A stretch of 64,000 bases of DNA. It comes from Serendipita indica DSM 11827. Lineage: Eukaryota > Basidiomycota > Agaricomycetes > Sebacinales > Serendipitaceae. Of this stretch, positions 1 through 64,000 are shown piece by piece. Position 1 is the first letter of the stretch; every line of letters starts with the position of its first letter. The notes under the pieces were generated by a model. That model ran no database searches, was not told the DNA's origin, and was given only the letters and a program-made list of their open reading frames with translations. Position numbers and translations under genes: made by a program. Where the stretch lies: assembly GCA_910890315.1 (NCBI GenBank), contig CAJVGD010000013.1, positions 558,001 to 622,000 of the forward strand. Reading direction: 5' to 3'.

Positions 1-2
1 AG

Positions 3-801
3 CCGACGCCAGACCCACCCGCACATGCCTACTACGCCGCGCCACACACGATCCCGCGCCCAAAATCCAAACTCTTTGCACAAGATCAGGCCAATGGCAT
101 AGTTCAATTTACGGCTAGCGTATCGCGACATGCGAGGACAGTGGACCTTCTCATTATCACGCACCGCAAGGCTCTCATGAGCTTCGTCACCTCGTCCCAA
201 GACGCGCTAGGCGACCCGCTTACAGAGCCATGGGAGAGCTACCCGATGATGCCCGCCAAAACATGGGGACCAGACATTGGTTTCAAGGAATGGAGAGCCG
301 TCTCACGGTGCATGTTGTCGCAGTTCACTTACCTCGCCAACTCGAACTGGCGCTCGCAAGTCTTTGGATATCGCGTCGCTCAGCTTGTGCGAAATCCAGC
401 GGAGACGACGAATGCGACTGTGGCACCAGTTTCACTTGCGCGCGCGGGTCATATACGCGTACTAGATTTCAATCCCTTGTTCGTGAAACGACCACCACTC
501 TTTCCAGAGGATTATCACCACATTATTCAGTCTACTGTCACAAGGAGGATGGTCACCGATGTGGGTATCATACCCAAGGGCGAAATCTGGGTGGAGAATA
601 TAGAGAGCAGTCTCCCCTACTACGAGGTTACCACGAGAGAAGCATTTCCATTGGCAGGAATTATGATGGATGAGGAGCGATTGATCGGTCTTCGCGTATG
701 TCTTCACCTTCAATGCGCGATACTTCTCTCTCTGACACTTTCTCTAGACTGCCAGTCCTGGAAGTCCAGATTTGGTTGCCTTGGACGTCTTTGTTATTTA
801 A
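3..801 (+). CDS. C-terminal part of an F-box-family-like protein (5' end outside window)
   Basis: The frame is open from the left edge, so the start is missing. It runs to a donor at 696 (GTATGT), a 52-bp intron ending at 747, and a short last exon ending in a TAA at 799-801. The spliced end reads MMDEERLIGLR then TASPGSPDLVALDVFVI. This arrangement, a long all-beta-looking region followed by 'DEERLIGLR...LDVFVI', resembles the C-terminal halves of agaricomycete F-box proteins as I remember them. The F-box itself would lie upstream of the window, so the function is an inference. The gene converges on the importin gene with only 70 bp between the two stop codons. Confidence 0.55.
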
Positions 802-871
802 TACAACATTTGTCTATTTGTCTTTGTATTATATGGTGACATAGCCATAGGTTGTTCCTTCCAATCCTTGT

Positions 872-3800
872 TCATTTGTCAATAGTCATTCCCAGATTCC
901 ACTTGTACGCACCGCGAGTGATCGTCTGGAACTGCGTGACCGCATGTCGTCCTTTGTGAGCGTTTCTCGCCCTATCAATTGTGAGACTAGTCAGCGGATA
1001 AGTAAAGAAACGTACGCAAGTAGCGAGGTCATAAACGTTTCTTTTGCCTTTTGTGTCGCCATTGGATATTTGGCGGTGAAATCCGGCTGAAATTGTCAGC
1101 AACAAAGTCGAAGGGTGTAGACATACTCACGGAGAACAGAATCTCCGAGAGAAATGCGCGGGCTTGTTCGAGCCGAGTTGACGTGATACAGAATAATATC
1201 TCGTTGAGATTTGCTGTGACCGAACGGGGGGCGAGACCAGCCACACCGTACACTATCGCCGCGACGATTTGCTTCCCGTGGAGGCTCATGAGAGCATCTG
1301 CTTCACGCGCAAGTTCGCTCGTTGTGAGAGTTTTGCGTAGTAGCGTCACCTGGTCTGAGCTTAGAGTCGAGACAGTTAAGAGAATAGAGAGGCGCACGAA
1401 GAATCTGCAGCTCGCTGCCAATGAATACCGCTCCTGCAATCCAAGAGATACGGTCGCCTGTTGTAACAAAGAAGATAAGAGATCTTGCGGCAACCGGTAT
1501 ATCGACGTTGAGAAGTCCAACGCAACCTGTCTTCATTGAGCCCTGATCCTCCTGGTCGTTTTGCCACTTACAACTTCCGCGAACCGGAAGAATTCTTGGA
1601 CTACATCCGGATTCTGCACGACGATTAGCGGATTCTCTCTCATTAAGCCACACTCACAGATTCTAGATACTCTGTGTTCGTCATCAAAAGCAAACACGGT
1701 GCCATAATCTCAGGAGCAAGCTGCTCAACAAATTGGATCGCATCTCTTGTCGGCTTGGGATTGAGATTCTCGAGGCTCTTTCCTGGATAGAGTTGGCCGG
1801 TGAGAATAGTTGCAAGCGTAAGCCACGTTGAAGTGACTTGTCGTTGATTGGCCTTTGCTATTATCTGGAGCAACGGCTGAGGAGATAACGAGAGTATACT
1901 TTCTTCCGCTTGCGTTGCAGTAATACCTTTTATGAGATCACTTAGTACCTTTCAAAAGTAAATCTTCGTAAAGCGTTATTTGGTGGACATACCGAAGTAA
2001 TCTCCGCATCGGAACCCCATAGGTTCACGACGGATTCGATTGCCAGTGTAATTTGCTCCCTCAGCTTGAAGATTCGCTCATCTTGTCTCGTTTTAGCAAT
2101 CGCATCCGCATCCGGAACAAAGGTTCCTTCTGTCAGCGGATCAGAGATCGGTGTCAGTCCACGCGCGCATCCAGTAAGGCTCCGCAATTGAGCTATACAT
2201 CTCGGCTGTGACTCTTCTAGTGCCTATAGAGCTTTAGCCACTGGCGTAATCCAGATATAACCAGCTTACTAGTCCTGTGTTCAACGCTGTGGCCAATGTC
2301 TGCAACAGAGGCTGGACGATGGCAATAATAGGCTCCACTTGCTCTTCTGGTCGAAGTGCAGAGATGACGCTTGAGATACTTTCGATGACTTTGCTTTTCT
2401 CCTCGGGTCCAAGAAGTTCCACATTCCGGTGAAGGTCAGCGAAAGAGTTGATATGAGGTGCTAATATTGCCCTATTGGCATCACAAAGATCTTTGAGTGA
2501 CATAGAGGCTTGAAGAGATAGCGAAGGCTCCGGTAGTGCGGTAACTGTGTAATTGACTGCCCGTAACAACGACGGAGTGGATGAGACTGTGGTGAAATAG
2601 GACGCATATTCACCTAAGCCGCATTAAGTTTCAGTCTGAGGTCTTTAATCTCTTACCAATCAGAGTAAGCATTGTCCAGCGCACGCGATGGGCCCCGACT
2701 TGAGGCAACGCGTTCATAGTCGACTCCGAGAAGAGAAACTCGAGCGGTTCGAGGTTGCTGGTCGTCAAAGCGTCGTGTACTGCCTTGATGCAGAAGAGCG
2801 TAGCCTCGACATTCTAGGAGCCATCAATGAAAATTCAAAAGCCAGACACCAGACACAAACCTCCCAACTGGTAACGTCGCGAGATGTCTGGGCCAATTGA
2901 TCCTTCATGTCATTCAATAGGTTCTCCAGGAACTTGTCCCGGAGGACATAACACGCGTTGATGAGCGTGTCTCCAACATTCCGACGATAGCTGATAACTG
3001 TGAGACGGTTGGCCAAATACTTGTGAATGGACGCACATGCCAAACATCTCGCGTTGTTCTGAATCATTGTCAGTCAGGTTTATATGCGAGTGTAAGCTCA
3101 CCTGCATCCCAGCCACCGCTGGCGTGTATTTGAGCGGCAGAAGGCCAAGTGATCTTTCTCCTGAGGGTCGTCACAACTTCGGCAAACAGCACTCTTGCCA
3201 GGCCCATTCCATCTTGTTTATCCGACGCCTTTGGAATCTCGCTCTCGTATTGAATCGGCGACCGCATCGGTCCTTCAGGATCCAGGACATTGGCATTCAC
3301 GGTGTCAATCGCGTTTTGAATGGCCTTTTCTGTTTCAGAGTTGATAAGATCCACCCAATCCTCTTCGCCGCCTTCTCCGACCTCCCATAAACTTTCTTGC
3401 AGGAGATACCAAAAGCCGAGTGTCAATTCCGAGTCTTCTTCGTCTACGCCATAGTATCCTGGGAATCCAGTGTACAAGAGCATAAGACGAAGAAACTCTT
3501 GTACCCGCGGTTCCAAAGCGGGAGAGTCGGACTGTCCTTGAAGGCTGGCTCTGTATAGCTTGGTGGCAATATATCCATTGGAATGGTCGCCGAGCGCACA
3601 TATGAGCTTGCAAAACGAGGTAGATATTGCGTTGGGTGATCCTTCGGTAACAGCAGCGTCAGCTATTGTCCTTCCAGTCGTAGATATCCAATCCAATAGT
3701 GGCTCTGTGAGAGTCTTTACGCCAGCGCCTTCGGCCAAGGCAGATGCGGTGAGGATATCCTGCAAGACATCTGATACGGTAATGAACAGTGAAGGGGATG

Positions 3801-4824
3801 AGAGGACAGAGAGTAATGTCGGAACGACGGATGTAAGATCACTGCCCAAAATTGTTAAAAATCAGCGCAAACTGAGCCTATTACCTACTTTCCGGTCATT
3901 CCCCATCCTACCCAGGCCTGGAGACACTTGAGAGCACCTATCCTCTCGCTTTCTGGGACTGATGGACCCAGAACAGTAGTCGAGAAAGTCTCCATGAAGG
4001 CCGGAATAGCCGCATTAAGTGATTCTGTAATTTGAACACTGTACGTTGCCTAAATTAGACCGCGCGAGATGCTCAATCGATCTCACCTCGCAACCTTGGA
4101 TGCTCTTGAGACTTCCTCTACGGCAATAGTCATGAACTCGAGTAATGTCTCCCGGTTTGCTCCTTGCGATTGCAAAGAGGACAAAGAGTAATTAAGAAAA
4201 TCTGGCCACTTGGGAGGAGACGTTGTATTGAGCTTGAGGGCCATTGATGTAATCTTTACTCGAAAGTCTATTAGAAACAACAACAAAAGGGTGACCGATC
4301 AGAGATACCGACCGCAATGTAGAGTTTTCTTAAAACCATCTTTGGTCGTTGAAGTGCGATCGCAGTCGCAGTGAGCTGTAGGACCGTGTCTCTCAGTGGT
4401 AGCTGGATATCTTCGCCTAATGAGTTCCTTGGCCAAAACCTGTCAGTATTGGTCTTAGAACAACTCGTGAGGATGGTTTACCACTCTCGGACTACTTTGA
4501 CACCAAGGATATGGGCTCCGTAGAACTGAACATTGACGTCGTCGTGCCCAAGGAATGGGATCACGAGTCCCCATGCATCAGACGTTCCAACGAGCCGCAT
4601 CAGATCTTCTTGCCGACGCTGCTGCTCCGCAGAGTCGACACTCGTGTGGATAAGGCTTGTGGCTCGAAGAACGAGCTACCCGATGCCCATTTATATCGAC
4701 CAACAGAGGAAGCAGCAGCGAGGAGATGACCAATTTCAAGCGGGGTGAATGAGAGAATCGTAAGACAAGGTGCGAGGAGAAGACGAGCTGAGGCGGCGAA
4801 CCAAAGTCGATTGCTGGACTGCAT
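872..4824 (-). CDS. IPO13: Importin-13 type karyopherin (Kap122/Pdr6-like)
   Basis: This is a nuclear transport receptor of the importin-beta superfamily that shuttles cargo through nuclear pores under RanGTP control. Many exons on the minus strand can be joined. The N-terminal repeat region reads AWGLVIPFLGHDDVNVQFYG. A middle exon near 3,070-3,849 carries TGFPGYYGVDEEDSELTLGF, which matches the importin-13 'T-x-P-G-x-Y-x-VDEE' region rather than transportin-3. HEAT-repeat exons follow at 2,765-3,067, 2,234-2,569, 1,942-2,187, 1,643-1,873 and 1,029-1,520. Two last introns (GTGAGT..., GTACGT...) join to a C-terminus ending in IDK with TGA at 872-874. The start is uncertain: either an ATG at 4,824 or one 28 bp upstream in another frame. 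The first intron (about 68 bp) restores FTPLEI-ATSLIHTSVD. No break was seen. Confidence 0.85.
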
Positions 4825-5461
4825 CCGAAGGTAGATGTGGAAGAACAGACATGGCTGAAGACGAGATCTATGTTCTGCGTCTGGAGACTGGCAGAGTTAG
4901 GATGAGGAAGTCGGGGTCAAATAAAGGTCGCGATTCACCACTAACTGGCTGGTCACTCATACAGTTGATGGCTCTGCTATAATTTAACAAAAGTATAACC
5001 GTAAGGAGATTAGCCCGTCTCGGCATAAACCATGACAAAGACGGATGACAAATCTAAATGTAGTCTTTGCATATCTAAATGTTCGAATCGATATATGCGA
5101 ATTTGTAAGTCAGACTCCTGGGTTTCGTTTAGACTTTTAGACTATGGTCGAGACTACTTCTCCGAGTCCTTCATTGCTTCATTTATGATTATTCTAGCCT
5201 ATTCGCGAGCGTTTTCTATACTTCTCGGCGTGCCACTAAGCATTGCGCCCTTTACCGAGGTGAAGCCCCAGGTTGGAATGCGACTACGACCAGAGTTTCC
5301 GCAGCTTCGGATTTCTTGGACCAAACTATCACTCAAACAAATTCATTTCAAAGGAATAGGTGCGAAACCCACAAAGGAGTGATATCTCGGCCGAGTTCTG
5401 AGACGTTGGAATCAGCCAGACACGGACAAGGGTCAACAAACAACAGCACAAAACTTGGAAT
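4825..5461. promoter_or_regulatory. Divergent intergenic region between importin and exonuclease genes
   Basis: About 640 bp separate two head-to-head genes, so this must hold both promoters. It contains AT-rich stretches and a short repeated phrase (aatctaaatg / atctaaatgt) near 5,050-5,080. A 116-codon open frame at 5,032-5,382 has no recognisable motif and was not called. Confidence 0.5.
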
Positions 5462-7707
5462 ATGTTCTTAGAATCTACTCAAGCAGACCACAAGCTCAAG
5501 ACCAAGTCGTCCAATGCCTCCGTTTCAAAGGCCACGACGCTGGTCGAGCCGAGCTCTGTGGCCGAGACAACGGCGCCGCTACAAGCCAAGGGCCTTCAGA
5601 CTACACCTCTTTCAACGCATAGTCAAGGTGAGGATACACTCTGCTTGAGACGACGCAGGTCAGCTGACCACTTTACCCTGACACAGGACATCATCAGAGG
5701 CGTGACCTCCGGACACTCCTCAAACAATTGCCATCTTACTCTTATCGTGACACCAATCCGACCAGGAAGATTACCTATACACGCAAAAAGGAAAAGTCGT
5801 CGCAGCTCGCGGAACGGCTCCTTGTCAATGGGTAAATTGAGTCTGCCGGTCGGAGCGGAGTTATTACTGACAAGGTTTCATTAAAGTGTAAAAGTTGTCG
5901 GATTTGATTTGGAGTGGAAACCGATGCATAATGCGCAGCAATACAATCGCGTTTCTTTGGTACAAATTGCATCAGATGACGAGGTTTTACTTATACAGCT
6001 CGACGGTTCCACGAGTACGTACTTGTTTCATTCAAGTTAGACCACTCTGACGATGTGCAGAGTTTCCAGCAGCCGTCAAAACACTACTGGAGAGTCCTCA
6101 TATTCTCAAAGTCGGCGCAGGTATTGAAGGTGAGTTCATGAAGACTGACAATATCCTCTCAAGGCCGACATGTTTTATTTATCCAGGCGATGTAGCAAAG
6201 CTCAAGAAGGATTGGGATGTCGACATTCGCTGCTATCTCGACCTTGCTGATTATGCTCGCGCCGTGGATCCGTTTTGGAACACGTGCGACGTAGTACGTG
6301 ATAGTGCCACAGATGGGGCACTTGGCGGTCCCTGGTGTCGGCCAACTATCGACGCCACCGATGCCATATCTTGTACGGAGCCGAATACACTTGCAATCGA
6401 AAATTCAATACACGACGTTTTCACCTCGTCATCTTCGCTCACATCCGAATCTCTAAACACGCCTCCAACAACGCCACCGACGTTGCATGAGCGCTACACT
6501 CCTCCATCTCCCATGACAACAAGGAGCGAAGGCCGAGAGCATGTTTATCCCAAGGGTCGACCTATTGGCCTCGCCCGGCTGGTGGCTCGTTATCAAGGGA
6601 AGAAACTGGACAAAGGATCTCAATTGAGCAACTGGGCGGCGCCACTCAACAAGAAGCAAATTGACTGTAAGTGAATTTCCTATGTTTATTCATTACCGAT
6701 CTTATTCCTCGTGCAGACGCGGCGAACGATGGCTGCGCGGGATTAGATGTGTACAACACATTGGCAGCGGTGGAAAGTTCGTCAGAATGGAGGTTTGCCG
6801 AAGAAGCGAGATGCGAAGAGATTATCACCGCGTACCACCTCTCAATGGCTGCTCAGTCACTTCCAACACCAGCCTCTTCGCTCGATATAGAGGCCGCAAT
6901 GGCAGGCGGTCTAGATATCTACGGCCGTCCGCGAACAACTCCTTCCTCGTCTCCTGTTCTTACTTCACGGGGAACTCACCCGTCATCCTATCCATCCCCT
7001 CCCGTGACGCCCTTGGTAACCAGAGCCTCCGCCCCGATGGCTCGAGAACATAAGCCTTCTCCATCACGGGATTTGTCGACACTGGCCAATGCGAACTCCC
7101 TTGGATCCCTTCCACCGCCCCATGTGATCGTCCAAATGATCCCACCCCAACCTGTACCTGTGCCAGCACCAGGAATGGGTGTGTTTCATCAAGGGGATTT
7201 CATCCGATACTCGCCTCCAACGAGTTACTTTCCATCCGCGTACCCAAGTGCCGCCTACTTCAACGCCTTTCAGGGCCCTATGGCGCCTTCGAACCCTTAC
7301 CAGATGGGTAATCCGTCGTGGAACATGACGCAACCGGTACCACATGGGAATATGTGGGTTCAGCCTGTTCAATATACCCCTGGACCTGCTGGCACAGCTC
7401 CCATTCTTGCTCAGCCGCGCCCGTCAAAGGTAGAACTGTCGAGAACCTCGGCGCCGCAAGCTGAACGGGCCAACCATTCCGTACCCGTCCACGGATTGGA
7501 GCTGCGTCTCGCTCGGAGAGTTCTCTTCCAGTCTCTGCGGATGGTTGGATAGGAGAGCATTCTCAAGGACAAGCGGAAAGGCCAAAACGTACTTCGTTGG
7601 TATCACGCTCGCTTTCGGACCTCTTCCAGGGTAAAGACATGTCCCCCGAAACTGCACAAGCCATTCGGTCGGCCGTGGCGATCAAACACAAGGAAGAGGC
7701 GTCCTAG
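5462..7707 (+). CDS. DEDDy 3'-5' exonuclease (Werner-exonuclease type) with proline-rich tail
   Basis: This is a nuclease of the RNase D/WRN-exonuclease superfamily acting on 3' ends of DNA or RNA. Hand splicing gives Exo I as VVGFDLEWKP (about residue 105), Exo II as YLDLADYARAVDP (about 185) and Exo III as QIDYAANDGCAGLDVY (about 325). The Exo III tyrosine is built across an intron (T|AC), and all four acidic residues and the Tyr are present. A Ser/Thr/Pro-rich insert of roughly 80 residues separates Exo II and III, longer than I expect for the family. A tail of about 300 residues rich in Pro, Tyr and Ser follows. If the frame is read straight it stops at 7,552. An 89-bp intron starting after 'RPSK' (about 7,431) instead joins to a coding-looking frame ending in HKEEAS at TAG 7,705-7,707, which I prefer. 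At least five introns, all GT-AG. Confidence 0.85.
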
Positions 7708-8107
7708 GGAACCATCACCAGTACGCTGTCGCCCCATTACCGTGATGCTTTTGTTAACCCTGCTTCAGATTCGAACAATCATTCGTTATCCTGAACCGAT
7801 GACTCTGTACACTTGTGACCATACTCCTCGTACTTGGTCTGACTCTGTCGTCCAAGACGCGATCTCTACTCTGTAGCACTACTTATTTACCCACGTTCAT
7901 ATTCTCTGATACCTGCCTAATTATACGCATGAATTCTAGTCTCTTCCCAACTGTCCTAGACAATTCCGGGCGTAAGATTCCTAAGATCCGTTGTCCGAGG
8001 ATCGGAGCTGACCACCTCTGACGGTGGCGGTCCGATCCTTGGTCATCGCCTCCACTGACATATATAGGCCTTCCATACTCCACATCAACCGCTAACAGCT
8101 CTTGTTT
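7708..8107. promoter_or_regulatory. Promoter region of the msrA gene
   Basis: A 400-bp gap upstream of msrA. It holds a long inverted repeat at about 7,995-8,042 (listed separately) and a TATA-like tatatagg near 8,061-8,068, about 45 bp before the start codon. No coding signal was seen. Confidence 0.5.
7995..8042. repeat. Imperfect hairpin upstream of msrA
   Basis: The arms CCGAGGATCGG and CCGATCCTTGG pair over 11 positions with one G-T mismatch. Inside them a second stem, CCACC/GGTGG, flanks tctgac. It lies just upstream of the TATA-like box. It could be a paired factor-binding site or an accident. Confidence 0.5.
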
Positions 8108-8972
8108 ATGCTTAACAGACTACTTGCGATCAAACAAGCCTTTGTCGCATCACTACCTTTATCAACGCGTGCCGCTTCCTCCATTGGACCCAGAATTATG
8201 GCCAACGACTCGGGACGAGGTGCGCATCATCCTGTATAATTATTTAGCGATGACTGAGAATTACCAGACAATATTGCTACATTTGCTTCTGGATGTTTCT
8301 GGGGAACCGTAAGCATAGCGTTCTGCTGCAGCGGCTGAACAAGGTCGACTGACCGTTGAAAAAGGAACACATCTTCAACAAGTACTTTCCAGAACTCAAG
8401 ACCAGCGTTGGATATACGAATGGAAGGGAGGATATGACCAACCCATCGTACAGACAAGTCTGCAGTGGCGAGACTGATTATGCAGAAGCCGTACGCATTG
8501 AGTTCGATCCATCAAAGGTGTCTTATGCCACGCTCGTTGGTACGCTCCCCCCTCGCTACTTCGACTGTGAACATCTGACTAAGTGGGCGTAGAGCATTTT
8601 TACCGCACTCACGACCCAACGACGAAGAACAGGCAAGGAAATGATCAAGGAACCCGTGAGTTGGGAAGAGAGTCACAAGGAGTCGACTGATTTGGTGGAC
8701 AGAATACAGGTCCGGCATCTACACCCATACCGATGAACAGCTCCAAATCGCCAAAGAGGTGACGGAGCGAATTCAGAAGGAGCATTTTACACCAAAAGGC
8801 GAGACCATTGTCACCGAGATTCAGCCTGCTGGAACCTGGTATAATGCAGAGGTACGCCGTAGAATCAACAGCTCGAATGCATCTGACTCAGATTGCTTAG
8901 GATTACCACCAGAAGTATCTCGACAACAACCCAATGGGGTATCAATGCCCGACTCACCGCTTGCACTGGTAG
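8108..8972 (+). CDS. msrA: Peptide methionine sulfoxide reductase A
   Basis: Reduces methionine-S-sulfoxide in proteins and free methionine, with thioredoxin as reductant. The active-site motif GCFWGTEHIF is assembled across an intron, followed by SVGYTNGREDMTNPSYRQV, GTQYRSGIYTH and the C-terminal YQCPTHRLHW. Five introns can be placed by GT-AG ends; the one near 8,660-8,711 ends at 'ggacag' to restore GTQYRSG. The start at 8,108 gives an N-terminus MLNRLLAIKQAFVASLPLST, rich in Arg/Leu/Ser and lacking acidic residues, which looks like a mitochondrial targeting peptide. A second Met (MANDSG) just before the catalytic domain could give a cytosolic form by leaky scanning. Full family length, no defects. 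Confidence 0.93.
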
Positions 8973-9068
8973 TCCAACTCTGCCCAATGAGAGCTCTGTA
9001 ACTAGACGATTGACAAACGCGATATATATTTGACGGAAAAACTCGTAGGACATTTGAAACCCTAGTCA

Positions 9069-10574
9069 CTAGTCCGTATGCAGAAAATAGCTTGTACTCG
9101 AGTAATAGGGTTCATCATAGCCTTCATCATACGCTTCTTCATAGAGCGCGTTATACTCTTCAGCATACTCTTCGTCATACTCTTCATCATCCCCGGCTTC
9201 ATCCTGGGTATGATCCGCATGGTTCTCTGATCCCGGGTTTGGATCCTCGTCATCGAGAACCTCTTCAATATCGATCTCTTCGAATTGCAACCACAGGCTA
9301 TCGTCCGTTACAACATCACGGGATGGATCCTCCTCCCGACTCTCGAGGTCGGTATCATCGTCGATACCGTGCCCTTCTACATTCTCGTGGTCAATATCCT
9401 CTTCGTTGATATCGGAATCCGATGATTCGTAGTCGATTAGATGTTCAGGGGCAGGAGTCTGTGTCGCTTGCATCCCTTGACGTGAAGAAGTTGAAGTGAA
9501 AAAGGCACTAAAGGATGTTGAATTGAAACCATCCCATTCCTCTTGCGTATTTGCGTTGCCACTGTCGAATAATCAGCATGTAGCCACTCGCACTCTGAAA
9601 TCACGCACCTCAGGTAAGTAGTCACTTGAAGATTCTGTGGCGCAGGGTGCATGCCTGGAGCACCGGAGTAGTATGGGCAATGATCATAGTGAAGGGAATT
9701 GTCAAACCGGATGATGGGTTTGTACGGTGCTAAGCATGACCAACAACTGTGGACGCTTCAGCTCTAGAAAGCTCTGTAGAAATATAGACTCACAATTCGA
9801 AACCACATCCACCTGGAGGTTTGCATATCATGTGATCGCACCCCCCGACTTTGGTGATTTTTCGGCCGCAGTTGGGACCAGGGCAGCATTTTGTCGACTG
9901 TGCGATCAAACTCTCAGAGAGATTATCGTCTTGCATCCTGGAATATAGAAAGGTATCCCATGCATCGCAGGTGTATCCTTCGTGCCAGTGTGATTGATGA
10001 GTGAAACACTGTTTGGAGCGGCATGCCGTGCACGTGACTATTGGATTGTCGCCTATATCGCGATTAGGACATGATGAAGGGCGCAGAAAAGCGTTACCTC
10101 CGCCTTCATGGAGATGGCCACCAAGACAACCCGGTTGGAGACACCTGACGTATCGGGCATCTTTCAAGAGCTCCTTTCTGAGTAGCATATAGTCGTATCT
10201 AGTAGGTGTTATGCGAAGGACTCTTCAATGCGAACGGATTGAACTTACTCGGTGAATAACTCGCCACCCCAACGTCGAACATCTTCATAGTCCAAGATGG
10301 CATTACAGTGGTAGCTGGGACATGTGATCCCACCGACCGCACTTCCGTCTGTAATTGCCGCTCGAATTGTCTGCCTCAAGCATTCGCGACAGAGGTCGCC
10401 CGGATGGCTACAAGAAGCTGTGGGAGCCAAGGTGAATAAAGGCAGAGAATCCTCACAGATGGAGCATTCGGTTGCAACAGTTGTGTCTGCTAGACCGGAG
10501 CGTCGCACGGAGCCTGGCGTCCTTCCTTGGGTCAACCCCCAGAAGCATGAACGATCCAGTTCCAGGGAGCTCAT
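9069..10574 (-). CDS. RBR (RING-IBR-RING) E3 ubiquitin ligase with acidic C-terminal tail
   Basis: Transfers ubiquitin through a thioester on a RING2 cysteine. RING1 starts with ECSICEDSLPLF and continues with CSHPGDLCRECLR and CPSYHCNA. The IBR follows with CLQPGC, CTACRSKQC, THQSHWHEGYTC. RING2 has CCPGPNCGRKI, then VGGCDHMIC with the catalytic Cys in the GGC position used by HHARI and Parkin, and FEFCWSC created by an intron near 9,746-9,795. A long tail after about residue 300 is extremely Asp/Glu rich, then Tyr/Glu rich, ending near ...SYFLHTD. Introns of 45-60 bp join GELFT-EYDYMLL and YLR-SGNAN in frame. The start at 10,574 (MSSLELDRSCFWG) is the first Met in the RING1 frame. The gene converges on msrA. 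Confidence 0.85.
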
Positions 10575-10765
10575 ATTCTACGAGGTGACAGTGACTAGTT
10601 TCGCGGTCGAGGTTGATCGCTTCTGGGCTGTTGATCAATAGATCTATTTCGTATTCTGTGGACAACAACTCCCAAGTGGGGATGGTTAAAGGTAGGTCAC
10701 GATGCCAGGCGCCAGAATCGAGCGCTTGAGAAGATACTGGTCTATCAGATTAATGAATTCCACGT
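10575..10765. promoter_or_regulatory. Gap between the ACR3 stop and the RBR start
   Basis: 190 bp on the minus strand between the end of the ACR3-type gene and the start of the RBR ligase gene. It should hold the RBR promoter and the ACR3 3' end. An in-frame upstream extension of the RBR coding region was not found. Confidence 0.4.
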
Positions 10766-12578
10766 CTATACTTTTGACAGGGTATTTTCAGAAGGCTGGA
10801 ACCTGTCACGGAACCACAGGGCGACATAAGTAAGGCCAAGCAATACAGGAACCTGCTCGTTGTGAGACTTGAGTTCTTGACAGGAGTGAATCACTTACTT
10901 CGATGAGTGGCCCAATTCTAGTGTATCGAGTTAGAAGATAGTTATGAAGCTATGTGAAAGATGACACACGTTGCTGCCAATGCCTCTGGTGAGTCCGAAC
11001 CAAAGCTCGCAACAGCGACCGCAATAGCGAGTTCGAAGTTGTTGGAGCCTGCCGTCTAGAGAATAGATTTCTGGTAAGAAATATTAAGCGACACGTTCGT
11101 GAACTTACAAAGGCTTGCACAACCGCCTTTTCATATCCGCCTAGCCTCACCATGTTCTTCCGCCATGAAAGACGAAGCAGCCCGAAGAAAGTTGAAGACC
11201 AAACGATGACAAAGTACTATTGGAACCATTGAGCTTCAAATATCTTAGAGAGATATCATCCTTACCAGAAATAAGGGGACGGCTATGCGGAATACCGAGC
11301 CAATGTTGCGAATGATACGTTGACCCTGCAGAGAGATCAATGCGCGGGAACGGAACATGGCGAATTCTAACTTGGAATGCAAAGAGGATTATGATGGTGT
11401 ACCTGTGGCATACTGGTTTAGTTGGTGATAAACAGCACGAAAAAGGAACGTACAAGAGACCCAATAGAGCGACGGGACCAAAGAGAGTTAAGAATCGAGA
11501 AAACTTTTGCGGGGATAAGACTGATTTGAGAGTGAAACGCGTTACCACGCCGGCAGCTAGAGGAATGCCGAGATACTGGTAATCTGTCAGATTGAATGAA
11601 TCGTATGTGTCAGGACTTACGATCCCGACACTCGCTGCGGTGTGCGGATAATCCAGTCTGAGCTCAGCCGAAGAGTGCCCGCCGAGAATATTCAAGAAGA
11701 GAAGCGAGTAGGGTGAAAAAAGAATGACCTATGGGAGTAAGTGAATATACAATTGGAGTAATAGGACGTTACTTGTAGAATTGAGTTGACGCAAACCAGT
11801 AATGCACAATACTCTGGATCTCCACATGCTAGCGAGTTCCAAATGAGGACCATTGCTAGATGATTTCAGCAACCCACCAGATGCACCTTTGGATCTACAT
11901 ACCGATGCAGCGCGCAATACCCACAAGGATGACACCTTTGCGTTCTCGCTCTAAACTCTGCTCTGGCATTGTCGCCCAAGCAAGTCCCAGCATGATCAAG
12001 GGAGCAATGATCCAGTTTAAAACAAGCGAGATGCCGATATGGATCCAGATTTGGCGGCCTTTGAAAATGAGGGGTAGACGCTCGTATTGAACCTTCGTCA
12101 AGACTGGCCACATCATTACGAGTAACCCGATAAGGATAGCTGAAAGAGGCGGTCAGGGACATACGTAAGATGGCCAAGCCGCTTACGAATAGAAGTCCCT
12201 TGCAAACGTGCGCCCTCTCCGAATGCCTTGCGGACTTGAGGTTCCTACGAAAGTGAGTTCTCTGCATAGAGAAATGTATATCTTTACTTTGTAAACGCCG
12301 AGGAGAACACCTCCAATCATTGCAAGCAGAATAAAGACTGCAAGATAGCGATCCAGAAAGGAGAGCGACTTGAGTAGCTCTATGAAGACGCGTTAGAAAG
12401 CGTATGGTAGCAAAGGAAACTTGCCTGTAGCAGAAAGCTTTGAAGGTTGTTTCGGGGATTTCTCCTCACGCAATCCAGTGCAGAAGTCGCAATCTCTGCA
12501 GTCTTTCATAAACATTGGGGAGTTGGACTCCTCCGATCCGTGCTTTTCATCATCTCTAGGTGCGGCTTTTTTGGCCAT
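10766..12578 (-). CDS. ACR3: ACR3-family arsenite efflux transporter
   Basis: A plasma- or vacuolar-membrane carrier exporting arsenite or antimonite, of the bile/arsenite/riboflavin transporter superfamily. The N-terminus MAKKAAPRDDEKHGSEES is hydrophilic and contains a Cys-rich CRDCDFC stretch. Membrane segments follow: LSFLDRYLAVFILLAMIGGV, IWIHIGISLVLNWIIAPLIM, and the family signature ARCIAMVLIWNSLACGDPEY, whose Ala is made across an intron near 11,850-11,900. Later segments include YLGIPLAAGVVTRF and VPVLLGLTYVALWFRDRF before a tail ending TLSKV and TAG at 10,766-10,768. About eight short introns are needed. Expected family length near 400 residues. It shares a 133-bp promoter with the divergent METTL16 gene. 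Confidence 0.9.
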
Positions 12579-12711
12579 CGTTTGGGGTGGTGGAGAGTGA
12601 GTAAGACAGCTTGTTTGTCCTCGAGTTCAAGCAATCGGAGTCTAGAACTTGCTGCCGACCAGAATACACGAGCTCAAGTTAAGTTCGTTACTCGTAGATA
12701 GAACAAATTGA
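12579..12711. promoter_or_regulatory. Short bidirectional promoter (ACR3 / METTL16)
   Basis: Only 133 bp separate the two divergent start codons, so both 5' leaders and core promoters must be compressed here. No clear TATA box is visible. Co-regulation of the two genes cannot be inferred from this alone. Confidence 0.5.
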
Positions 12712-14516
12712 ATGCATCCTCGGAACCCGTATAAGGAGCCTCCAGACTTTCTCGAGCTTGCGCAAGCTTACCCAGAGCTCAAGCCGTTGTACGTAGTCAT
12801 AAACTCGCCAATCTCTTTGCTTATACGTGATATAGCGTGTATATCAGCAAAAAGGGCAATCCATCCATCAATTTCAAAGACGCAGATGGCCTCAGGTGTG
12901 GCGTGACTCGTTCTGCCGTCCGGCCTCTGATCCTCCTTAGGCTATTGACTCTATCCCTACTTCATCGTGACTTCGGCCTCGACCTAGAACTACCAACTGA
13001 TAGATTATGTCCGGCGGTATGGCAGGATGCATCCCAGAGGACTGACGATCTGACCTCGTTTACAGATTCCGAACAGGTAGGCCCGTATCAAAATCCTTTG
13101 AAATGCTTGATGAGCGTTTACAAGATTGAAGACTCAACTATATCCTGTGGATCCAGGATATTCTAGCAAATTCCTCCCGACCGGATGAAACCGTTCGTGG
13201 GATTGACATGTAGGTCAAAGTCTATCAAAGCGATGGCTTATTCAATGAACTCAGAGGAACCGGTGCCTCGGTGATATATCCGCTACTAGCATGCAAGCTG
13301 TCGCCTAGCTGGGTCTTTGTCGCCACAGGTGAGCCAGAATGACGATACAATGTTCCCATTGACCGGCTTTGTAGACATTGACACACGATCCCTGATGGTC
13401 GCAGAAAGCAATGTCGCTCGGAACGGTTTACAGAACCGCATCATCGTCAAGCAAAGCCTCCCTGACGGACCCATCATTTCTGATGTACTCCTCGATCCAA
13501 GCTTCCCAGCGTAAGCACATAGTTTTGGCGCATCTTGTAAATCATGACCCGTTGGTAGCTACGACTTTGTCATGTGTAACCCCCCCTTCTATGGGAGCAG
13601 GGAGGAGGTGGATCAGGCGACCGAGGACAAGGAATTTGATCCCTCGGCGGTTAGTGTCACCCGTGAGCCTTTTATCTTCATCTCATCCCCCTAGGCATGT
13701 ACAGGTGCAGATTTCGAGATGATCACACCGGGAGGAGAGGGTGTCTTCGTTACGCGCATAGTGAATGAAAGTGTAGACGTCGGAAAGAGATGCAGGTATG
13801 CTACCATTTAGTCCTCCGTAATGATATTTATGGCTCGGTTAGATGGTTTACTTCGCTTCTCGGAAAGCATACATCCGTCGCTGCAGTGGTGGCCGCAATC
13901 AAAGGGCTCAAGGTACGTGATTATACTATCCATGTATGGATACTCAAGTCTTTTCAGATTGACAACTATGGGATCACCGAATTCATCCAGGGCAATACCA
14001 GAAGATGGGGAGTTGTTTGGTCCTTCAGTGATGAGCGCCTTCCCGACGTAGGTTCTCATTGTTATCTTTGACACAGCTCCTTATAGGTTCTGTAGAATCT
14101 CATTCGTCCGTCTTCAGACAGCCTGCATTCCCTCCAACCACCGTCAAACCAACTTCGGCAACCCATTCTCTACGGTGGATCCTGTGTCAGTAGTAAAGCT
14201 ACTACAAGTCATATGCATGGAGATAGATGCCATAGGATGTATTCCTACCGATCGACCAAATGAACTTCGGGTGTGGGCTCGCGACAATACATGGTCGCGC
14301 AAAGCTAGACGGCTTCTGGAAAGGATGAAGAGAGAAGGCAGTCTCTCTCACTCCGCTGTTCCATCAGAGGGTGATGCACGCGTGGTGATTTCCATCAGCC
14401 TTGTAGAGTTTGGACAAGCGCGAGCTGTGGAAGCCAAGTGGGTCCGTGGATTGGATAGGGAATTGTACGAGACGCTGTGGAATCACATATCCAGGCGTCT
14501 TCTCGAACGTCTTTAG
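12712..14516 (+). CDS. METTL16: METTL16-type RNA N6-adenosine methyltransferase
   Basis: SAM-dependent methyltransferase; animal METTL16 and fungal relatives modify U6 snRNA and structured mRNAs. The N-terminus MHPRNPYKEPPDFLELAQAY and SINFKDADGLR match the family's N-terminal RNA-binding region, followed by HRDFGLDLELPTDRLCPA and IPNRLNYILWIQDI. The Rossmann fold shows GIDIGTGASVIYPLL, then VATDIDTRSL, and the catalytic VMCNPPFYGSREE. Later regions include GVFVTRIVNES and NTRRWGVVWSF. The acceptor at 'attgaag' near 13,130 restores IPNRLNY; other choices give a false frameshift. About nine small introns, stop TAG 14,514-14,516, last exon long (ELRVWARDNTW...RRLLERL). Nothing damaged. Confidence 0.9.
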
Positions 14517-14722
14517 CCCAACCTTGTGTCGCTCGCCATGAATCATCATTTATTCCTCGATCGAAACTGCTGAATTACATTTGCAATATCCTTGGCCAAG
14601 TGCACTGAGAGAACCCCACACAAGTGGTGAGTCGTCACACCTTACTTGTCCTCTGCTCCCATCCCGGTCGCGCACAGCCAAACAACAGACTCGTACAAAG
14701 TATTCAAGCAAGCAAACTCGAC

Positions 14723-16289
14723 ATGTCCAACCAACAAGAAGAAGGAGGCGCTGTTCCGTAAATCATTGCATCTTGTTGGATCCAAGCGCGAGCTCTTACA
14801 ACGTTTGTAGCGCCAATCAAAAATCGGGATGGGCGTCGTTTGTGAAATCGTATGTCTCGACTGCTTTACACGTCGTGAGATGCTGATCCCGTTCAAGCAT
14901 CGCGTCCTTCTCTGGTGACCTGTACTCGATGACGGCTCGTAAGTCGACTTAATCAACCATGTTAATGCTTGCTAAATACAAGAACACCGCTCTAGCTCCA
15001 TTTATCCTCAGCCCCGTCTCTCTGACCGGTAAGCATCTACATCATCCGGCGCTTTGCTCACAACTCGTCCAGAGTTTCCGGCCTATTGGCTTGAACGTCC
15101 CGAGCTCTTTGCCGCGATTTCTGATGGTGTGGATGCAGAGGACCGCGCGCTACGCGTACTCAAGTGGTTTATTGTCAGTTCCCCTCTAGAACGCGACCTT
15201 CTTCTTCTCGCTCAATATTCTACAGGCTACTCTCAAGGGGCAATACACTTCTCGTAACGAGAAGATGGGTTCTGAGAAGAAGCCCCTGAATCCTGTATTG
15301 GGTGTGTTAGCTAATATCAATGTCAACGCAATAGCTCATTACATTTGTAGGGGAACTCTTCTACGGGACCTGGCCAGACCAGAACGGCCGCGGCCTCACC
15401 AAGCTACTTGTGGAACAAGTCTCCCACCACCCCCCAATTACTGCATATCACATTACAAATGAGTCCCGAAACCTCACACTTTCGGGTCACAATGCCCAGA
15501 AGACCTCATTTTCGTCTGGTGCTATTCTTGTCAAACAGGTTGGACATGCCATCCTGACCTATGCCCCTCCCGGAAAGGACGTTGAAAAGTACCTGATCAC
15601 TCTTCCACGATTGAGGATCGATGGCATCTGGTACGGAGCGCCTTATATCGAGTTGACCGACAACGGATACATCCAAGCATCGACGGGGTACCTCTCCACT
15701 ATTGAGTACAAGGGCAAGGGCTACTTTAGTGGCAAGGCGCACTCGATAAAGGCGTCGTTCGCCGTCAACCCAACTTCGCCCATTGTCGTCGTAGAAGGAC
15801 AGTGGGACACAGTCACAAAGGTCACCTCTGTGAAAGGCTCAAAGCATGCGAAGACTGGCGAAACGTTTACCGACGTCACGACGCCAAAGGAAGAGGTTAC
15901 CGTTGCACCAATAGAAAGCCAAAACGAGTGGGAGACGAGAAAGCTGTGGCAGAACGTAGCCAATGGTATCCGGAGTGGGGACTTTGAGGCCGCAAGCAAG
16001 GATAAGACCCGAATTGAGGTGAGAGGCCTGTACATCCGAAAAAGTCGGTCCTAATATGGCCTAGAATGAGCAACGGCAGCGAAGAAAAGATGAGCAAGCT
16101 GCCGGCACGCCATGGCAGCTCAAGCACTTTGTACACCTCGATGAGGATGCCGACTGTGAGTTTGCTCTTAGATCGCCAAGAATGACGCTGAGCTGTGTCG
16201 CAGATGTGTCTTTAGCGGCCATGATCAAGGACACTACTAATGTTTTACCTACGGAGGATTGCTATGTTTTCAAGCCTTCCTCTGTGTAA
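14723..16289 (+). CDS. KES1: Oxysterol-binding protein homologue (KES1/OSH4 type)
   Basis: A lipid-exchange protein moving sterol and PI4P between membranes. Spliced from MSNQQEEGGAVP it reads SFVKSIASFSGDLYSMTA, PFILSPVSLTEFPAYWLERP, LRVLKWFI, YTSRNEKMGSEKKPLNPVLG, ELFYGTWPDQNGRG and the hallmark EQVSHHPPITAYHI. The C-terminal barrel continues with ILTYAPPGKDVEKYLITLPR to NEQRQRRKDEQAAGTPWQLK and ends FKPSSV, TAA 16,287-16,289. No PH domain is present, so it is the short OSBP class, about 400 residues. Seven or so introns, all canonical. This is the last clearly conserved gene before the small-gene array. Confidence 0.92.
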
Positions 16290-17809
16290 GCAAATTGATC
16301 ATTAGCTGGACAGTTCAGGCGGATTTGCGGTACTGGCAGATCTAAGATTACGTGATATAAATGGCTTAGATAATAAACAGTTTTCACTTTGTACACGCGT
16401 TCTTGACCCTGACCACGTCGGCCTCTCCTGCATGCCAACCAAAATATGCTAGCTGGCGCGAGGTTGACCTCTCCCTCGAAAGGATGGAAACAAGGATAAG
16501 CTAGTCTGCAGCTTTTTATAAAACTCTCGACTGGCCTTACAATCGCTATACATGACCAATCAGACTCCAAAACTGCTCCGTCTCATCCCTTCGTTTCAAC
16601 ATGAGACGAGGTAGTCCTGTGTGCTAATCGACTTTGTACACCACCCGAGTGCCCTTTAGCCCTCTACGGCCAGTAAATATTCGGGAAAAAGAGACTCACC
16701 TACATGGAGAGACGCTGGGCAGGCGCAATGCGCTTTTGGGGATCAAGGTTACCCAACCGCGAGGCAAAGCGCTGGCTCATTCAAATATTCGGTGTCAACG
16801 GCTGTGGGGACTCATTTGACGTTTTGGCAGAGAAACGTACACGATGCATTCGGGCGGTCCTATAGGAACTGCGCCCGCCCCTCAATGACCCGGGGCTTAG
16901 GGTGTTACGCCATTTCATACGCCAGCGGAGTAAATGAGGATCAGGATCCTAGATAAAGAGCTAGCCCGGACTCCTCCGTCAAATCTAGCGCAAACCTCCC
17001 CTCCCTCTCCAGCGCGGAGAACGCGTCTCTAGCACCCTGGTACGTGGTCATCATACTGCTATATTGCCTATACTCACAACTCCTGATGCGAACGGTAGTC
17101 ATGGCGCACGTCGCCACCTGTAGCGAAAATGACTCAGGGCTCTAAGTCCACTATGCATCAAGAACACAATCTAACTACACTATTATCCGTTCTTCATCTA
17201 GGCATATGCCTAGTTTCTAGGAGATAGCCCCCAGGCAGGAGACTGGTCAATTATCTTCTCTTCGGCCAGAGTAACTCTGAGCAAGTATCGTCAAACATCG
17301 TCGATGTCGATTATCGCAAGGTACTTGTCTTTCTGGCGCCATCTCCCAACGAGGTAGCCCACCGCCACTCTCCTTGCCGGCTACAGACACGGGCAAGCTT
17401 CGGCTCTCAAAACTGGCGGAAACTCTTCAAAGTCGGGTATTGTTCCTCAACACGTCATGGTTCTTGTACCTTAGCCGGGCTGGCCTCGGGGCCAACGGCT
17501 TCTTGCTACAAGAGGGCGTCTGGTTCGTCGATTATGAAGGTGCCCGGCCTATTCAAGGAATATCTTGAATTCTTGCGCATTCAGCGACAAATATCTCAAG
17601 ATTTATTCCAGCAGACGTCACTTTGTGGACAAAAAGTTGATCGCTCGGCGCTGAGAGGGACACTTGCACACTCGTTCACATGGTCTCGAGCTCAGAATCC
17701 GCGAGTTGTAGATATTACTCAGGAGTGCGAGGGCCTCAAAGTTTGCGCGGTCGCCCAGGCCAACTTTGTCCTCCGCAACATTCCCAGCTTTTTTTGGCAA
17801 AACGCCCAA
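16290..17809. other. Upstream flank of B1, left end of duplicated unit 1
   Basis: 1.5 kb with no recognisable gene. From about 16,320 the sequence aligns by eye with 21,100-22,600 and 25,290-26,730. Shared landmarks are tttgtacacgcg plus gaccacgtcg near 16,390, GAGGTTGAC at 16,460 and ggtcaattatcttctc at 17,245. The similarity is patchy, as expected for an old duplication of non-coding DNA. Confidence 0.5.
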
Positions 17810-18327
17810 ATGTCCGACGTTCTCAACGACTTTGGCTTCACTAACACGCAGATTACAATAATCGGTGCGTTCCCTTTGCTTTTGTTGTTCGGACGGCTGC
17901 TAATAGACGTCTTACGCATGTAGCCCTCGCATTCACCACAAGTAAGTTTCATGGCATCATACGGGGACATGTTGGAGTCCCGGGATGCTTTTTTCGTCTG
18001 CGCTGTGCTGATCATCTGGCTTTAGGTGCCTATCCTGCTCCAACTACGCCGTCCAGAGGCGTCGACCACGAATATCACAATGCTCGCTATGCTGATGCGG
18101 TTTTCGCAAACTGTGGTCTCCCCGCTGCCGACTTGGAGCGCAGACGCGGAATTTTGCGTGCCTTACTCGCTTCTCCATCCTGGCTCCTGCAACTGGCTCC
18201 TGTCACGGTCGAGCAAGTTCAGGACTTTGTGCTCCGCACTCGTCGAGGACGTCGGATGTGCTGTTTTTGTCGGGCAGAGGGCTCTCGTGCCGCCATTCTC
18301 GAGTGTGCCCGGCAGCACGTGGCCTAA
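17810..18327 (+). CDS. B1: small C2CH-signature protein, three exons
   Basis: Not a family I can name. Exons 17,810-17,864, 17,924-17,941 and 18,026-18,327 give 124 residues; both introns are phase 1 with GTGCGT/TAG and GTAAGT/TAG ends, and the middle exon is exactly 18 nt. The start MSDVLNDFGFTN is supported because all three B genes have a 55-nt first exon. The large exon begins AYPAPTTPSRG and carries SPSWLLQLAPVT, DFVLRTRRGRRMCCFC and ILECARQHVA. The putative zinc ligands are Cys-x2-Cys-x11-Cys-x3-His, two residues from the end. The C-terminal half is very Arg rich. No signal peptide or membrane segment. Paired with A1 about 1.7 kb downstream on the same strand. Confidence 0.8.
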
Positions 18328-18436
18328 ACGAGCACCATGTTTGCCGCAGAACAGTGGAAAAACTGAAAATTATATCTCCTTTTCACCGTTCCCATGTTCA
18401 GCGTGCCGGCCTGCGGACCAGCCCCAGCCTCAAACT

Positions 18437-18508
18437 TCAAGGCAAGTTCAGTTTCCCTCCAGCGTCGAAATATCAAGGCAAGTTCAGTCTCCCCAGCGTC
18501 CTCGTCTG
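18437..18508. repeat. Two-copy 36-bp direct repeat
   Basis: tcaaggcaagttcagt occurs at 18,437 and 18,473, each followed by a ccctcc/cccc-agcgtc segment, so about 36 bp are tandemly doubled. It lies in the 3' flank of B1, and no similar doubling was noticed after B2 or B3. Confidence 0.7.
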
Positions 18509-19874
18509 TTCTCTAGCAGAAGAGGCGTGCTTCAGCAACCACAAACCCGCCACCGCCGTGGTTTATGGGGCTATGTGCAGAGCGCAAGGGACGGCGAGAC
18601 CCCAGCGGAGTAGTAGTCACCTCGCGACCATTCTATCTTCACTTTTCCTTGTCCTAAAACACTCTACGCCCTCGCTCCTGCATCAAATGCCTCCCTCTTA
18701 CCCCCTGAGGCTTCGCTCCATCATTGGTTTTCACCTTCAGGCGGGCCCGCCTTGTCAACTACCCCAGACCGGAATTCTCGTCCTTCGATCACAAGGGGTT
18801 CTCTTGCACAGTGTGTTTCAGCTCGGGTGGAGGACGTACTTGGAGACACGATTTCCGGCTTTTCATTTAAATAAACTGGCTCCATTGTAATATTGATTTA
18901 TCCCCAAATTTACTCTATGCGAACATCGGGAATGTTTCAGACCAAAAGAGAGCGATAACCAGTGGTGTGGGCCAGTTGGCCTCTACGCCTTCAACTACCC
19001 ACAAGAGCAGGACCCGTCGGCCTATTCCCAAACAAAAGAGCGCATTTCAAATCAAAGTTTCGACGGCTCGTGTGGTCAACTGCGCCAGTCGTCCGGCGTT
19101 TGCTTAGGCATTGTTTGCGCGGGCTGCCGGCTATCAAATTGTTTGCACTTTGCCATGCAGAAACATGATAAGTCATGGAATCTGTCCCAAATGAGACAGC
19201 ACTGCTGCCGAAATCTATCAGCGGATCGGTTCTATGGTCTCAGCATGTTCGGCGGTTGGATGAGTGTGAGTTAGGCGACCCCATTAACCCCATTGGAGCA
19301 ATTCGGTGCATGGTTCGATAACTGAAAGGCACTTGAAGCAAAGCAACGTGCTGGACGTCCGCGTTGGCTTCCGTAAATGACGACGCAGCGCCTTGGCATC
19401 CAGGGAGCCTCTGACACTCGGTTATTGCAAAAAAAAGCTCTCATTACCTTCCTCACATTCTTATTTTTCTCACGTTGACGTTCAGTAGTAGCCATGGCTC
19501 AGGGATGATACCGGATTTGCACAACCTAACTTCCTCGTCTCTGTATCACCACGCACTAAATAAAGTTTGGATTCTATTCGTCTCGAAACCTTCCGAGTAT
19601 CGCGCACCTTCAAATGTCCGCCGAACACAGACGTCTTCTAGGAACACTTTCCACCCCATGTTTTCATCAAACATCTCTATCTCCTTACTCAGTATGAGGT
19701 ACACCCCAATCTGGGTCTCATGACGATCCCTCGCGTACCAAACCTCCGCCAGGGCCAGGTTGATAACCGCGCAAAGGCGCATACCGAAATCTCAAACTTA
19801 ACGACGCTCAAATACCAATGAATCTCCTTATGTGCTCTGTATTTTCTGGTACAGGGCCCACTTTGGCCAGATGC

Positions 19875-19880
19875 CATAAA
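19875..19880 (+). promoter_or_regulatory. TATA-like box of A1
   Basis: cataaaac begins about 114 bp before the A1 start codon. A3, A4 and A5 have equivalent boxes 108-114 bp before their starts. Confidence 0.5.
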
Positions 19881-19988
19881 ACCCCTCACTCCTCGACGAC
19901 TGTGAACCCCCGCCTCCCAGCTGAAGCAAGACAGACTCGCACAAGCCATTACTTAGTTTCTCCTTATCCTTGACCTCTCATCTTGGCC

Positions 19989-20534
19989 ATGTCATCCGTA
20001 CAGGGCACAACGCCTCTGTTACTCGGTGAGCCCATCTCGGTCGCTCGAAGTCGACTATGACTCACGTATGTATCATTGGCTAGGTCTCGTTATCCCGCTA
20101 GGTATGTCGCAATATCCACCGCCCCCGAGGCATTGTCGCCGTCTCCACATCTGGCCATGTTTATCTTGTTTCATGTCAAAACTATCGCGGGGTTTGCCGA
20201 TTTCTGACGTTATATAACTTTTCCTTTCTAAGGCCAGCCCTTGCAGCCAAACCATCCGCGACCAGTTCGCTCTCCCACCGGAAACCCAGATGAGCAGTTC
20301 ATCTCCATTTGTTTCCGACATATTGCTAGAGAGCGCGGAGAAGGACTAAGAACGAATCTGCGTGCGATACTGGACGCGCTTTGGTGGCGGAATAATCGAT
20401 TCGAACTCGCTCCACTCTGCATTCTGGATGTCTTCGCCTTCACCGGCTCAGTCTTCACATGTGCATTCTGCACCAGCACCGCTAATAATGTTGAAGCAGT
20501 TATCGGATGTATTCGCAGCCATATAGACGTCTGA
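19989..20534 (+). CDS. A1: small C2CH-signature protein, three exons
   Basis: Exons 19,989-20,025, 20,084-20,101 (18 nt) and 20,233-20,534 encode 118 residues: MSSVQGTTPLLLG, then the micro-exon peptide LVIPLG, then a long exon. The core reads NPDEQFISICFRHIARE, LRAILDALWWRNNRFELAP, ILDVFAFTG and ends CAFCTSTANNVEAVIGCIRS plus HIDV. The ligand pattern is Cys-x2-Cys-x12-Cys-x3-His. The introns are phase 1, as in the B genes. Hydrophobic positions in the 'FI..CF.H.....LR..L...LWWR' helix are kept in A3, A4 and A5, while many surface positions change. Function unknown; a zinc-stabilised interaction module is an inference. Confidence 0.82.
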
Positions 20535-22606
20535 ACCTCGGTCAGATCTTGGTGAGGATTCAAGTCGGCCTGCGCGACCTCCGATACTCGGTACCTTGGC
20601 TCAATATAACCACTAATGTCTCACATATTCTCGTATTCGACGTTTGTACCCCCTCGAATAACTCTAATATACGTAGATTGTCTAGTTCTCCATCGTTTAT
20701 CTGTGAATAATTGCCGTTGGGCGCAAGCGGAGTGGGGCCCCAAAGGCTTGGTCCTCTCTACGCTTATCCCTCGTGGTTCATTTCGGAGACACGTGGCTAA
20801 TGTGTCGGTGTCTGTATTCGCCGCTGTCCCCGCCGCCAAAGGCCGGCGAGCATGCTCAAAGGGATTTGTAAAGACTACGACCAGACATACACTCGGTTAT
20901 CTGGATTGCCCAGAAGGAGCATAATATTCATTGCCTTCTTCTCCTACCGAGGATTCAACTTGACAAATCTCGCTTAGAAATCCTTACGGCCATTTCATAT
21001 GGAGCGCAAAAGATCTTTGAAAGAGCAGTAGCCGCTATTTTATCGAATATCAGAGGTCAAACAAGCTGGAAGGCGCCTATTTCCGTGAGAAGCTCAGGGG
21101 GATCAGCGACCCTTGGCAACCCTTGGGTTTAGGCGAGAGATAGGCTTTGGTACACGGGTCACACGCAACTTGATCCCAGACCACATCCCTCTCTCAGCTC
21201 TGTCCCCCAACACGTCGACAGCGCTCGGCCTGGCACTCGAGCGAAGAGGTTGACTTTCTACTACTCAAAAGTCAGAACAGGAGCCTGTCTGTCATCCGAG
21301 CTCTCAACCATTCTCAAGAGCTTGAAAGCACTCATCCTCGCCCAGCGACACTCCACAACTGCGCGTCGCTTACAAAATGGCAACGTGGGCCGAAGCCTCT
21401 GCTTCCGGATGCTGATGGACCATGTCCTCAGCCCTACGTCCTTCCAACTTGACAAGGTAGCAGAAAATCTTGGGGGAAAAAGGATCTTACCTATCTTTCG
21501 GGACGCCTGGCCTGTGCAAGCACGCTTCAAGGAGTAAGGCCTTCCGCGAGGCAAAGTGCGTGTTTATTGATGGATTCAGAGCCAACGGCTGGAGAACCTC
21601 ACTTAAAAATTTGGATGAAAATTCGGGATAATGCACACGGCTCTCCAATTGGAGCAGCGCCGCCGCCGCAATCTTAATTCGGTGGTAGGCCGATGACTCC
21701 TGACCATCTCATGTGATGGCGTAATGGATAGCAGAGGCAAGATAAAGGGACAAGATCAGACTCGCCACTCTGGCCCACCGTAATCCTCCCTCTCTCTCCA
21801 GCAGGAGTATCGCGCCTCTAATACTCTCGTACGTCGGCTTCATGACAGCATCTTGCACATATTCACGTTGTTAGATGCCAATAGTACCCATGATGAGCAT
21901 TCGCCACCCGGGCGCAGCTGCCACCGTTATGGTCCTGCGGTCTGCACTGCGCTAAGAGCTGCATCTCGACCTCTTTTATTCCCCCTTTTTTCACCTAGAA
22001 ATACTCTGCTTTTCTGGTAGGGGTCTCCAGAGGCGGGGGGACTGAAGTCATGCGGATCGATTATCTTCTGCCCCCGGGATAACGCTGTACAATGGCCTCC
22101 AAACGCCACTGATATCAAGTATCGCAAGGTGGTTCTCCTCCTACCTCAATACAGCTCCAACGGGGTAATCAACATCACCACTTTCCCGCCCGGCTGCAGA
22201 TACGAACCAGGTTTGGTTCCCGAAGTTGACGGGAGCACTTGAAACCCAATCTCGCTCCTCATCGCTACGTGGTTGCCGCGCATTAGCCTGTCTTGTCACG
22301 GCCGTGACGGCCACTTCTTGATGAGAGGGCGTCTGGTCAGTCGATCGTTGATGGTACCTGGCCCAATTCCAAGGGAAATATTTTCGAATTCTTTCGTATT
22401 ACGACAAAATAACTCGAAAAATAATACGCCTTACTGGTCAAGAACCACACGTGTGTGTGGAGAGACGGACGACACGCTGCTCATGGGGTCTCAATCAGCG
22501 TGAAGATGCGGGTATTGTTTGGGGACAAGTGTGGTTATAATCCCTCGCTCTCACCTAGACAACTTGATCTCCACCACTCCTACAAATTTCGCCACAGCCC
22601 CTTCAG
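20535..22606. other. A1-B2 intergenic region, including left end of unit 2
   Basis: No gene recognised in 2.1 kb. From about 21,100 it matches the upstream flanks of B1 and B3: GAGGTTGAC at 21,246, aacaggagcctgtctg near 21,277 also near 25,454, gatcgattatc at 22,055. Several 60-100 codon frames are open but none is conserved with the other units. Confidence 0.45.
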
Positions 22607-25290
22607 ATGGACAAACCTTCCGCAAACTCGGGCTTTGACGAGCATCAGCTTTGGATGACTGGTTTGTAACTTTATTGTCGCGGTTTTGAGCAGACTTTGA
22701 TGCATTTCTTGCGGTCTAGTTGTCGCGTCTGTGCCAAGTAAGCCGTTGAGACAACGTCCCGCGACGCAGCCTGCTAATAATCGACCCCAGGCGCAGAACC
22801 TGTACCAAATTCACCCTCCAGAGGACCTAATCACCAACTCCACAACGCAAGGTTCTCCCAGCACGCCTTTGCGGACTGCGGTCTGGAAGAAAGCGACTTG
22901 AATCGTCGTCGCTACAGCCTCCGCACTCTCCTCGGGTCTCAATCTTGGCTAGCGGGTATCCCTGTGACGACTGCGCAAGTTGAGGACTTTGTGCGTGTCT
23001 TTCGTCGCGGTCCAGCGACGTGCTGCTTTTGCCTCGAGTCCGGCAGCCGTCAAAAGGTTCTCCGGTGTGCCGTTACACACCTCTCCTAGGAGAGGCCCTC
23101 ATCCTCTACCAAACGCCATGCCGCATCCCTTGCGGCCTGACTCAGCACCGAACCCCCAAGGTAAATCCCATCTCTTCCACATCATCGACTTGGATCTAGC
23201 AATGGATTACCTCTTCGACAAGTCAAGGTCCATTGCGCTCGTTGTTACCTCTCATGGGCTCATGAGCTACGACGGATGGCGACACGGTCGCGAACGCGAG
23301 TTCCCCTCGCGGTCAACCCATCATCACGGCGAATGCATCCCGCGCAGCAGGTGTCTGGTCTCCTGTGCCACATGAGGGTTATCATTTTCGTCGAGCGCCT
23401 ACCCGCACCGGCGAAAAGTTTTCCGGATCCCCACTTCCCCATTCACTCCCGCCATGCACCATCAGCACCGATAAACTCGGTCGTTGAGCGCAGTCTCGTT
23501 CGTCGCAAGACGCGTTTCAGATCATGGTATCTCGGTCGTACCCGAAGATTTTTGAGTATTTTTTTTTCCATTCGGGGCTGTATATAGTCTTGGCTACACA
23601 TAATCTGTTATGTAATCATCAAAGTGATCTTATTTCGCCATCTCTTGCAGGGCTGCTGATCGGCGGCTTTGCCGCCACGTCGGGTATGGCCAGCCCTGCG
23701 TTGCCGAACTAGAGAAGACCGAGAAGTTCGGTCTGTTTTCACAAGAGCCGTGCTTGAACAATAGGTTTCAAATTATCTGGAACACAGGGATCCATTATTC
23801 GGATTTGCTTCATCCAGATTTTGCTGCATCCGGCTTTATGGACAGTCATAATCATAGTTCTCCCTTCCCATTTGACTTCGTGTGGTTGATTCCGTTTCAA
23901 ATTCAGAAATTCTCGATGATTGGAGTCGGTCAGTGAGGGTGGCGGAGTGAATTTGGCCTCAACTTTTCTAATCATCCACAGGGGCAGATCCAATCTTCCA
24001 ACTCGTGAGCAGAAACATACTCTCAGGATGACGATCTCTACGGTCCGCATGTCGAATTGCGCCAGGCACCAGGCTAGTTGCTTCTGTACTATTTACAGTA
24101 GTCGTCGGCTACCAGCGAATGCAATTACATGCCGAAACACGGTTATCTCCATAATAATTAACCTGAATATTTCCTTCGAGGTAACGGTGCACCCTGAATT
24201 AGTCGTCAGATCGCAGGGTCCTTGTTCTCAAAGTGTCTTCTACCGTCGGGTTCGGTGTAACGAGATATTATGGATTAGTCAAACTCCACAGGGTGAGAAC
24301 TAAGGATACATGTGCGGATTTGGGAATATTCCTGGCATGTGCCCCATGGGAGCGTGAAGGAGGCTCCTGGCGGGCCGCATTCGGATATTCTGGAGCGCAA
24401 GATGATTACGGAAAGGCGACGAGCTGAAAGAAGTGACACAATTTGAAGTAATGTGGCGTTTCGAGCATCCCCCGTTGGGCTTTATGGCCGACGAGTAACT
24501 TGTAGCCCTCAGGTAACCCTTAGCACGCGCTTGACATGATAAAACCTCTCAACTGTGTCCTCGACTCTTATCCCTGTTTCACATTGGCGCTCAACACCCG
24601 CGACGCAGGTACCGGTGGAGACCATTAATCTCGTTTCCCACTCGATGAGCGTATACATAGTCAGTGCAGGAGGCTCACTTGGATTCCTCCTCTCTCAAAA
24701 GCGATACGGGATCTGCCTCTTCCCACAGTGGCAATGGTACCCACTCAAAGAAGACAGTTTTGATTCAGTCTTTACCTAAACCTTGCGAATCATCGTACAA
24801 GTTCGAATATCAGCTAGGATGTACGCTTAGGACAGGATAAACTCGTAACAATCGCGTTCTCCCCGACACTTCATGACTGACCTATCTCTTGCTACGTGCT
24901 ACGTCCTCTTGAGACGAGGCACCGGAACAATCACTGGTATGCTCGAACACTCGTACTCCCTCTGCCCCAGCATATGTTTTCATCTTCAGCGATCCACAGT
25001 ATATACCCCTTGCCTGCCGTCACGGAGCCGGCGTCGCCAAGATGGTGGGCTATCTTCGCGGTATGTAATCATCCGAGTATTATTTACATCTTGGTACGAA
25101 TCTATCCTGTCTCGCTTTGACATTCAGTTGTGAGTGACACGTAGCCAATACTCAAATCCTATGATCACATTGCTACCTTACAAACTCTCGAGTTCATAGT
25201 CGACTCATTCAACAACCACTTGTCTATGCACACTATCAGGTTCTGGCACAGTCCTGCTCTTTGACTTCCATGCGGGCCGGCGGAGCGGCG
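21100..25290. repeat. Segmental duplication, unit 2 (contains B2, lacks a recognisable A gene)
   Basis: Second of three collinear units, with matching landmarks upstream and downstream of B2. The downstream block gcgtttcagat...ggctgtatatagtcttgg near 23,512-23,590 recurs near 27,608-27,690. At the expected A position (about 24,790-24,910) only a weak candidate start and micro-exon-like 18-mer were seen. Confidence 0.55.
22607..23089 (+). CDS. B2: small C2CH-signature protein, three exons
   Basis: Exons 22,607-22,661 (55 nt), 22,720-22,737 (18 nt) and 22,791-23,089 encode 123 residues. The start MDKPSANSGFDEHQ lies in a 55-nt exon as in B1 and B3. The micro-exon contributes VASVPS, the long exon AEPVPNSPSRGPNHQLHN. 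Core: RRRYSLRTLLGSQSWLAG, VTTAQVEDFVRVFRRG and CCFCLESGSRQKVLRCAVTH plus LS. The putative ligands Cys-x2-Cys-x11-Cys-x3-His are intact, and the reading frame is whole. Compared with B3 the long exon is clearly homologous, while exon 1 and the micro-exon have drifted almost completely, suggesting that exon lengths are constrained more than sequence there. Confidence 0.82.
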
Positions 25291-26731
25291 CACGTAGGTT
25301 GCACCGGATTTACTCAGAAGCTCATGTAATACGAATGCTCAGATAATAAATTTGTACACGCGCACCTTGATCCCTGACCACGTCGCCTTTTCATTGGTGC
25401 CCGACGTTTGTTGCCAGCATCTGAGGTTGACCTTTACCATTTCAAACGTCAAAACAAGAGCCTGTCTGATGTTCAAAGCTCTCGACCTCTTCAACCACTC
25501 CGAAACGAATCCTAATAATACCTGTGTTTGCCTGGAGAGGTTTCACAACTGCGCGGTTGGCAACAAAGGACGGGTGGGCTCTGGTTGTTAATGGTCCATA
25601 TACTCAGCCCTAGCACACTTTTTGACGCCTAGTGATGCCCTTAACTGATTTTCCCTACATCTGAAGGCGCCCAGTAAAGGCCAAGGCGGAGAAGTTGAGA
25701 GTAGGGAATATTGCAGGAAAAGGGCAGGTAATTTCATGTTTTCAGAGCAAACGTACGAAGGAGCTCACATGATATTTCAGCTGAGTAACTCAGTGTGGAT
25801 ACGTATCGGCCGTTGGGCTCGAACGGCGACCCGTCCTCAATCGGGCGAGGCATTACGCCCGGGCCACCAATGTGGGTGTTCTAATTGAGACTTGTGAAGA
25901 TAAAGGGCACAATGCCGCACTTGCCACCCATCAGGCGCAAAGTCTTCCACCTCCCTACCTGCAAGGAGGGCTTATACCTGGTAAGTGATCCCCTTTATGT
26001 GATCCTCTTGATGATATATGTGATATATACAACTTTGGATACGAACGGTGGCCCCAGCAAGCAATGCCACTCGCTACGCCACCCTGTTCCAAGCAACGCA
26101 CGGTCTACTCTGCATCGTATCTAGCCTTCCATCTCTTTTATTCGGTACTTATTCTCTAGGAGAGGGATTCAGGAAGGGAGAGATCAACGACCTGGATCGA
26201 TTATCCTCGCCTCGGGCAGAGCAACTCTAGACAAGACTCTTCGAACAATGCTGTATCAAATTATTCAAGGTATTCGGTTCTTGGCGTAATCAAGCACGGG
26301 GACACCCTAACCCATCCCAGCCTCATGGCGAACAAAAGCGAGGTCCAGACCTGAGAACGGGTGCAAGTTCTTCAAAGATTGCTCTTATTTCTTGCCGAGT
26401 CGCCTGTCTTATGGACTGCATTGTCTGGTCTCGGATGCGACGGCCTCGTTGGTTATAAAACTTCAGCTGGTTTACCAATCTGATGGTACCTGGGCGATTC
26501 GCTAGGGGAATAGTATCGAATTCTCGCGTACCTGCAGCAAGTTGCTTCGAAATCATATTCGCATTGGTGATTCTGTGGCGAGGTCGGCCATCCTGTGCAT
26601 AATAGGGGCTTATACACTTGCTCGTGGGTCTCCTGAGCTCAAATGTGGGATCCCGTTTAGACACTGGGTACTTCAAGTGTGTGTTACCTCCTGACAAACT
26701 TGCCCCCTACGCCGACCACAGTTTCATCGAA
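23090..26731. other. B2-B3 intergenic region with no intact A gene
   Basis: 3.6 kb, the longest gene-free stretch of the first array. 24,836-25,140 is where an A gene would be expected. It has gataaac near 24,836, an ATG at 24,873, an 18-nt segment from 24,918 bounded by AG and GTATGC, and a following AG at about 24,988. The downstream frame lacks the CxFC...CxxxH ending, so no gene is called. From 25,290 on it is the flank of B3. Confidence 0.4.
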
Positions 26732-27209
26732 ATGTCCGATTTCGTTGCCAATTCTGGCTTTCTCAACGCTCACATCATGCCGGCTAGTGTGTATATTTGT
26801 CCTCAAGTGTAGAATATTCGCTAACGAGTATCTAGGCGTCGCATTCGATACGAGTGAGCCTCTGGGACCTCTGTTTGCGCTGCGCTCTGCTGATCATGTA
26901 ACTCCAGGTGCTTATCCAGCTCCAAATGCACCTTCCAGAGGACCTAATCATCAATATCATAACGCGCGATTCATCCAAAACGCGTTTTCGGGTCTTAATC
27001 TTCCTGAAGGCGACCTGAACCGTCGTCGCTTCTGCCTAAGCTCTATCCTCAACTCTCCGTCTTGGCTGCTACAGATTTCTCCTGTGACGACCACGCAAGC
27101 CCAGGACTTTGTAATTCGGGCTGGTCGCCGGCGAGCCATCTGTTGCTTTTGCCGTCGACGTGGCTTTCGCATGTTCATTATCCGATGCGCACGTAGGCAT
27201 CTCGCCTAA
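26732..27209 (+). CDS. B3: small C2CH-signature protein, three exons
   Basis: Exons 26,732-26,786 (55 nt), 26,836-26,853 (18 nt) and 26,908-27,209 encode 124 residues, the same architecture as B1 down to exon lengths. Starts MSDFVANSGFLNAHIM. The micro-exon encodes VAFDTS. The long exon begins AYPAPNAPSRGPNHQYHN and carries RRRFCLSSILNSPSWLLQ, PVTTTQAQDFVIRAGRRR and CCFCRRRGFRMFIIRCARRH plus LA. Cys-x2-Cys-x11-Cys-x3-His is conserved. The net charge is strongly positive. B1 and B3 are closest to each other in exon 1. Confidence 0.83.
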
Positions 27210-28349
27210 GTGAGGGTACCCCGGTTCTCGTGGCGTGACTCTTGCACCAGCTATCAAGGCATCCCCCCAAATCCACCGGGTATCTTCACGTCGCGCCCGA
27301 CAGGCAGGGTTCCTTTCTGGCTATCTGCATCCTACTGCGTTCGTTACAATTGCTCGTGCACCTACACCTAGGAGAGATGGCGGGGACGCATCCCAGTGCG
27401 GCGTCACTTCACGAGCAGCTCATTGACAAGCTCCCTTGTCCTGCGCGTTCGAGTCTAGCTGCTTTTTTGCTGCATAAAGGCTGCTCTTTCGCACTCTGCC
27501 GGGCGGTTCCGAGCAACGCAACCGGGATTCCCTTTCTGGGTCCTGTGGCTCTCTGGTGTCGTCTACTATCAACAGCACCGAAATATCGGTCTCCCTACAC
27601 GACGGTACGCGTTTCAGATAATGGTAATCGGGAGGACATTGGGATCCTTTCAGTTTCGGTTTTCCTGTTCGGCGTTGTATACAGTCTTGGTTACTTATAC
27701 CGATTCCGGTTTATGATATAAGGACTTTGAGCTATTCGAAGTTTAGAGTTCAGCCTTCTGGTGGTGACGGGCGTTTGGTCCTGTGTTGGTTGGCCCCGAC
27801 ACCATCGACGGTCCACGCCGCAAAACGATGATCAAACTCGTGTATGGCAAAAGCGCGCTCTCGGAATATCCGTTTCGACGTCTGGCATATCCAATTGCGC
27901 CATGCGTCGAGTTGTTGCTGCCGCAGTATTCTCGCTGGCGCTCGGGTATCAACTCTTTTGCAATATCCCATCATGAAACATTGTCAGTTCCCCCAAAATC
28001 ATGGCTTCGTATTCCCTGCAGGACGGCCCTCCCGTGTTGATCGATCGTCGGGCCGCGGGGCACTCTCAGGGGGTTTCTGTGCGGCCTTCCCCACTATAAA
28101 CGTGTCTAATTGATTACTCTAATTCCACAATGACGGAGAAGCCCGAAATCGGGACTAGATCCTCCGCTCTCTGGCTTCGCCATGGAAGTCGCGCATTTGA
28201 TGTTCTCGCCGGTCATCAGTTGCATTGGTTCCTGACATGAACAGATAACCATACAAGGCTTATATCTGTAGAAGCAAAGCGGCGTCCTGAATTGCCTTCC
28301 TGGTCCTCAGTCAAGTAAGGACCTTTTACCATATAGAAAGCCCGTACCA

Positions 28350-28381
28350 CGTGGATGACATGATAAATGATCTCATCCACG
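28350..28381. repeat. 9-bp inverted repeat with 14-nt spacer
   Basis: CGTGGATGA at 28,350-28,358 and its exact complement TCATCCACG at 28,373-28,381. The intervening catgataaatgatc also has internal complementarity. The left arm overlaps the palindrome CCACGTGG, an E-box-like core. Confidence 0.6.
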
Positions 28382-28929
28382 AGTTTGGGCTCTCTGTTCG
28401 TTTCAGGTTAGCGCTCGGTGACCACCCGGGACGGTATATCGTTGTGCTCAAAGGGCGTGACGCCCCGTATCTTCACGGGAATGTGGAAGCTCAAAACCAC
28501 AGCTGTACGCACAATCCTGCTATCCCAACGTCTATGGCTCATACGTAGCGCGGCAGGACACGTATGAACGTGGTGCCTCCGGTCAGATGAGATGGGCCCC
28601 GACTCGCACTTAGGGGACTCCCCGACCAACTCATTATATTACTCTCCACAATTTCCGAGTATCACGGGTGTTCCATATGCGTTATTCGCCAGCATTGCTA
28701 GGACCAGGCCACCCGACAAGTCTTCCCACCCGACTTTCTCTGGGACCTTGACCGATTCTGGCAGGTCGGGAACACACCCATGAGGATCTAGTGGCGATCT
28801 TTCCATAAAATTTCCCTCGGGCCCGGCCAGGGCGGTTGTCCTCCGCGGCAGCGAAGGCTCGAAAGATGTTTTCTGACGATTGATTAAACTCCGTATCTTC
28901 TCTTCGGCGCCTGGTTCTCTTTGACCGAC

Positions 28930-28937
28930 CATAAAAG
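28930..28937 (+). promoter_or_regulatory. TATA-like box of A3
   Basis: cataaaag, about 108 bp upstream of the A3 start, the same distance as in A1, A4 and A5. Confidence 0.5.
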
Positions 28938-29038
28938 CCTCTCAAGCGTTGACAACTGTGACCCCCAGTTTTCGTCCCAATCGCAGCAAGACAAACTCAC
29001 ACCAGCTATTAACAGTTTATTCGCCTCTCGCCTCAGTC

Positions 29039-29603
29039 ATGACATCCGTACAAGGTCCCACTCCTATCTCATTTGGTGAGCCCATCTCAGAGTCCCGGGA
29101 GTTGACCAGGGCTTACCTGTGGATTATTGCGCTAGGCCTCGTTGTCCCGCTGGGTAAGTCCCAATCTCCTCCGCCGCCGAGACATCTCCCTCGGCTCCGC
29201 CGAGCGGTCTATCTGGCCGCGTTTATCGTCATAGAGCTGTCCCGGGGTTAGCCGTTCTGACGGCACGTACCTTTTCCCGTCTTCAGGTCCGCCCTTGGGG
29301 CAAAATCACCCTTTGCCAATTCGCACTCTCATTGGACATCCTAATGGACCGTTTATCTCTGGATGTTTTCAACATCTCCCTCAAGCCGAGGCGGAAAGAC
29401 TTAGGACGAGCCTCCGTGGTATCCTAGACGAGTTGTGGTGGCGGATCAATCAGTTTGGATTCGCTCCGCCCAGTGTTCTGGATGTTTTCGTCTTCACCGG
29501 CCCCGTCTTCACTGGCCTCGTTTACACCTGCGCATTCTGCGCTGGTACTGCTGGTAATTCTGACGCAGTTATTGGGTGTATTCGCGCTCATATAAACGTT
29601 TGA
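29039..29603 (+). CDS. A3: small C2CH-signature protein, three exons
   Basis: Exons 29,039-29,075, 29,136-29,153 (18 nt) and 29,287-29,603 encode 123 residues. MTSVQGPTPISFG and the micro-exon peptide LVVPLG are nearly those of A1. The core reads NGPFISGCFQHLPQAEAERL, RGILDELWWRINQFGFAP, VLDVFVFTGPVF and ends CAFCAGTAGNSDAVIGCIRA plus HINV. Compared with A1 a five-residue insertion (TGLVY) sits just before the zinc motif. This looks like a slippage duplication of the FTGPVF segment and would lengthen the linker between helix and knuckle. Frame intact, introns phase 1. Confidence 0.83.
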
Positions 29604-31902
29604 GTACCGGTTGAGTCTCGGTGAGGGTGTATTCTTCCAGCATCAACCAGAGCTAATCTCTTGTAGCGACGTACGAGTGCGCCCGGAGTCTCTCTCCCAG
29701 GAGGTTCATTCATCACACTTTGTAGCATACTGTTTCCGCAACGCAACGCTCGAGTACCCCAATCCCGGATATCGCAGCCATCTAATACCTCGTCGCCTTC
29801 AACGTTCGTAGCCCATCGAATAATATAACCATTACTAGTATCAGGTTCACCACCGTCTAATCCTGTAAACGACGTGCCGTCGCGGCGTGAGCAGAACGGA
29901 AGCCATGCACGAGATCTGGTCTGTGACTGCAGAGCAACAAGGTCACAAATGGCTTTCGCGTCACTCATCTCCGCCGTCGTGTCCGTCTCTTTACCACCGG
30001 AGACATGTTCAAAGTAAGAGGTTCGTTCGGCTGCACCCGGTAGGGCAAGGGACATAGTCGTGCTTCGAGGGAGCCACGTCGGGTGCAGTCCGTCCCAAGC
30101 AAGGGTAAAGAACTGATGAATACCTTTTGAACTGGGACGGCTGGTCAATCGATATAATAAATCCCACCGCCGACGTCGTCAATGAGGGGAGACCAGCGTC
30201 GACGATGGGGTATCACTCGTGTTCAGACGCCTTCCGGCGGAGTTTGTCCGTTTGTTGACTGCCGTCGCTGCGCCGCCGCCGCCCTTCATGGCCCGCCGAA
30301 CCGTGTCCGACATTTTGCGCGTAACGTATATTGCTCGAATTTAATTGTATCGCATGAAAGCGAGACGCAAAGAACGCGTTCTGTCCCTCTTGGCGTTCTA
30401 GATCATGGACCACGTCGTATGGCTTCATGCCCGCAGCGAAGTCCTCTAGACGCTGTATTTGTTACCTAGAATACCCGAGGCGTCGGGATTGTATCAATCT
30501 ACTAGCCTTTTGATTCGACTGCGTTTCACGTTGGAGGACGTGCACAAATTCGGTTCGTCTCTTCGCCCGTCAGCTCTTGTCACACGATGATGTATGACGA
30601 GACCAAAACCAGCTTTCCCCTGCAGGAATTTGGATCAGCGCGTTTCATATCTCAGCAACGTCGTGGTGGTGATAACTGACTTGGCTCAAGTGACCACCAG
30701 CACATAACCTGTCATGGTTACACATAGAATCCCTCACACGGAAATTCATCGAAAATTTCTCTCGCGTGGCCATTTCGCGCTCAAACTGGCCGACTGCCGT
30801 CTCGTACGTCCCGATGTGTCTGCCCCCTATTCAATTCACCTGATATGGTAATATCATGAGAATTCTGGTTCTAATAACCCCAAGTACACAGTTGGATATC
30901 CCATCCGACTCCAGACTTTGACGGGCGAATCAACCATCGTGTTGTCACGGCCTTCTTGGGGTAGGTCTGCAACTTTTTGCGAACTAGGCGTCTAGCAGAC
31001 CGCATATGCATTCACAGGAGCGCAACGGCCCAGCTCGCTGGATAGGCACGGTGTTGGAGTCTGTCTTTCGGACAACGCAAGTGTCGCCACAACTTCTGAC
31101 TTAATTAAAACATGTCATCTCGACGTCTCCTTCCTCGAAGGCAAAAACTGATGATCAGGCCACGTTCCACCAAGCTGCTTCTTCATGGCGACCTCTGACG
31201 CGTACATAGAATCATCAGACGTCTTGGTCACGCCTTCTAATTGGCATTCTCTGTTTGATTCCAGCCCTCGGAATCTCGACCCTTCGCGGCTGTCTAATTT
31301 CCACGAGACAACTCGATACCAACCCATCCTGAGGGGAAATGCGACAATATGGGTGCGAATACACCACCCAGTCTTCTTCCTCCAGCTGCAGGTTGTGAAC
31401 AATCTACCCAAGCACGGGCTCCTGGCCCGACGTGGGACGGTACGCACAACCTCGAGGATCCGGATGCTCGCTAGTGCCGATTTTCGGAGAGAGTTTGAAC
31501 TCTATTCGTCGTTGAACCTTCGCAAAGCAACTCGGGCGCTCCACAGCGGACAGGGCCGCGATCAATACATTCTTCAAACACGTATTCCCGATCGACGCTC
31601 TCAGTTCTCCTTACTTGGGAACATTCTCCACCCTACCACTTCCAACGATGATATCCAGGGGGCGTCCACGGTTCATTTCCGTCAGGACGCGTGCTTTGAC
31701 ATCAAACCGGTTTCAAGATATCTTTTTCGATGGAATTATTTTTCGTGTCTTTCCTCGAAGTCACCGTCCCTGCCCACACCTGGGACGTTATAAACGGGAA
31801 CATCCTGACAACCCCCAGATCCAACGATTCCTCCTCTCCATCGAACCCGAGCAACTCGCGGTCGCTGTCTCGCCATCGTTCTCTTAGGCTTGCCGCTCCT
31901 CT
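29604..31902. other. A3-A4 intergenic region
   Basis: 2.3 kb. Open frames of 186 codons (29,588-30,148, minus) and 202 codons (31,185-31,793, plus) exist but match nothing recognisable and are not repeated at other copies. aggagcgcaacggcccagctcgctgg near 31,016 resembles a segment near 33,600, so flanks were duplicated with A4/A5. A4's TATA box is at the right end. Confidence 0.4.
31789..31795 (+). promoter_or_regulatory. TATA box of A4
   Basis: tataaac, 114 bp before the A4 start codon. Confidence 0.5.
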
Positions 31903-32440
31903 ATGTCGTCCGTCCAAGGTGCTTTTCACCTACTTGAGGAGCCCTTCGGTGCGTTTGGTGTTGGGACCTAATCGTGTACTTACGCGCTAGCAGGCCTCAT
32001 CACACCTCTTGGTGAGTTCAGTTTAACCTTTTACCGCTACGGTCCCCCGGACACGTCACGTCTATGTTCAGTTGAAATCATGGGTGCCGCGGTAAAAACG
32101 TTGTGTGCAACGCCACTGATACTTTCTCTGTCACTCAGGGTTGCCGCTGCCTGTCAACCACGCCCTGCCTGTCCGCTCGCTCACCGGAGACCCGGATGGC
32201 GCATTCATCTCTCAATGCTTTCGACACTTGCGCCGCGACCTGGCGGAACCAATGAAGACGGCACTGTTTGCAACGCTCGATGTGTGGTGGTGGCGGGTCA
32301 ATAGGTTTGACCTTGCACCTGCTGGCGCACTGGATGTCTTCATCTTTGTCGGCCCAGTGTACGAGTGCAAGTTTTGCGCGGGTACTACTACCGACCCCGA
32401 CATGGCCATTTTGTGTGTTCGAGGACATATTAATGTCTGA
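31903..32440 (+). CDS. A4: small C2CH-signature protein, three exons
   Basis: Exons 31,903-31,948, 31,994-32,011 (18 nt) and 32,139-32,440 encode 121 residues. MSSVQGAFHLLEEPF, micro-exon LITPLG, then LPLPVNHALPVRSLTGDPDG. Core: AFISQCFRHLRRDLAEPMKT, LFATLDVWWWRVNRFDLAP, ALDVFIFVGPVYECKFC and ends MAILCVRGHINV. Ligands are Cys-x2-Cys-x12-Cys-x3-His. Exon 1 is three codons longer than in A1/A3. The tryptophan pair has become a triplet (WWW), as in A5. Introns phase 1 and canonical. Confidence 0.83.
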
Positions 32441-34446
32441 TTAATACTTTCTACCACGGTAGGTCTGATTCGTGACTGTGTTGGACAAAGTTGACGACGC
32501 TCCCAGCAACTCCCGGTCATCGTATACAGTAACTCGACTACCGTCCAACCTAATCAAGGCTTCACTGTCTCATTAATGTCTTTGTTACTTCTATCCCATC
32601 TCACGTGCCATCCCACAACATCTAGCCATTCCGGTATATCCCTGTCTCGGTACCCGCACCCTTGTTTTACACTAGTGTGTATAACTGCTTCGTCTCTCTT
32701 CCCTCTCATCCCCGCTTTTGCGTTTCTTATCACCACCTATGCTACCGTCGGCCCAGTAATCCCTGTGTTCTCCCGCAAATGTATACTTTAGCCACTCCCA
32801 AACCCCTAATCTTACACCGTCTTCAACTATCTTAGTGACTACACCACTCTGGCACAGATTGGCAGACAAAGGGTGTCAAGCAAACACGGAGTGAAAGAAT
32901 TGATCGAAGTATTGAGCTCAGCTCCACGATTGCGGCGCTTAGTTGTCGCTTCCTCAGTCCTACTACCTTAATGGCTTCCCTCGGCATCCACATACAACGC
33001 ACCTGCTTCCTCAAGAATTCGTTGGCTCCTCGCAAAAGCGTCACACTGGGCCTCTACTCTCCGTTACCTCAATTGACAGATTAGATCATCGGGTTTGGAT
33101 CGGTTTTGAGTCTACTTGTTTCAGAATTCGATGGACGTCCGACATGGCATTTCCTTTGTGGGGTCCGTCGCGCACGCGACTTTCTTCGGGCTTGATGGCG
33201 AGTGCGTGATTCTCGGACAACGTGGAGAGGTGGTAGCCACTCACTCAACTCACTTGGCTGTGATCTGTACGAGGACCTGGAGGGCAGAGACGTCTTCCAC
33301 GTCGAAAAATAGAAACCCACGCACGAAAATTACTGTTTCGTATCTGTCAACTCCTAATTCGGCTCCAGGATGGCCGGCTGTTCAATCTTGCGCTCGAACC
33401 GCTGACGCGGCCTGTTCGACCTCGTCCTAACACATCTGATGTGAGAAAATTGGGGGATATGTCCACTTTGGCTTCCCCAAACTTGGCGATTCTGGTGATA
33501 AACTCTCGCAGGTCAGCCAGTTTATTGACAAGGGCTCGCTCAGGGTAGCTACACAAGTAAATACGGTGCAAGTATGCAATTCCATACCCGCGTTTCATAG
33601 GAGCGCAACGACTCAACTCGCTGAATCCCGTCTGTTCCGGAGTATGTCTCCCAGCTAGATGGCGCTTTGGCAACGAATTGATCGTTGGAAGATGTCTTCA
33701 ATCTCAGTAGTCGTGACAAGCCAAATGATTAATGAAGGTGTCCGGAACGCAACTCCAACTCATTTGCTTCCCTATCCCGTCCTTCTGAGACGTCTTTGGG
33801 ATCATATGAAGTCTCGTTTTCCAAGCATTTTCCATCTTCTCATTTCAATACCTACGAATCCGAACCGACCCATCGTTCCTACTCGCTTCCACCTTCCCCA
33901 CCCGTGGGGTCTGGCCTGTGAGTATTCGGGAAACGGCCGTCTCAGTTGCCATTCTCATTGAACTCAGGTTGAAGCCGCTCCAATACTGGACAAGTCTCAG
34001 GCCTCAGGGGCTGATGGTCAAATGGAGCCCCGCTTCCAAAGTTCGGCGTGCTTCTTAGTGCTCATGTGCGAGGAAGGGTGAGCATCATATCTTGCCAACG
34101 TCACTTGTACAATCAGAAGCCGCCTATCATTCTCAGGAACCCAGGGAGGGACGTGGGAAGCGCGTCTTTAAATGCAGAATCGATCGCCTCGGCCGGACAT
34201 TGTCGGTGGAAATAAACACAAGGTGATTCTTGCTGAGCAAGTGCGTCCAGGGATGAATCACTTTCAGTCCGAGCGCATTCTCACAGACTGAACGAGTTTC
34301 ATGATGTGTCTTTTGGGGGGCCAAGGGGCCTGAATCCTATAAAACCGGGGGGGGAATTTCGATACCCAGATTCATCCTCTCCCTTCTATCAAACTAGAAT
34401 CGACCAAGACGTCTACCGTACAATATCTCTCTGACTCTCGCGCAGC
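32441..34446. other. A4-A5 intergenic region
   Basis: 2.0 kb with no gene recognised. It includes a segment (33,590-33,650) resembling the A4 upstream flank, and the A5 TATA box. Confidence 0.4.
34338..34344 (+). promoter_or_regulatory. TATA box of A5
   Basis: tataaaa followed by a run of G, 109 bp before the A5 start codon. Confidence 0.55.
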
Positions 34447-34977
34447 ATGTCGTCTTTGCAAGATCCAATGTTTCTCTTATCCGGTGAACCCTTTGGTAAG
34501 TCTCTCATTTTGTTGGTGTCTCTTCACATACTTACTTGCCGATAGGACTCATCACTCCCGCTGGTACGTTTCCGTTTACTCTTACCGTCACCGCGCCAGA
34601 ACCCACCAGTTGTCTTCATTTCAAATGTCTTCGCAGAATCAAACCCTCTAACGCCACACATCTTTCCAGGGCCGGCATTGAGCGTCAATCACACCTCGCC
34701 TATTCGGACACTTACTGAGGTCCCTGACAACGGTTTCATCACCAATTGCTTCCAGCATCTCCACCGGCAGGAAGCAGAGTTGATGAGGACTACACTCTAT
34801 GCGATCCTGGACGCATGGTGGTGGCGCATAAACGAATATTCGCTTGCGCCTGTAGGGGCACTGGACGTCTTCGTCTCTGCAGCCATTGGCCCAATGTACA
34901 CCTGCAAGTTTTGCACTGGTGGGTTCGATGACCCCGACAACGCAATATCCTGTGTTCGTGGGCATATTAATGTCTAA
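34447..34977 (+). CDS. A5: small C2CH-signature protein, three exons
   Basis: Exons 34,447-34,495, 34,546-34,563 (18 nt) and 34,670-34,977 encode 124 residues. MSSLQDPMFLLSGEPF, micro-exon LITPAG, then PALSVNHTSPIRTLTE. Core: NGFITNCFQHLHRQEAELMR, YAILDAWWWRINEYSLAP, ALDVFVSAAIGPMYTCKFC and ends NAISCVRGHINV. Closest relative is A4. It is the last copy in the array with the three-exon structure; all later copies are uninterrupted. Ligands Cys-x2-Cys-x12-Cys-x3-His intact. Confidence 0.84.
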
Positions 34978-36559
34978 TCCGTGACTTGTAAGTTGGATTC
35001 AGCGTCGCGGTAAACGAGCTAACGCCAATCCCCAGACGGTCACCTAGCGCTTTCATTGTATGGTCAAAACTGCCATCTTCACACACGATATCTGGCACGC
35101 ATACACCATGTAATCAGCCAAAGTCCCTCTGCTCTGTTTGTTTCTCTATGCTCACATCGTCCCCGCATGCCATTCCAAAAGTTTTTTTCCCCCTTCGTTG
35201 ATACCTCCACCGGGATCAGCCGTTATTTCTATTCGTATGTAGAACTAATCGGTTCTCCGACTATGCCCTTCACTTCTGTCGCTCATGGCTGAATCCGCTT
35301 GTTGATCACTATCCTCTTGCTGTTCCTATAATGTAGCTACTCCTACAACCAAATATACACGCACTGTTTCTGATCCTTCTGACTGTTTCATGGCACCCAA
35401 CGGCCTGGTTCATCGGAGGACATAGGTGCTACGCTTCAATCGCTATGATTCATTTCGGAGAGAAGAGGCTATGACATATTGCGATTGTATTGATCGGAAT
35501 GGTACGCCGGGCGTCCCTTCAATCGATCGGCCACAAGGCGAACATGTGGTCATGTGGGCTCGAGACCAAAGGCTATGTAATATTTCAAAGCGATCTAAGA
35601 TACTGTATAGGTATCTTACGGCCACTGGTGGAGCCTTGCGGAGCCTGCCTCCTCTCATTTTGATTCTAATTGGTAGGTGAGGGAAGTTTGGTGCCTTGTG
35701 CCTTTTTCGAAGGACATTTCGACGCGTAGCTGGCTGATAGACACCAAAAGAGTGAAGGGCAGCGATAAAGCGACCGCAGAGTACTCAATGGAAGCGTGGA
35801 ATTACCGCACCGTCCTCTTTGGTTTCGTATTCAGATAGTGAAGTTTTGCAACTTTCGGTGGGTCCTCGAGCTACGACGGCACCCACCCCCGGGTGAGAGG
35901 TGGTTCTTGACTTGGAGCTGGCCATGACTTTTGAACGCTGGGTGTCCGTCACGGAAGACGTCTGTGTGAAAAACTTGGGCAAGTCAAACCATTCTATCGA
36001 GGCCTCTTACTTATTTGCAAATCTCTAGTCATGTTACGTGACGATTAAGGGGTCCGGCCTTTCGTACCGCCGTCTCCTGGTCGTTTCGCCACGTAGCTGA
36101 TATTCAAACACAAAGAATTGCGTATCGGAGGGGAATGGCTCTAAGATAGGCAGATGACGGCACTCGGTCGTGTATTTCCGGTCAAACTGTTGGAGTGACC
36201 AGCATTCGCCACGACGCAGATGCCAGCACTTGCGCCCTATTTTCCCTATCGACAAAATCGGTGGCCGGTGCGGTGTTTTCGCATGATTCAACATCAGCGC
36301 CGCCATGCTGTAGGCGCTGCTCTACCTGAAGCGACGCCATTTCAGCTGGATACCTTGTACTGGCTCAGATTCCGGGATTGAGCTATTCGACCATCGGCTT
36401 ATGAGCCAGCAGGGCTGCCATCGTCAACACAGCTGTATTTCGCCATGACTTGGTTGTGACAGTCGCACGGAGGGTTTAAGAAGAGGTATGTAGATCCTAT
36501 TATTATTATCATTACCTGCACTCCTCGGAGGTTATCTCACCTCTACCCCCCCGATACCC
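34978..36559. other. A5-A6 intergenic region
   Basis: 1.6 kb with no recognised gene. It marks the change from three-exon to intronless copies. A weak TATA-like gtttaag lies near 36,473. Confidence 0.4.
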
Positions 36560-37099
36560 ATGGACGAAACTCACGATTTTGCGATAGCGAATGCACAAAA
36601 TATCATAGATAGAGGCGAAGCCAATGCACCAGTACCTCCAACATACCCACGGCGACCCCATCATGGCGGCATCAACGATGTTTGGATCCGTGCGCAGTTC
36701 AGAGGCCATGACGACGCCGACCGGCTGCGCGGAATACTCGAATCCACCCTCCGCTCGCAATGGTGGGATCTGCATCTTCCTACGCCAGGCAATGACCTCG
36801 ATGCATTCGTCAACGACGGCAAATGCCTATTCTGTGACACATACTGGATATGGTCAAGACTGGCTTTCCCCTTTTGTGTCCACAAGCATCTCGATTATCA
36901 CCCTCCTATGCTCTCATCCCGTACCCGTGGCATTTTGGTTCTCTCCTCAGCCATTCTTGTCGTGGTACGCTGCACGCTGCTCGCGCTCGCATATGTTCGT
37001 TACTCATCCTTTACAAGGGCATATTTGCACGCACGTACAGGCGTCGTTGACGGGTCTTCCATCATTCACCGTGATGGCATCTTCGACGAGCTGTTCTAG
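36560..37099 (+). CDS. A6: intronless C2CH-signature protein with a hydrophobic C-terminal extension
   Basis: One exon, 179 residues. Start MDETHDFAIANAQ. Core: GGINDVWIRAQFRGHDDADR, LRGILESTLRSQWWDLH, DLDAFVNDGKCLFCDT and FPFCVHKHLDYH, giving Cys-x2-Cys-x13-Cys-x3-His. Sister genes stop within a few residues of the histidine. Here the frame continues for about 66 residues and includes a strongly hydrophobic stretch at roughly residues 124-146 flanked by Arg, which would be a membrane anchor if translated. This may be a lost stop codon or a genuine new domain. Homology to A1-A5 rests on the aligned 'W..xQF.....A.RLR..L...WW...CxFC...C...H' frame. Confidence 0.75.
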   Translation: MDETHDFAIANAQNIIDRGEANAPVPPTYPRRPHHGGINDVWIRAQFRGHDDADRLRGILESTLRSQWWDLHLPTPGNDLDAFVNDGKCLFCDTYWIWSRLAFPFCVHKHLDYHPPMLSSRTRGILVLSSAILVVVRCTLLALAYVRYSSFTRAYLHARTGVVDGSSIIHRDGIFDELF

Positions 37100-39190
37100 G
37101 CAATCGTTGTCACACTTGACCGACGGGATCGCTGCAATTCATTGCCTTATCGAGTCAATAAAACAACATCAGAGGCTCCGATGCCTTACAGCCAGACACG
37201 GGTGACACTTGAGTTGCAAGTGCGCGACAACGCACCTTCAAAGCGAGCCCATCCTTGTTCATTGTAGCCTTTACTTGATCACGCATGCAGATGATATGTA
37301 TTTTAGAGGTAATTTCACGGGCAAAACTGTATCTGTAGAAGCCTGGGATCGTTTGCATTAGACGGATTCGAGTGTCGTTTTTGGAATTCAATTGATTCCA
37401 TTATTCGCGGCTGGCCTCTGAAAGTTCGCCAGCTCAAACTTGAACTTGAACCAACTGAGCAAAACTAGATCTGGAGCGAGCTGGTTCGCGGATATATTAC
37501 GTGAAAAATAGTCCTACCTGTTTGGAAACAATGACCGACATTTCTGCAGGCGATTGATAGGCGAACCAGCTTGCGGGTTCGTCAACGTCACGATGTCAGA
37601 GGCACTTTGCTTTATTTGGTATGTCCCTTTGTTACTTATTGAATCGCGTGGTCGTGGAATCAACCAGCAACCAGCATTACCGTCTTCATCGCTGTTAACT
37701 GCAGCTCGACAGCGCGGTGAGGCGCGAACCTCCTCCGGATATTCGTCGAAACCAGATTTCTGATCATTTCTACAGAGCGTTTGCGCTCTCATTGGTCTCT
37801 CGGGTGCGGGTACATGAGCCATTCTCCGCGGGAGGGCACCGCGTTTGCTGGTTAAGATGGCCTTCCTCGCCGTCCAATTTGGAGGAGTCCACCCGGGACC
37901 AAGTGCCTCGCTGGTTACAACGTGCGCCCTCATTGAACTGTCCACTGCCCGTCGGTCTCCATTGCAATCCTGACACTTGGGCCGTGCGCAAATATAAGTC
38001 CTCGAGCGGTCCGAAAGTCTTCGGACTCTCCCTTCAACATCCCTCGTCCCCACTGCTGCAAGTACCGCGCCATGCCTCGCCCCGCCGGAGGTAAAACTTC
38101 GCCCGCGATAGCTTTCCCTGTCTGGTTCGCTACTTGCCGCGCACTCGACTCGGTCTTGTTCAGTAAACCAGGACGGTGACAGACCAACTATCCCTGGCAC
38201 CTTTGATCTGTCAATTGGCGTCGCTTTTCTCACAGCCAGCCTCTTGACGCGGCAGCGTCGCGATGGTTCAATCCTGAGACTTATTATGTGCGTATCCCGG
38301 CTTTCATTCGGACAGTTCCACATCCTCATATTCCTTACCAGGTCGCGGATCAAGCAAGCCTGTCCGACAAGCTCCAGAAAATGTCTGCAAAGATATCGTC
38401 GATGATCCTACGGCAACAGGTTGAGAGGCGGTCTAGCATGCAGTCCCAATGTGCTACTACTCAACTCATCCCCTTTACCCTCCCAACCCTCCGCGTTGCT
38501 TAACTTGGCGCGCCCGAGGATCAAGTATGGCCGTCTCGTTTCTCAGTATCATCACTGGTGCATCCTAAAGATGGGGACTCTTAGTCGCGGTCATTGTATG
38601 GACCTTTCACTGCACAACGGCGACGGCAGCAACCAACCATCCATCCAGGCCCAAGAACCCCTGCCGGGTTATGCGAGGCAACCAGACTCAGACCTACATC
38701 TCCCGAATTGCAAATCAAAGCGGATGTTCATCGTGTGTCTTGCTAGTTGGCTTCCACCAAAGTCGACTAGCACGTGGGCGCCCGCCTCCTGCCCCTCGAA
38801 ATCCGTCTCTATCTTTCTTTCATCACCCTCCATGGCAGCTTAGGGAAAATAAAATAGGAGGATGAAGAGACCCTCCGTACCGACGCTTGCCCAGTGCCGC
38901 TTCACACCCTTGTGCGCACCAAAGGATCCCTTCAAACACAATTCTGGGTTAAAGGAAGCATGGAACCGACTTCAGAGGCGGTCAGGGATATAGATGTCAA
39001 CCTGCCGCTAGTTGGCTTGCGGAAGTCAGGGTTGATGCAAGATGCTAGTTGAGTTTCCAATGCATATAAAAGAGCGAAATTGCGCTTGAACTTTGGACAC
39101 ATCTCTCCTCCCGTCGCTACCTACCAAACCCTCGGAATTCGGCGAGTCCTTGTCACCCCAACACTGCTGCTAGCTAACAGACAGACAGTC
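37100..39190. other. A6-A7 intergenic region
   Basis: 2.1 kb. A 279-codon open frame on the minus strand (37,514-38,353) is the longest unassigned frame in the array but is Arg/Ser rich without recognisable motifs, and I do not call it. The A7 TATA box is at 39,065. Confidence 0.4.
39065..39072 (+). promoter_or_regulatory. TATA box of A7
   Basis: tataaaag, 126 bp before the A7 start codon. Confidence 0.6.
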
Positions 39191-39559
39191 ATGTACCAAG
39201 AAGATGACCAGTTCTCCACGAGCTCAAAGCATGTCCAAGCCTTCCGTGACGCGCATCCCTATCGACCGCAGGCGGGCCTACACCCCCAACACAACGCAGG
39301 CGGGATGCCAGACATGGACTGGATCATTGCACAGTTCCATGATCTACCTGGAGATGAGGCTAATCGCCTTCGTACCCATCTAAGAGTCGTCCTGACGAGC
39401 GACTGGTGGAATAATCCAGCCGCGAACCCGATAAATGACGGCATCATCTCCGACCTCCTGCGGTTCTTCATCAATGGACGCTGCACCTTTTGCAACACCG
39501 AGAGGACTCAATCCACTGGTCTCTCCTGCATCAAAGACCACCTAGACTATCCAAACTAG
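39191..39559 (+). CDS. A7: intronless C2CH-signature protein
   Basis: One exon, 122 residues, start MYQEDDQFSTSSKHVQ. The frame is open upstream, but the TATA box position and the sister genes favour this Met. Core: GGMPDMDWIIAQFHDLPGDE, NRLRTHLRVVLTSDWWNN, LLRFFINGRCTFC and TGLSCIKDHLDYPN. Ligands Cys-x2-Cys-x11-Cys-x3-His. It shares with A6, A8 and A9 a 'W(I/V)xxQF' motif that replaces 'FI..CF.H' of A1-A5, so A6-A9 form a subgroup. Confidence 0.8.
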   Translation: MYQEDDQFSTSSKHVQAFRDAHPYRPQAGLHPQHNAGGMPDMDWIIAQFHDLPGDEANRLRTHLRVVLTSDWWNNPAANPINDGIISDLLRFFINGRCTFCNTERTQSTGLSCIKDHLDYPN

Positions 39560-41671
39560 CCGCATAGTGCGCCGAAGGCTCTCTGCTAGGTCAAGTTCAA
39601 TAACGGTCTTGGTACGTGATCTGCCGCTGCCGCTGACCTATGCTGACCTCCTCTAGGAAACCTTATGCTATACCGATACCCACCCATTCGGATAATACCT
39701 CATCTGCATCTGGACTGAACGCTCCACTTTCCACCGTACGCATAGCGCCTATCATTATAGCTCCATAATGGTTGATTATAATGGCGCTATTCGCTACCAG
39801 AACCCCCTTCTTCATAATTTGAACTCGAGAACTTCGTCTTGTCTTCGTTGCATGGGCTGGAAAGGACCCTCAATGACTCGATCGGCACGTTTTCCATCTG
39901 TATATATTGTCGGTTTGGGTATATACTCTAGCAATAACTCTCGATAAAATTAGCCTTCCTCTGCACTGTGATATCTATGAGAACAAACGGCGGAATACAA
40001 CTTGGACCTCTCCGCTGCTTTGAAGAGCGTTGGCTCGCAGATTTGGCACCCAATATGGATTTGCAATTCGAGTGAACACAACGTGGGCGAGGAACTACTG
40101 GGGAGTAAATACACATTACGAATTTGCTCATCGATACACTCTCATATTAAAGAGTAAGAGGTGTAAACTTTGGACTCGACTTGTAAGAAAAATCATCGTT
40201 GTACTATGGAGTCGATTCTTCCAGTGTAAGGGACTCTTGGCCCCCTTTGACCTTCATATGTGCGGGCCTCGCAGTCGGTCTGTCCCTCTAGGAGGCCACT
40301 TACTAGTTGGGACCTGATCGTGACTATCTATCTCAGATATTGCTCGAGATGGACAGCTTCTGCTGGTGAGAATGGACGACCTACAATGCAACAACCGGAC
40401 TGACGCTTGCTTCGCCGCAACGTCGGAGACTGGGTACTGTGCGGAGAGATATAAGTCACCCGACAATTCCTGTCGTAACATAGAGGATTCCTGCCGCTCA
40501 TACCGCCGCTCATCCAGCTTCCTTCTCTCCCGAACCCTGGCCTTTGACCAGTTCGTATCTTTCAGTGGTCATAGTACACTTGACTGAAGCTCATCTATAG
40601 GTAGACTAGGCTCATAAAAGCAGAACCGTTGCATTCGACCCAAAATTGCTCGTCATCCCTCCTGCCTCAGCGTTCTTCACCGGTGGCATCTCAATATTGG
40701 AAACGTCGGGTTCGGGAACGTTCAGTGAATTTGCTCCATTCCCCCGGCGGATGGTCGATTTTCTTGGACCATCCCAACCATCAAAAGGAGACTGTCTCGG
40801 ACGCGTTTAACGCGCAGGAAGAGAATGTCTTCAACCCGTGCAGATTCCCTGATCCCTCAGAGGGTTAACAAGAATGCGGACTCACTGGCCTTGCATTTTT
40901 GGGATTCCTTGGCGTCTCCGACGCTAGGGTTCCCTCGCTTCACCGAAGGAAGGTAGCTCGCCTCCATATCCCTCTCTCTTTCGAGAGAGAATTGCTGCTG
41001 GCACTTCTACGGTCCATCGCACCTGGTCAGTGTCTAGCACAAGCGTCGCGGCAGGGACCAGAGGTCTATTGTAGGCGCTTGCGGGAACAAAGTAACCCGA
41101 CTCTTCTGCTAGTTTGTTCAGTCCAATTTCTTCAACCATCGTAGGTCCTGACTATCCGCCACGTCCACCAACTGGCATAGGCCGCGCAAAAGGACGGTTT
41201 CGACCATCTTAAAGGCAAATTGAAATACGACAGGATGCAGGATCTACCATTTACCTCTACTATAGGTTTGATTCCGGTTGCAAAACCAGCCTTGCAGTAG
41301 TGGACTTTACCCGTAATCGTTGGTCGGGTTCACCCTGCCACCGAACCGACCCAACGCGGTGCTAAAGTAGCTGGGTCTGAGGCGTGATGCGCGATACCAA
41401 AACCCCCAAGCCGGTGCTCACATACTCAAGGATTGCATCCCACGGCGGGTATTCGAAATCCGGGCGAGGGCTATCAGAAATTGACTAGCTGGCTGTAGAT
41501 CCTTGCGGAATTCCTACGTCTGCAACACTAGTTCACTCCAAGATATAAAGATGGACGCACCTAGGAGTCTTGGAGCCCAATTCCCTTAACCTAGGAGAAC
41601 CGTCCCAAGCTTCAAGGGCCATATATACCGTCTCGCGACCACCTACCCCTGGGTAATTTACGCACCAAATC
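39560..41671. other. A7-A8 intergenic region
   Basis: 2.1 kb without a recognised gene. Short frames around 40,030-41,140 on both strands carry no family motif. The A8 TATA box is at 41,544. Confidence 0.4.
41544..41550 (+). promoter_or_regulatory. TATA box of A8
   Basis: tataaag, 128 bp before the A8 start codon, close to the A7 distance of 126 bp. Confidence 0.6.
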
Positions 41672-42043
41672 ATGGCCCATCATGGCGACAGCTACGACTT
41701 CCAGATATCGACTAATGCTCAACTCCTCCGAGGTTTCCGTGTTGCGGTATCTGCCCCTCCGCCACCAGTCACGGTGCACCCTCAACGTATCGCGACTGGC
41801 TTTGCGGACATGGAATGGGTGAACACACAGTTTTGGCACTTACCAGAGGAAGATGGTGCTCGCTTCCGCCTACTCCTTACAGCCATCTTGATCACGCACT
41901 GGTGGAATCAAAGGATGAACCATCCAGATGCATCGACTCTGCTCCATCAGTTTATCCTCGGCCATCGTTGCGCTTTCTGCAACGCCCCAGTGACCACGCT
42001 ACAAGCCGGGATAATTTGTGTTCGCAACCATATAAACTACTAG
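41672..42043 (+). CDS. A8: intronless C2CH-signature protein
   Basis: One exon, 123 residues, start MAHHGDSYDFQISTNAQL. Core: TGFADMEWVNTQFWHLPEED, ARFRLLLTAILITHWWNQR, LLHQFILGHRCAFC and AGIICVRNHINY. Ligands Cys-x2-Cys-x12-Cys-x3-His. Closest to A7 by layout, but the N-terminal 40 residues are unrelated in detail, so that part seems free to change. Confidence 0.82.
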   Translation: MAHHGDSYDFQISTNAQLLRGFRVAVSAPPPPVTVHPQRIATGFADMEWVNTQFWHLPEEDGARFRLLLTAILITHWWNQRMNHPDASTLLHQFILGHRCAFCNAPVTTLQAGIICVRNHINY

Positions 42044-43423
42044 CTTTGGCTACACAAGTGCGTTCTTAACGTCGATCAAGTACGTAGTACATGGCCCGCG
42101 ATTGCTCTTGTTGACACTAGTTAGCGATGTCGTGTCTCATCCTCCTCAGGAATGGACCTCTCCCTCCTCAATACCGTTACATTTATATACCATAGCATCC
42201 GTGTAGCATATCTCCGCTGTATCGTAATCCGGCTGCGCCTCAGCGAGCTTGATGTCACTGAATTATGTATCTTCTTCTCTACAAGTAATCCGAGCCTGCA
42301 GATCCCAAGAAGCCAATCTTGACTAGGTTCGGGTTTCTTAAGGTTTCTTGCTCCTAGCCCGCATGGAGTGAGACCTCCTCGCTGGGATGAGCGTCAGGGC
42401 GTGTTAGAGGGCAGGCAGGCTTTGCACGGAATGGGGTGTGGTGGACTTATCGTACGATATAACTGGTTCCGAGAACGGAGCACAGGCTTGCTCCAAATGG
42501 TGAAAGCGACATATTTTATGTTCTGCAGTTTAACTTCGTCCGGGGCCACTGCGCTGGCTCGCGTTCAGAATAACTGGATTTCTATAATTCTGAATATGTT
42601 TTGCAAATTCCCAGACGATCGCTGCTTCAGCAATTGCCAGCTGAGCGGTCGGCCTGACAATATCCGGTGACCATCTCTTTTTTTGCTGGTTTATTTTTTC
42701 CAGTTTCCAGTTTCTTTACACCTCTTAGAATTTCTAGCCTACACCTGTCTAGGGTCGTCGATGTGGCGGGAGCTCATCTTTGGACCTCACTCCTTTGTTG
42801 GTTGGCGTAATTGGTCCGTGCAAAGCGAGCCCATGGGCAGCCAGAAACATACCTCTCGACGAGAACCCGCAATGGTTCAGACGACTCAGCCTGGTTTCGC
42901 CGGAAAATCAGACGCGTCAAATTTCAACAAGGTAGGCGGATGAGTAGGTCCAAGTGGAGGCGGGAAGCTCCTTCTTACAACGGAATTGACGACTTTGCGG
43001 TGGTCCTTTAGCCGGAATTCGATGCCTGACCGACGCAGATAGTAGACCCGCGGCGCACCTTCCTGTAAAGATTATATCTGTAAATGCTTGGAAAAAGCTG
43101 GCTAAATCTCTTAAACTACCAGGATTAATCTAGTTTGCAGGGCGACCAGATACGCGCAAGACTTATGATTCTGGGGCTTTTTCTTCGACCACGCGGCGTC
43201 ATCTCCGAGCGGATGATGAACGCATCTTTTGTGGGTTCGGACTTGCTCTGCTCCCAGCATTGCAGGTTGTTGGTCGACCTGCGCATGAAGGAAGATGCAA
43301 AAGTCGATGGTTTACTTTCAAGAGTTGGTCGGAGACTGCAGAAATGCGCAGTAGCAGGGGGTATAAAGCTCCAATCCTGGAGAATCATCACTCGTCTCTC
43401 CAGCTATCCCCTCAGATCGAAAA
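42044..43423. other. A8-A9 intergenic region
   Basis: 1.4 kb without a recognised gene. The A9 TATA box lies at 43,362. Confidence 0.4.
43362..43368 (+). promoter_or_regulatory. TATA box of A9
   Basis: tataaag only 62 bp before the A9 start, so the 5' leader would be very short. Confidence 0.5.
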
Positions 43424-43747
43424 ATGGACGCCTTCCCGCAATACGCTTTCTCCCTTATGACACAGGCCGCTCCTCTATCTGTATCAGCAGGACCTGTTCG
43501 GCCAAATGTCGGCGGTGTCAATAATGCCTGGATTGCAGCCCAGTTTTGGGGTCACCCAGACGCTGAACGGCTCCGGAGCATCCTTCGATCATTTCTCGAC
43601 ACTGATTCTTGGCAAGAAAATACGCCGGCCCGTGACAAATGCCTCGACATGTTTGTCAAGAACAGGACATGCCAGTTTTGTCTCGGGCAGAATGGCACGC
43701 CAGCGGCACAGTGTGTCCGGCAACACTTGTGCTATAATCCTAGATAG
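43424..43747 (+). CDS. A9: intronless C2CH-signature protein, shortest copy
   Basis: One exon, 107 residues, start MDAFPQYAFSLMTQA. Core: GGVNNAWIAAQFWGHPDAER, LRSILRSFLDTDSWQENTP, CLDMFVKNRTCQFC and AAQCVRQHLCYNPR. Ligands Cys-x2-Cys-x10-Cys-x3-His. The WW pair is reduced to SW, as in the B proteins. The phrase GGxNxxWIxAQFxGHxDAxRLR is almost the same as in A6, so A6 and A9 are close relatives although not neighbours. Confidence 0.8.
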   Translation: MDAFPQYAFSLMTQAAPLSVSAGPVRPNVGGVNNAWIAAQFWGHPDAERLRSILRSFLDTDSWQENTPARDKCLDMFVKNRTCQFCLGQNGTPAAQCVRQHLCYNPR

Positions 43748-45424
43748 AACATGAGCGCAGTTTCAGTACGTTCCTTTATCGTCACACGTCCATTGGCTTA
43801 CAATCTCCCTTCCGATCCCAGATCATGCCTTATCGTTATCACTCAAACTTATGAGGTTTAAATGGACTTATATGTGCACGTTTATGCACTCTCATATTCT
43901 ACCGGACCTCAGTCCCAGGTAATCGCTTCTCGTCGTCTTCCACTGCTGCATCCTATCACTATTCACCCTCCGTCTTCCACTCTCATCACTTTTCCTGTTC
44001 TCTATAGTACTATCGTCTCTTCTATTTAATCGCATATGAGCATCGTCCAATTTGTATCACCGACCTTGAGAGGCGCACCAAGAGAGTGGCTCGGATGGCT
44101 GCCGGAGCCGTGTCTGTATGAGGCTGCAAACTGCCCGTGGGTGTATGCAAGGCGCATGGCGCGTTCTAGCTTGAAGGAGAATGCACCAGCCGACGTCCAG
44201 GAGCGTCACTCTCTCTGAAGGATGGTAGAGATTCGCGTCGGATGCCATCTCGGCAGCTGTCTGGCAAGGAACGCTCAAGCTTTATAAAAGGCGTGTATCC
44301 GACAATCGCTCACTCGCCATGCATCTCCTCTTCGCCACGAGCTGAGAGCCTACTACTCACTTGGGGTCAAAGTACCATGCCACGTATTCCAAGAAAGATT
44401 ACTACTAGGTTTCTCAAAGACGCAAGGACCAGAGGGGTTGAATGGCCGGCATGCTTGACTCTCATAGAAACACAACCCTGGCCCAAAGTGAGGCCTCCAC
44501 GGCTGTCAGTCATCCCAAACGGGGGTTATGAAACCGCGGATTAACTCTTCTTAACTAGCAGAGAATGTCGTGCGTGTTATTCTGACCCGGCGCCCAAGCG
44601 CCTTCTCTGTGTAGAGTCTGCCCGGTACCACCTGTCCTCCGTGAGCTCACAGACGCATTTACTCAACGGCCATCAGCACTTTGAGACATCTAATTATCGG
44701 CCGCGATTGCCTGGCTCCAGTCAGTATGCGCAGAAGCCGCTCCAAGGGTCATTTGCGTCGTATGCAATCTGCCTCCTCCCCCTTTTTACCTCGTACATCA
44801 TTTTTGCAAGAATACCTGCCAAAATGGATGCCATCCTTCTCTGAATTCAAAAAATCACGTTCCATGTGCGACTCGACTCCTTGCCAACAGTCTTGCGTCC
44901 AAAGAGCCGTACATCGGCGCCGAATCGACTGAAAACCGGGCAATAACCAGTCCCCAATTCGTAATATGACATCATAGATTGGTCAACAATACGCATGGTA
45001 GTAGCAACCGTGATTATTTAGAAAGCGCTTGATCGGCATGCGGAGGCTGACTGACACTCTCTTCAGTTTCATCCTCTGTAAATCAAGGTCTCAGCTTTGA
45101 TAACAGAGTGTCCTGCAGTGAACCAAACGGGGTCCCTGCCAAAATGGCCGGCAGTCGCTGAACCCTCCCAGGCTCGCTTTCGCGGGTCGCCTTCTTCGCT
45201 GTGCAGCACATGGCGGCTCATTCATGCTCATCATGATTGATACTCATGTCATACATCTGACATACCACTCGAGTTACAGCTATTCCATCAACTCGCAACG
45301 AATAGATGAGGCCGTTCGCCCGAGCTCGTCCGCTTTGTCGAAATCACATATAATGCCCTTCACAATCTTTCCAACTCTCATCACTCTCACCTAAAACTAG
45401 GTTTTCCCCCTTCCTCCCTTTAGG
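43748..45424. other. A9-A10 intergenic region
   Basis: 1.7 kb without a recognised gene. tataatg near 45,349 could serve A10. Confidence 0.4.
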
Positions 45425-45847
45425 ATGGCTGAACATCATCACGAGAATACTCCTTTCCCAGACATCTCCACCGATCCGTCAATGTTGCCTCCAACGGCTA
45501 ATTTCCTGCACGCCGCTCCAGACAACGCTGACGTGGGTCAATTCCTTCGACCTCATGTTGGCCATGAAAACAATATGAGAGCCAACGCTGAATTGGTCTC
45601 GCGGGTAGCCAGGCGTCACTCGCCAGACCGCGCTCAAGCTTTGGGGACTGTTATCATGGCAATCCTACGAAGTCCATGGTGGAACGCTAACACACACTTT
45701 CCAACAAATATATCCCATCCTCACGCAAGCTCGCCAGTGGATCCTTTTGATGAGTTGGTCGAGGGACCAAAACGTAAAACATGCACCCTTTGCGGATCCA
45801 GTAATGGGAAAGCATGTGTCAAATATCACCTTGCTTACGGTCATTGA
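45425..45847 (+). CDS. A10: most divergent intronless C2CH-signature protein
   Basis: One exon, 140 residues, start MAEHHHENTPFPDISTDPS. It has a long N-terminal part, then AQALGTVIMAILRSPWWNAN, DPFDELVEGPKRKTCTLCG and KACVKYHLAYGH. The finger spacing is compressed to Cys-x2-Cys-x7-Cys-x3-His, the shortest in the array, and the aromatic of CxFC is Leu. It is placed in the family by the 'L...L.S.WW.....F......CxxC...C.x.H' order and by position at the end of the array. Confidence 0.72.
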   Translation: MAEHHHENTPFPDISTDPSMLPPTANFLHAAPDNADVGQFLRPHVGHENNMRANAELVSRVARRHSPDRAQALGTVIMAILRSPWWNANTHFPTNISHPHASSPVDPFDELVEGPKRKTCTLCGSSNGKACVKYHLAYGH

Positions 45848-46436
45848 AATCGTGCAAAAGAATGCATGATGCACGCTTGCATCTGTTGCCGGTATGTACA
45901 TGCGCGGCAGGACTCTATTATTCCAAGCTTACCCATGCCCCGTTTTGCCTTGCAAACAGTCAACAATTCACCTCTTATTCCAACTGCATCCTTCATATCA
46001 TATCGTCGATACCAGGTTATACCCTAGCCTCGTGATATGACACCCTTCTTCTTTCTTACGGGACTCCAACGCTCTCCAGCGCTTGTTGCTTTCTAAGATC
46101 TACTTCGCATTACCATTCACGTATCTTTCTCAATGCATCTTACTACCTCTCACACAAAAGGGCCTCACGTTCTTTATTCCTACTTCTGCGATCTTATTGG
46201 CCTTTCACTACTTCTTTCACTACTTCAGCTCTGGATTGTACTTTCTTTTAGTGATTCCAGTGTAGATCCAATTTGCATTCTTATATCACTTCTTGGGTCG
46301 AGGAACAAAACTCATTCGTCACGATGCTTCATAGTAAGATCATTAACTATACAAAGGGTGTAATTGATTCTCAAGATAGGCCTCACAGTGGAATGTTTCC
46401 AGCCAATGCATTTCTTGCACTCGTGCCACTCTGCTG
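45848..46436. other. Right flank of the first array
   Basis: 0.6 kb, AT-rich, with no gene recognised. It probably holds the A10 terminator and the 3' end of the minus-strand membrane gene. Confidence 0.4.
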
Positions 46437-46767
46437 CTAGACGCCCCAGAGGATGTTGCGCTGAACGTAGTCAGAAGCGCCGCGCAGAGACGCGATAGAA
46501 CAGCAGCCAACGATGTAACCGAGGTATGGTAAGCCCGCAATGAGTAGGCCAAGACATCCAAAGGCCGATGGTGAGGATGAGATTCCAGCTATACATGAAG
46601 GGTGGTTCGTTCACGATCAGCAGCGTACCGGCAATTATGCCGTCGTAGTACTGGTACTCGCATTGGATGATGGAGTTAAGTCTGGTCATTGCTACCAGCT
46701 GCGCTATAGGGTACCGATTCAAGGGGTCGCCCTTAAGAGTACTCAATAAACTTTCGAGTTTGGCCAC
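46437..46767 (-). CDS. C-terminal part of a small membrane protein
   Basis: A frame from 46,767 downwards reads AKLESLLSTLKGDPLNRYPI and AMTRLNSIIQCEYQYYDGII. A 40-bp intron (GTACGC...TATAG) joins to AGISSSPSAFGCLGLLIAG and LPYLGYIVGCCSIASLRGAS, ending ILWGV and TAG at 46,437-46,439. The joined end is hydrophobic enough for one or two membrane segments, whereas reading straight through gives a Trp/His/Arg-rich tail. The first exons lie upstream (toward 47,000), but I could not fix them. The family was not recognised. Coordinates cover only the part I can support. Confidence 0.5.
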
Positions 46768-47101
46768 AGAGTCGGTAAATGTTAAGGTCGTAAATCTCCA
46801 ACGACGAAATAAATCTCGTTCAATGACGAGTTAATGCACGTACTTGAGCTATAAATTGTCCACCAGCTCGTACCATACCCATTGTATCCTCTGTCTCCAT
46901 GTAATCATGACCCCAGTACAGCGGACATGTGTTAAACAGACCTATGCAGTTAGGGAACATGGTGGAACCCTCTCTTTGACTAGAGCACCCATTTCAATAC
47001 CCCTACTTCCATCCATTTCGCTCCTCGTAACTCCGTCCATCCGTCTTGGAGTGAATATGTCCACTCTATCGCGTCCAATCGTCCATAAACATGCACCACC
47101 G

Positions 47102-47293
47102 CTACCTTAGTGGGGCTTCATACTTGGAAACGCAGTAGCGATGCAGATATGTGGCACATTGATGACATGCAAGGCCAGCATAGCTAGGTGGTGTCTCTAG
47201 GGAACGAAGAAAGTGAATCAAGTCTTTATCTCTCTTATTGAGACGCCTTACATCTTCACTGTGCTGGCAAAGGATACACATTGTCGTGGTCAC
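47102..47293 (-). CDS. Short Cys-rich open frame, possible zinc-binding peptide
   Basis: 63 codons, MTTTMCILCQHSEDVRRLN ... LACHQCATYLHRYCVSKYEA. Two Cys-x2-Cys pairs about 34 residues apart plus HRYC resemble a small cross-braced zinc module. It lies head-to-head with the lactonase gene, 290 bp away. It could instead be the first exon of the membrane protein gene downstream on the same strand; its end 'CTAAG|GTAGCG' offers a possible donor. Confidence 0.4.
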   Translation of the reverse strand: MTTTMCILCQHSEDVRRLNKRDKDLIHFLRSLETPPSYAGLACHQCATYLHRYCVSKYEAPLR

Positions 47294-47587
47294 GTTGAAG
47301 GGTCTTGCCTACCACTTTTGCCCTTTGAGTTCAAACACGGTTAGTAACAACGTTTCTGACAGAAATTAAGCCGTTGAAATTACAGATTTTGCGATTGTGA
47401 AGACTGGCAGGTGGATCCCAAACTTGACCGGCGCCGCATTATCCGACGCACGAATTTGACGACTTTAGTCTGGTCACGCAACAACTAATCTTTACGACTT
47501 TCTACGCAGCTTTCACATTTCCTCTCTGCTCCGGAGCAAAACGTACCAGACGTCTCTTTACGAAATCTCAGTTGACCTGCCAAGACA

Positions 47588-48905
47588 ATGACTTCCAGCT
47601 TTCTACTCCTCGTTGGCTCATTCTCGCCAATGATTTCTACTCTTAATTTCACTCTTTCACCTCCATCGCTCACCCTTGTCTCGCAAACTCCTGCGGGGAC
47701 GTCGCCAACGTGGCTCTTGGGCAATCCTACAAACTCGTCCATCTTTTATGCGACCGACGAGACCGAAACCGGTGGCCTGAACTCGCTCATCATCGACCAT
47801 GTCACGGGTAAAGTAACGCCTATAGCTTCAATCTCCACGCAAGGTGGTTCGCCTACGCATATCGGAATGATCGGAAACGGTAGCACTCAGCTCGGAGTTG
47901 CCAACTATGGAGGAGGCTCGGTGTTCTTCACGACGCTAGAGGACGATCATTTGCATTTCGCAAATCCACAGCTGGTGAAGTTTGACTCGGTCCAGAAATC
48001 CAATGCCCATCAGGTACATTCTCCTTCTTATAAATTGGGAATTACTGACCTGTGTAAATGGAAAGGTTGTCTCGAACGGAGCCCAAGTCCTCGTCTCAGA
48101 TCTCGGAGCAGATAGGGTCTGGCGACTCAATGGTGGAGCCTCTGGCCAATGGAGTATTCAAGGCGCCATTTCACGGCCTAGCGGTAGCGGTCCACGGCAT
48201 ATTGTCGTAGATGGTGCGTTCAAACTTAATTTCTGCCGAGAATCGGCTCAGACTTTCTTAGACTCATCACTGTATACCCTCCACGAGCGCGCAAACACCC
48301 TCACGCAGCAGACGGCTGTGACCCCCTCGTCAACGGGGCAACCGGCAGAGGTGGCCAGCATCTCTATCATACCGTCAGACACACCTGCTTCAGCAACACT
48401 CTACGCAGGTGAACTGCTTCTCGCTCACACGCCTTCACCGGTCATGTACGCGTCTAATCGAGAGGACCCAAGTCCTGCCGGAGATGCCATTGCAGTCTTT
48501 GAGCTCAACCCCCTGACAAAGGTAGCCGAGATCCGAACGGGTCTTCAGCACTTGAGGGGTGTGGCGCTAGTCGGGGAAGACAATGCGTATCTCATCGCGG
48601 GTGGGATGAAGGGTGGTGGGATAAAGGTTTACGAAAGGGTATCCGCGGCACAGGGGTATCTCAAAGAGGTTGCTTCCTTACCTGCCGGCGTTGTAGATCA
48701 ACCTTCATCGTTCATCTGGGTGTGAGTTTGTTATTCCTCTCCTAGATCCCTTGTTTACTGACTGAATAACTGGGACAGGCCACCTCAAGACGTTGCAACT
48801 GGGGGTACGACTCAGGCATCCACGGCCACCGCCTCCATCCCTGGCGTTGTGCCCACATCTTCTGTGAGCCGAGCACACCGCCGCTACAAGATTGGAAGCT
48901 GGTAG
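47588..48905 (+). CDS. Lactonase-type seven-bladed beta-propeller protein (6-phosphogluconolactonase-like)
   Basis: Member of the fungal/bacterial lactonase propeller family (Pfam 'Lactonase'), whose members hydrolyse sugar lactones or muconolactone. Start MTSSFLLLVGSFSPMIST. Blade motifs follow: SPTWLLGNPTNSSIFYATDE, GSPTHIGMIGNGSTQLGVAN, QVLVSDLGADRVWRLN, SGPRHIVVDG, LLAHTPSPVMYASNRED and FELNPLTKVAEI. Three introns: after NAHQ near 48,012, within the 'VVDG-D' codon near 48,213, and before the last exon near 48,725-48,780. They remove non-coding insertions cleanly. Stop TAG 48,903-48,905. The tail ASTATASIPGVVPTSS may be a disordered end. It is the only recognisable enzyme gene between the two small-gene arrays. 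Confidence 0.85.
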
Positions 48906-50345
48906 ACTTGCGAGCGCTCGTGCAGATGCGAGTCATTTGCGTTGTTATAATGATTACTGCTTGAAATCACACCGTTCCTTCAACACTTCTCCTTTGTCGA
49001 TAGAGTAACATTGATTCGAAAGACTTGAGAAGACACACGAGGATGGTGGGAGGCAACCAGGGGTTGTGCTTCCATCTGATTGATTCCGACTGCATCTCTT
49101 TATCAGGTTCGATGGCTATGTGCCAGAAGATTGTGCCTATCTGTCATTTATGAGGACCGTATAAAGCCAGCAGCCGTACGCCCAGAGGCAACCTTGTTCT
49201 CTGACTCCCTTCAAAATGCCCAGGCGGCTGCCGGCGGCTTACTCCCGCTCAGGCGTAAGAATTGAACTAAAGCACGGTAAGGTCATTCTGAAGGTAGATC
49301 ATGGTCCATTTTCTATCAGCTGGACTGGCAGGCGTGTAGCCACATCCATATCGGCTGTCTGCCCGAGCTGACTCAACCAAGTATTCGATAACACTATAGG
49401 TCATTCAGATACACGTACTGTAGCAAGTAAGGACTAAGTACTCACTCAGGCGCCATTCTCTCAAACTTGATACTTTGTGGACTCTCCTAGTGCAAAATGT
49501 CGATACGCCAGCAATACCCAAAGGCTTCCGTGGAAATCGTGCAACCTTGTAATCGCTTGGGTGATGTCTTGACTCATCTGGCGCCGTTTTCGATGGTTAG
49601 GTTCTCCAACGCTTCGCCAAACGTATACGCCATCCCAATCTGTCCGCCACCAAGCGAATTACTGTCCATTGAATGCGTTTACTTCGGCGTGCTGGTCGGA
49701 AACGGCATCTGGACCCAAGCAACCCCGTAATCACCCGTCCGTCGAACAGTTGGGAAAACTTGGCAGGCGTATTACCAATTTCTGTGCATCTTCTTGGTTC
49801 TCAGGCAACATTTTGTTCGATTCTTTGGTATTGAGTCGGGTTTCACCGGGTGCTGGCCAATCGCGACGAGCAGCGGCCACACGCGTTCGTCCTCGGGGCA
49901 CCTCGTTTGAATCATGGAACGGCCGGCGTTTGGACACATAACGCATGCAGCACACTCCACGCGGTCGTTAACCTCAATGGCGGCGTGCGCAGTATCTGGG
50001 ACATATGTCAGAATATAGGCCGCAAATTGGGAGGGGAGAGTCATGGCTAAAGGAGCAGACTTTTCCAGATGGTTGAAATCGCAGCCCACTCTTGGAGTAG
50101 ATTATATTGCATTGTTACCAATGAGTTATCGTCAATTACGAGACAACGTCAAACGTACGGATGGTTCACTCCGTCGTGCATTCTCACGCAGACCTGGGGA
50201 TGATCACTTTGCGTGTAGGATTCCAACCCGCAGCTCTTGCCGATGAATCCCACCACGAGCGTATAAAGCACACTCAAGGTATCAGAACCTTGGTAAATCA
50301 TTCTGCTTGCCTTCGTGTCTTCTACTCCAAGACCCGCCGACGACG
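48906..50345. other. Lactonase-D1 intergenic region
   Basis: 1.4 kb without a recognised gene. The D1 TATA box is at 50,262. Frames of 60-105 codons around 49,500-50,090 on both strands show no motif. Confidence 0.4.
50262..50268 (+). promoter_or_regulatory. TATA box of D1
   Basis: tataaag, 84 bp before the D1 start. Confidence 0.5.
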
Positions 50346-50952
50346 ATGAGCGATTGCGACTGCGGTACTTGTTCGTGGTGCTGGGGCCGTCGTTCTACCC
50401 GTAAAGAAGCATCCCCATATCTCGACGAGAAATCGCCTCTCGGTAGTGAGTCGACTCATCGGCGACGTTCTTCCCGTCCGCGCGATGCATGCCATAGCTT
50501 TCCAACGAGAAATGCTGAGAAAACCTTCAGCGACAGATCAAATCGAGGCTCAGATGAATGGCTACCTACCTTCACCGAGTGGTGGCCTTCCGCCCCAGGC
50601 TGGGTGTCCTCATCTCTCGACGAATGCTATCAATGGCGCTCCCCGCATGGACAAACGTACACCCATGGTAGGCAGTCAGATCCTGTCGCGGCGGAATCAC
50701 CTGACAGCAGCACCACAGCTATCACAGCCCGACAGGGACGGCGAGTTCCCCTACGCAAATACTGCGCCGACGGGGGGACAGGGAAATGGTGGGCGACGCT
50801 CGATGCAAGAAATATGGCGTACGATCCGTCACATCCCTCGCCGGATGCTTTCTTCGCTAACTGCCAACCACCCGAATGATACATCCCCAAGTCCACCCGT
50901 GCGGCAGTCATGGCTCCGACGGTTTTTTCGTGGGATGGATATGCGCAAGTAG
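50346..50952 (+). CDS. D1: two-exon protein with N-terminal Cys knuckle and basic C-terminal helix
   Basis: Exons 50,346-50,442 and 50,498-50,952, phase-1 intron of 55 bp, 183 residues. Exon 1 is MSDCDCGTCSWCWGRRSTRK with the pattern C-x-C-G-x-C-x2-C. Exon 2 carries a Pro/Ser-rich spacer, then LSQPDRDGEFPYANT, MQEIWRTIRHIPRRML and a last SWLRRFFRGMDMRK. D2 has the same order. Without splicing, exon 1 would run on in its own frame for another 145 codons. D2 has an early stop in that reading, so the spliced form is preferred. Family unknown. Confidence 0.75.
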
Positions 50953-51484
50953 GCCAGATGATGGGGACGAGGGGAAGCCCCCGCATGGTTGGCGCCCCCT
51001 GGGCTGGCCCGCTCTCCGCCCCCGTTTCTGGCCCACCCAAGCTGGACAAGTCGCAAAGGCGGTCGTACTTGAAAGCGCAGTAGTCTTGATTTCCACTCCA
51101 TCTGCCCAGCCGCTGTTCGATATGCATGCCCCTCTCGCCAGACGCCTCGGGATCCTTTGAGCCTAGAAAGGCATTTTCTTTCCACTCCGCAGCAACTAGT
51201 ACCCTTCCAAATCCTCCCAGGTCACTTTCCCCAAAAGTTCAGTCAGCATACAGCATCCGATCTTATCAGCGTCAGCGCACACCCATATTTGTCGAGGGCC
51301 ATTGATCCATTGCACAGCTCGATGCCACCCCATTGTATCAGAACGAATCTGGGCCCGCAAGAAGTCCAGTTGGAACTTGCACGTTCCCTCTCTCTCTGGG
51401 GCTTCCACCGCCTCTTCGCCTCTTACAGGACCACAAAGCCTCCTACCAGCGTTGCATCCTCCTTTCCCCCTTCTGATCTCGAGA

Positions 51485-51490
51485 TATATA
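51485..51490 (+). promoter_or_regulatory. TATA-like box of E1
   Basis: tatata, 134 bp before the E1 start codon. Confidence 0.45.
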
Positions 51491-51618
51491 GAGAGCCACT
51501 CGGCCGCGTAGCGTAGAACTAGAATCGCTGCTAATCTTCAGCCAACTTCCTGCCATCGCCCACCCTCTGACGCGGACACGCTCACCTCGTATTACCCTCT
51601 CACCATCCATTCGGCCGA

Positions 51619-52277
51619 ATGAGTCGCCTCTTGTGCCCCAATTGTCACCGGGAGATGCAAGATGGGCCTCCTAATCATGGAGATCTGCCGTTTCCTTGGT
51701 CACACCAGGATGGGCTGCCACAGCGACCTCTTCTATGTTGTGAGCACCTCTAGCGTCTTCCAATATCCCAGGCTTTTTGTCGTCGTGCAGCCCTGGGTCG
51801 CAAGGAGGAGAGGGCTGAGGATGGGGATGCCATTACGCCTTGGCGGGCTGCGCCGGCATCAAGCTCTTTATCTAGATCTCGTGGAGCGATATTGCTGACC
51901 GATTGTCTGCAGATAAAGCACCCCAACACATTGCTGGCGCACGACCCACATCCAGCTGTCACAGGATGTCAGGTCGACCGAATGAGCATGTTGAAGGGTC
52001 CGGTCTGTCGGCTCAATCAGATTGCTCCAATAACAGCCAATACCCCCCTTCACTTGCCCATCGCGGGAATATCATCAAGGTACTCCAATCAGCTCGAGTA
52101 CAAGACCAGCCATCCTCGCCCAAAGACGAAAACCGTATACCAACGATATTTAACCTTCTATATGGGGTATGGAGTACGATATGGACAGCACTTTACCGCC
52201 GCTTTCGTCGGACCCAGTCCTCTTCTCCTCAGTTCCCAATTCCCGCCTCTGCTCAACCCTTACAAGCGCCACAATAA
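51619..52277 (+). CDS. E1: two-exon protein with C-x2-C-H-R knuckle and Trp-rich C-terminal helix
   Basis: Exons 51,619-51,739 and 51,913-52,277; phase-1 intron of 173 bp (GTGAGC...CTGCAG); 161 residues. Exon 1 is MSRLLCPNCHREMQDGPPNH followed by DLPFPWSHQDGLPQRPLLC. Exon 2 starts KAPQHIAGARPTSSCHRM and contains IFNLLYGVWSTIWTALYRRF, an amphipathic to hydrophobic helix ending in Arg, and a Pro/Gln/Ser tail. E2 has the same first-exon motif, intron phase and helix. The helix could bind membrane or a partner. Two other frames are open across exon 2, but only this one aligns with E2. Confidence 0.75.
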
Positions 52278-55036
52278 GCACACCTGATTTATACCTGGAT
52301 GCATGTGCTCCAGACGACGTCCGGAGTGCTAGTCATCCAGCGAATACGCCAGCGTGTCGCGATTGAGGGCCGACAAAGTACCATATCCAACATTTACAAA
52401 TCGCCTCTGATCTGCCACGGCCACAAGTCTCTTCTCATTGGTCAATCTTCGAATACCACGACTCTTGTCCATAGTCCCGGAATGCGTTACGCTTCCCTGT
52501 TTCCATTCTTGAATCGCCTTTCTGCGCTCTTACATCGTTTGTATATTTTGAATGGCCCTTGGAATTCATGGAGTGATCACATTGGAAACCCGCGTTTCGG
52601 TGAATTTCTCCTGGGCTCAACAGCAGTTTATGCGTGTACCGTAACACCCAAAGTCTGAGTGATCTGATCCAATATGGAATACCCCTCGGCTATATATACA
52701 ACATATGCTAGCGGTGGAGTCCGCACATAAGAGACATACTGCTTAGGAAACGAATCACTCGATTGCAGCGGAAGGAAGAGGTGGTTTACAAGCCTCCCTG
52801 GAGCCGTTTTTACCCGCTCATCCCTCTCTACTTGTTTCTCCCAGGTTCTTCGAAGATGGAAGTCAGTTTTGTATAAGTGGCGGATGCTTGTACGGGTAAA
52901 GCCTCTTGTAAACGATAGTCTGGGTAGACATTAGTGAGCGTGGACAATCGTCACCGGTGAACGGTAAACACACTTTGCTGTTCGCAGACATCTTCCTCGA
53001 GGCTGACCGAATTTTCAACTTCTGTGGCGAGAAAAGCACTATAGATGGGATTTTGAGGTTCTAAAGATGCAAAGTCGACGCCGCCTGGGTCCTAGTCGAA
53101 TTCTATACGGGGCTGGTAGACGTAGTCGAAAGGTTTGCGGGCGAGATGGCCATTCCGCGTGGTATTTTGTGTTCAAGTAGTTCGTACATGTCAATTGCGC
53201 GGCATTACATTTGCGGATTGGCGGCGCTAAGAGTAGAAGTTGTCGTCCATTCACAAGAGATTGCTTTGTTCATCTACCAGTCCGTGATATACGCACCAAG
53301 GCTCGTGGAGTATTGACTAAGTAAGCCGTACTTGCGGCCCGTCGTCAGTGTCGAGCGTTATGAGTAATAACGTCGAGGGAATAGCCGACAAGAGAAGGCC
53401 GACAGAGGGAAGGGGTCGTCATCTACTCCCAATCAACTATGCTGGTTGTAGCTAGTCACTAGGCTGAGGGCGGGGGACGCCAATCACGAGGTTGGTGTCA
53501 AAGCCAACTCGGTCTCCTTCGAAACGTCAACTTGACTTTTTGAGCCATACTGACTCATCTTCTCGCTTAGGTCATCTACTAGAATGCCGGCACTCGTACG
53601 CGGACTTCTGCCGACGGCCTCTCGTAGCGCATACACGTTACTACTAGAGGGGATGCCGTGAGACTGTGAGTACTACAGGAACATGATTGGTACTCGGGAG
53701 GCCACTCACTCACGGATTTGTTCATTGTACGATCTGCTTCGTTGTACATTGTGCTGGCCTAGACTACCAAGCCATCAAAGCTCCTACTTGAGGCTAGGCG
53801 AGAGACAACAAAGTTGCGACCCAAGCCGTTTGCAAATTGATTCCATCCTCATCCCCTCGGCGGTCCACGGATCTAATGCTGGGTCTAATAAAAAGACATT
53901 TGGACCAGCAGTTGAGTTGTGACTATAAAGACTGCTGTTGCCGTCGAGCATCCAGCAAACGTGTCCGCAGCGCTCATCCTACTTGCACCTCTCCCATCCC
54001 CCGACGAGATTGGAGCGACTCGCGACGACAAAATATCAGCCTTAAGCATCAATTCTGAAATCCTATCACATACCAGCGATACTACCGAAACACCTCCATA
54101 TTCCCGTCGCTTCACCCAGACTGGAAGCACTCGGACCTTTGTTGGATTGTTGGGCTGATCCTCATCAAGCGTTTTGCGTGTCTCTAGGAGATCAATAGTT
54201 CCATCAGAGATACCTAGATCAAGAGGGACATCCCACCCACGGCTGCCCGAACTTCTTTTCATGATTGCCGACGACGGCTCCCAAAGCTTCGCCACTCGAG
54301 AGAACGCCCATCCAAACACATTCCAAGCAGGTATGCACCCCGCTCTTCAAGGTGATGCAAACTGTGGATCTTTTTGCGGACCTTGTTTATGAAGCCCTTG
54401 CCACTCGAGAAGCGCCTCGGGAATCATGCAGCATTCGAACCATCCATTGAAATGTCGACGTATGCTATGTTTTTGACACCGTGCTGGCTGAAAACAATGC
54501 AAAAGTCCAATCGCCACAATTCATTCATCGCTTTGCAAGGCCCGTGCCACCCTCGGTCCTACACCCTTTTTATCTTGCTCTCGAGTTGTACTGTCAATGC
54601 GGATGGTGTCATGGCCCTCTCTGACTCCAGGAGACAGCCCAAGCAAATGTCCTCCCTGCAGCATTCCAACAACCGTCAGACCCTTAACGCAGGGGATTCG
54701 AATTCAGAGCGACTTACCTGAGCCGGAACTCTTATACAAGTCTCTGTCTTTCTGTCGAACGTTGTATAAGCTTCTTCACGGCTCGGAATAATTGATCGTC
54801 GATCCTAGTTACGCACCCTGGTACACCAAACTGCAGTGGAATCAGCTGTGCAGATCCACGGATGATCAACGACTCTTCGAGCATGTCCTGCCAAAAGCAG
54901 TGACGGTCGCGCGGCGGCCCTCTACTTCTGGACCCGCACTTCTGAAAACCGCCGCTAGATTCAAAGGCAGGTACTATATGAGCCAAGAGGGCGAGTCTAG
55001 TGGTTATCCTACCTTCATCTTACACCTTTTGCCCCC
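52278..55036. other. E1-D2 intergenic region
   Basis: 2.8 kb without a recognised gene. tatatatac near 52,692-52,700 looks like another TATA box, but no family member follows it. A 144-codon minus frame (53,885-54,319) and a 115-codon plus frame (54,374-54,721) lack recognisable motifs. tatat near 54,975 could serve D2. Confidence 0.35.
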
Positions 55037-55665
55037 ATGAGCCCACCGTGTAACTGCGGTCTTTGCAGATTCTGTTCAAGAGAGCAGTCTAACCACGACG
55101 AGCGCGCCATTTACCTTGACTGGTCTTCGCCTTTTTCTGGTGAGCTGCTCCTCTTTACGCCTCTGTGCAGTGCTTGCTGGTCGTAGCCGGCCAAGCCCAT
55201 CGAAGATAACGTGCTAACAAACGTTTAGGCCCAGACCCCTTGGACAGAGCGATGAACGAGTACCGCACGCTGCCGTCTCGTGCCCGTCCTCGACCACCAC
55301 CATGCTTACATCACTCGCCCAGCTCAGCGAGTACCTCTCGTAGAGTTGCCAGCACTCGACCAATGACGTCGAGTGCGCTAGCAGAGCTGCAAGGCGACGA
55401 CGCGGAGACACAGCTGCCACCGCCTGACCCCAATGGTCAATTCCCGTATGCCCCCACCGACTCGACGGACGCGCAGCCTGCAAGGAGACGAAGACGTATT
55501 CGAGACATCTGGCGTGCAACTCGAGATTTCGCTCAACGGATCATCAGCCCGTCCGCACCTCCTGTTCCATCCGCCACGACAGCACAAAACCACTCACCTC
55601 TGAACTCGCCGGCCCAGCCATCCAGATTTCGACGGGTTCTAGGCGCGCTACGCAGGCGTCGTTGA
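55037..55665 (+). CDS. D2: two-exon protein with N-terminal Cys knuckle and basic C-terminal helix
   Basis: Exons 55,037-55,139 and 55,229-55,665, phase-1 intron, 179 residues. Exon 1 is MSPPCNCGLCRFCSREQSNH with C-x-C-G-x-C-x2-C exactly as in D1, and ends YLDWSSPFSG (D1: YLDEKSPLG). Exon 2 has a Ser/Pro/Arg-rich spacer, LPPPDPNGQFPYAPT, RRIRDIWRATRDFAQRII and ends SRFRRVLGALRRRR. The conserved parts are the knuckle, the '(P/D)xDGx-FPYA' box and the two basic helices; the spacers differ. The strong positive charge suggests nucleic-acid or acidic-membrane binding (inference). Confidence 0.78.
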
Positions 55666-56025
55666 TGGACGCATAGACAGACGTCACGATGATCCGGCCG
55701 TGGTCTCGCGCGTCTGTCTTCTGCAGTCGTGGGAGATTCGACTGTGGGCTATACCAAATCTCCCTCTCCAAAATTCATCCACTGCCACGGGACGTTCACG
55801 TTTCCCAAGCGCAAGGATCACATCGACTCCTCGGAATATTTTATGACTCGCTGCGTTGGTTATGTCTCCACCTATCAATTATTCTAGAATTTGATCAGCT
55901 ATCACTCCCAAAAGCTGGGCAGCACGCGAGGCGGCGCACCTCACGCAAACCCGGCACTGTTCGATACCAACCCGTATGCACGCATCTCGTGGTCCGTTGG
56001 TCGAGGAAACCTTGCGGTTCCTTTT

Positions 56026-56044
56026 CTGTCCCGTTAAGGGACAG
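56026..56044. repeat. 7-bp perfect inverted repeat
   Basis: CTGTCCC and GGGACAG separated by gttaa. Intergenic; significance unknown. Confidence 0.6.
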
Positions 56045-57311
56045 GCGCCGCCACCTTCGCGTCGCCGTTCTGGTACCAAGAGGGGAGACGTGCTGATAGC
56101 CGGCTCGCTCCCACTCCTTTACTATGCAAAGGAACCACTGAGGTGCTCAGCGCCCTAGTCAAGAGCCATGCCCGTCTCAGCCCGAGGTCCTTTCGCCACT
56201 AGCGAGGCGGATGGTCTCACTTTACATGCTCCTTCTCCCATGCTTATAACTAAAACGACACTATCTCCTGCTTCGTACGTGCCTTGGGAACCACAGAATC
56301 GTTTCGGCCCAAAGCTGGCACATACTCTTCTACGGCCCGGGCTCGCATATCGATATGACGGTCTGGTGAGTGTCTTGACCTCCATTTCCTATGGTCTCTT
56401 TCTCCGATAGCGTTGGTGCCCATGCTACTCTGGTAGCGGCAAACGCAGGAAAGGGGCTCAACTCTTGTACACGGGCGTAATGCTCCAGATCCTGATCTTG
56501 ATACGCTTTGCTAACCAAATACAACTATAGGACTCACATGACATCCGCGATCACCATTTGATTCTATGCAAATGTCAATCAATCAATTCACTTCCAGTCT
56601 CCCATCCCGCTAGAGGGCCCAAATAATGGATGTTCCACCAAAGTCATTCTCGCTCCGCATATTCAAGTTTGGGTGGGGGGGGGGAGACTTCGTTTGGTAA
56701 CGGCCTTCACCCCTCTCGTCCATCCATAACGCTGGGCGGTCCCAACCCGTTCGGAGGCGGCTCTTGACAGAAATTTACGACCGAAGCGCACGAGAAACTG
56801 CTCGTGACGTTGAACATCTCCTACCAAATTCATTCCCAGCCGCAACCTCCCGCCTCAATCCGACTGAAGCGCCAAGAAACACTCACCGTACATCTATCAC
56901 CTCACCTGTGATAACGTTTTAACGTTTCCCGGAGAGTTTCCGATTGATCCGTCGCAGGGTGAGAGGCAAGAGCAGAGTTTATCGATGGCTCCAAGGGCGG
57001 GTTGTTGTTGTTTTGTCTTTTTAGTACAGTTGTATGCCAATCATCACCCCAAATCCATCGTGATTCTTGCTTTTTATTAAGCAAGATGGTCACGCCTCTC
57101 TGACTCTCCCTATCGCGTTTCGGGGACTACTTGTGGGGGAATGTCCTCATAGTTCGGGTTCTCTTTTTCCAAGTTGAATGAGAAAAAGGATTGAGTAAAT
57201 TGAATACTATGTACAAGCACCCGCCGCGAAACGAATCAACATAATGAGGTATACGCCACCCATAGAAGCGCCTGCCTCCCATTGGTACTCCAATCATTCC
57301 GGTCGGAATCA

Positions 57312-57329
57312 TTGATCACAGGTGATCAA
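57312..57329. repeat. 8-bp perfect palindrome with 2-nt centre
   Basis: TTGATCAC-ag-GTGATCAA lies 270 bp upstream of the F1 start and 139 bp upstream of its TATA box. A paired factor site is possible. Confidence 0.6.
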
Positions 57330-57467
57330 GATTTTGAGGCCCGCCGTTAGAGATCAGCTTCAGCCTGAATGCGAGCGCTCCGTCGAGATTCTAATTGGAA
57401 CGTCTCATCACCCCCCTCAATCCTCCAACACCTCTTTCCTCTCTCTTCAAGGAGGGAGTGCTGAATC

Positions 57468-57474
57468 TATAAAT
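57468..57474 (+). promoter_or_regulatory. TATA box of F1
   Basis: tataaat, 131 bp before the F1 start codon. Confidence 0.55.
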
Positions 57475-57598
57475 GGACCCACACTGCATCGGGCTACAAG
57501 CATTCTGGCCTACTTTTCTCAAACTGTGCGACATCTATAATGCGCCAGTAGTATTGAAATATTTCATATCAACGCTGTACTGGAAATTTTAATCACAC

Positions 57599-57990
57599 AT
57601 GGAAGCCGGTAAGTCACATAGCATGTCCAACTTATTAAATCTAATCACTAATGATGATCCTTTTCTCGCCAGTATTGCCGGGGTGGACGGAGCAGAACGT
57701 CGTACCCCCTTTCCCAGTGGATGAGCAAGGTATGTACAATAGCTCTTCTATATCACAGTTTTATGCTCGCGAGTCTCTCTGTATCGAATCTCATCTTAAC
57801 ATAGGACTGATATTCCCGCAACTCGACCCGGCTGGCGAGTCTACCTATCACCGTTACTCCAGCAGATGCTAATAATTCAATAGCCCAGGTAGCCCCTCCC
57901 GTGGTAGCATCTGTGATATGGCGGATAATGACATCTATCAGACGCCATTGTCAATCACTTTGGATGACCGTTACTTGGGTCCTCTCTTGA
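57599..57990 (+). CDS. F1: four-exon 67-residue protein with GC-AG intron
   Basis: Exons 57,599-57,608 (10 nt, MEA plus one base), 57,673-57,729, 57,805-57,834 (30 nt) and 57,884-57,990; every intron is phase 1. Product: VLPGWTEQNVVPPFPVDEQ, GLIFPQLDPA, then AQVAPPVVASVIWRIMTSIR and RHCQSLWMTVTWVLS. The third intron starts GCGAGT instead of GT, but it has a perfect gctaataa branch site before aatag, and F2 has a GT intron at the same place. No cysteine knuckle; the single Cys is in the C-terminal hydrophobic Trp-rich segment. Too short for most gene finders. Confidence 0.72.
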
Positions 57991-58924
57991 TATATGAGCG
58001 AAATCTATCAGTCTAGTTCTTTCGCCATTCTCGCCATGTCATTATAATATTCCACCATGTGTTCTCCCTATTCTACGAAGCGGACAAAGGTCGGGCTAAC
58101 CACAAATCCTAATTAAAAATAGTCTCAAATTCAGTAATATATTAAAATAATCAGATTTCCGTGTACAGAGTGTGTCTGGGTGAGTGTTGTCAACAATAGA
58201 CCTCAGGAGACGCCTTCGGCTCCACGTCTCTTGACCTTATGAAGTGTCTCGCATATAGATATGACACTTTAAAGTAGATTATCGTTGATTCCTAAGTTGA
58301 AGTTCAAAGCTTGCGCACGCAGAGGGGTACAAAGAAACTGTTCAGGCTCAGTGATCGGTGACTGTGGATTACTGTCTCGTCACTCGTCACAGGTACACTG
58401 TCTCAAACCCTCATTTTGAGAATTGGTCTCAGACAATAGGGTCAACCGCCCCCGTCCACGCCTGTGACAACACCCCTCTTGCAGTGAAGCAAAGCCGACT
58501 GTGCGAGTTTTTAGGAATTCTGGCCCCTGTGAGCATTATATGTTGATGAATGTTCATTTCCGTCGCGTAGCCCAGCATAACACGCTTGGTTATGGTGACC
58601 CTGACTTGGATTCGCCGGCCTACACGGTCCTCGTGAAGGACACGCCGAAACGCACCTCCAAACGAGTCTTCCATGGACTCCTCGTGGCAGTTCATAACTG
58701 CCTGGGTGGGGCTTGATGGGGTCACCTTGTGGCTATCCGCTCCAGCAATTTAATGAGAATCATATAAGGAGCGCCGCAGATATTAGAGTGTGTGATGTCT
58801 TTCTGCACCTTTTTCTACCTCTCCGCCTACAGCCTACGTGCTTAGCGACAACCCGCCCCTGCTGCAAGCGGCAAGATGGAACCTCGTCACTTATCATTAA
58901 CGTTGCTCTGATATTGAAATCTAT

Positions 58925-59592
58925 GTTGCGCTTCAGCTGGATTGCAACGCGGCGAGTGGGCGGCGTCGCCGTTGATGAAAAGTCGGCATTTACCAGCGCT
59001 GCCACAGTCTTGAGCACTCAGGATGATTCAAAAGTCAAGATAACTTACTTGAATCGGTTGGGTTCTGCTCCTCAGACTCTCTTCTGGCCTTCCGACTCAA
59101 CGCATCACCTGTTGAACACGTTTCGAAGTCTCGTGCCTGTGGCTCCTAGAAGCGCCCGTCATGGACTGTATGGTGGGTTGTCTCGGTATGAATTGCGGAA
59201 TCGAGAGTACCGAACCTCACACCGTCAAATATCAGCTTGTCATCGCCGATTGAATGGTCATGTGGATTCATGCTGGCCGGGATTACTCGATCTTTGCTCC
59301 ACTTAGCCAGAGCTGGCTACCAGTAGAGCCGCCAATCTTTGCTCTTCACGTTCGCACCATTGTTATCTTCTCTTCGATGGAAGAGACACTCCACCAAGTC
59401 GTCGACTCCCCGGGATTGAATTTGCCATACGACCGCGCCGCAGCCTCGAGGCATATACGACAGTTATGCGATAGGAACTCGGCTTTCCAAGATGGCTTGA
59501 TTATTGATTTTTTTCGTAATATTACATCCAATTCGGACAAGCAAGATGAGCCATGTCAGCTCTCAGCGATGTACATCATTTTTGCTCACTGA
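58925..59592 (+). pseudogene. Coding-like stretch of unknown identity, probably a decayed gene
   Basis: One frame reads VAVDEKSAFTSAATVLSTQD, KVKITYLNRLGSAPQTLFWP and RHGLYGGLSRYELRNRE. Then a second frame reads IFALHVRTIVIFSSMEETLH, SPGLNLPYDRAAASRHIRQL and DRNSAFQDGLIIDFFRNITS. Both have normal protein-like composition, unlike nearby chance frames, and follow one another in the same direction. I found no intron that joins them, and a stop precedes the second part in its frame. It could be two exons of an unrecognised gene or a broken copy. Family not recognised. Confidence 0.3.
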
Positions 59593-60449
59593 ACTGTTGA
59601 TGAGCATAACCTCGGGGCGACGTCGATTGGTCAATGTGAGAGATAGCACCCGGCTCTCACTTGGAAGGTGTGAGGCTGTTCATTTATCGACGCCATTCAA
59701 GCGGCTTTCCCTCCCAAAGCATGGTGGACATGAAGCTGGTTATGTTCGTCCAGTCAGGTCAACGGATATCACTCACTCAAGCCCTCGTTCAATAGCCATG
59801 CTATCCGCTCACTTTTTTGTACTCCCCCCCCCCCGGCTTCGTTCAGCAATACTAGAATTTCAGTCCTTTCATTCCATGCGCCTACCGAATATTTTATCGC
59901 CGATTTCATCGGGAATACTCTCAGGATTCCATCTACCTTACATGTGTTGAAAAGGCGTGGGTAATGGCTGAGCTACCATGCAAGGGGAACGGCAGGATAT
60001 GCTATCCGAGCCTCGTGCCTTAGGTTTGGCCACGGTACTGGGAACAGAAAAATTCTGTATAGCTCCGGTGCCATTTCGAGGACATTCTACAGCCGAGAAC
60101 GACAGTCCAATGCGATCAAGTATCTAACGGGCTTGGCGTTTCGCCATTCTTGCGTCCATTGTCCTCCATTTTCTAGTTGAAGGCTTCATTTTGTCTGCAT
60201 TTAATCGGCTTAAGCTCGCTCAACGCGTTCTGGTGGCTTCTGGATACCTGGCGATATGAGGTGCGTAGGCCTCAGCCTCACTCATCATGAAATCTTAGCA
60301 CGCATCACATTCAAATAAGGCATAACCGGGATCATCGTGCAGTCTTGTGCCATGCACGAGCTATTACAGCTCGCCACTGCCATTTTGCCTCGCGCTTGCT
60401 GCAAGCCAGAAGAGACCGCCAGCACCGATCCGTTCCCGCGTTCACAATT

Positions 60450-60457
60450 TATAAATA
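60450..60457 (+). promoter_or_regulatory. TATA box of E2
   Basis: tataaata, 121 bp before the E2 start codon. Confidence 0.55.
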
Positions 60458-60570
60458 CGCTGGTTTATACATGCATCAGCATTCGCAGTCTTGGAGCAGT
60501 CGAAAGACGATTTACCTGTTGCGCCCTTTGCCGTCCTCACCTCGGGTAAAGCCTATCTGATCTTCTTGCA

Positions 60571-61054
60571 ATGAATTCCTCAAAATGTCACGTATGCCAT
60601 CGTGGGGCACAGAACAACCTCTATACGGAACCAGAAGCAGAACTTCCTTCCTGGTCGGATCAAGTAGGGGTACCACAGCAGGCCCGATTCTATGGTGAGT
60701 ACTCTCTCATTCAAAGCCGCCTATGCGCGTGCAATCGTGGTGGCTTGCTCGTATTAATCCGGCCCTGACTTCAAATTTACAGATCGGAGCACACAAACAC
60801 CAGTGGTCGGCACTGGCGAAATTGAATATGCCGGTTATCCTCATCCCGCGGCTTCCCCAGACCAAGATGTATCTCCTCCTTTGACAAATCTGGAATCCGA
60901 GGTTGCAACGTCTCCCTTGACACCGGTCGAGTTGCCCCTCGATCCAGCAGGGAGTGTGCCAAATAGTGCGGGGAACCGCGGCTGGTGGAGAGGAGTAATA
61001 GAATATGCTCTTAATATCTGGTGCATGATATGGACGTTATTCCGTCGAAGTTAG
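60571..61054 (+). CDS. E2: two-exon protein with C-x2-C-H-R knuckle and Trp-rich C-terminal helix
   Basis: Exons 60,571-60,694 and 60,783-61,054, phase-1 intron (GTGAGT...TTACAG), 131 residues. Exon 1 is MNSSKCHVCHRGAQNNLYTE then ELPSWSDQVGVPQQARFYG. Exon 2 begins DRSTQTPVVGTGEIEYAGY, is acidic and Pro-rich in the middle, and ends RGWWRGVIEYALNIWCMIWT plus LFRRS. The first exon and the final helix align with E1, while the middle does not. The LPxWxxQ phrase is also found in F1 and F2. The protein ends directly after the basic residues, where E1 has a further Pro/Gln tail. Confidence 0.77.
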
Positions 61055-61807
61055 CCCTAGGCCCCCGCCCCCGCAATCCGCCCATATCCCCTCCTCAGCC
61101 CTCCCAACCGTTCACGTTATGTGAAAAGGTACTCGGCCGTCTCTCAGACTCTGAAGACCGACTTATGCCAGGATGCCGTGATTATTATGCCACTCGCCAC
61201 CACTTATTGCGGATTCCTCACACAATATGCAGTCCCAGACAGAAACGAGCCGCGCCATATGCATACCGTATGCCTTTAACATGTAACCTATGGGACTTTT
61301 ACCGAATATGATTCATGCCCTTCTCGTGCGATCCATTATGCGACTATTGAGTGATATGCCGGTGACAAATTGTCGGGATCGTTCGGCACCCATGATTCAC
61401 ATGAAACGGACATCGAACCGGCCTCCCGGTCTGATCGCCTGACCACCAATGGCGGGTTGATAACAACGTAATATGACGAAGCGCTGGCTCGAGAGGTCGA
61501 AGTTTGGGTTGTAAACAAGAACGCTATAGTGATCACTGGCAGGATTATATGGCTTAGTAATCGGGAGGTGAATCGTGTGATCCCAGCAGTCGAGGAATGT
61601 CAGTCACGTCTCTCCTACCTACACCGGGATACCAATCTCGCTCATTTCCGAGGAGGGAAGCCCTCCTGACATAAAAGATCCCCCATTTTCGATCAACTCG
61701 CCAACTGCCTCTAACCCCCAGATATTGACAACGCAATAACGGTTTGCAATGCAATTGTAATAGAGACACATCGCATACGCATTCAACAAATAACCCTCTT
61801 ACATATA
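61055..61807. other. E2-F2 intergenic region
   Basis: 0.75 kb without a recognised gene. It holds a 7-bp hairpin (61,651-61,667) directly before the TATA-like cataaaag at 61,670. Confidence 0.4.
61651..61677 (+). promoter_or_regulatory. Hairpin plus TATA-like box of F2
   Basis: AGGAGGG-aag-CCCTCCT (61,651-61,667) is followed two bases later by cataaaag (61,670-61,677), 138 bp before the F2 start. Confidence 0.45.
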
Positions 61808-62219
61808 ATGGAACATCACTCACATAGTATGCCAACATTTTCATACCCCGCCTGTCCGACTATTGATGATAACTCAGCGCCGGACGAACTGCCGCCATGG
61901 ACCGAGCAGGAGGACATTATGGTTCCATTCCCCCAAAATGAGCGAGGTGCGGTCGTTCCAAGCCCTCTTCTTCTTCTCTCTCTTCCCCACGCACTGACAT
62001 GCGCACGGCGATTAGGACTCGTATTTCCGCAGGCCGACCAGCAAGGTCAGTCTCCTCACCTCATGGGTCACCAGACCACAGTTATGCTGACGACCGCATG
62101 CTGTTTCAGTAGTTGTACCCGCCCCCCAAGTACAGCCGGCTCTTATTTGGAGGATGCTGGCATCCATCCAGTTCCACTTGCAAACCATCTGGATGACCGC
62201 ATCATTGATCTTTTCTTAA
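61808..62219 (+). CDS. F2: three-exon 92-residue protein related to F1
   Basis: Exons 61,808-61,946, 62,016-62,045 (30 nt) and 62,110-62,219; phase-1 introns with GT-AG ends. N-terminus MEHHSHSMPTFSYPACPTID, then ELPPWTEQEDIMVPFPQNER, the 30-nt exon GLVFPQADQQ, and VVVPAPQVQPALIWRMLASI plus QFHLQTIWMTASLIFS. Where F1 has a separate 10-nt first exon, F2 has a single fused longer exon. The last exon aligns with F1 over its whole length (IWRM/IWRI, WMT). Reading through the last intron gives a longer frame to 62,344 that does not align with F1. Confidence 0.75.
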
Positions 62220-62854
62220 TTCATGGTCGATTGAAGGCCACTCTCCTTGAAGGAAACGGAATCGTAGCGGTTGAGTCGCCGATAGTTTTTCGTATGTCTC
62301 CGCTGGCTCGTACTGTGACCTTTCGTATATATTTTTCTTTCTAAAAAGCGAATAGTGTGAGGTTAGAAGCAAATGGTCGTCGACTCACCTCGCCGAACGT
62401 CTTGACTGTGGGAATGGTTTCGACGGGCATTCATGAGCACCATTATGAATATCCGTGAGCTTTGGGTTTGTGCGTCCGTTCCACTGTTTGTGCCTCATCA
62501 CAAATCGTGCCCTCGACAGGGTGTGGGACTTGAGCTGAGGACGTAACCCCGTATTCGTCACGGACAAGGCATCCGCGAAACCACCAACTTTGTTACTCAC
62601 CTGGAACCAGATGATTATCGCGGCACCATGCAAATAGTCCAGCGCATCCCCTCCCTACGAACAACACTCGGGTTTGGTATAGTTGGCTAGGCGACGACAA
62701 GTTCCACGTTCATATCGTGAAGTTGAGGTCGGCTCGAGTTAGCATAACGAGGCCACGAGTAGCTCCTAGACCTGTCGCAGGATATCCGTAGTGTAAGTCT
62801 GCACTCCACGGTCTGAGCAACCAAACCGAACGACTTGATAGAAAACCGAATAGA
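62220..62854. other. Gap between F2 and the edge gene
   Basis: 0.63 kb. On the minus strand 62,385-62,633 has a possible exon pair (WFQ|gtgagtaac...ctcag|LKSHTLSRARFVMRHKQWN) with splice-like ends, but no start or family could be fixed, so no gene is called. Confidence 0.35.
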
Positions 62855-64000
62855 TTAGACGAATAATAGACGAATAATGAAACTCCAGAACAGGACCATG
62901 GATGGAAAGATTCCGCTACCAACGAGGGAAGACGCGAAAGTTCGGTCCGAGAGCATTGCTCTCTGTGAGAATCCGAGTATGTTCATCATCGATGCAGCCG
63001 ACCTAAAAGGCGTCAGCTGAGCGATTTTGGTCGTAACAGCTCAACTTACGATCCAGAACCGCCCGTACCACCGCTCCCGCTACTCGAGTCCTCAGTGAGC
63101 TCATAGCTCCAGACTTCGAGCCAGTTTGCCGTCATCCAATGATCCTGCGAGTTTGTCACGAGAACTTCGTGGTCCGCAGGAGTCCCATCCGCATTCTTTG
63201 CCGACAATCCCGACGCAAAGTAGCGCAAGCATCCCTCGATGACTTGTTGCCATGGTACAGAGGCATTGTATTCAACCGGTTGCGTGTTGGCATTGGCGTC
63301 GAGCGAGACGGTGTATGCCCATGTGTCGGTGTAACAAGGCCCGTAATATGCAAACGCTGAGCCTGTTGCGGACTTTAGCCACCAAAAGAATCTGCAGAGA
63401 TAGGACTCGACCTTGGAATTTGTAGTAAAGCGTTGCTCCTTTGTTCCGAGTAGCTCTGAATGTCTCGTTATTCACGCCCTCTGGGAGAATGGTACCCGCA
63501 TAGAGTTGATAGTCACTCCTGAGGTACAAGGTCATCCGTTGTTCGATTTGAATTCTCCCAGTCATACCAATGATGCGTTCCCGCTGGTCCATACACGATC
63601 GAGTTGTCAATCGCGTCAATATACTGCTTTTTAAGGGTGCCATCCTTTACGTTTCCAAGGACTACGGTGGCGTAATCGAAAGTGAGCGCACTTTGTGCGC
63701 CTCCAATTTTCGTCGTGAGGATCAACGTATGTTGACCTAGCGGGAGGTTCTCGAATTTTGCGAGCTCCTGCGACGTGCTGTCCGCCGTGGTACCTGATGT
63801 AACCGCATTTCCGTCTAGTGTGTACGTCGCAGACATGCCCAGGGTGACGTTGCCGGCCAGGTGAATGGCCGTTCCATAAAATGTGAGTGCCAAGGTGGCG
63901 CCTAGAATGCATAAAAGCAATTTATGAGTTGAATCCATCTCAAAGAGAAACTGACAGACCGTCCATCCCAGTTACATGGGCCGAATGCTCATCGCACCTC
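62855..64000 (-). CDS. Cell-surface type protein, 5' end beyond the window
   Basis: Minus strand, open at the right edge: HSAHVTGMDG, an intron (GTCTGT...TTCTAG), then ATLALTFYGTAIHLAGNV, GTTADSTSQELAKFENL, LPLGQHTLILTTKIGG and VYGPAGTHHWYDWENSNRTT. Another intron, GDYQLYAGTILPEGVNNETF and, after a further intron, SAFAYYGPCYTDTWAYTVSL follow. 'F.GTAI.L.G' and 'L..G.H.L' are typical of the beta-sandwich ectodomains in many agaricomycete surface proteins. The end is a Ser/Gly linker (SSSGSGGTGGSGS), joined by a GTAAGT intron to a hydrophobic tail SMVLFWSFIIRLLFV, TAA 62,855-62,857, which suggests a GPI or C-terminal anchor. An ATG at 63,936-63,938 lies inside the first intron and is not the start. 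Confidence 0.65.

Follow-up and report, generated by a model that had tools for sequence, protein, structure and literature searches.

A window of 64,000 nucleotides from the basidiomycete Serendipita indica DSM 11827 (the whole stretch of DNA analysed; contig CAJVGD010000013.1, positions 558,001 to 622,000) carries a row of small genes whose products contain a C-terminal Cys-Cys-Cys-His motif. This raises the questions of whether these genes form one family, which of their parts are under selection, and what kind of protein they would encode. The original prediction listed twelve copies of the motif, all on the plus strand, and a six-frame scan of the window returned exactly those twelve: the pattern C-x2-C-x(5-16)-C-x3-H occurs in 13 stretches, 12 of which lie on the plus strand between positions 18259 and 45829. 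The thirteenth match is located on the minus strand at 11023 and is unrelated to the array. As claimed, all four ligands and an open frame are kept in 12 of 12 copies, and every finger is preceded by WW (8 of 12) or SW (4 of 12); the finger loop varies from x7 to x13. A position of the motif near the stop codon was claimed as well; this holds for 11 copies, in which 2-6 residues precede the stop, and fails for A6, where another 69 residues follow that include a hydrophobic stretch. Counting motifs with a spacer of 6-14 and no more than 7 residues between motif and stop gave 11 on the plus strand and none on the minus strand, while 100 dinucleotide-preserving shuffles, one strand each, contained on average 0.13 and at most 1. 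The 11 terminal motifs on the plus strand are far beyond chance.

The prediction also implied a single homologous family. Leave-one-out profiles, trained on 11 copies and used to seek the twelfth, bore this out, recovering all 12 at E-values (which apply solely to the set of six-frame segments from this window) of 3e-7 to 4e-30, with A10 the weakest at 3e-7. The profile of all 12 copies re-found its own training members at E 6e-38 to 1e-25, and its next match had an E-value of 0.23. A profile of A6-A10 detected A1, A3, A4 and A5 at 7e-16 to 1e-11 and B1-B3 at 5e-10 to 7e-7; since it finds the other seven copies and the leave-one-out profiles recover 12 of 12, homology is supported, at the level of sequence comparison, beyond the motif alone. 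The other directions were weaker. The A1-A5 profile reached A8, A7 and A9 at 1e-12 to 2e-7, A10 at 0.007, A6 at 0.03, B1 at 0.12 and B3 at 0.48, and missed B2. The B profile reached A7, A3, A9 and A6 at 8e-5 to 1e-3 and A5, A8 and A1 at 0.02-0.04, and did not recover A4 and A10 among the six-frame segments of the window. Because of these weaker results, the kinship between B and A is traced mainly via A6-A10, together with the common gene structure. In the tree, the B copies and A1-A5 are each well supported and A6-A10 do not form a single supported group; A10 has the longest terminal branch and the shortest finger loop (x7). For the tree, dN/dS, profiles and alignments, A6 was trimmed to 118 of its 179 residues.

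Splice models were drawn from DNA alignments of A1, A3, A4 and A5 and of B1-B3. For these seven copies, they predict three exons, the middle one an 18-nt microexon: B1 (17810-18327; exons 17810-17864, 17924-17941 and 18026-18327; 124 aa), A1 (19989-20534; exons 19989-20025, 20084-20101 and 20233-20534; 118 aa), B2 (22607-23089; exons 22607-22661, 22720-22737 and 22791-23089; 123 aa), B3 (26732-27209; exons 26732-26786, 26836-26853 and 26908-27209; 124 aa), A3 (29039-29603; exons 29039-29075, 29136-29153 and 29287-29603; 123 aa), A4 (31903-32440; exons 31903-31948, 31994-32011 and 32139-32440; 121 aa) and A5 (34447-34977; exons 34447-34495, 34546-34563 and 34670-34977; 124 aa), all on the plus strand. 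Exon 1 thus measures 37-55 nt, intron 1 45-60 nt and intron 2 53-133 nt. All 14 introns are GT-AG and both junctions are in phase 1 in 7 of 7 models, a consistency that is partly built in, as we picked the exon boundaries under GT-AG and phase rules. The remaining copies, also on the plus strand, have an in-frame ATG and can be read through the corresponding region, so that no intron is required: A6 (36560-37099, C2CH motif at 36824-36889; 179 aa as read), A7 (39191-39559; 122 aa), A8 (41672-42043; 123 aa), A9 (43424-43747; 107 aa) and A10 (45425-45847; 140 aa). With the spliced models, 11 of the 12 proteins have lengths of 107-140 aa, the exception being A6. The N-terminal lengths differ: A9 has 26 residues before the PVR motif and A1 has 31.

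The microexons of the four A copies would encode LVIPLG, LVVPLG, LITPLG and LITPAG, with third-position changes present. This common peptide pattern, together with frame, phase and GT-AG borders in all seven models, supports the predicted microexon. The microexons of B2 and B3 are identical at 9 of 18 nt, and the A1 and A4 introns differ at 0.56-0.57 of their sites (mean for shuffled introns, 0.58). In several copies, the microexon falls within the most hydrophobic stretch of the N-terminal tail. Because it is 18 nt long and symmetric, its skipping could keep the frame. A fungal gene that likewise has a very short in-frame exon is Xlr2 of Trichoderma virens, where this exon is alternatively spliced (PMC11121469); unlike the array genes, Xlr2 encodes a Zn(II)2Cys6 regulator. 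The array illustrates that microexon genes are missed when open reading frames alone are read. Upstream of the genes, TATAWA occurs 30-200 nt before the start in 5 of 12 cases, where about 1 is expected (8% of positions), and the exact sequence is absent at the other 7 starts; this enrichment may give weak support for promoters.

The DNA around the first five genes contains three similarity blocks within 16669-29626, at about 16.7-20.6, 21.2-24.6 and 25.4-29.6 kb. Each block carries a B gene, and blocks 1 and 3 carry an A gene as well. At the DNA level, similarity pairs A1 with A3, B2 with B3 and A4 with A5, and a stretch upstream of B1 matches one upstream of B2. Translated comparisons gave scattered intergenic matches between the three blocks, in several frames and on both strands, with E-values that are summed statistics and singly unreliable. 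The three blocks are a probable segmental duplication. The array would probably have grown by duplication of B-A blocks first and of A copies afterwards. Searches of the middle block, between B2 and B3, turned up neither an A2 copy nor a clear relic of one; the sole candidate relic, an 18-nt match at E 0.22, was rejected.

The original prediction proposed selection on a zinc-stabilised module joined to widely varying N-termini. The spliced models do not support this view: in them, the N-terminal part is about as constrained as the other parts. In 10 chosen pairs, with gapped codons set aside, the N-terminal dN was never more than 0.01 above the higher of the values for the other two parts (N-terminal, helical and zinc parts: 0.33, 0.32 and 0.25 for A4/A5; 0.42, 0.39 and 0.50 for B2/B3). 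Because dN is similar along the spliced protein, the zinc end is not the sole selected part; in B1/B2, it is hardly constrained (dN 0.64, dS 0.95). Codon position 3 was the most variable one in all 10 pairs shown (of 66; identity above 35%), and NG86 estimates for the 5 of 10 pairs without dS saturation gave dN 0.25-0.55 versus dS 1.0-2.2. Purifying selection acts on the family, with modest strength, and by these comparisons the array proteins are evolving fast. Introns were compared with codon positions in 7 pairs. Exons more conserved than introns, the expected support for the gene models, were sought and not found in A1/A3, where the introns diverge by 0.26-0.27 and codon positions 1 and 2 by 0.24 and 0.22; a first measure of exon-versus-intron conservation was inflated by gaps. 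In 7 of 7 pairs, both introns diverge less than codon position 3, a puzzling result, although gaps in alignments of this kind work in favour of the introns.

These observations bear on the idea that the array is decaying, for instance as copies of a mobile-element protein domain most of which no longer work. Fast divergence, the weak constraint in A1/A3 relative to the introns, the lack of A2 in block 2 and the extension of A6 past the usual stop would fit such decay. In a neutral simulation, however, which takes the copies as independent and uses a simple mutation model, the probability that 12 of 12 frames stay open was about 1e-10, and about 6e-22 when all ligands had to be kept as well, so that 12 intact copies are very unlikely under neutrality. 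Moreover, frame-keeping GT-AG introns could be placed in 7 of 7 genes (with boundaries that we chose on the alignments), and none of 10 open reading frames, nine in the array region and one in the right flank, had a Pfam match at E 0.05. We consider decay very improbable.

The alignment of the 12 sequences, in which each of the seven spliced genes was represented by its last exon, is invariant only at an L, a W and the four ligands. Near-invariant positions are P, P, R, F, L, F and F. The last exon alone of these seven genes also entered the alignments for AlphaFold2, PDB-profile and family searches. For the last exon of B3, AlphaFold2 with 12 input sequences, 11 of them paralogues, gave a model with pLDDT 93.3 and pTM 0.82, containing helices at residues 14-24, 33-47, 50-53, 61-67 and 87-98 and strands at 68-70, 75-78 and 84-86. 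C78 ends a strand and C81 lies just beyond it; C93 and H97 are in the last helix. The A8 model is confident towards the C-terminus, with block pLDDT values of 79-95 beyond residue 40 as against 48-56 up to there. Structure prediction had been proposed as a check, and in both models, which were built from paralogues only and with no metal, the four ligands are brought close by a beta-hairpin and the final helix, in agreement with the proposed module. From the ligands and these models we infer that the finger binds zinc. One might ask whether the proteins act as inhibitory microproteins, in which case they would be short kin of a larger helix-finger protein of the host and compete in its complexes. 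They do consist of one small domain whose only invariant polar residues are the ligands, and the B3 last exon folds confidently on its own in the model; yet no larger protein bearing the domain was found in the window or, by sequence, in the PDB, and we regard this role as improbable.

The original prediction further held that no named finger has this layout. This stands insofar as no Pfam model matched the family above cut-off, and none of note did so in NCBIfam or PHROGs (Pfam was scanned with 10 of the 12 copies as open frames and then with all 12), and it falls short in that the classical C2H2 spacing of x12, with Cys as the third ligand, is present in 5 of 12 copies. The family is thus absent from the libraries searched, which says nothing about its rarity or about confinement to one lineage. 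Classical C2H2 fingers follow C-x2-4-C-x12-H-x3-5-H. The array finger resembles them in having, in the models, C-x2-C at a hairpin of predicted strands and the final ligands x3 apart on the helix that follows; it differs in its third ligand, which is Cys in 12 of 12, in its loop of 7-13, and in being a single, C-terminal finger behind a helical bundle. Curated C2H2 models gave as their best match a ZNF462 finger, at 12.5 bits versus a cut-off of 27, and the BED finger (PF02892) matched 1 of 12 members weakly (A7; E 0.23, 11.9 bits versus a cut-off of 20.6). A weak, non-significant Foldseek match of B3 to ZBED3 (9l4j; E 5.2, with an rmsd of 3.6 across 48 columns) also recalls BED fingers, from which the array differs in its CCCH ligand set. 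BIR domains (C-x2-C-x16-H-x6-C) likewise are small folds of helices and zinc-bound strands, but their ligand order and spacing are unlike those of the array, and the Foldseek matches of the B3 model to XIAP and BIRC2 were non-significant (E 6.2-9.5). No significant Foldseek match was found for A8 (best E 4.0) or the B3 last-exon model (best E 1.7) in the PDB, or for B3 among the viral models of BFVD (best E 0.83). RFWD3 and the ribosomal protein eL43, the best matches of the profile to PDB sequences (E 0.23-0.24), were rejected as relatives, being no better than expected by chance; that eL43 binds zinc may be the reason for its resemblance. The single IMG/VR match (L001, query A5 last exon) was rejected as well, as it is antisense to a 523-aa ORF. 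Of 19 pattern matches in prokaryote genomes, obtained with A8 as the one query, none was a relative, and the titles and abstract openings of the open-licence papers retrieved contained nothing on the array family.

Spacing and charge bear on whether these proteins are sequence-specific DNA-binding regulators with a working CCCH finger of the classical type, the basic B copies being the likeliest candidates. Nine of 12 copies have a spacing of x12 or x11, which comes near that of classical C2H2 fingers, the zinc parts of B carry net charges of +5 to +11, and the profile is in register with a HIC2 finger (i-Evalue 8.9, non-significant). Against this, the finger is single, the spacer of A10 is only 7, the zinc parts of A have only -2 to +3, and the Pfam C2H2 and BED matches are all below cut-off. 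Such a regulatory role seems rather unlikely.

The reading we favour, with moderate confidence, is that the array encodes a tandem family of 12 small, probably intracellular, zinc-stabilised binding or adaptor proteins. In our ranking it comes first and DNA-binding regulators second. Homology, copy number and open frames are computational results, as are the gene structure drawn from alignments, purifying selection of modest strength and a confident predicted fold; expression, splicing and function of the genes are what we infer. Each protein would begin with an N-terminal tail of 20-57 residues and continue as a compact helical bundle, on which a C-terminal CCCH finger made of a beta-hairpin plus a helix is packed. 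No clear signal peptide is apparent from hydropathy (Kyte-Doolittle maximum for N-terminal 12-residue windows, 1.92). Apart from the ligands, no polar residue is invariant, so that an enzyme is not suggested; this, the apparent lack of a signal peptide, and a hydrophobic, probably zinc-bound core that is conserved while the remainder changes point to a binding role. Such an adaptor for proteins or nucleic acids would have a conserved core bearing a surface that varies copy by copy. Net charge ranges from +2 to +11 among the B copies and from -6 to +2 among the A copies; since B is basic and 7 of the 9 A copies have a charge of zero or less, the two branches probably bind different partners. 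A broader version, to which we give a small chance, is a family of small zinc proteins with a fold absent from the PDB, encoded by duplicated blocks of basic B and neutral or acidic A genes, in which the microexon of seven genes may serve as an isoform switch. If the genes are expressed, an unnamed, probably zinc-stabilised domain, small and with a confidently predicted fold, joins the large set of small fungal proteins that lack annotation, and 12 paralogues with two gene architectures offer a compact natural series for studying small-protein diversification.

The window has a G+C content of about 50%. Among selected ORFs, those in the left flank of the array have Pfam matches to an importin-13 repeat, IBR and oxysterol-binding protein, and one in the right flank matches a lactonase-type beta-propeller.

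Among the seven spliced genes of the zinc-finger array (B1-B3, A1 and A3-A5), codon position 3 is more divergent than either intron in all seven compared pairs; between A1 (19989-20534) and A3 (29039-29603), position 3 differs by 0.42 and the introns by 0.26-0.27. A conserved stretch is present downstream of every B gene (3/3; 18950-19170, 23930-24075 and 27795-27985), and because the mutual similarity of these stretches spans several frames and both strands, they probably reflect a non-coding block duplication. The frame of A6, an array gene read without introns, continues beyond the stop position usual in the family into a hydrophobic stretch (Kyte-Doolittle value of 2.52 over 19 residues), and this extension (36890-37099) may be a membrane anchor, the result of a lost stop, or the product of an unseen intron.

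Besides the array, similarity in pieces revealed a duplicated small-gene pair (50346-50952 and 55037-55665), whose products carry C-x-C-G-x-C-x2-C near the N-terminus and are basic towards the C-terminus. The matching pieces are 34-41% identical and fall in different frames, so these genes are probably spliced. When searched against Pfam, ORF 55240-55662 in the second copy gave no match, and neither did 61808-62341, taken as a single ORF. The latter belongs to a third duplicated pair (57600-58000 and 61808-62341), which shares a ‘WTEQ...PFP’ stretch followed by ‘FPQ.D’ and is apparently spliced.
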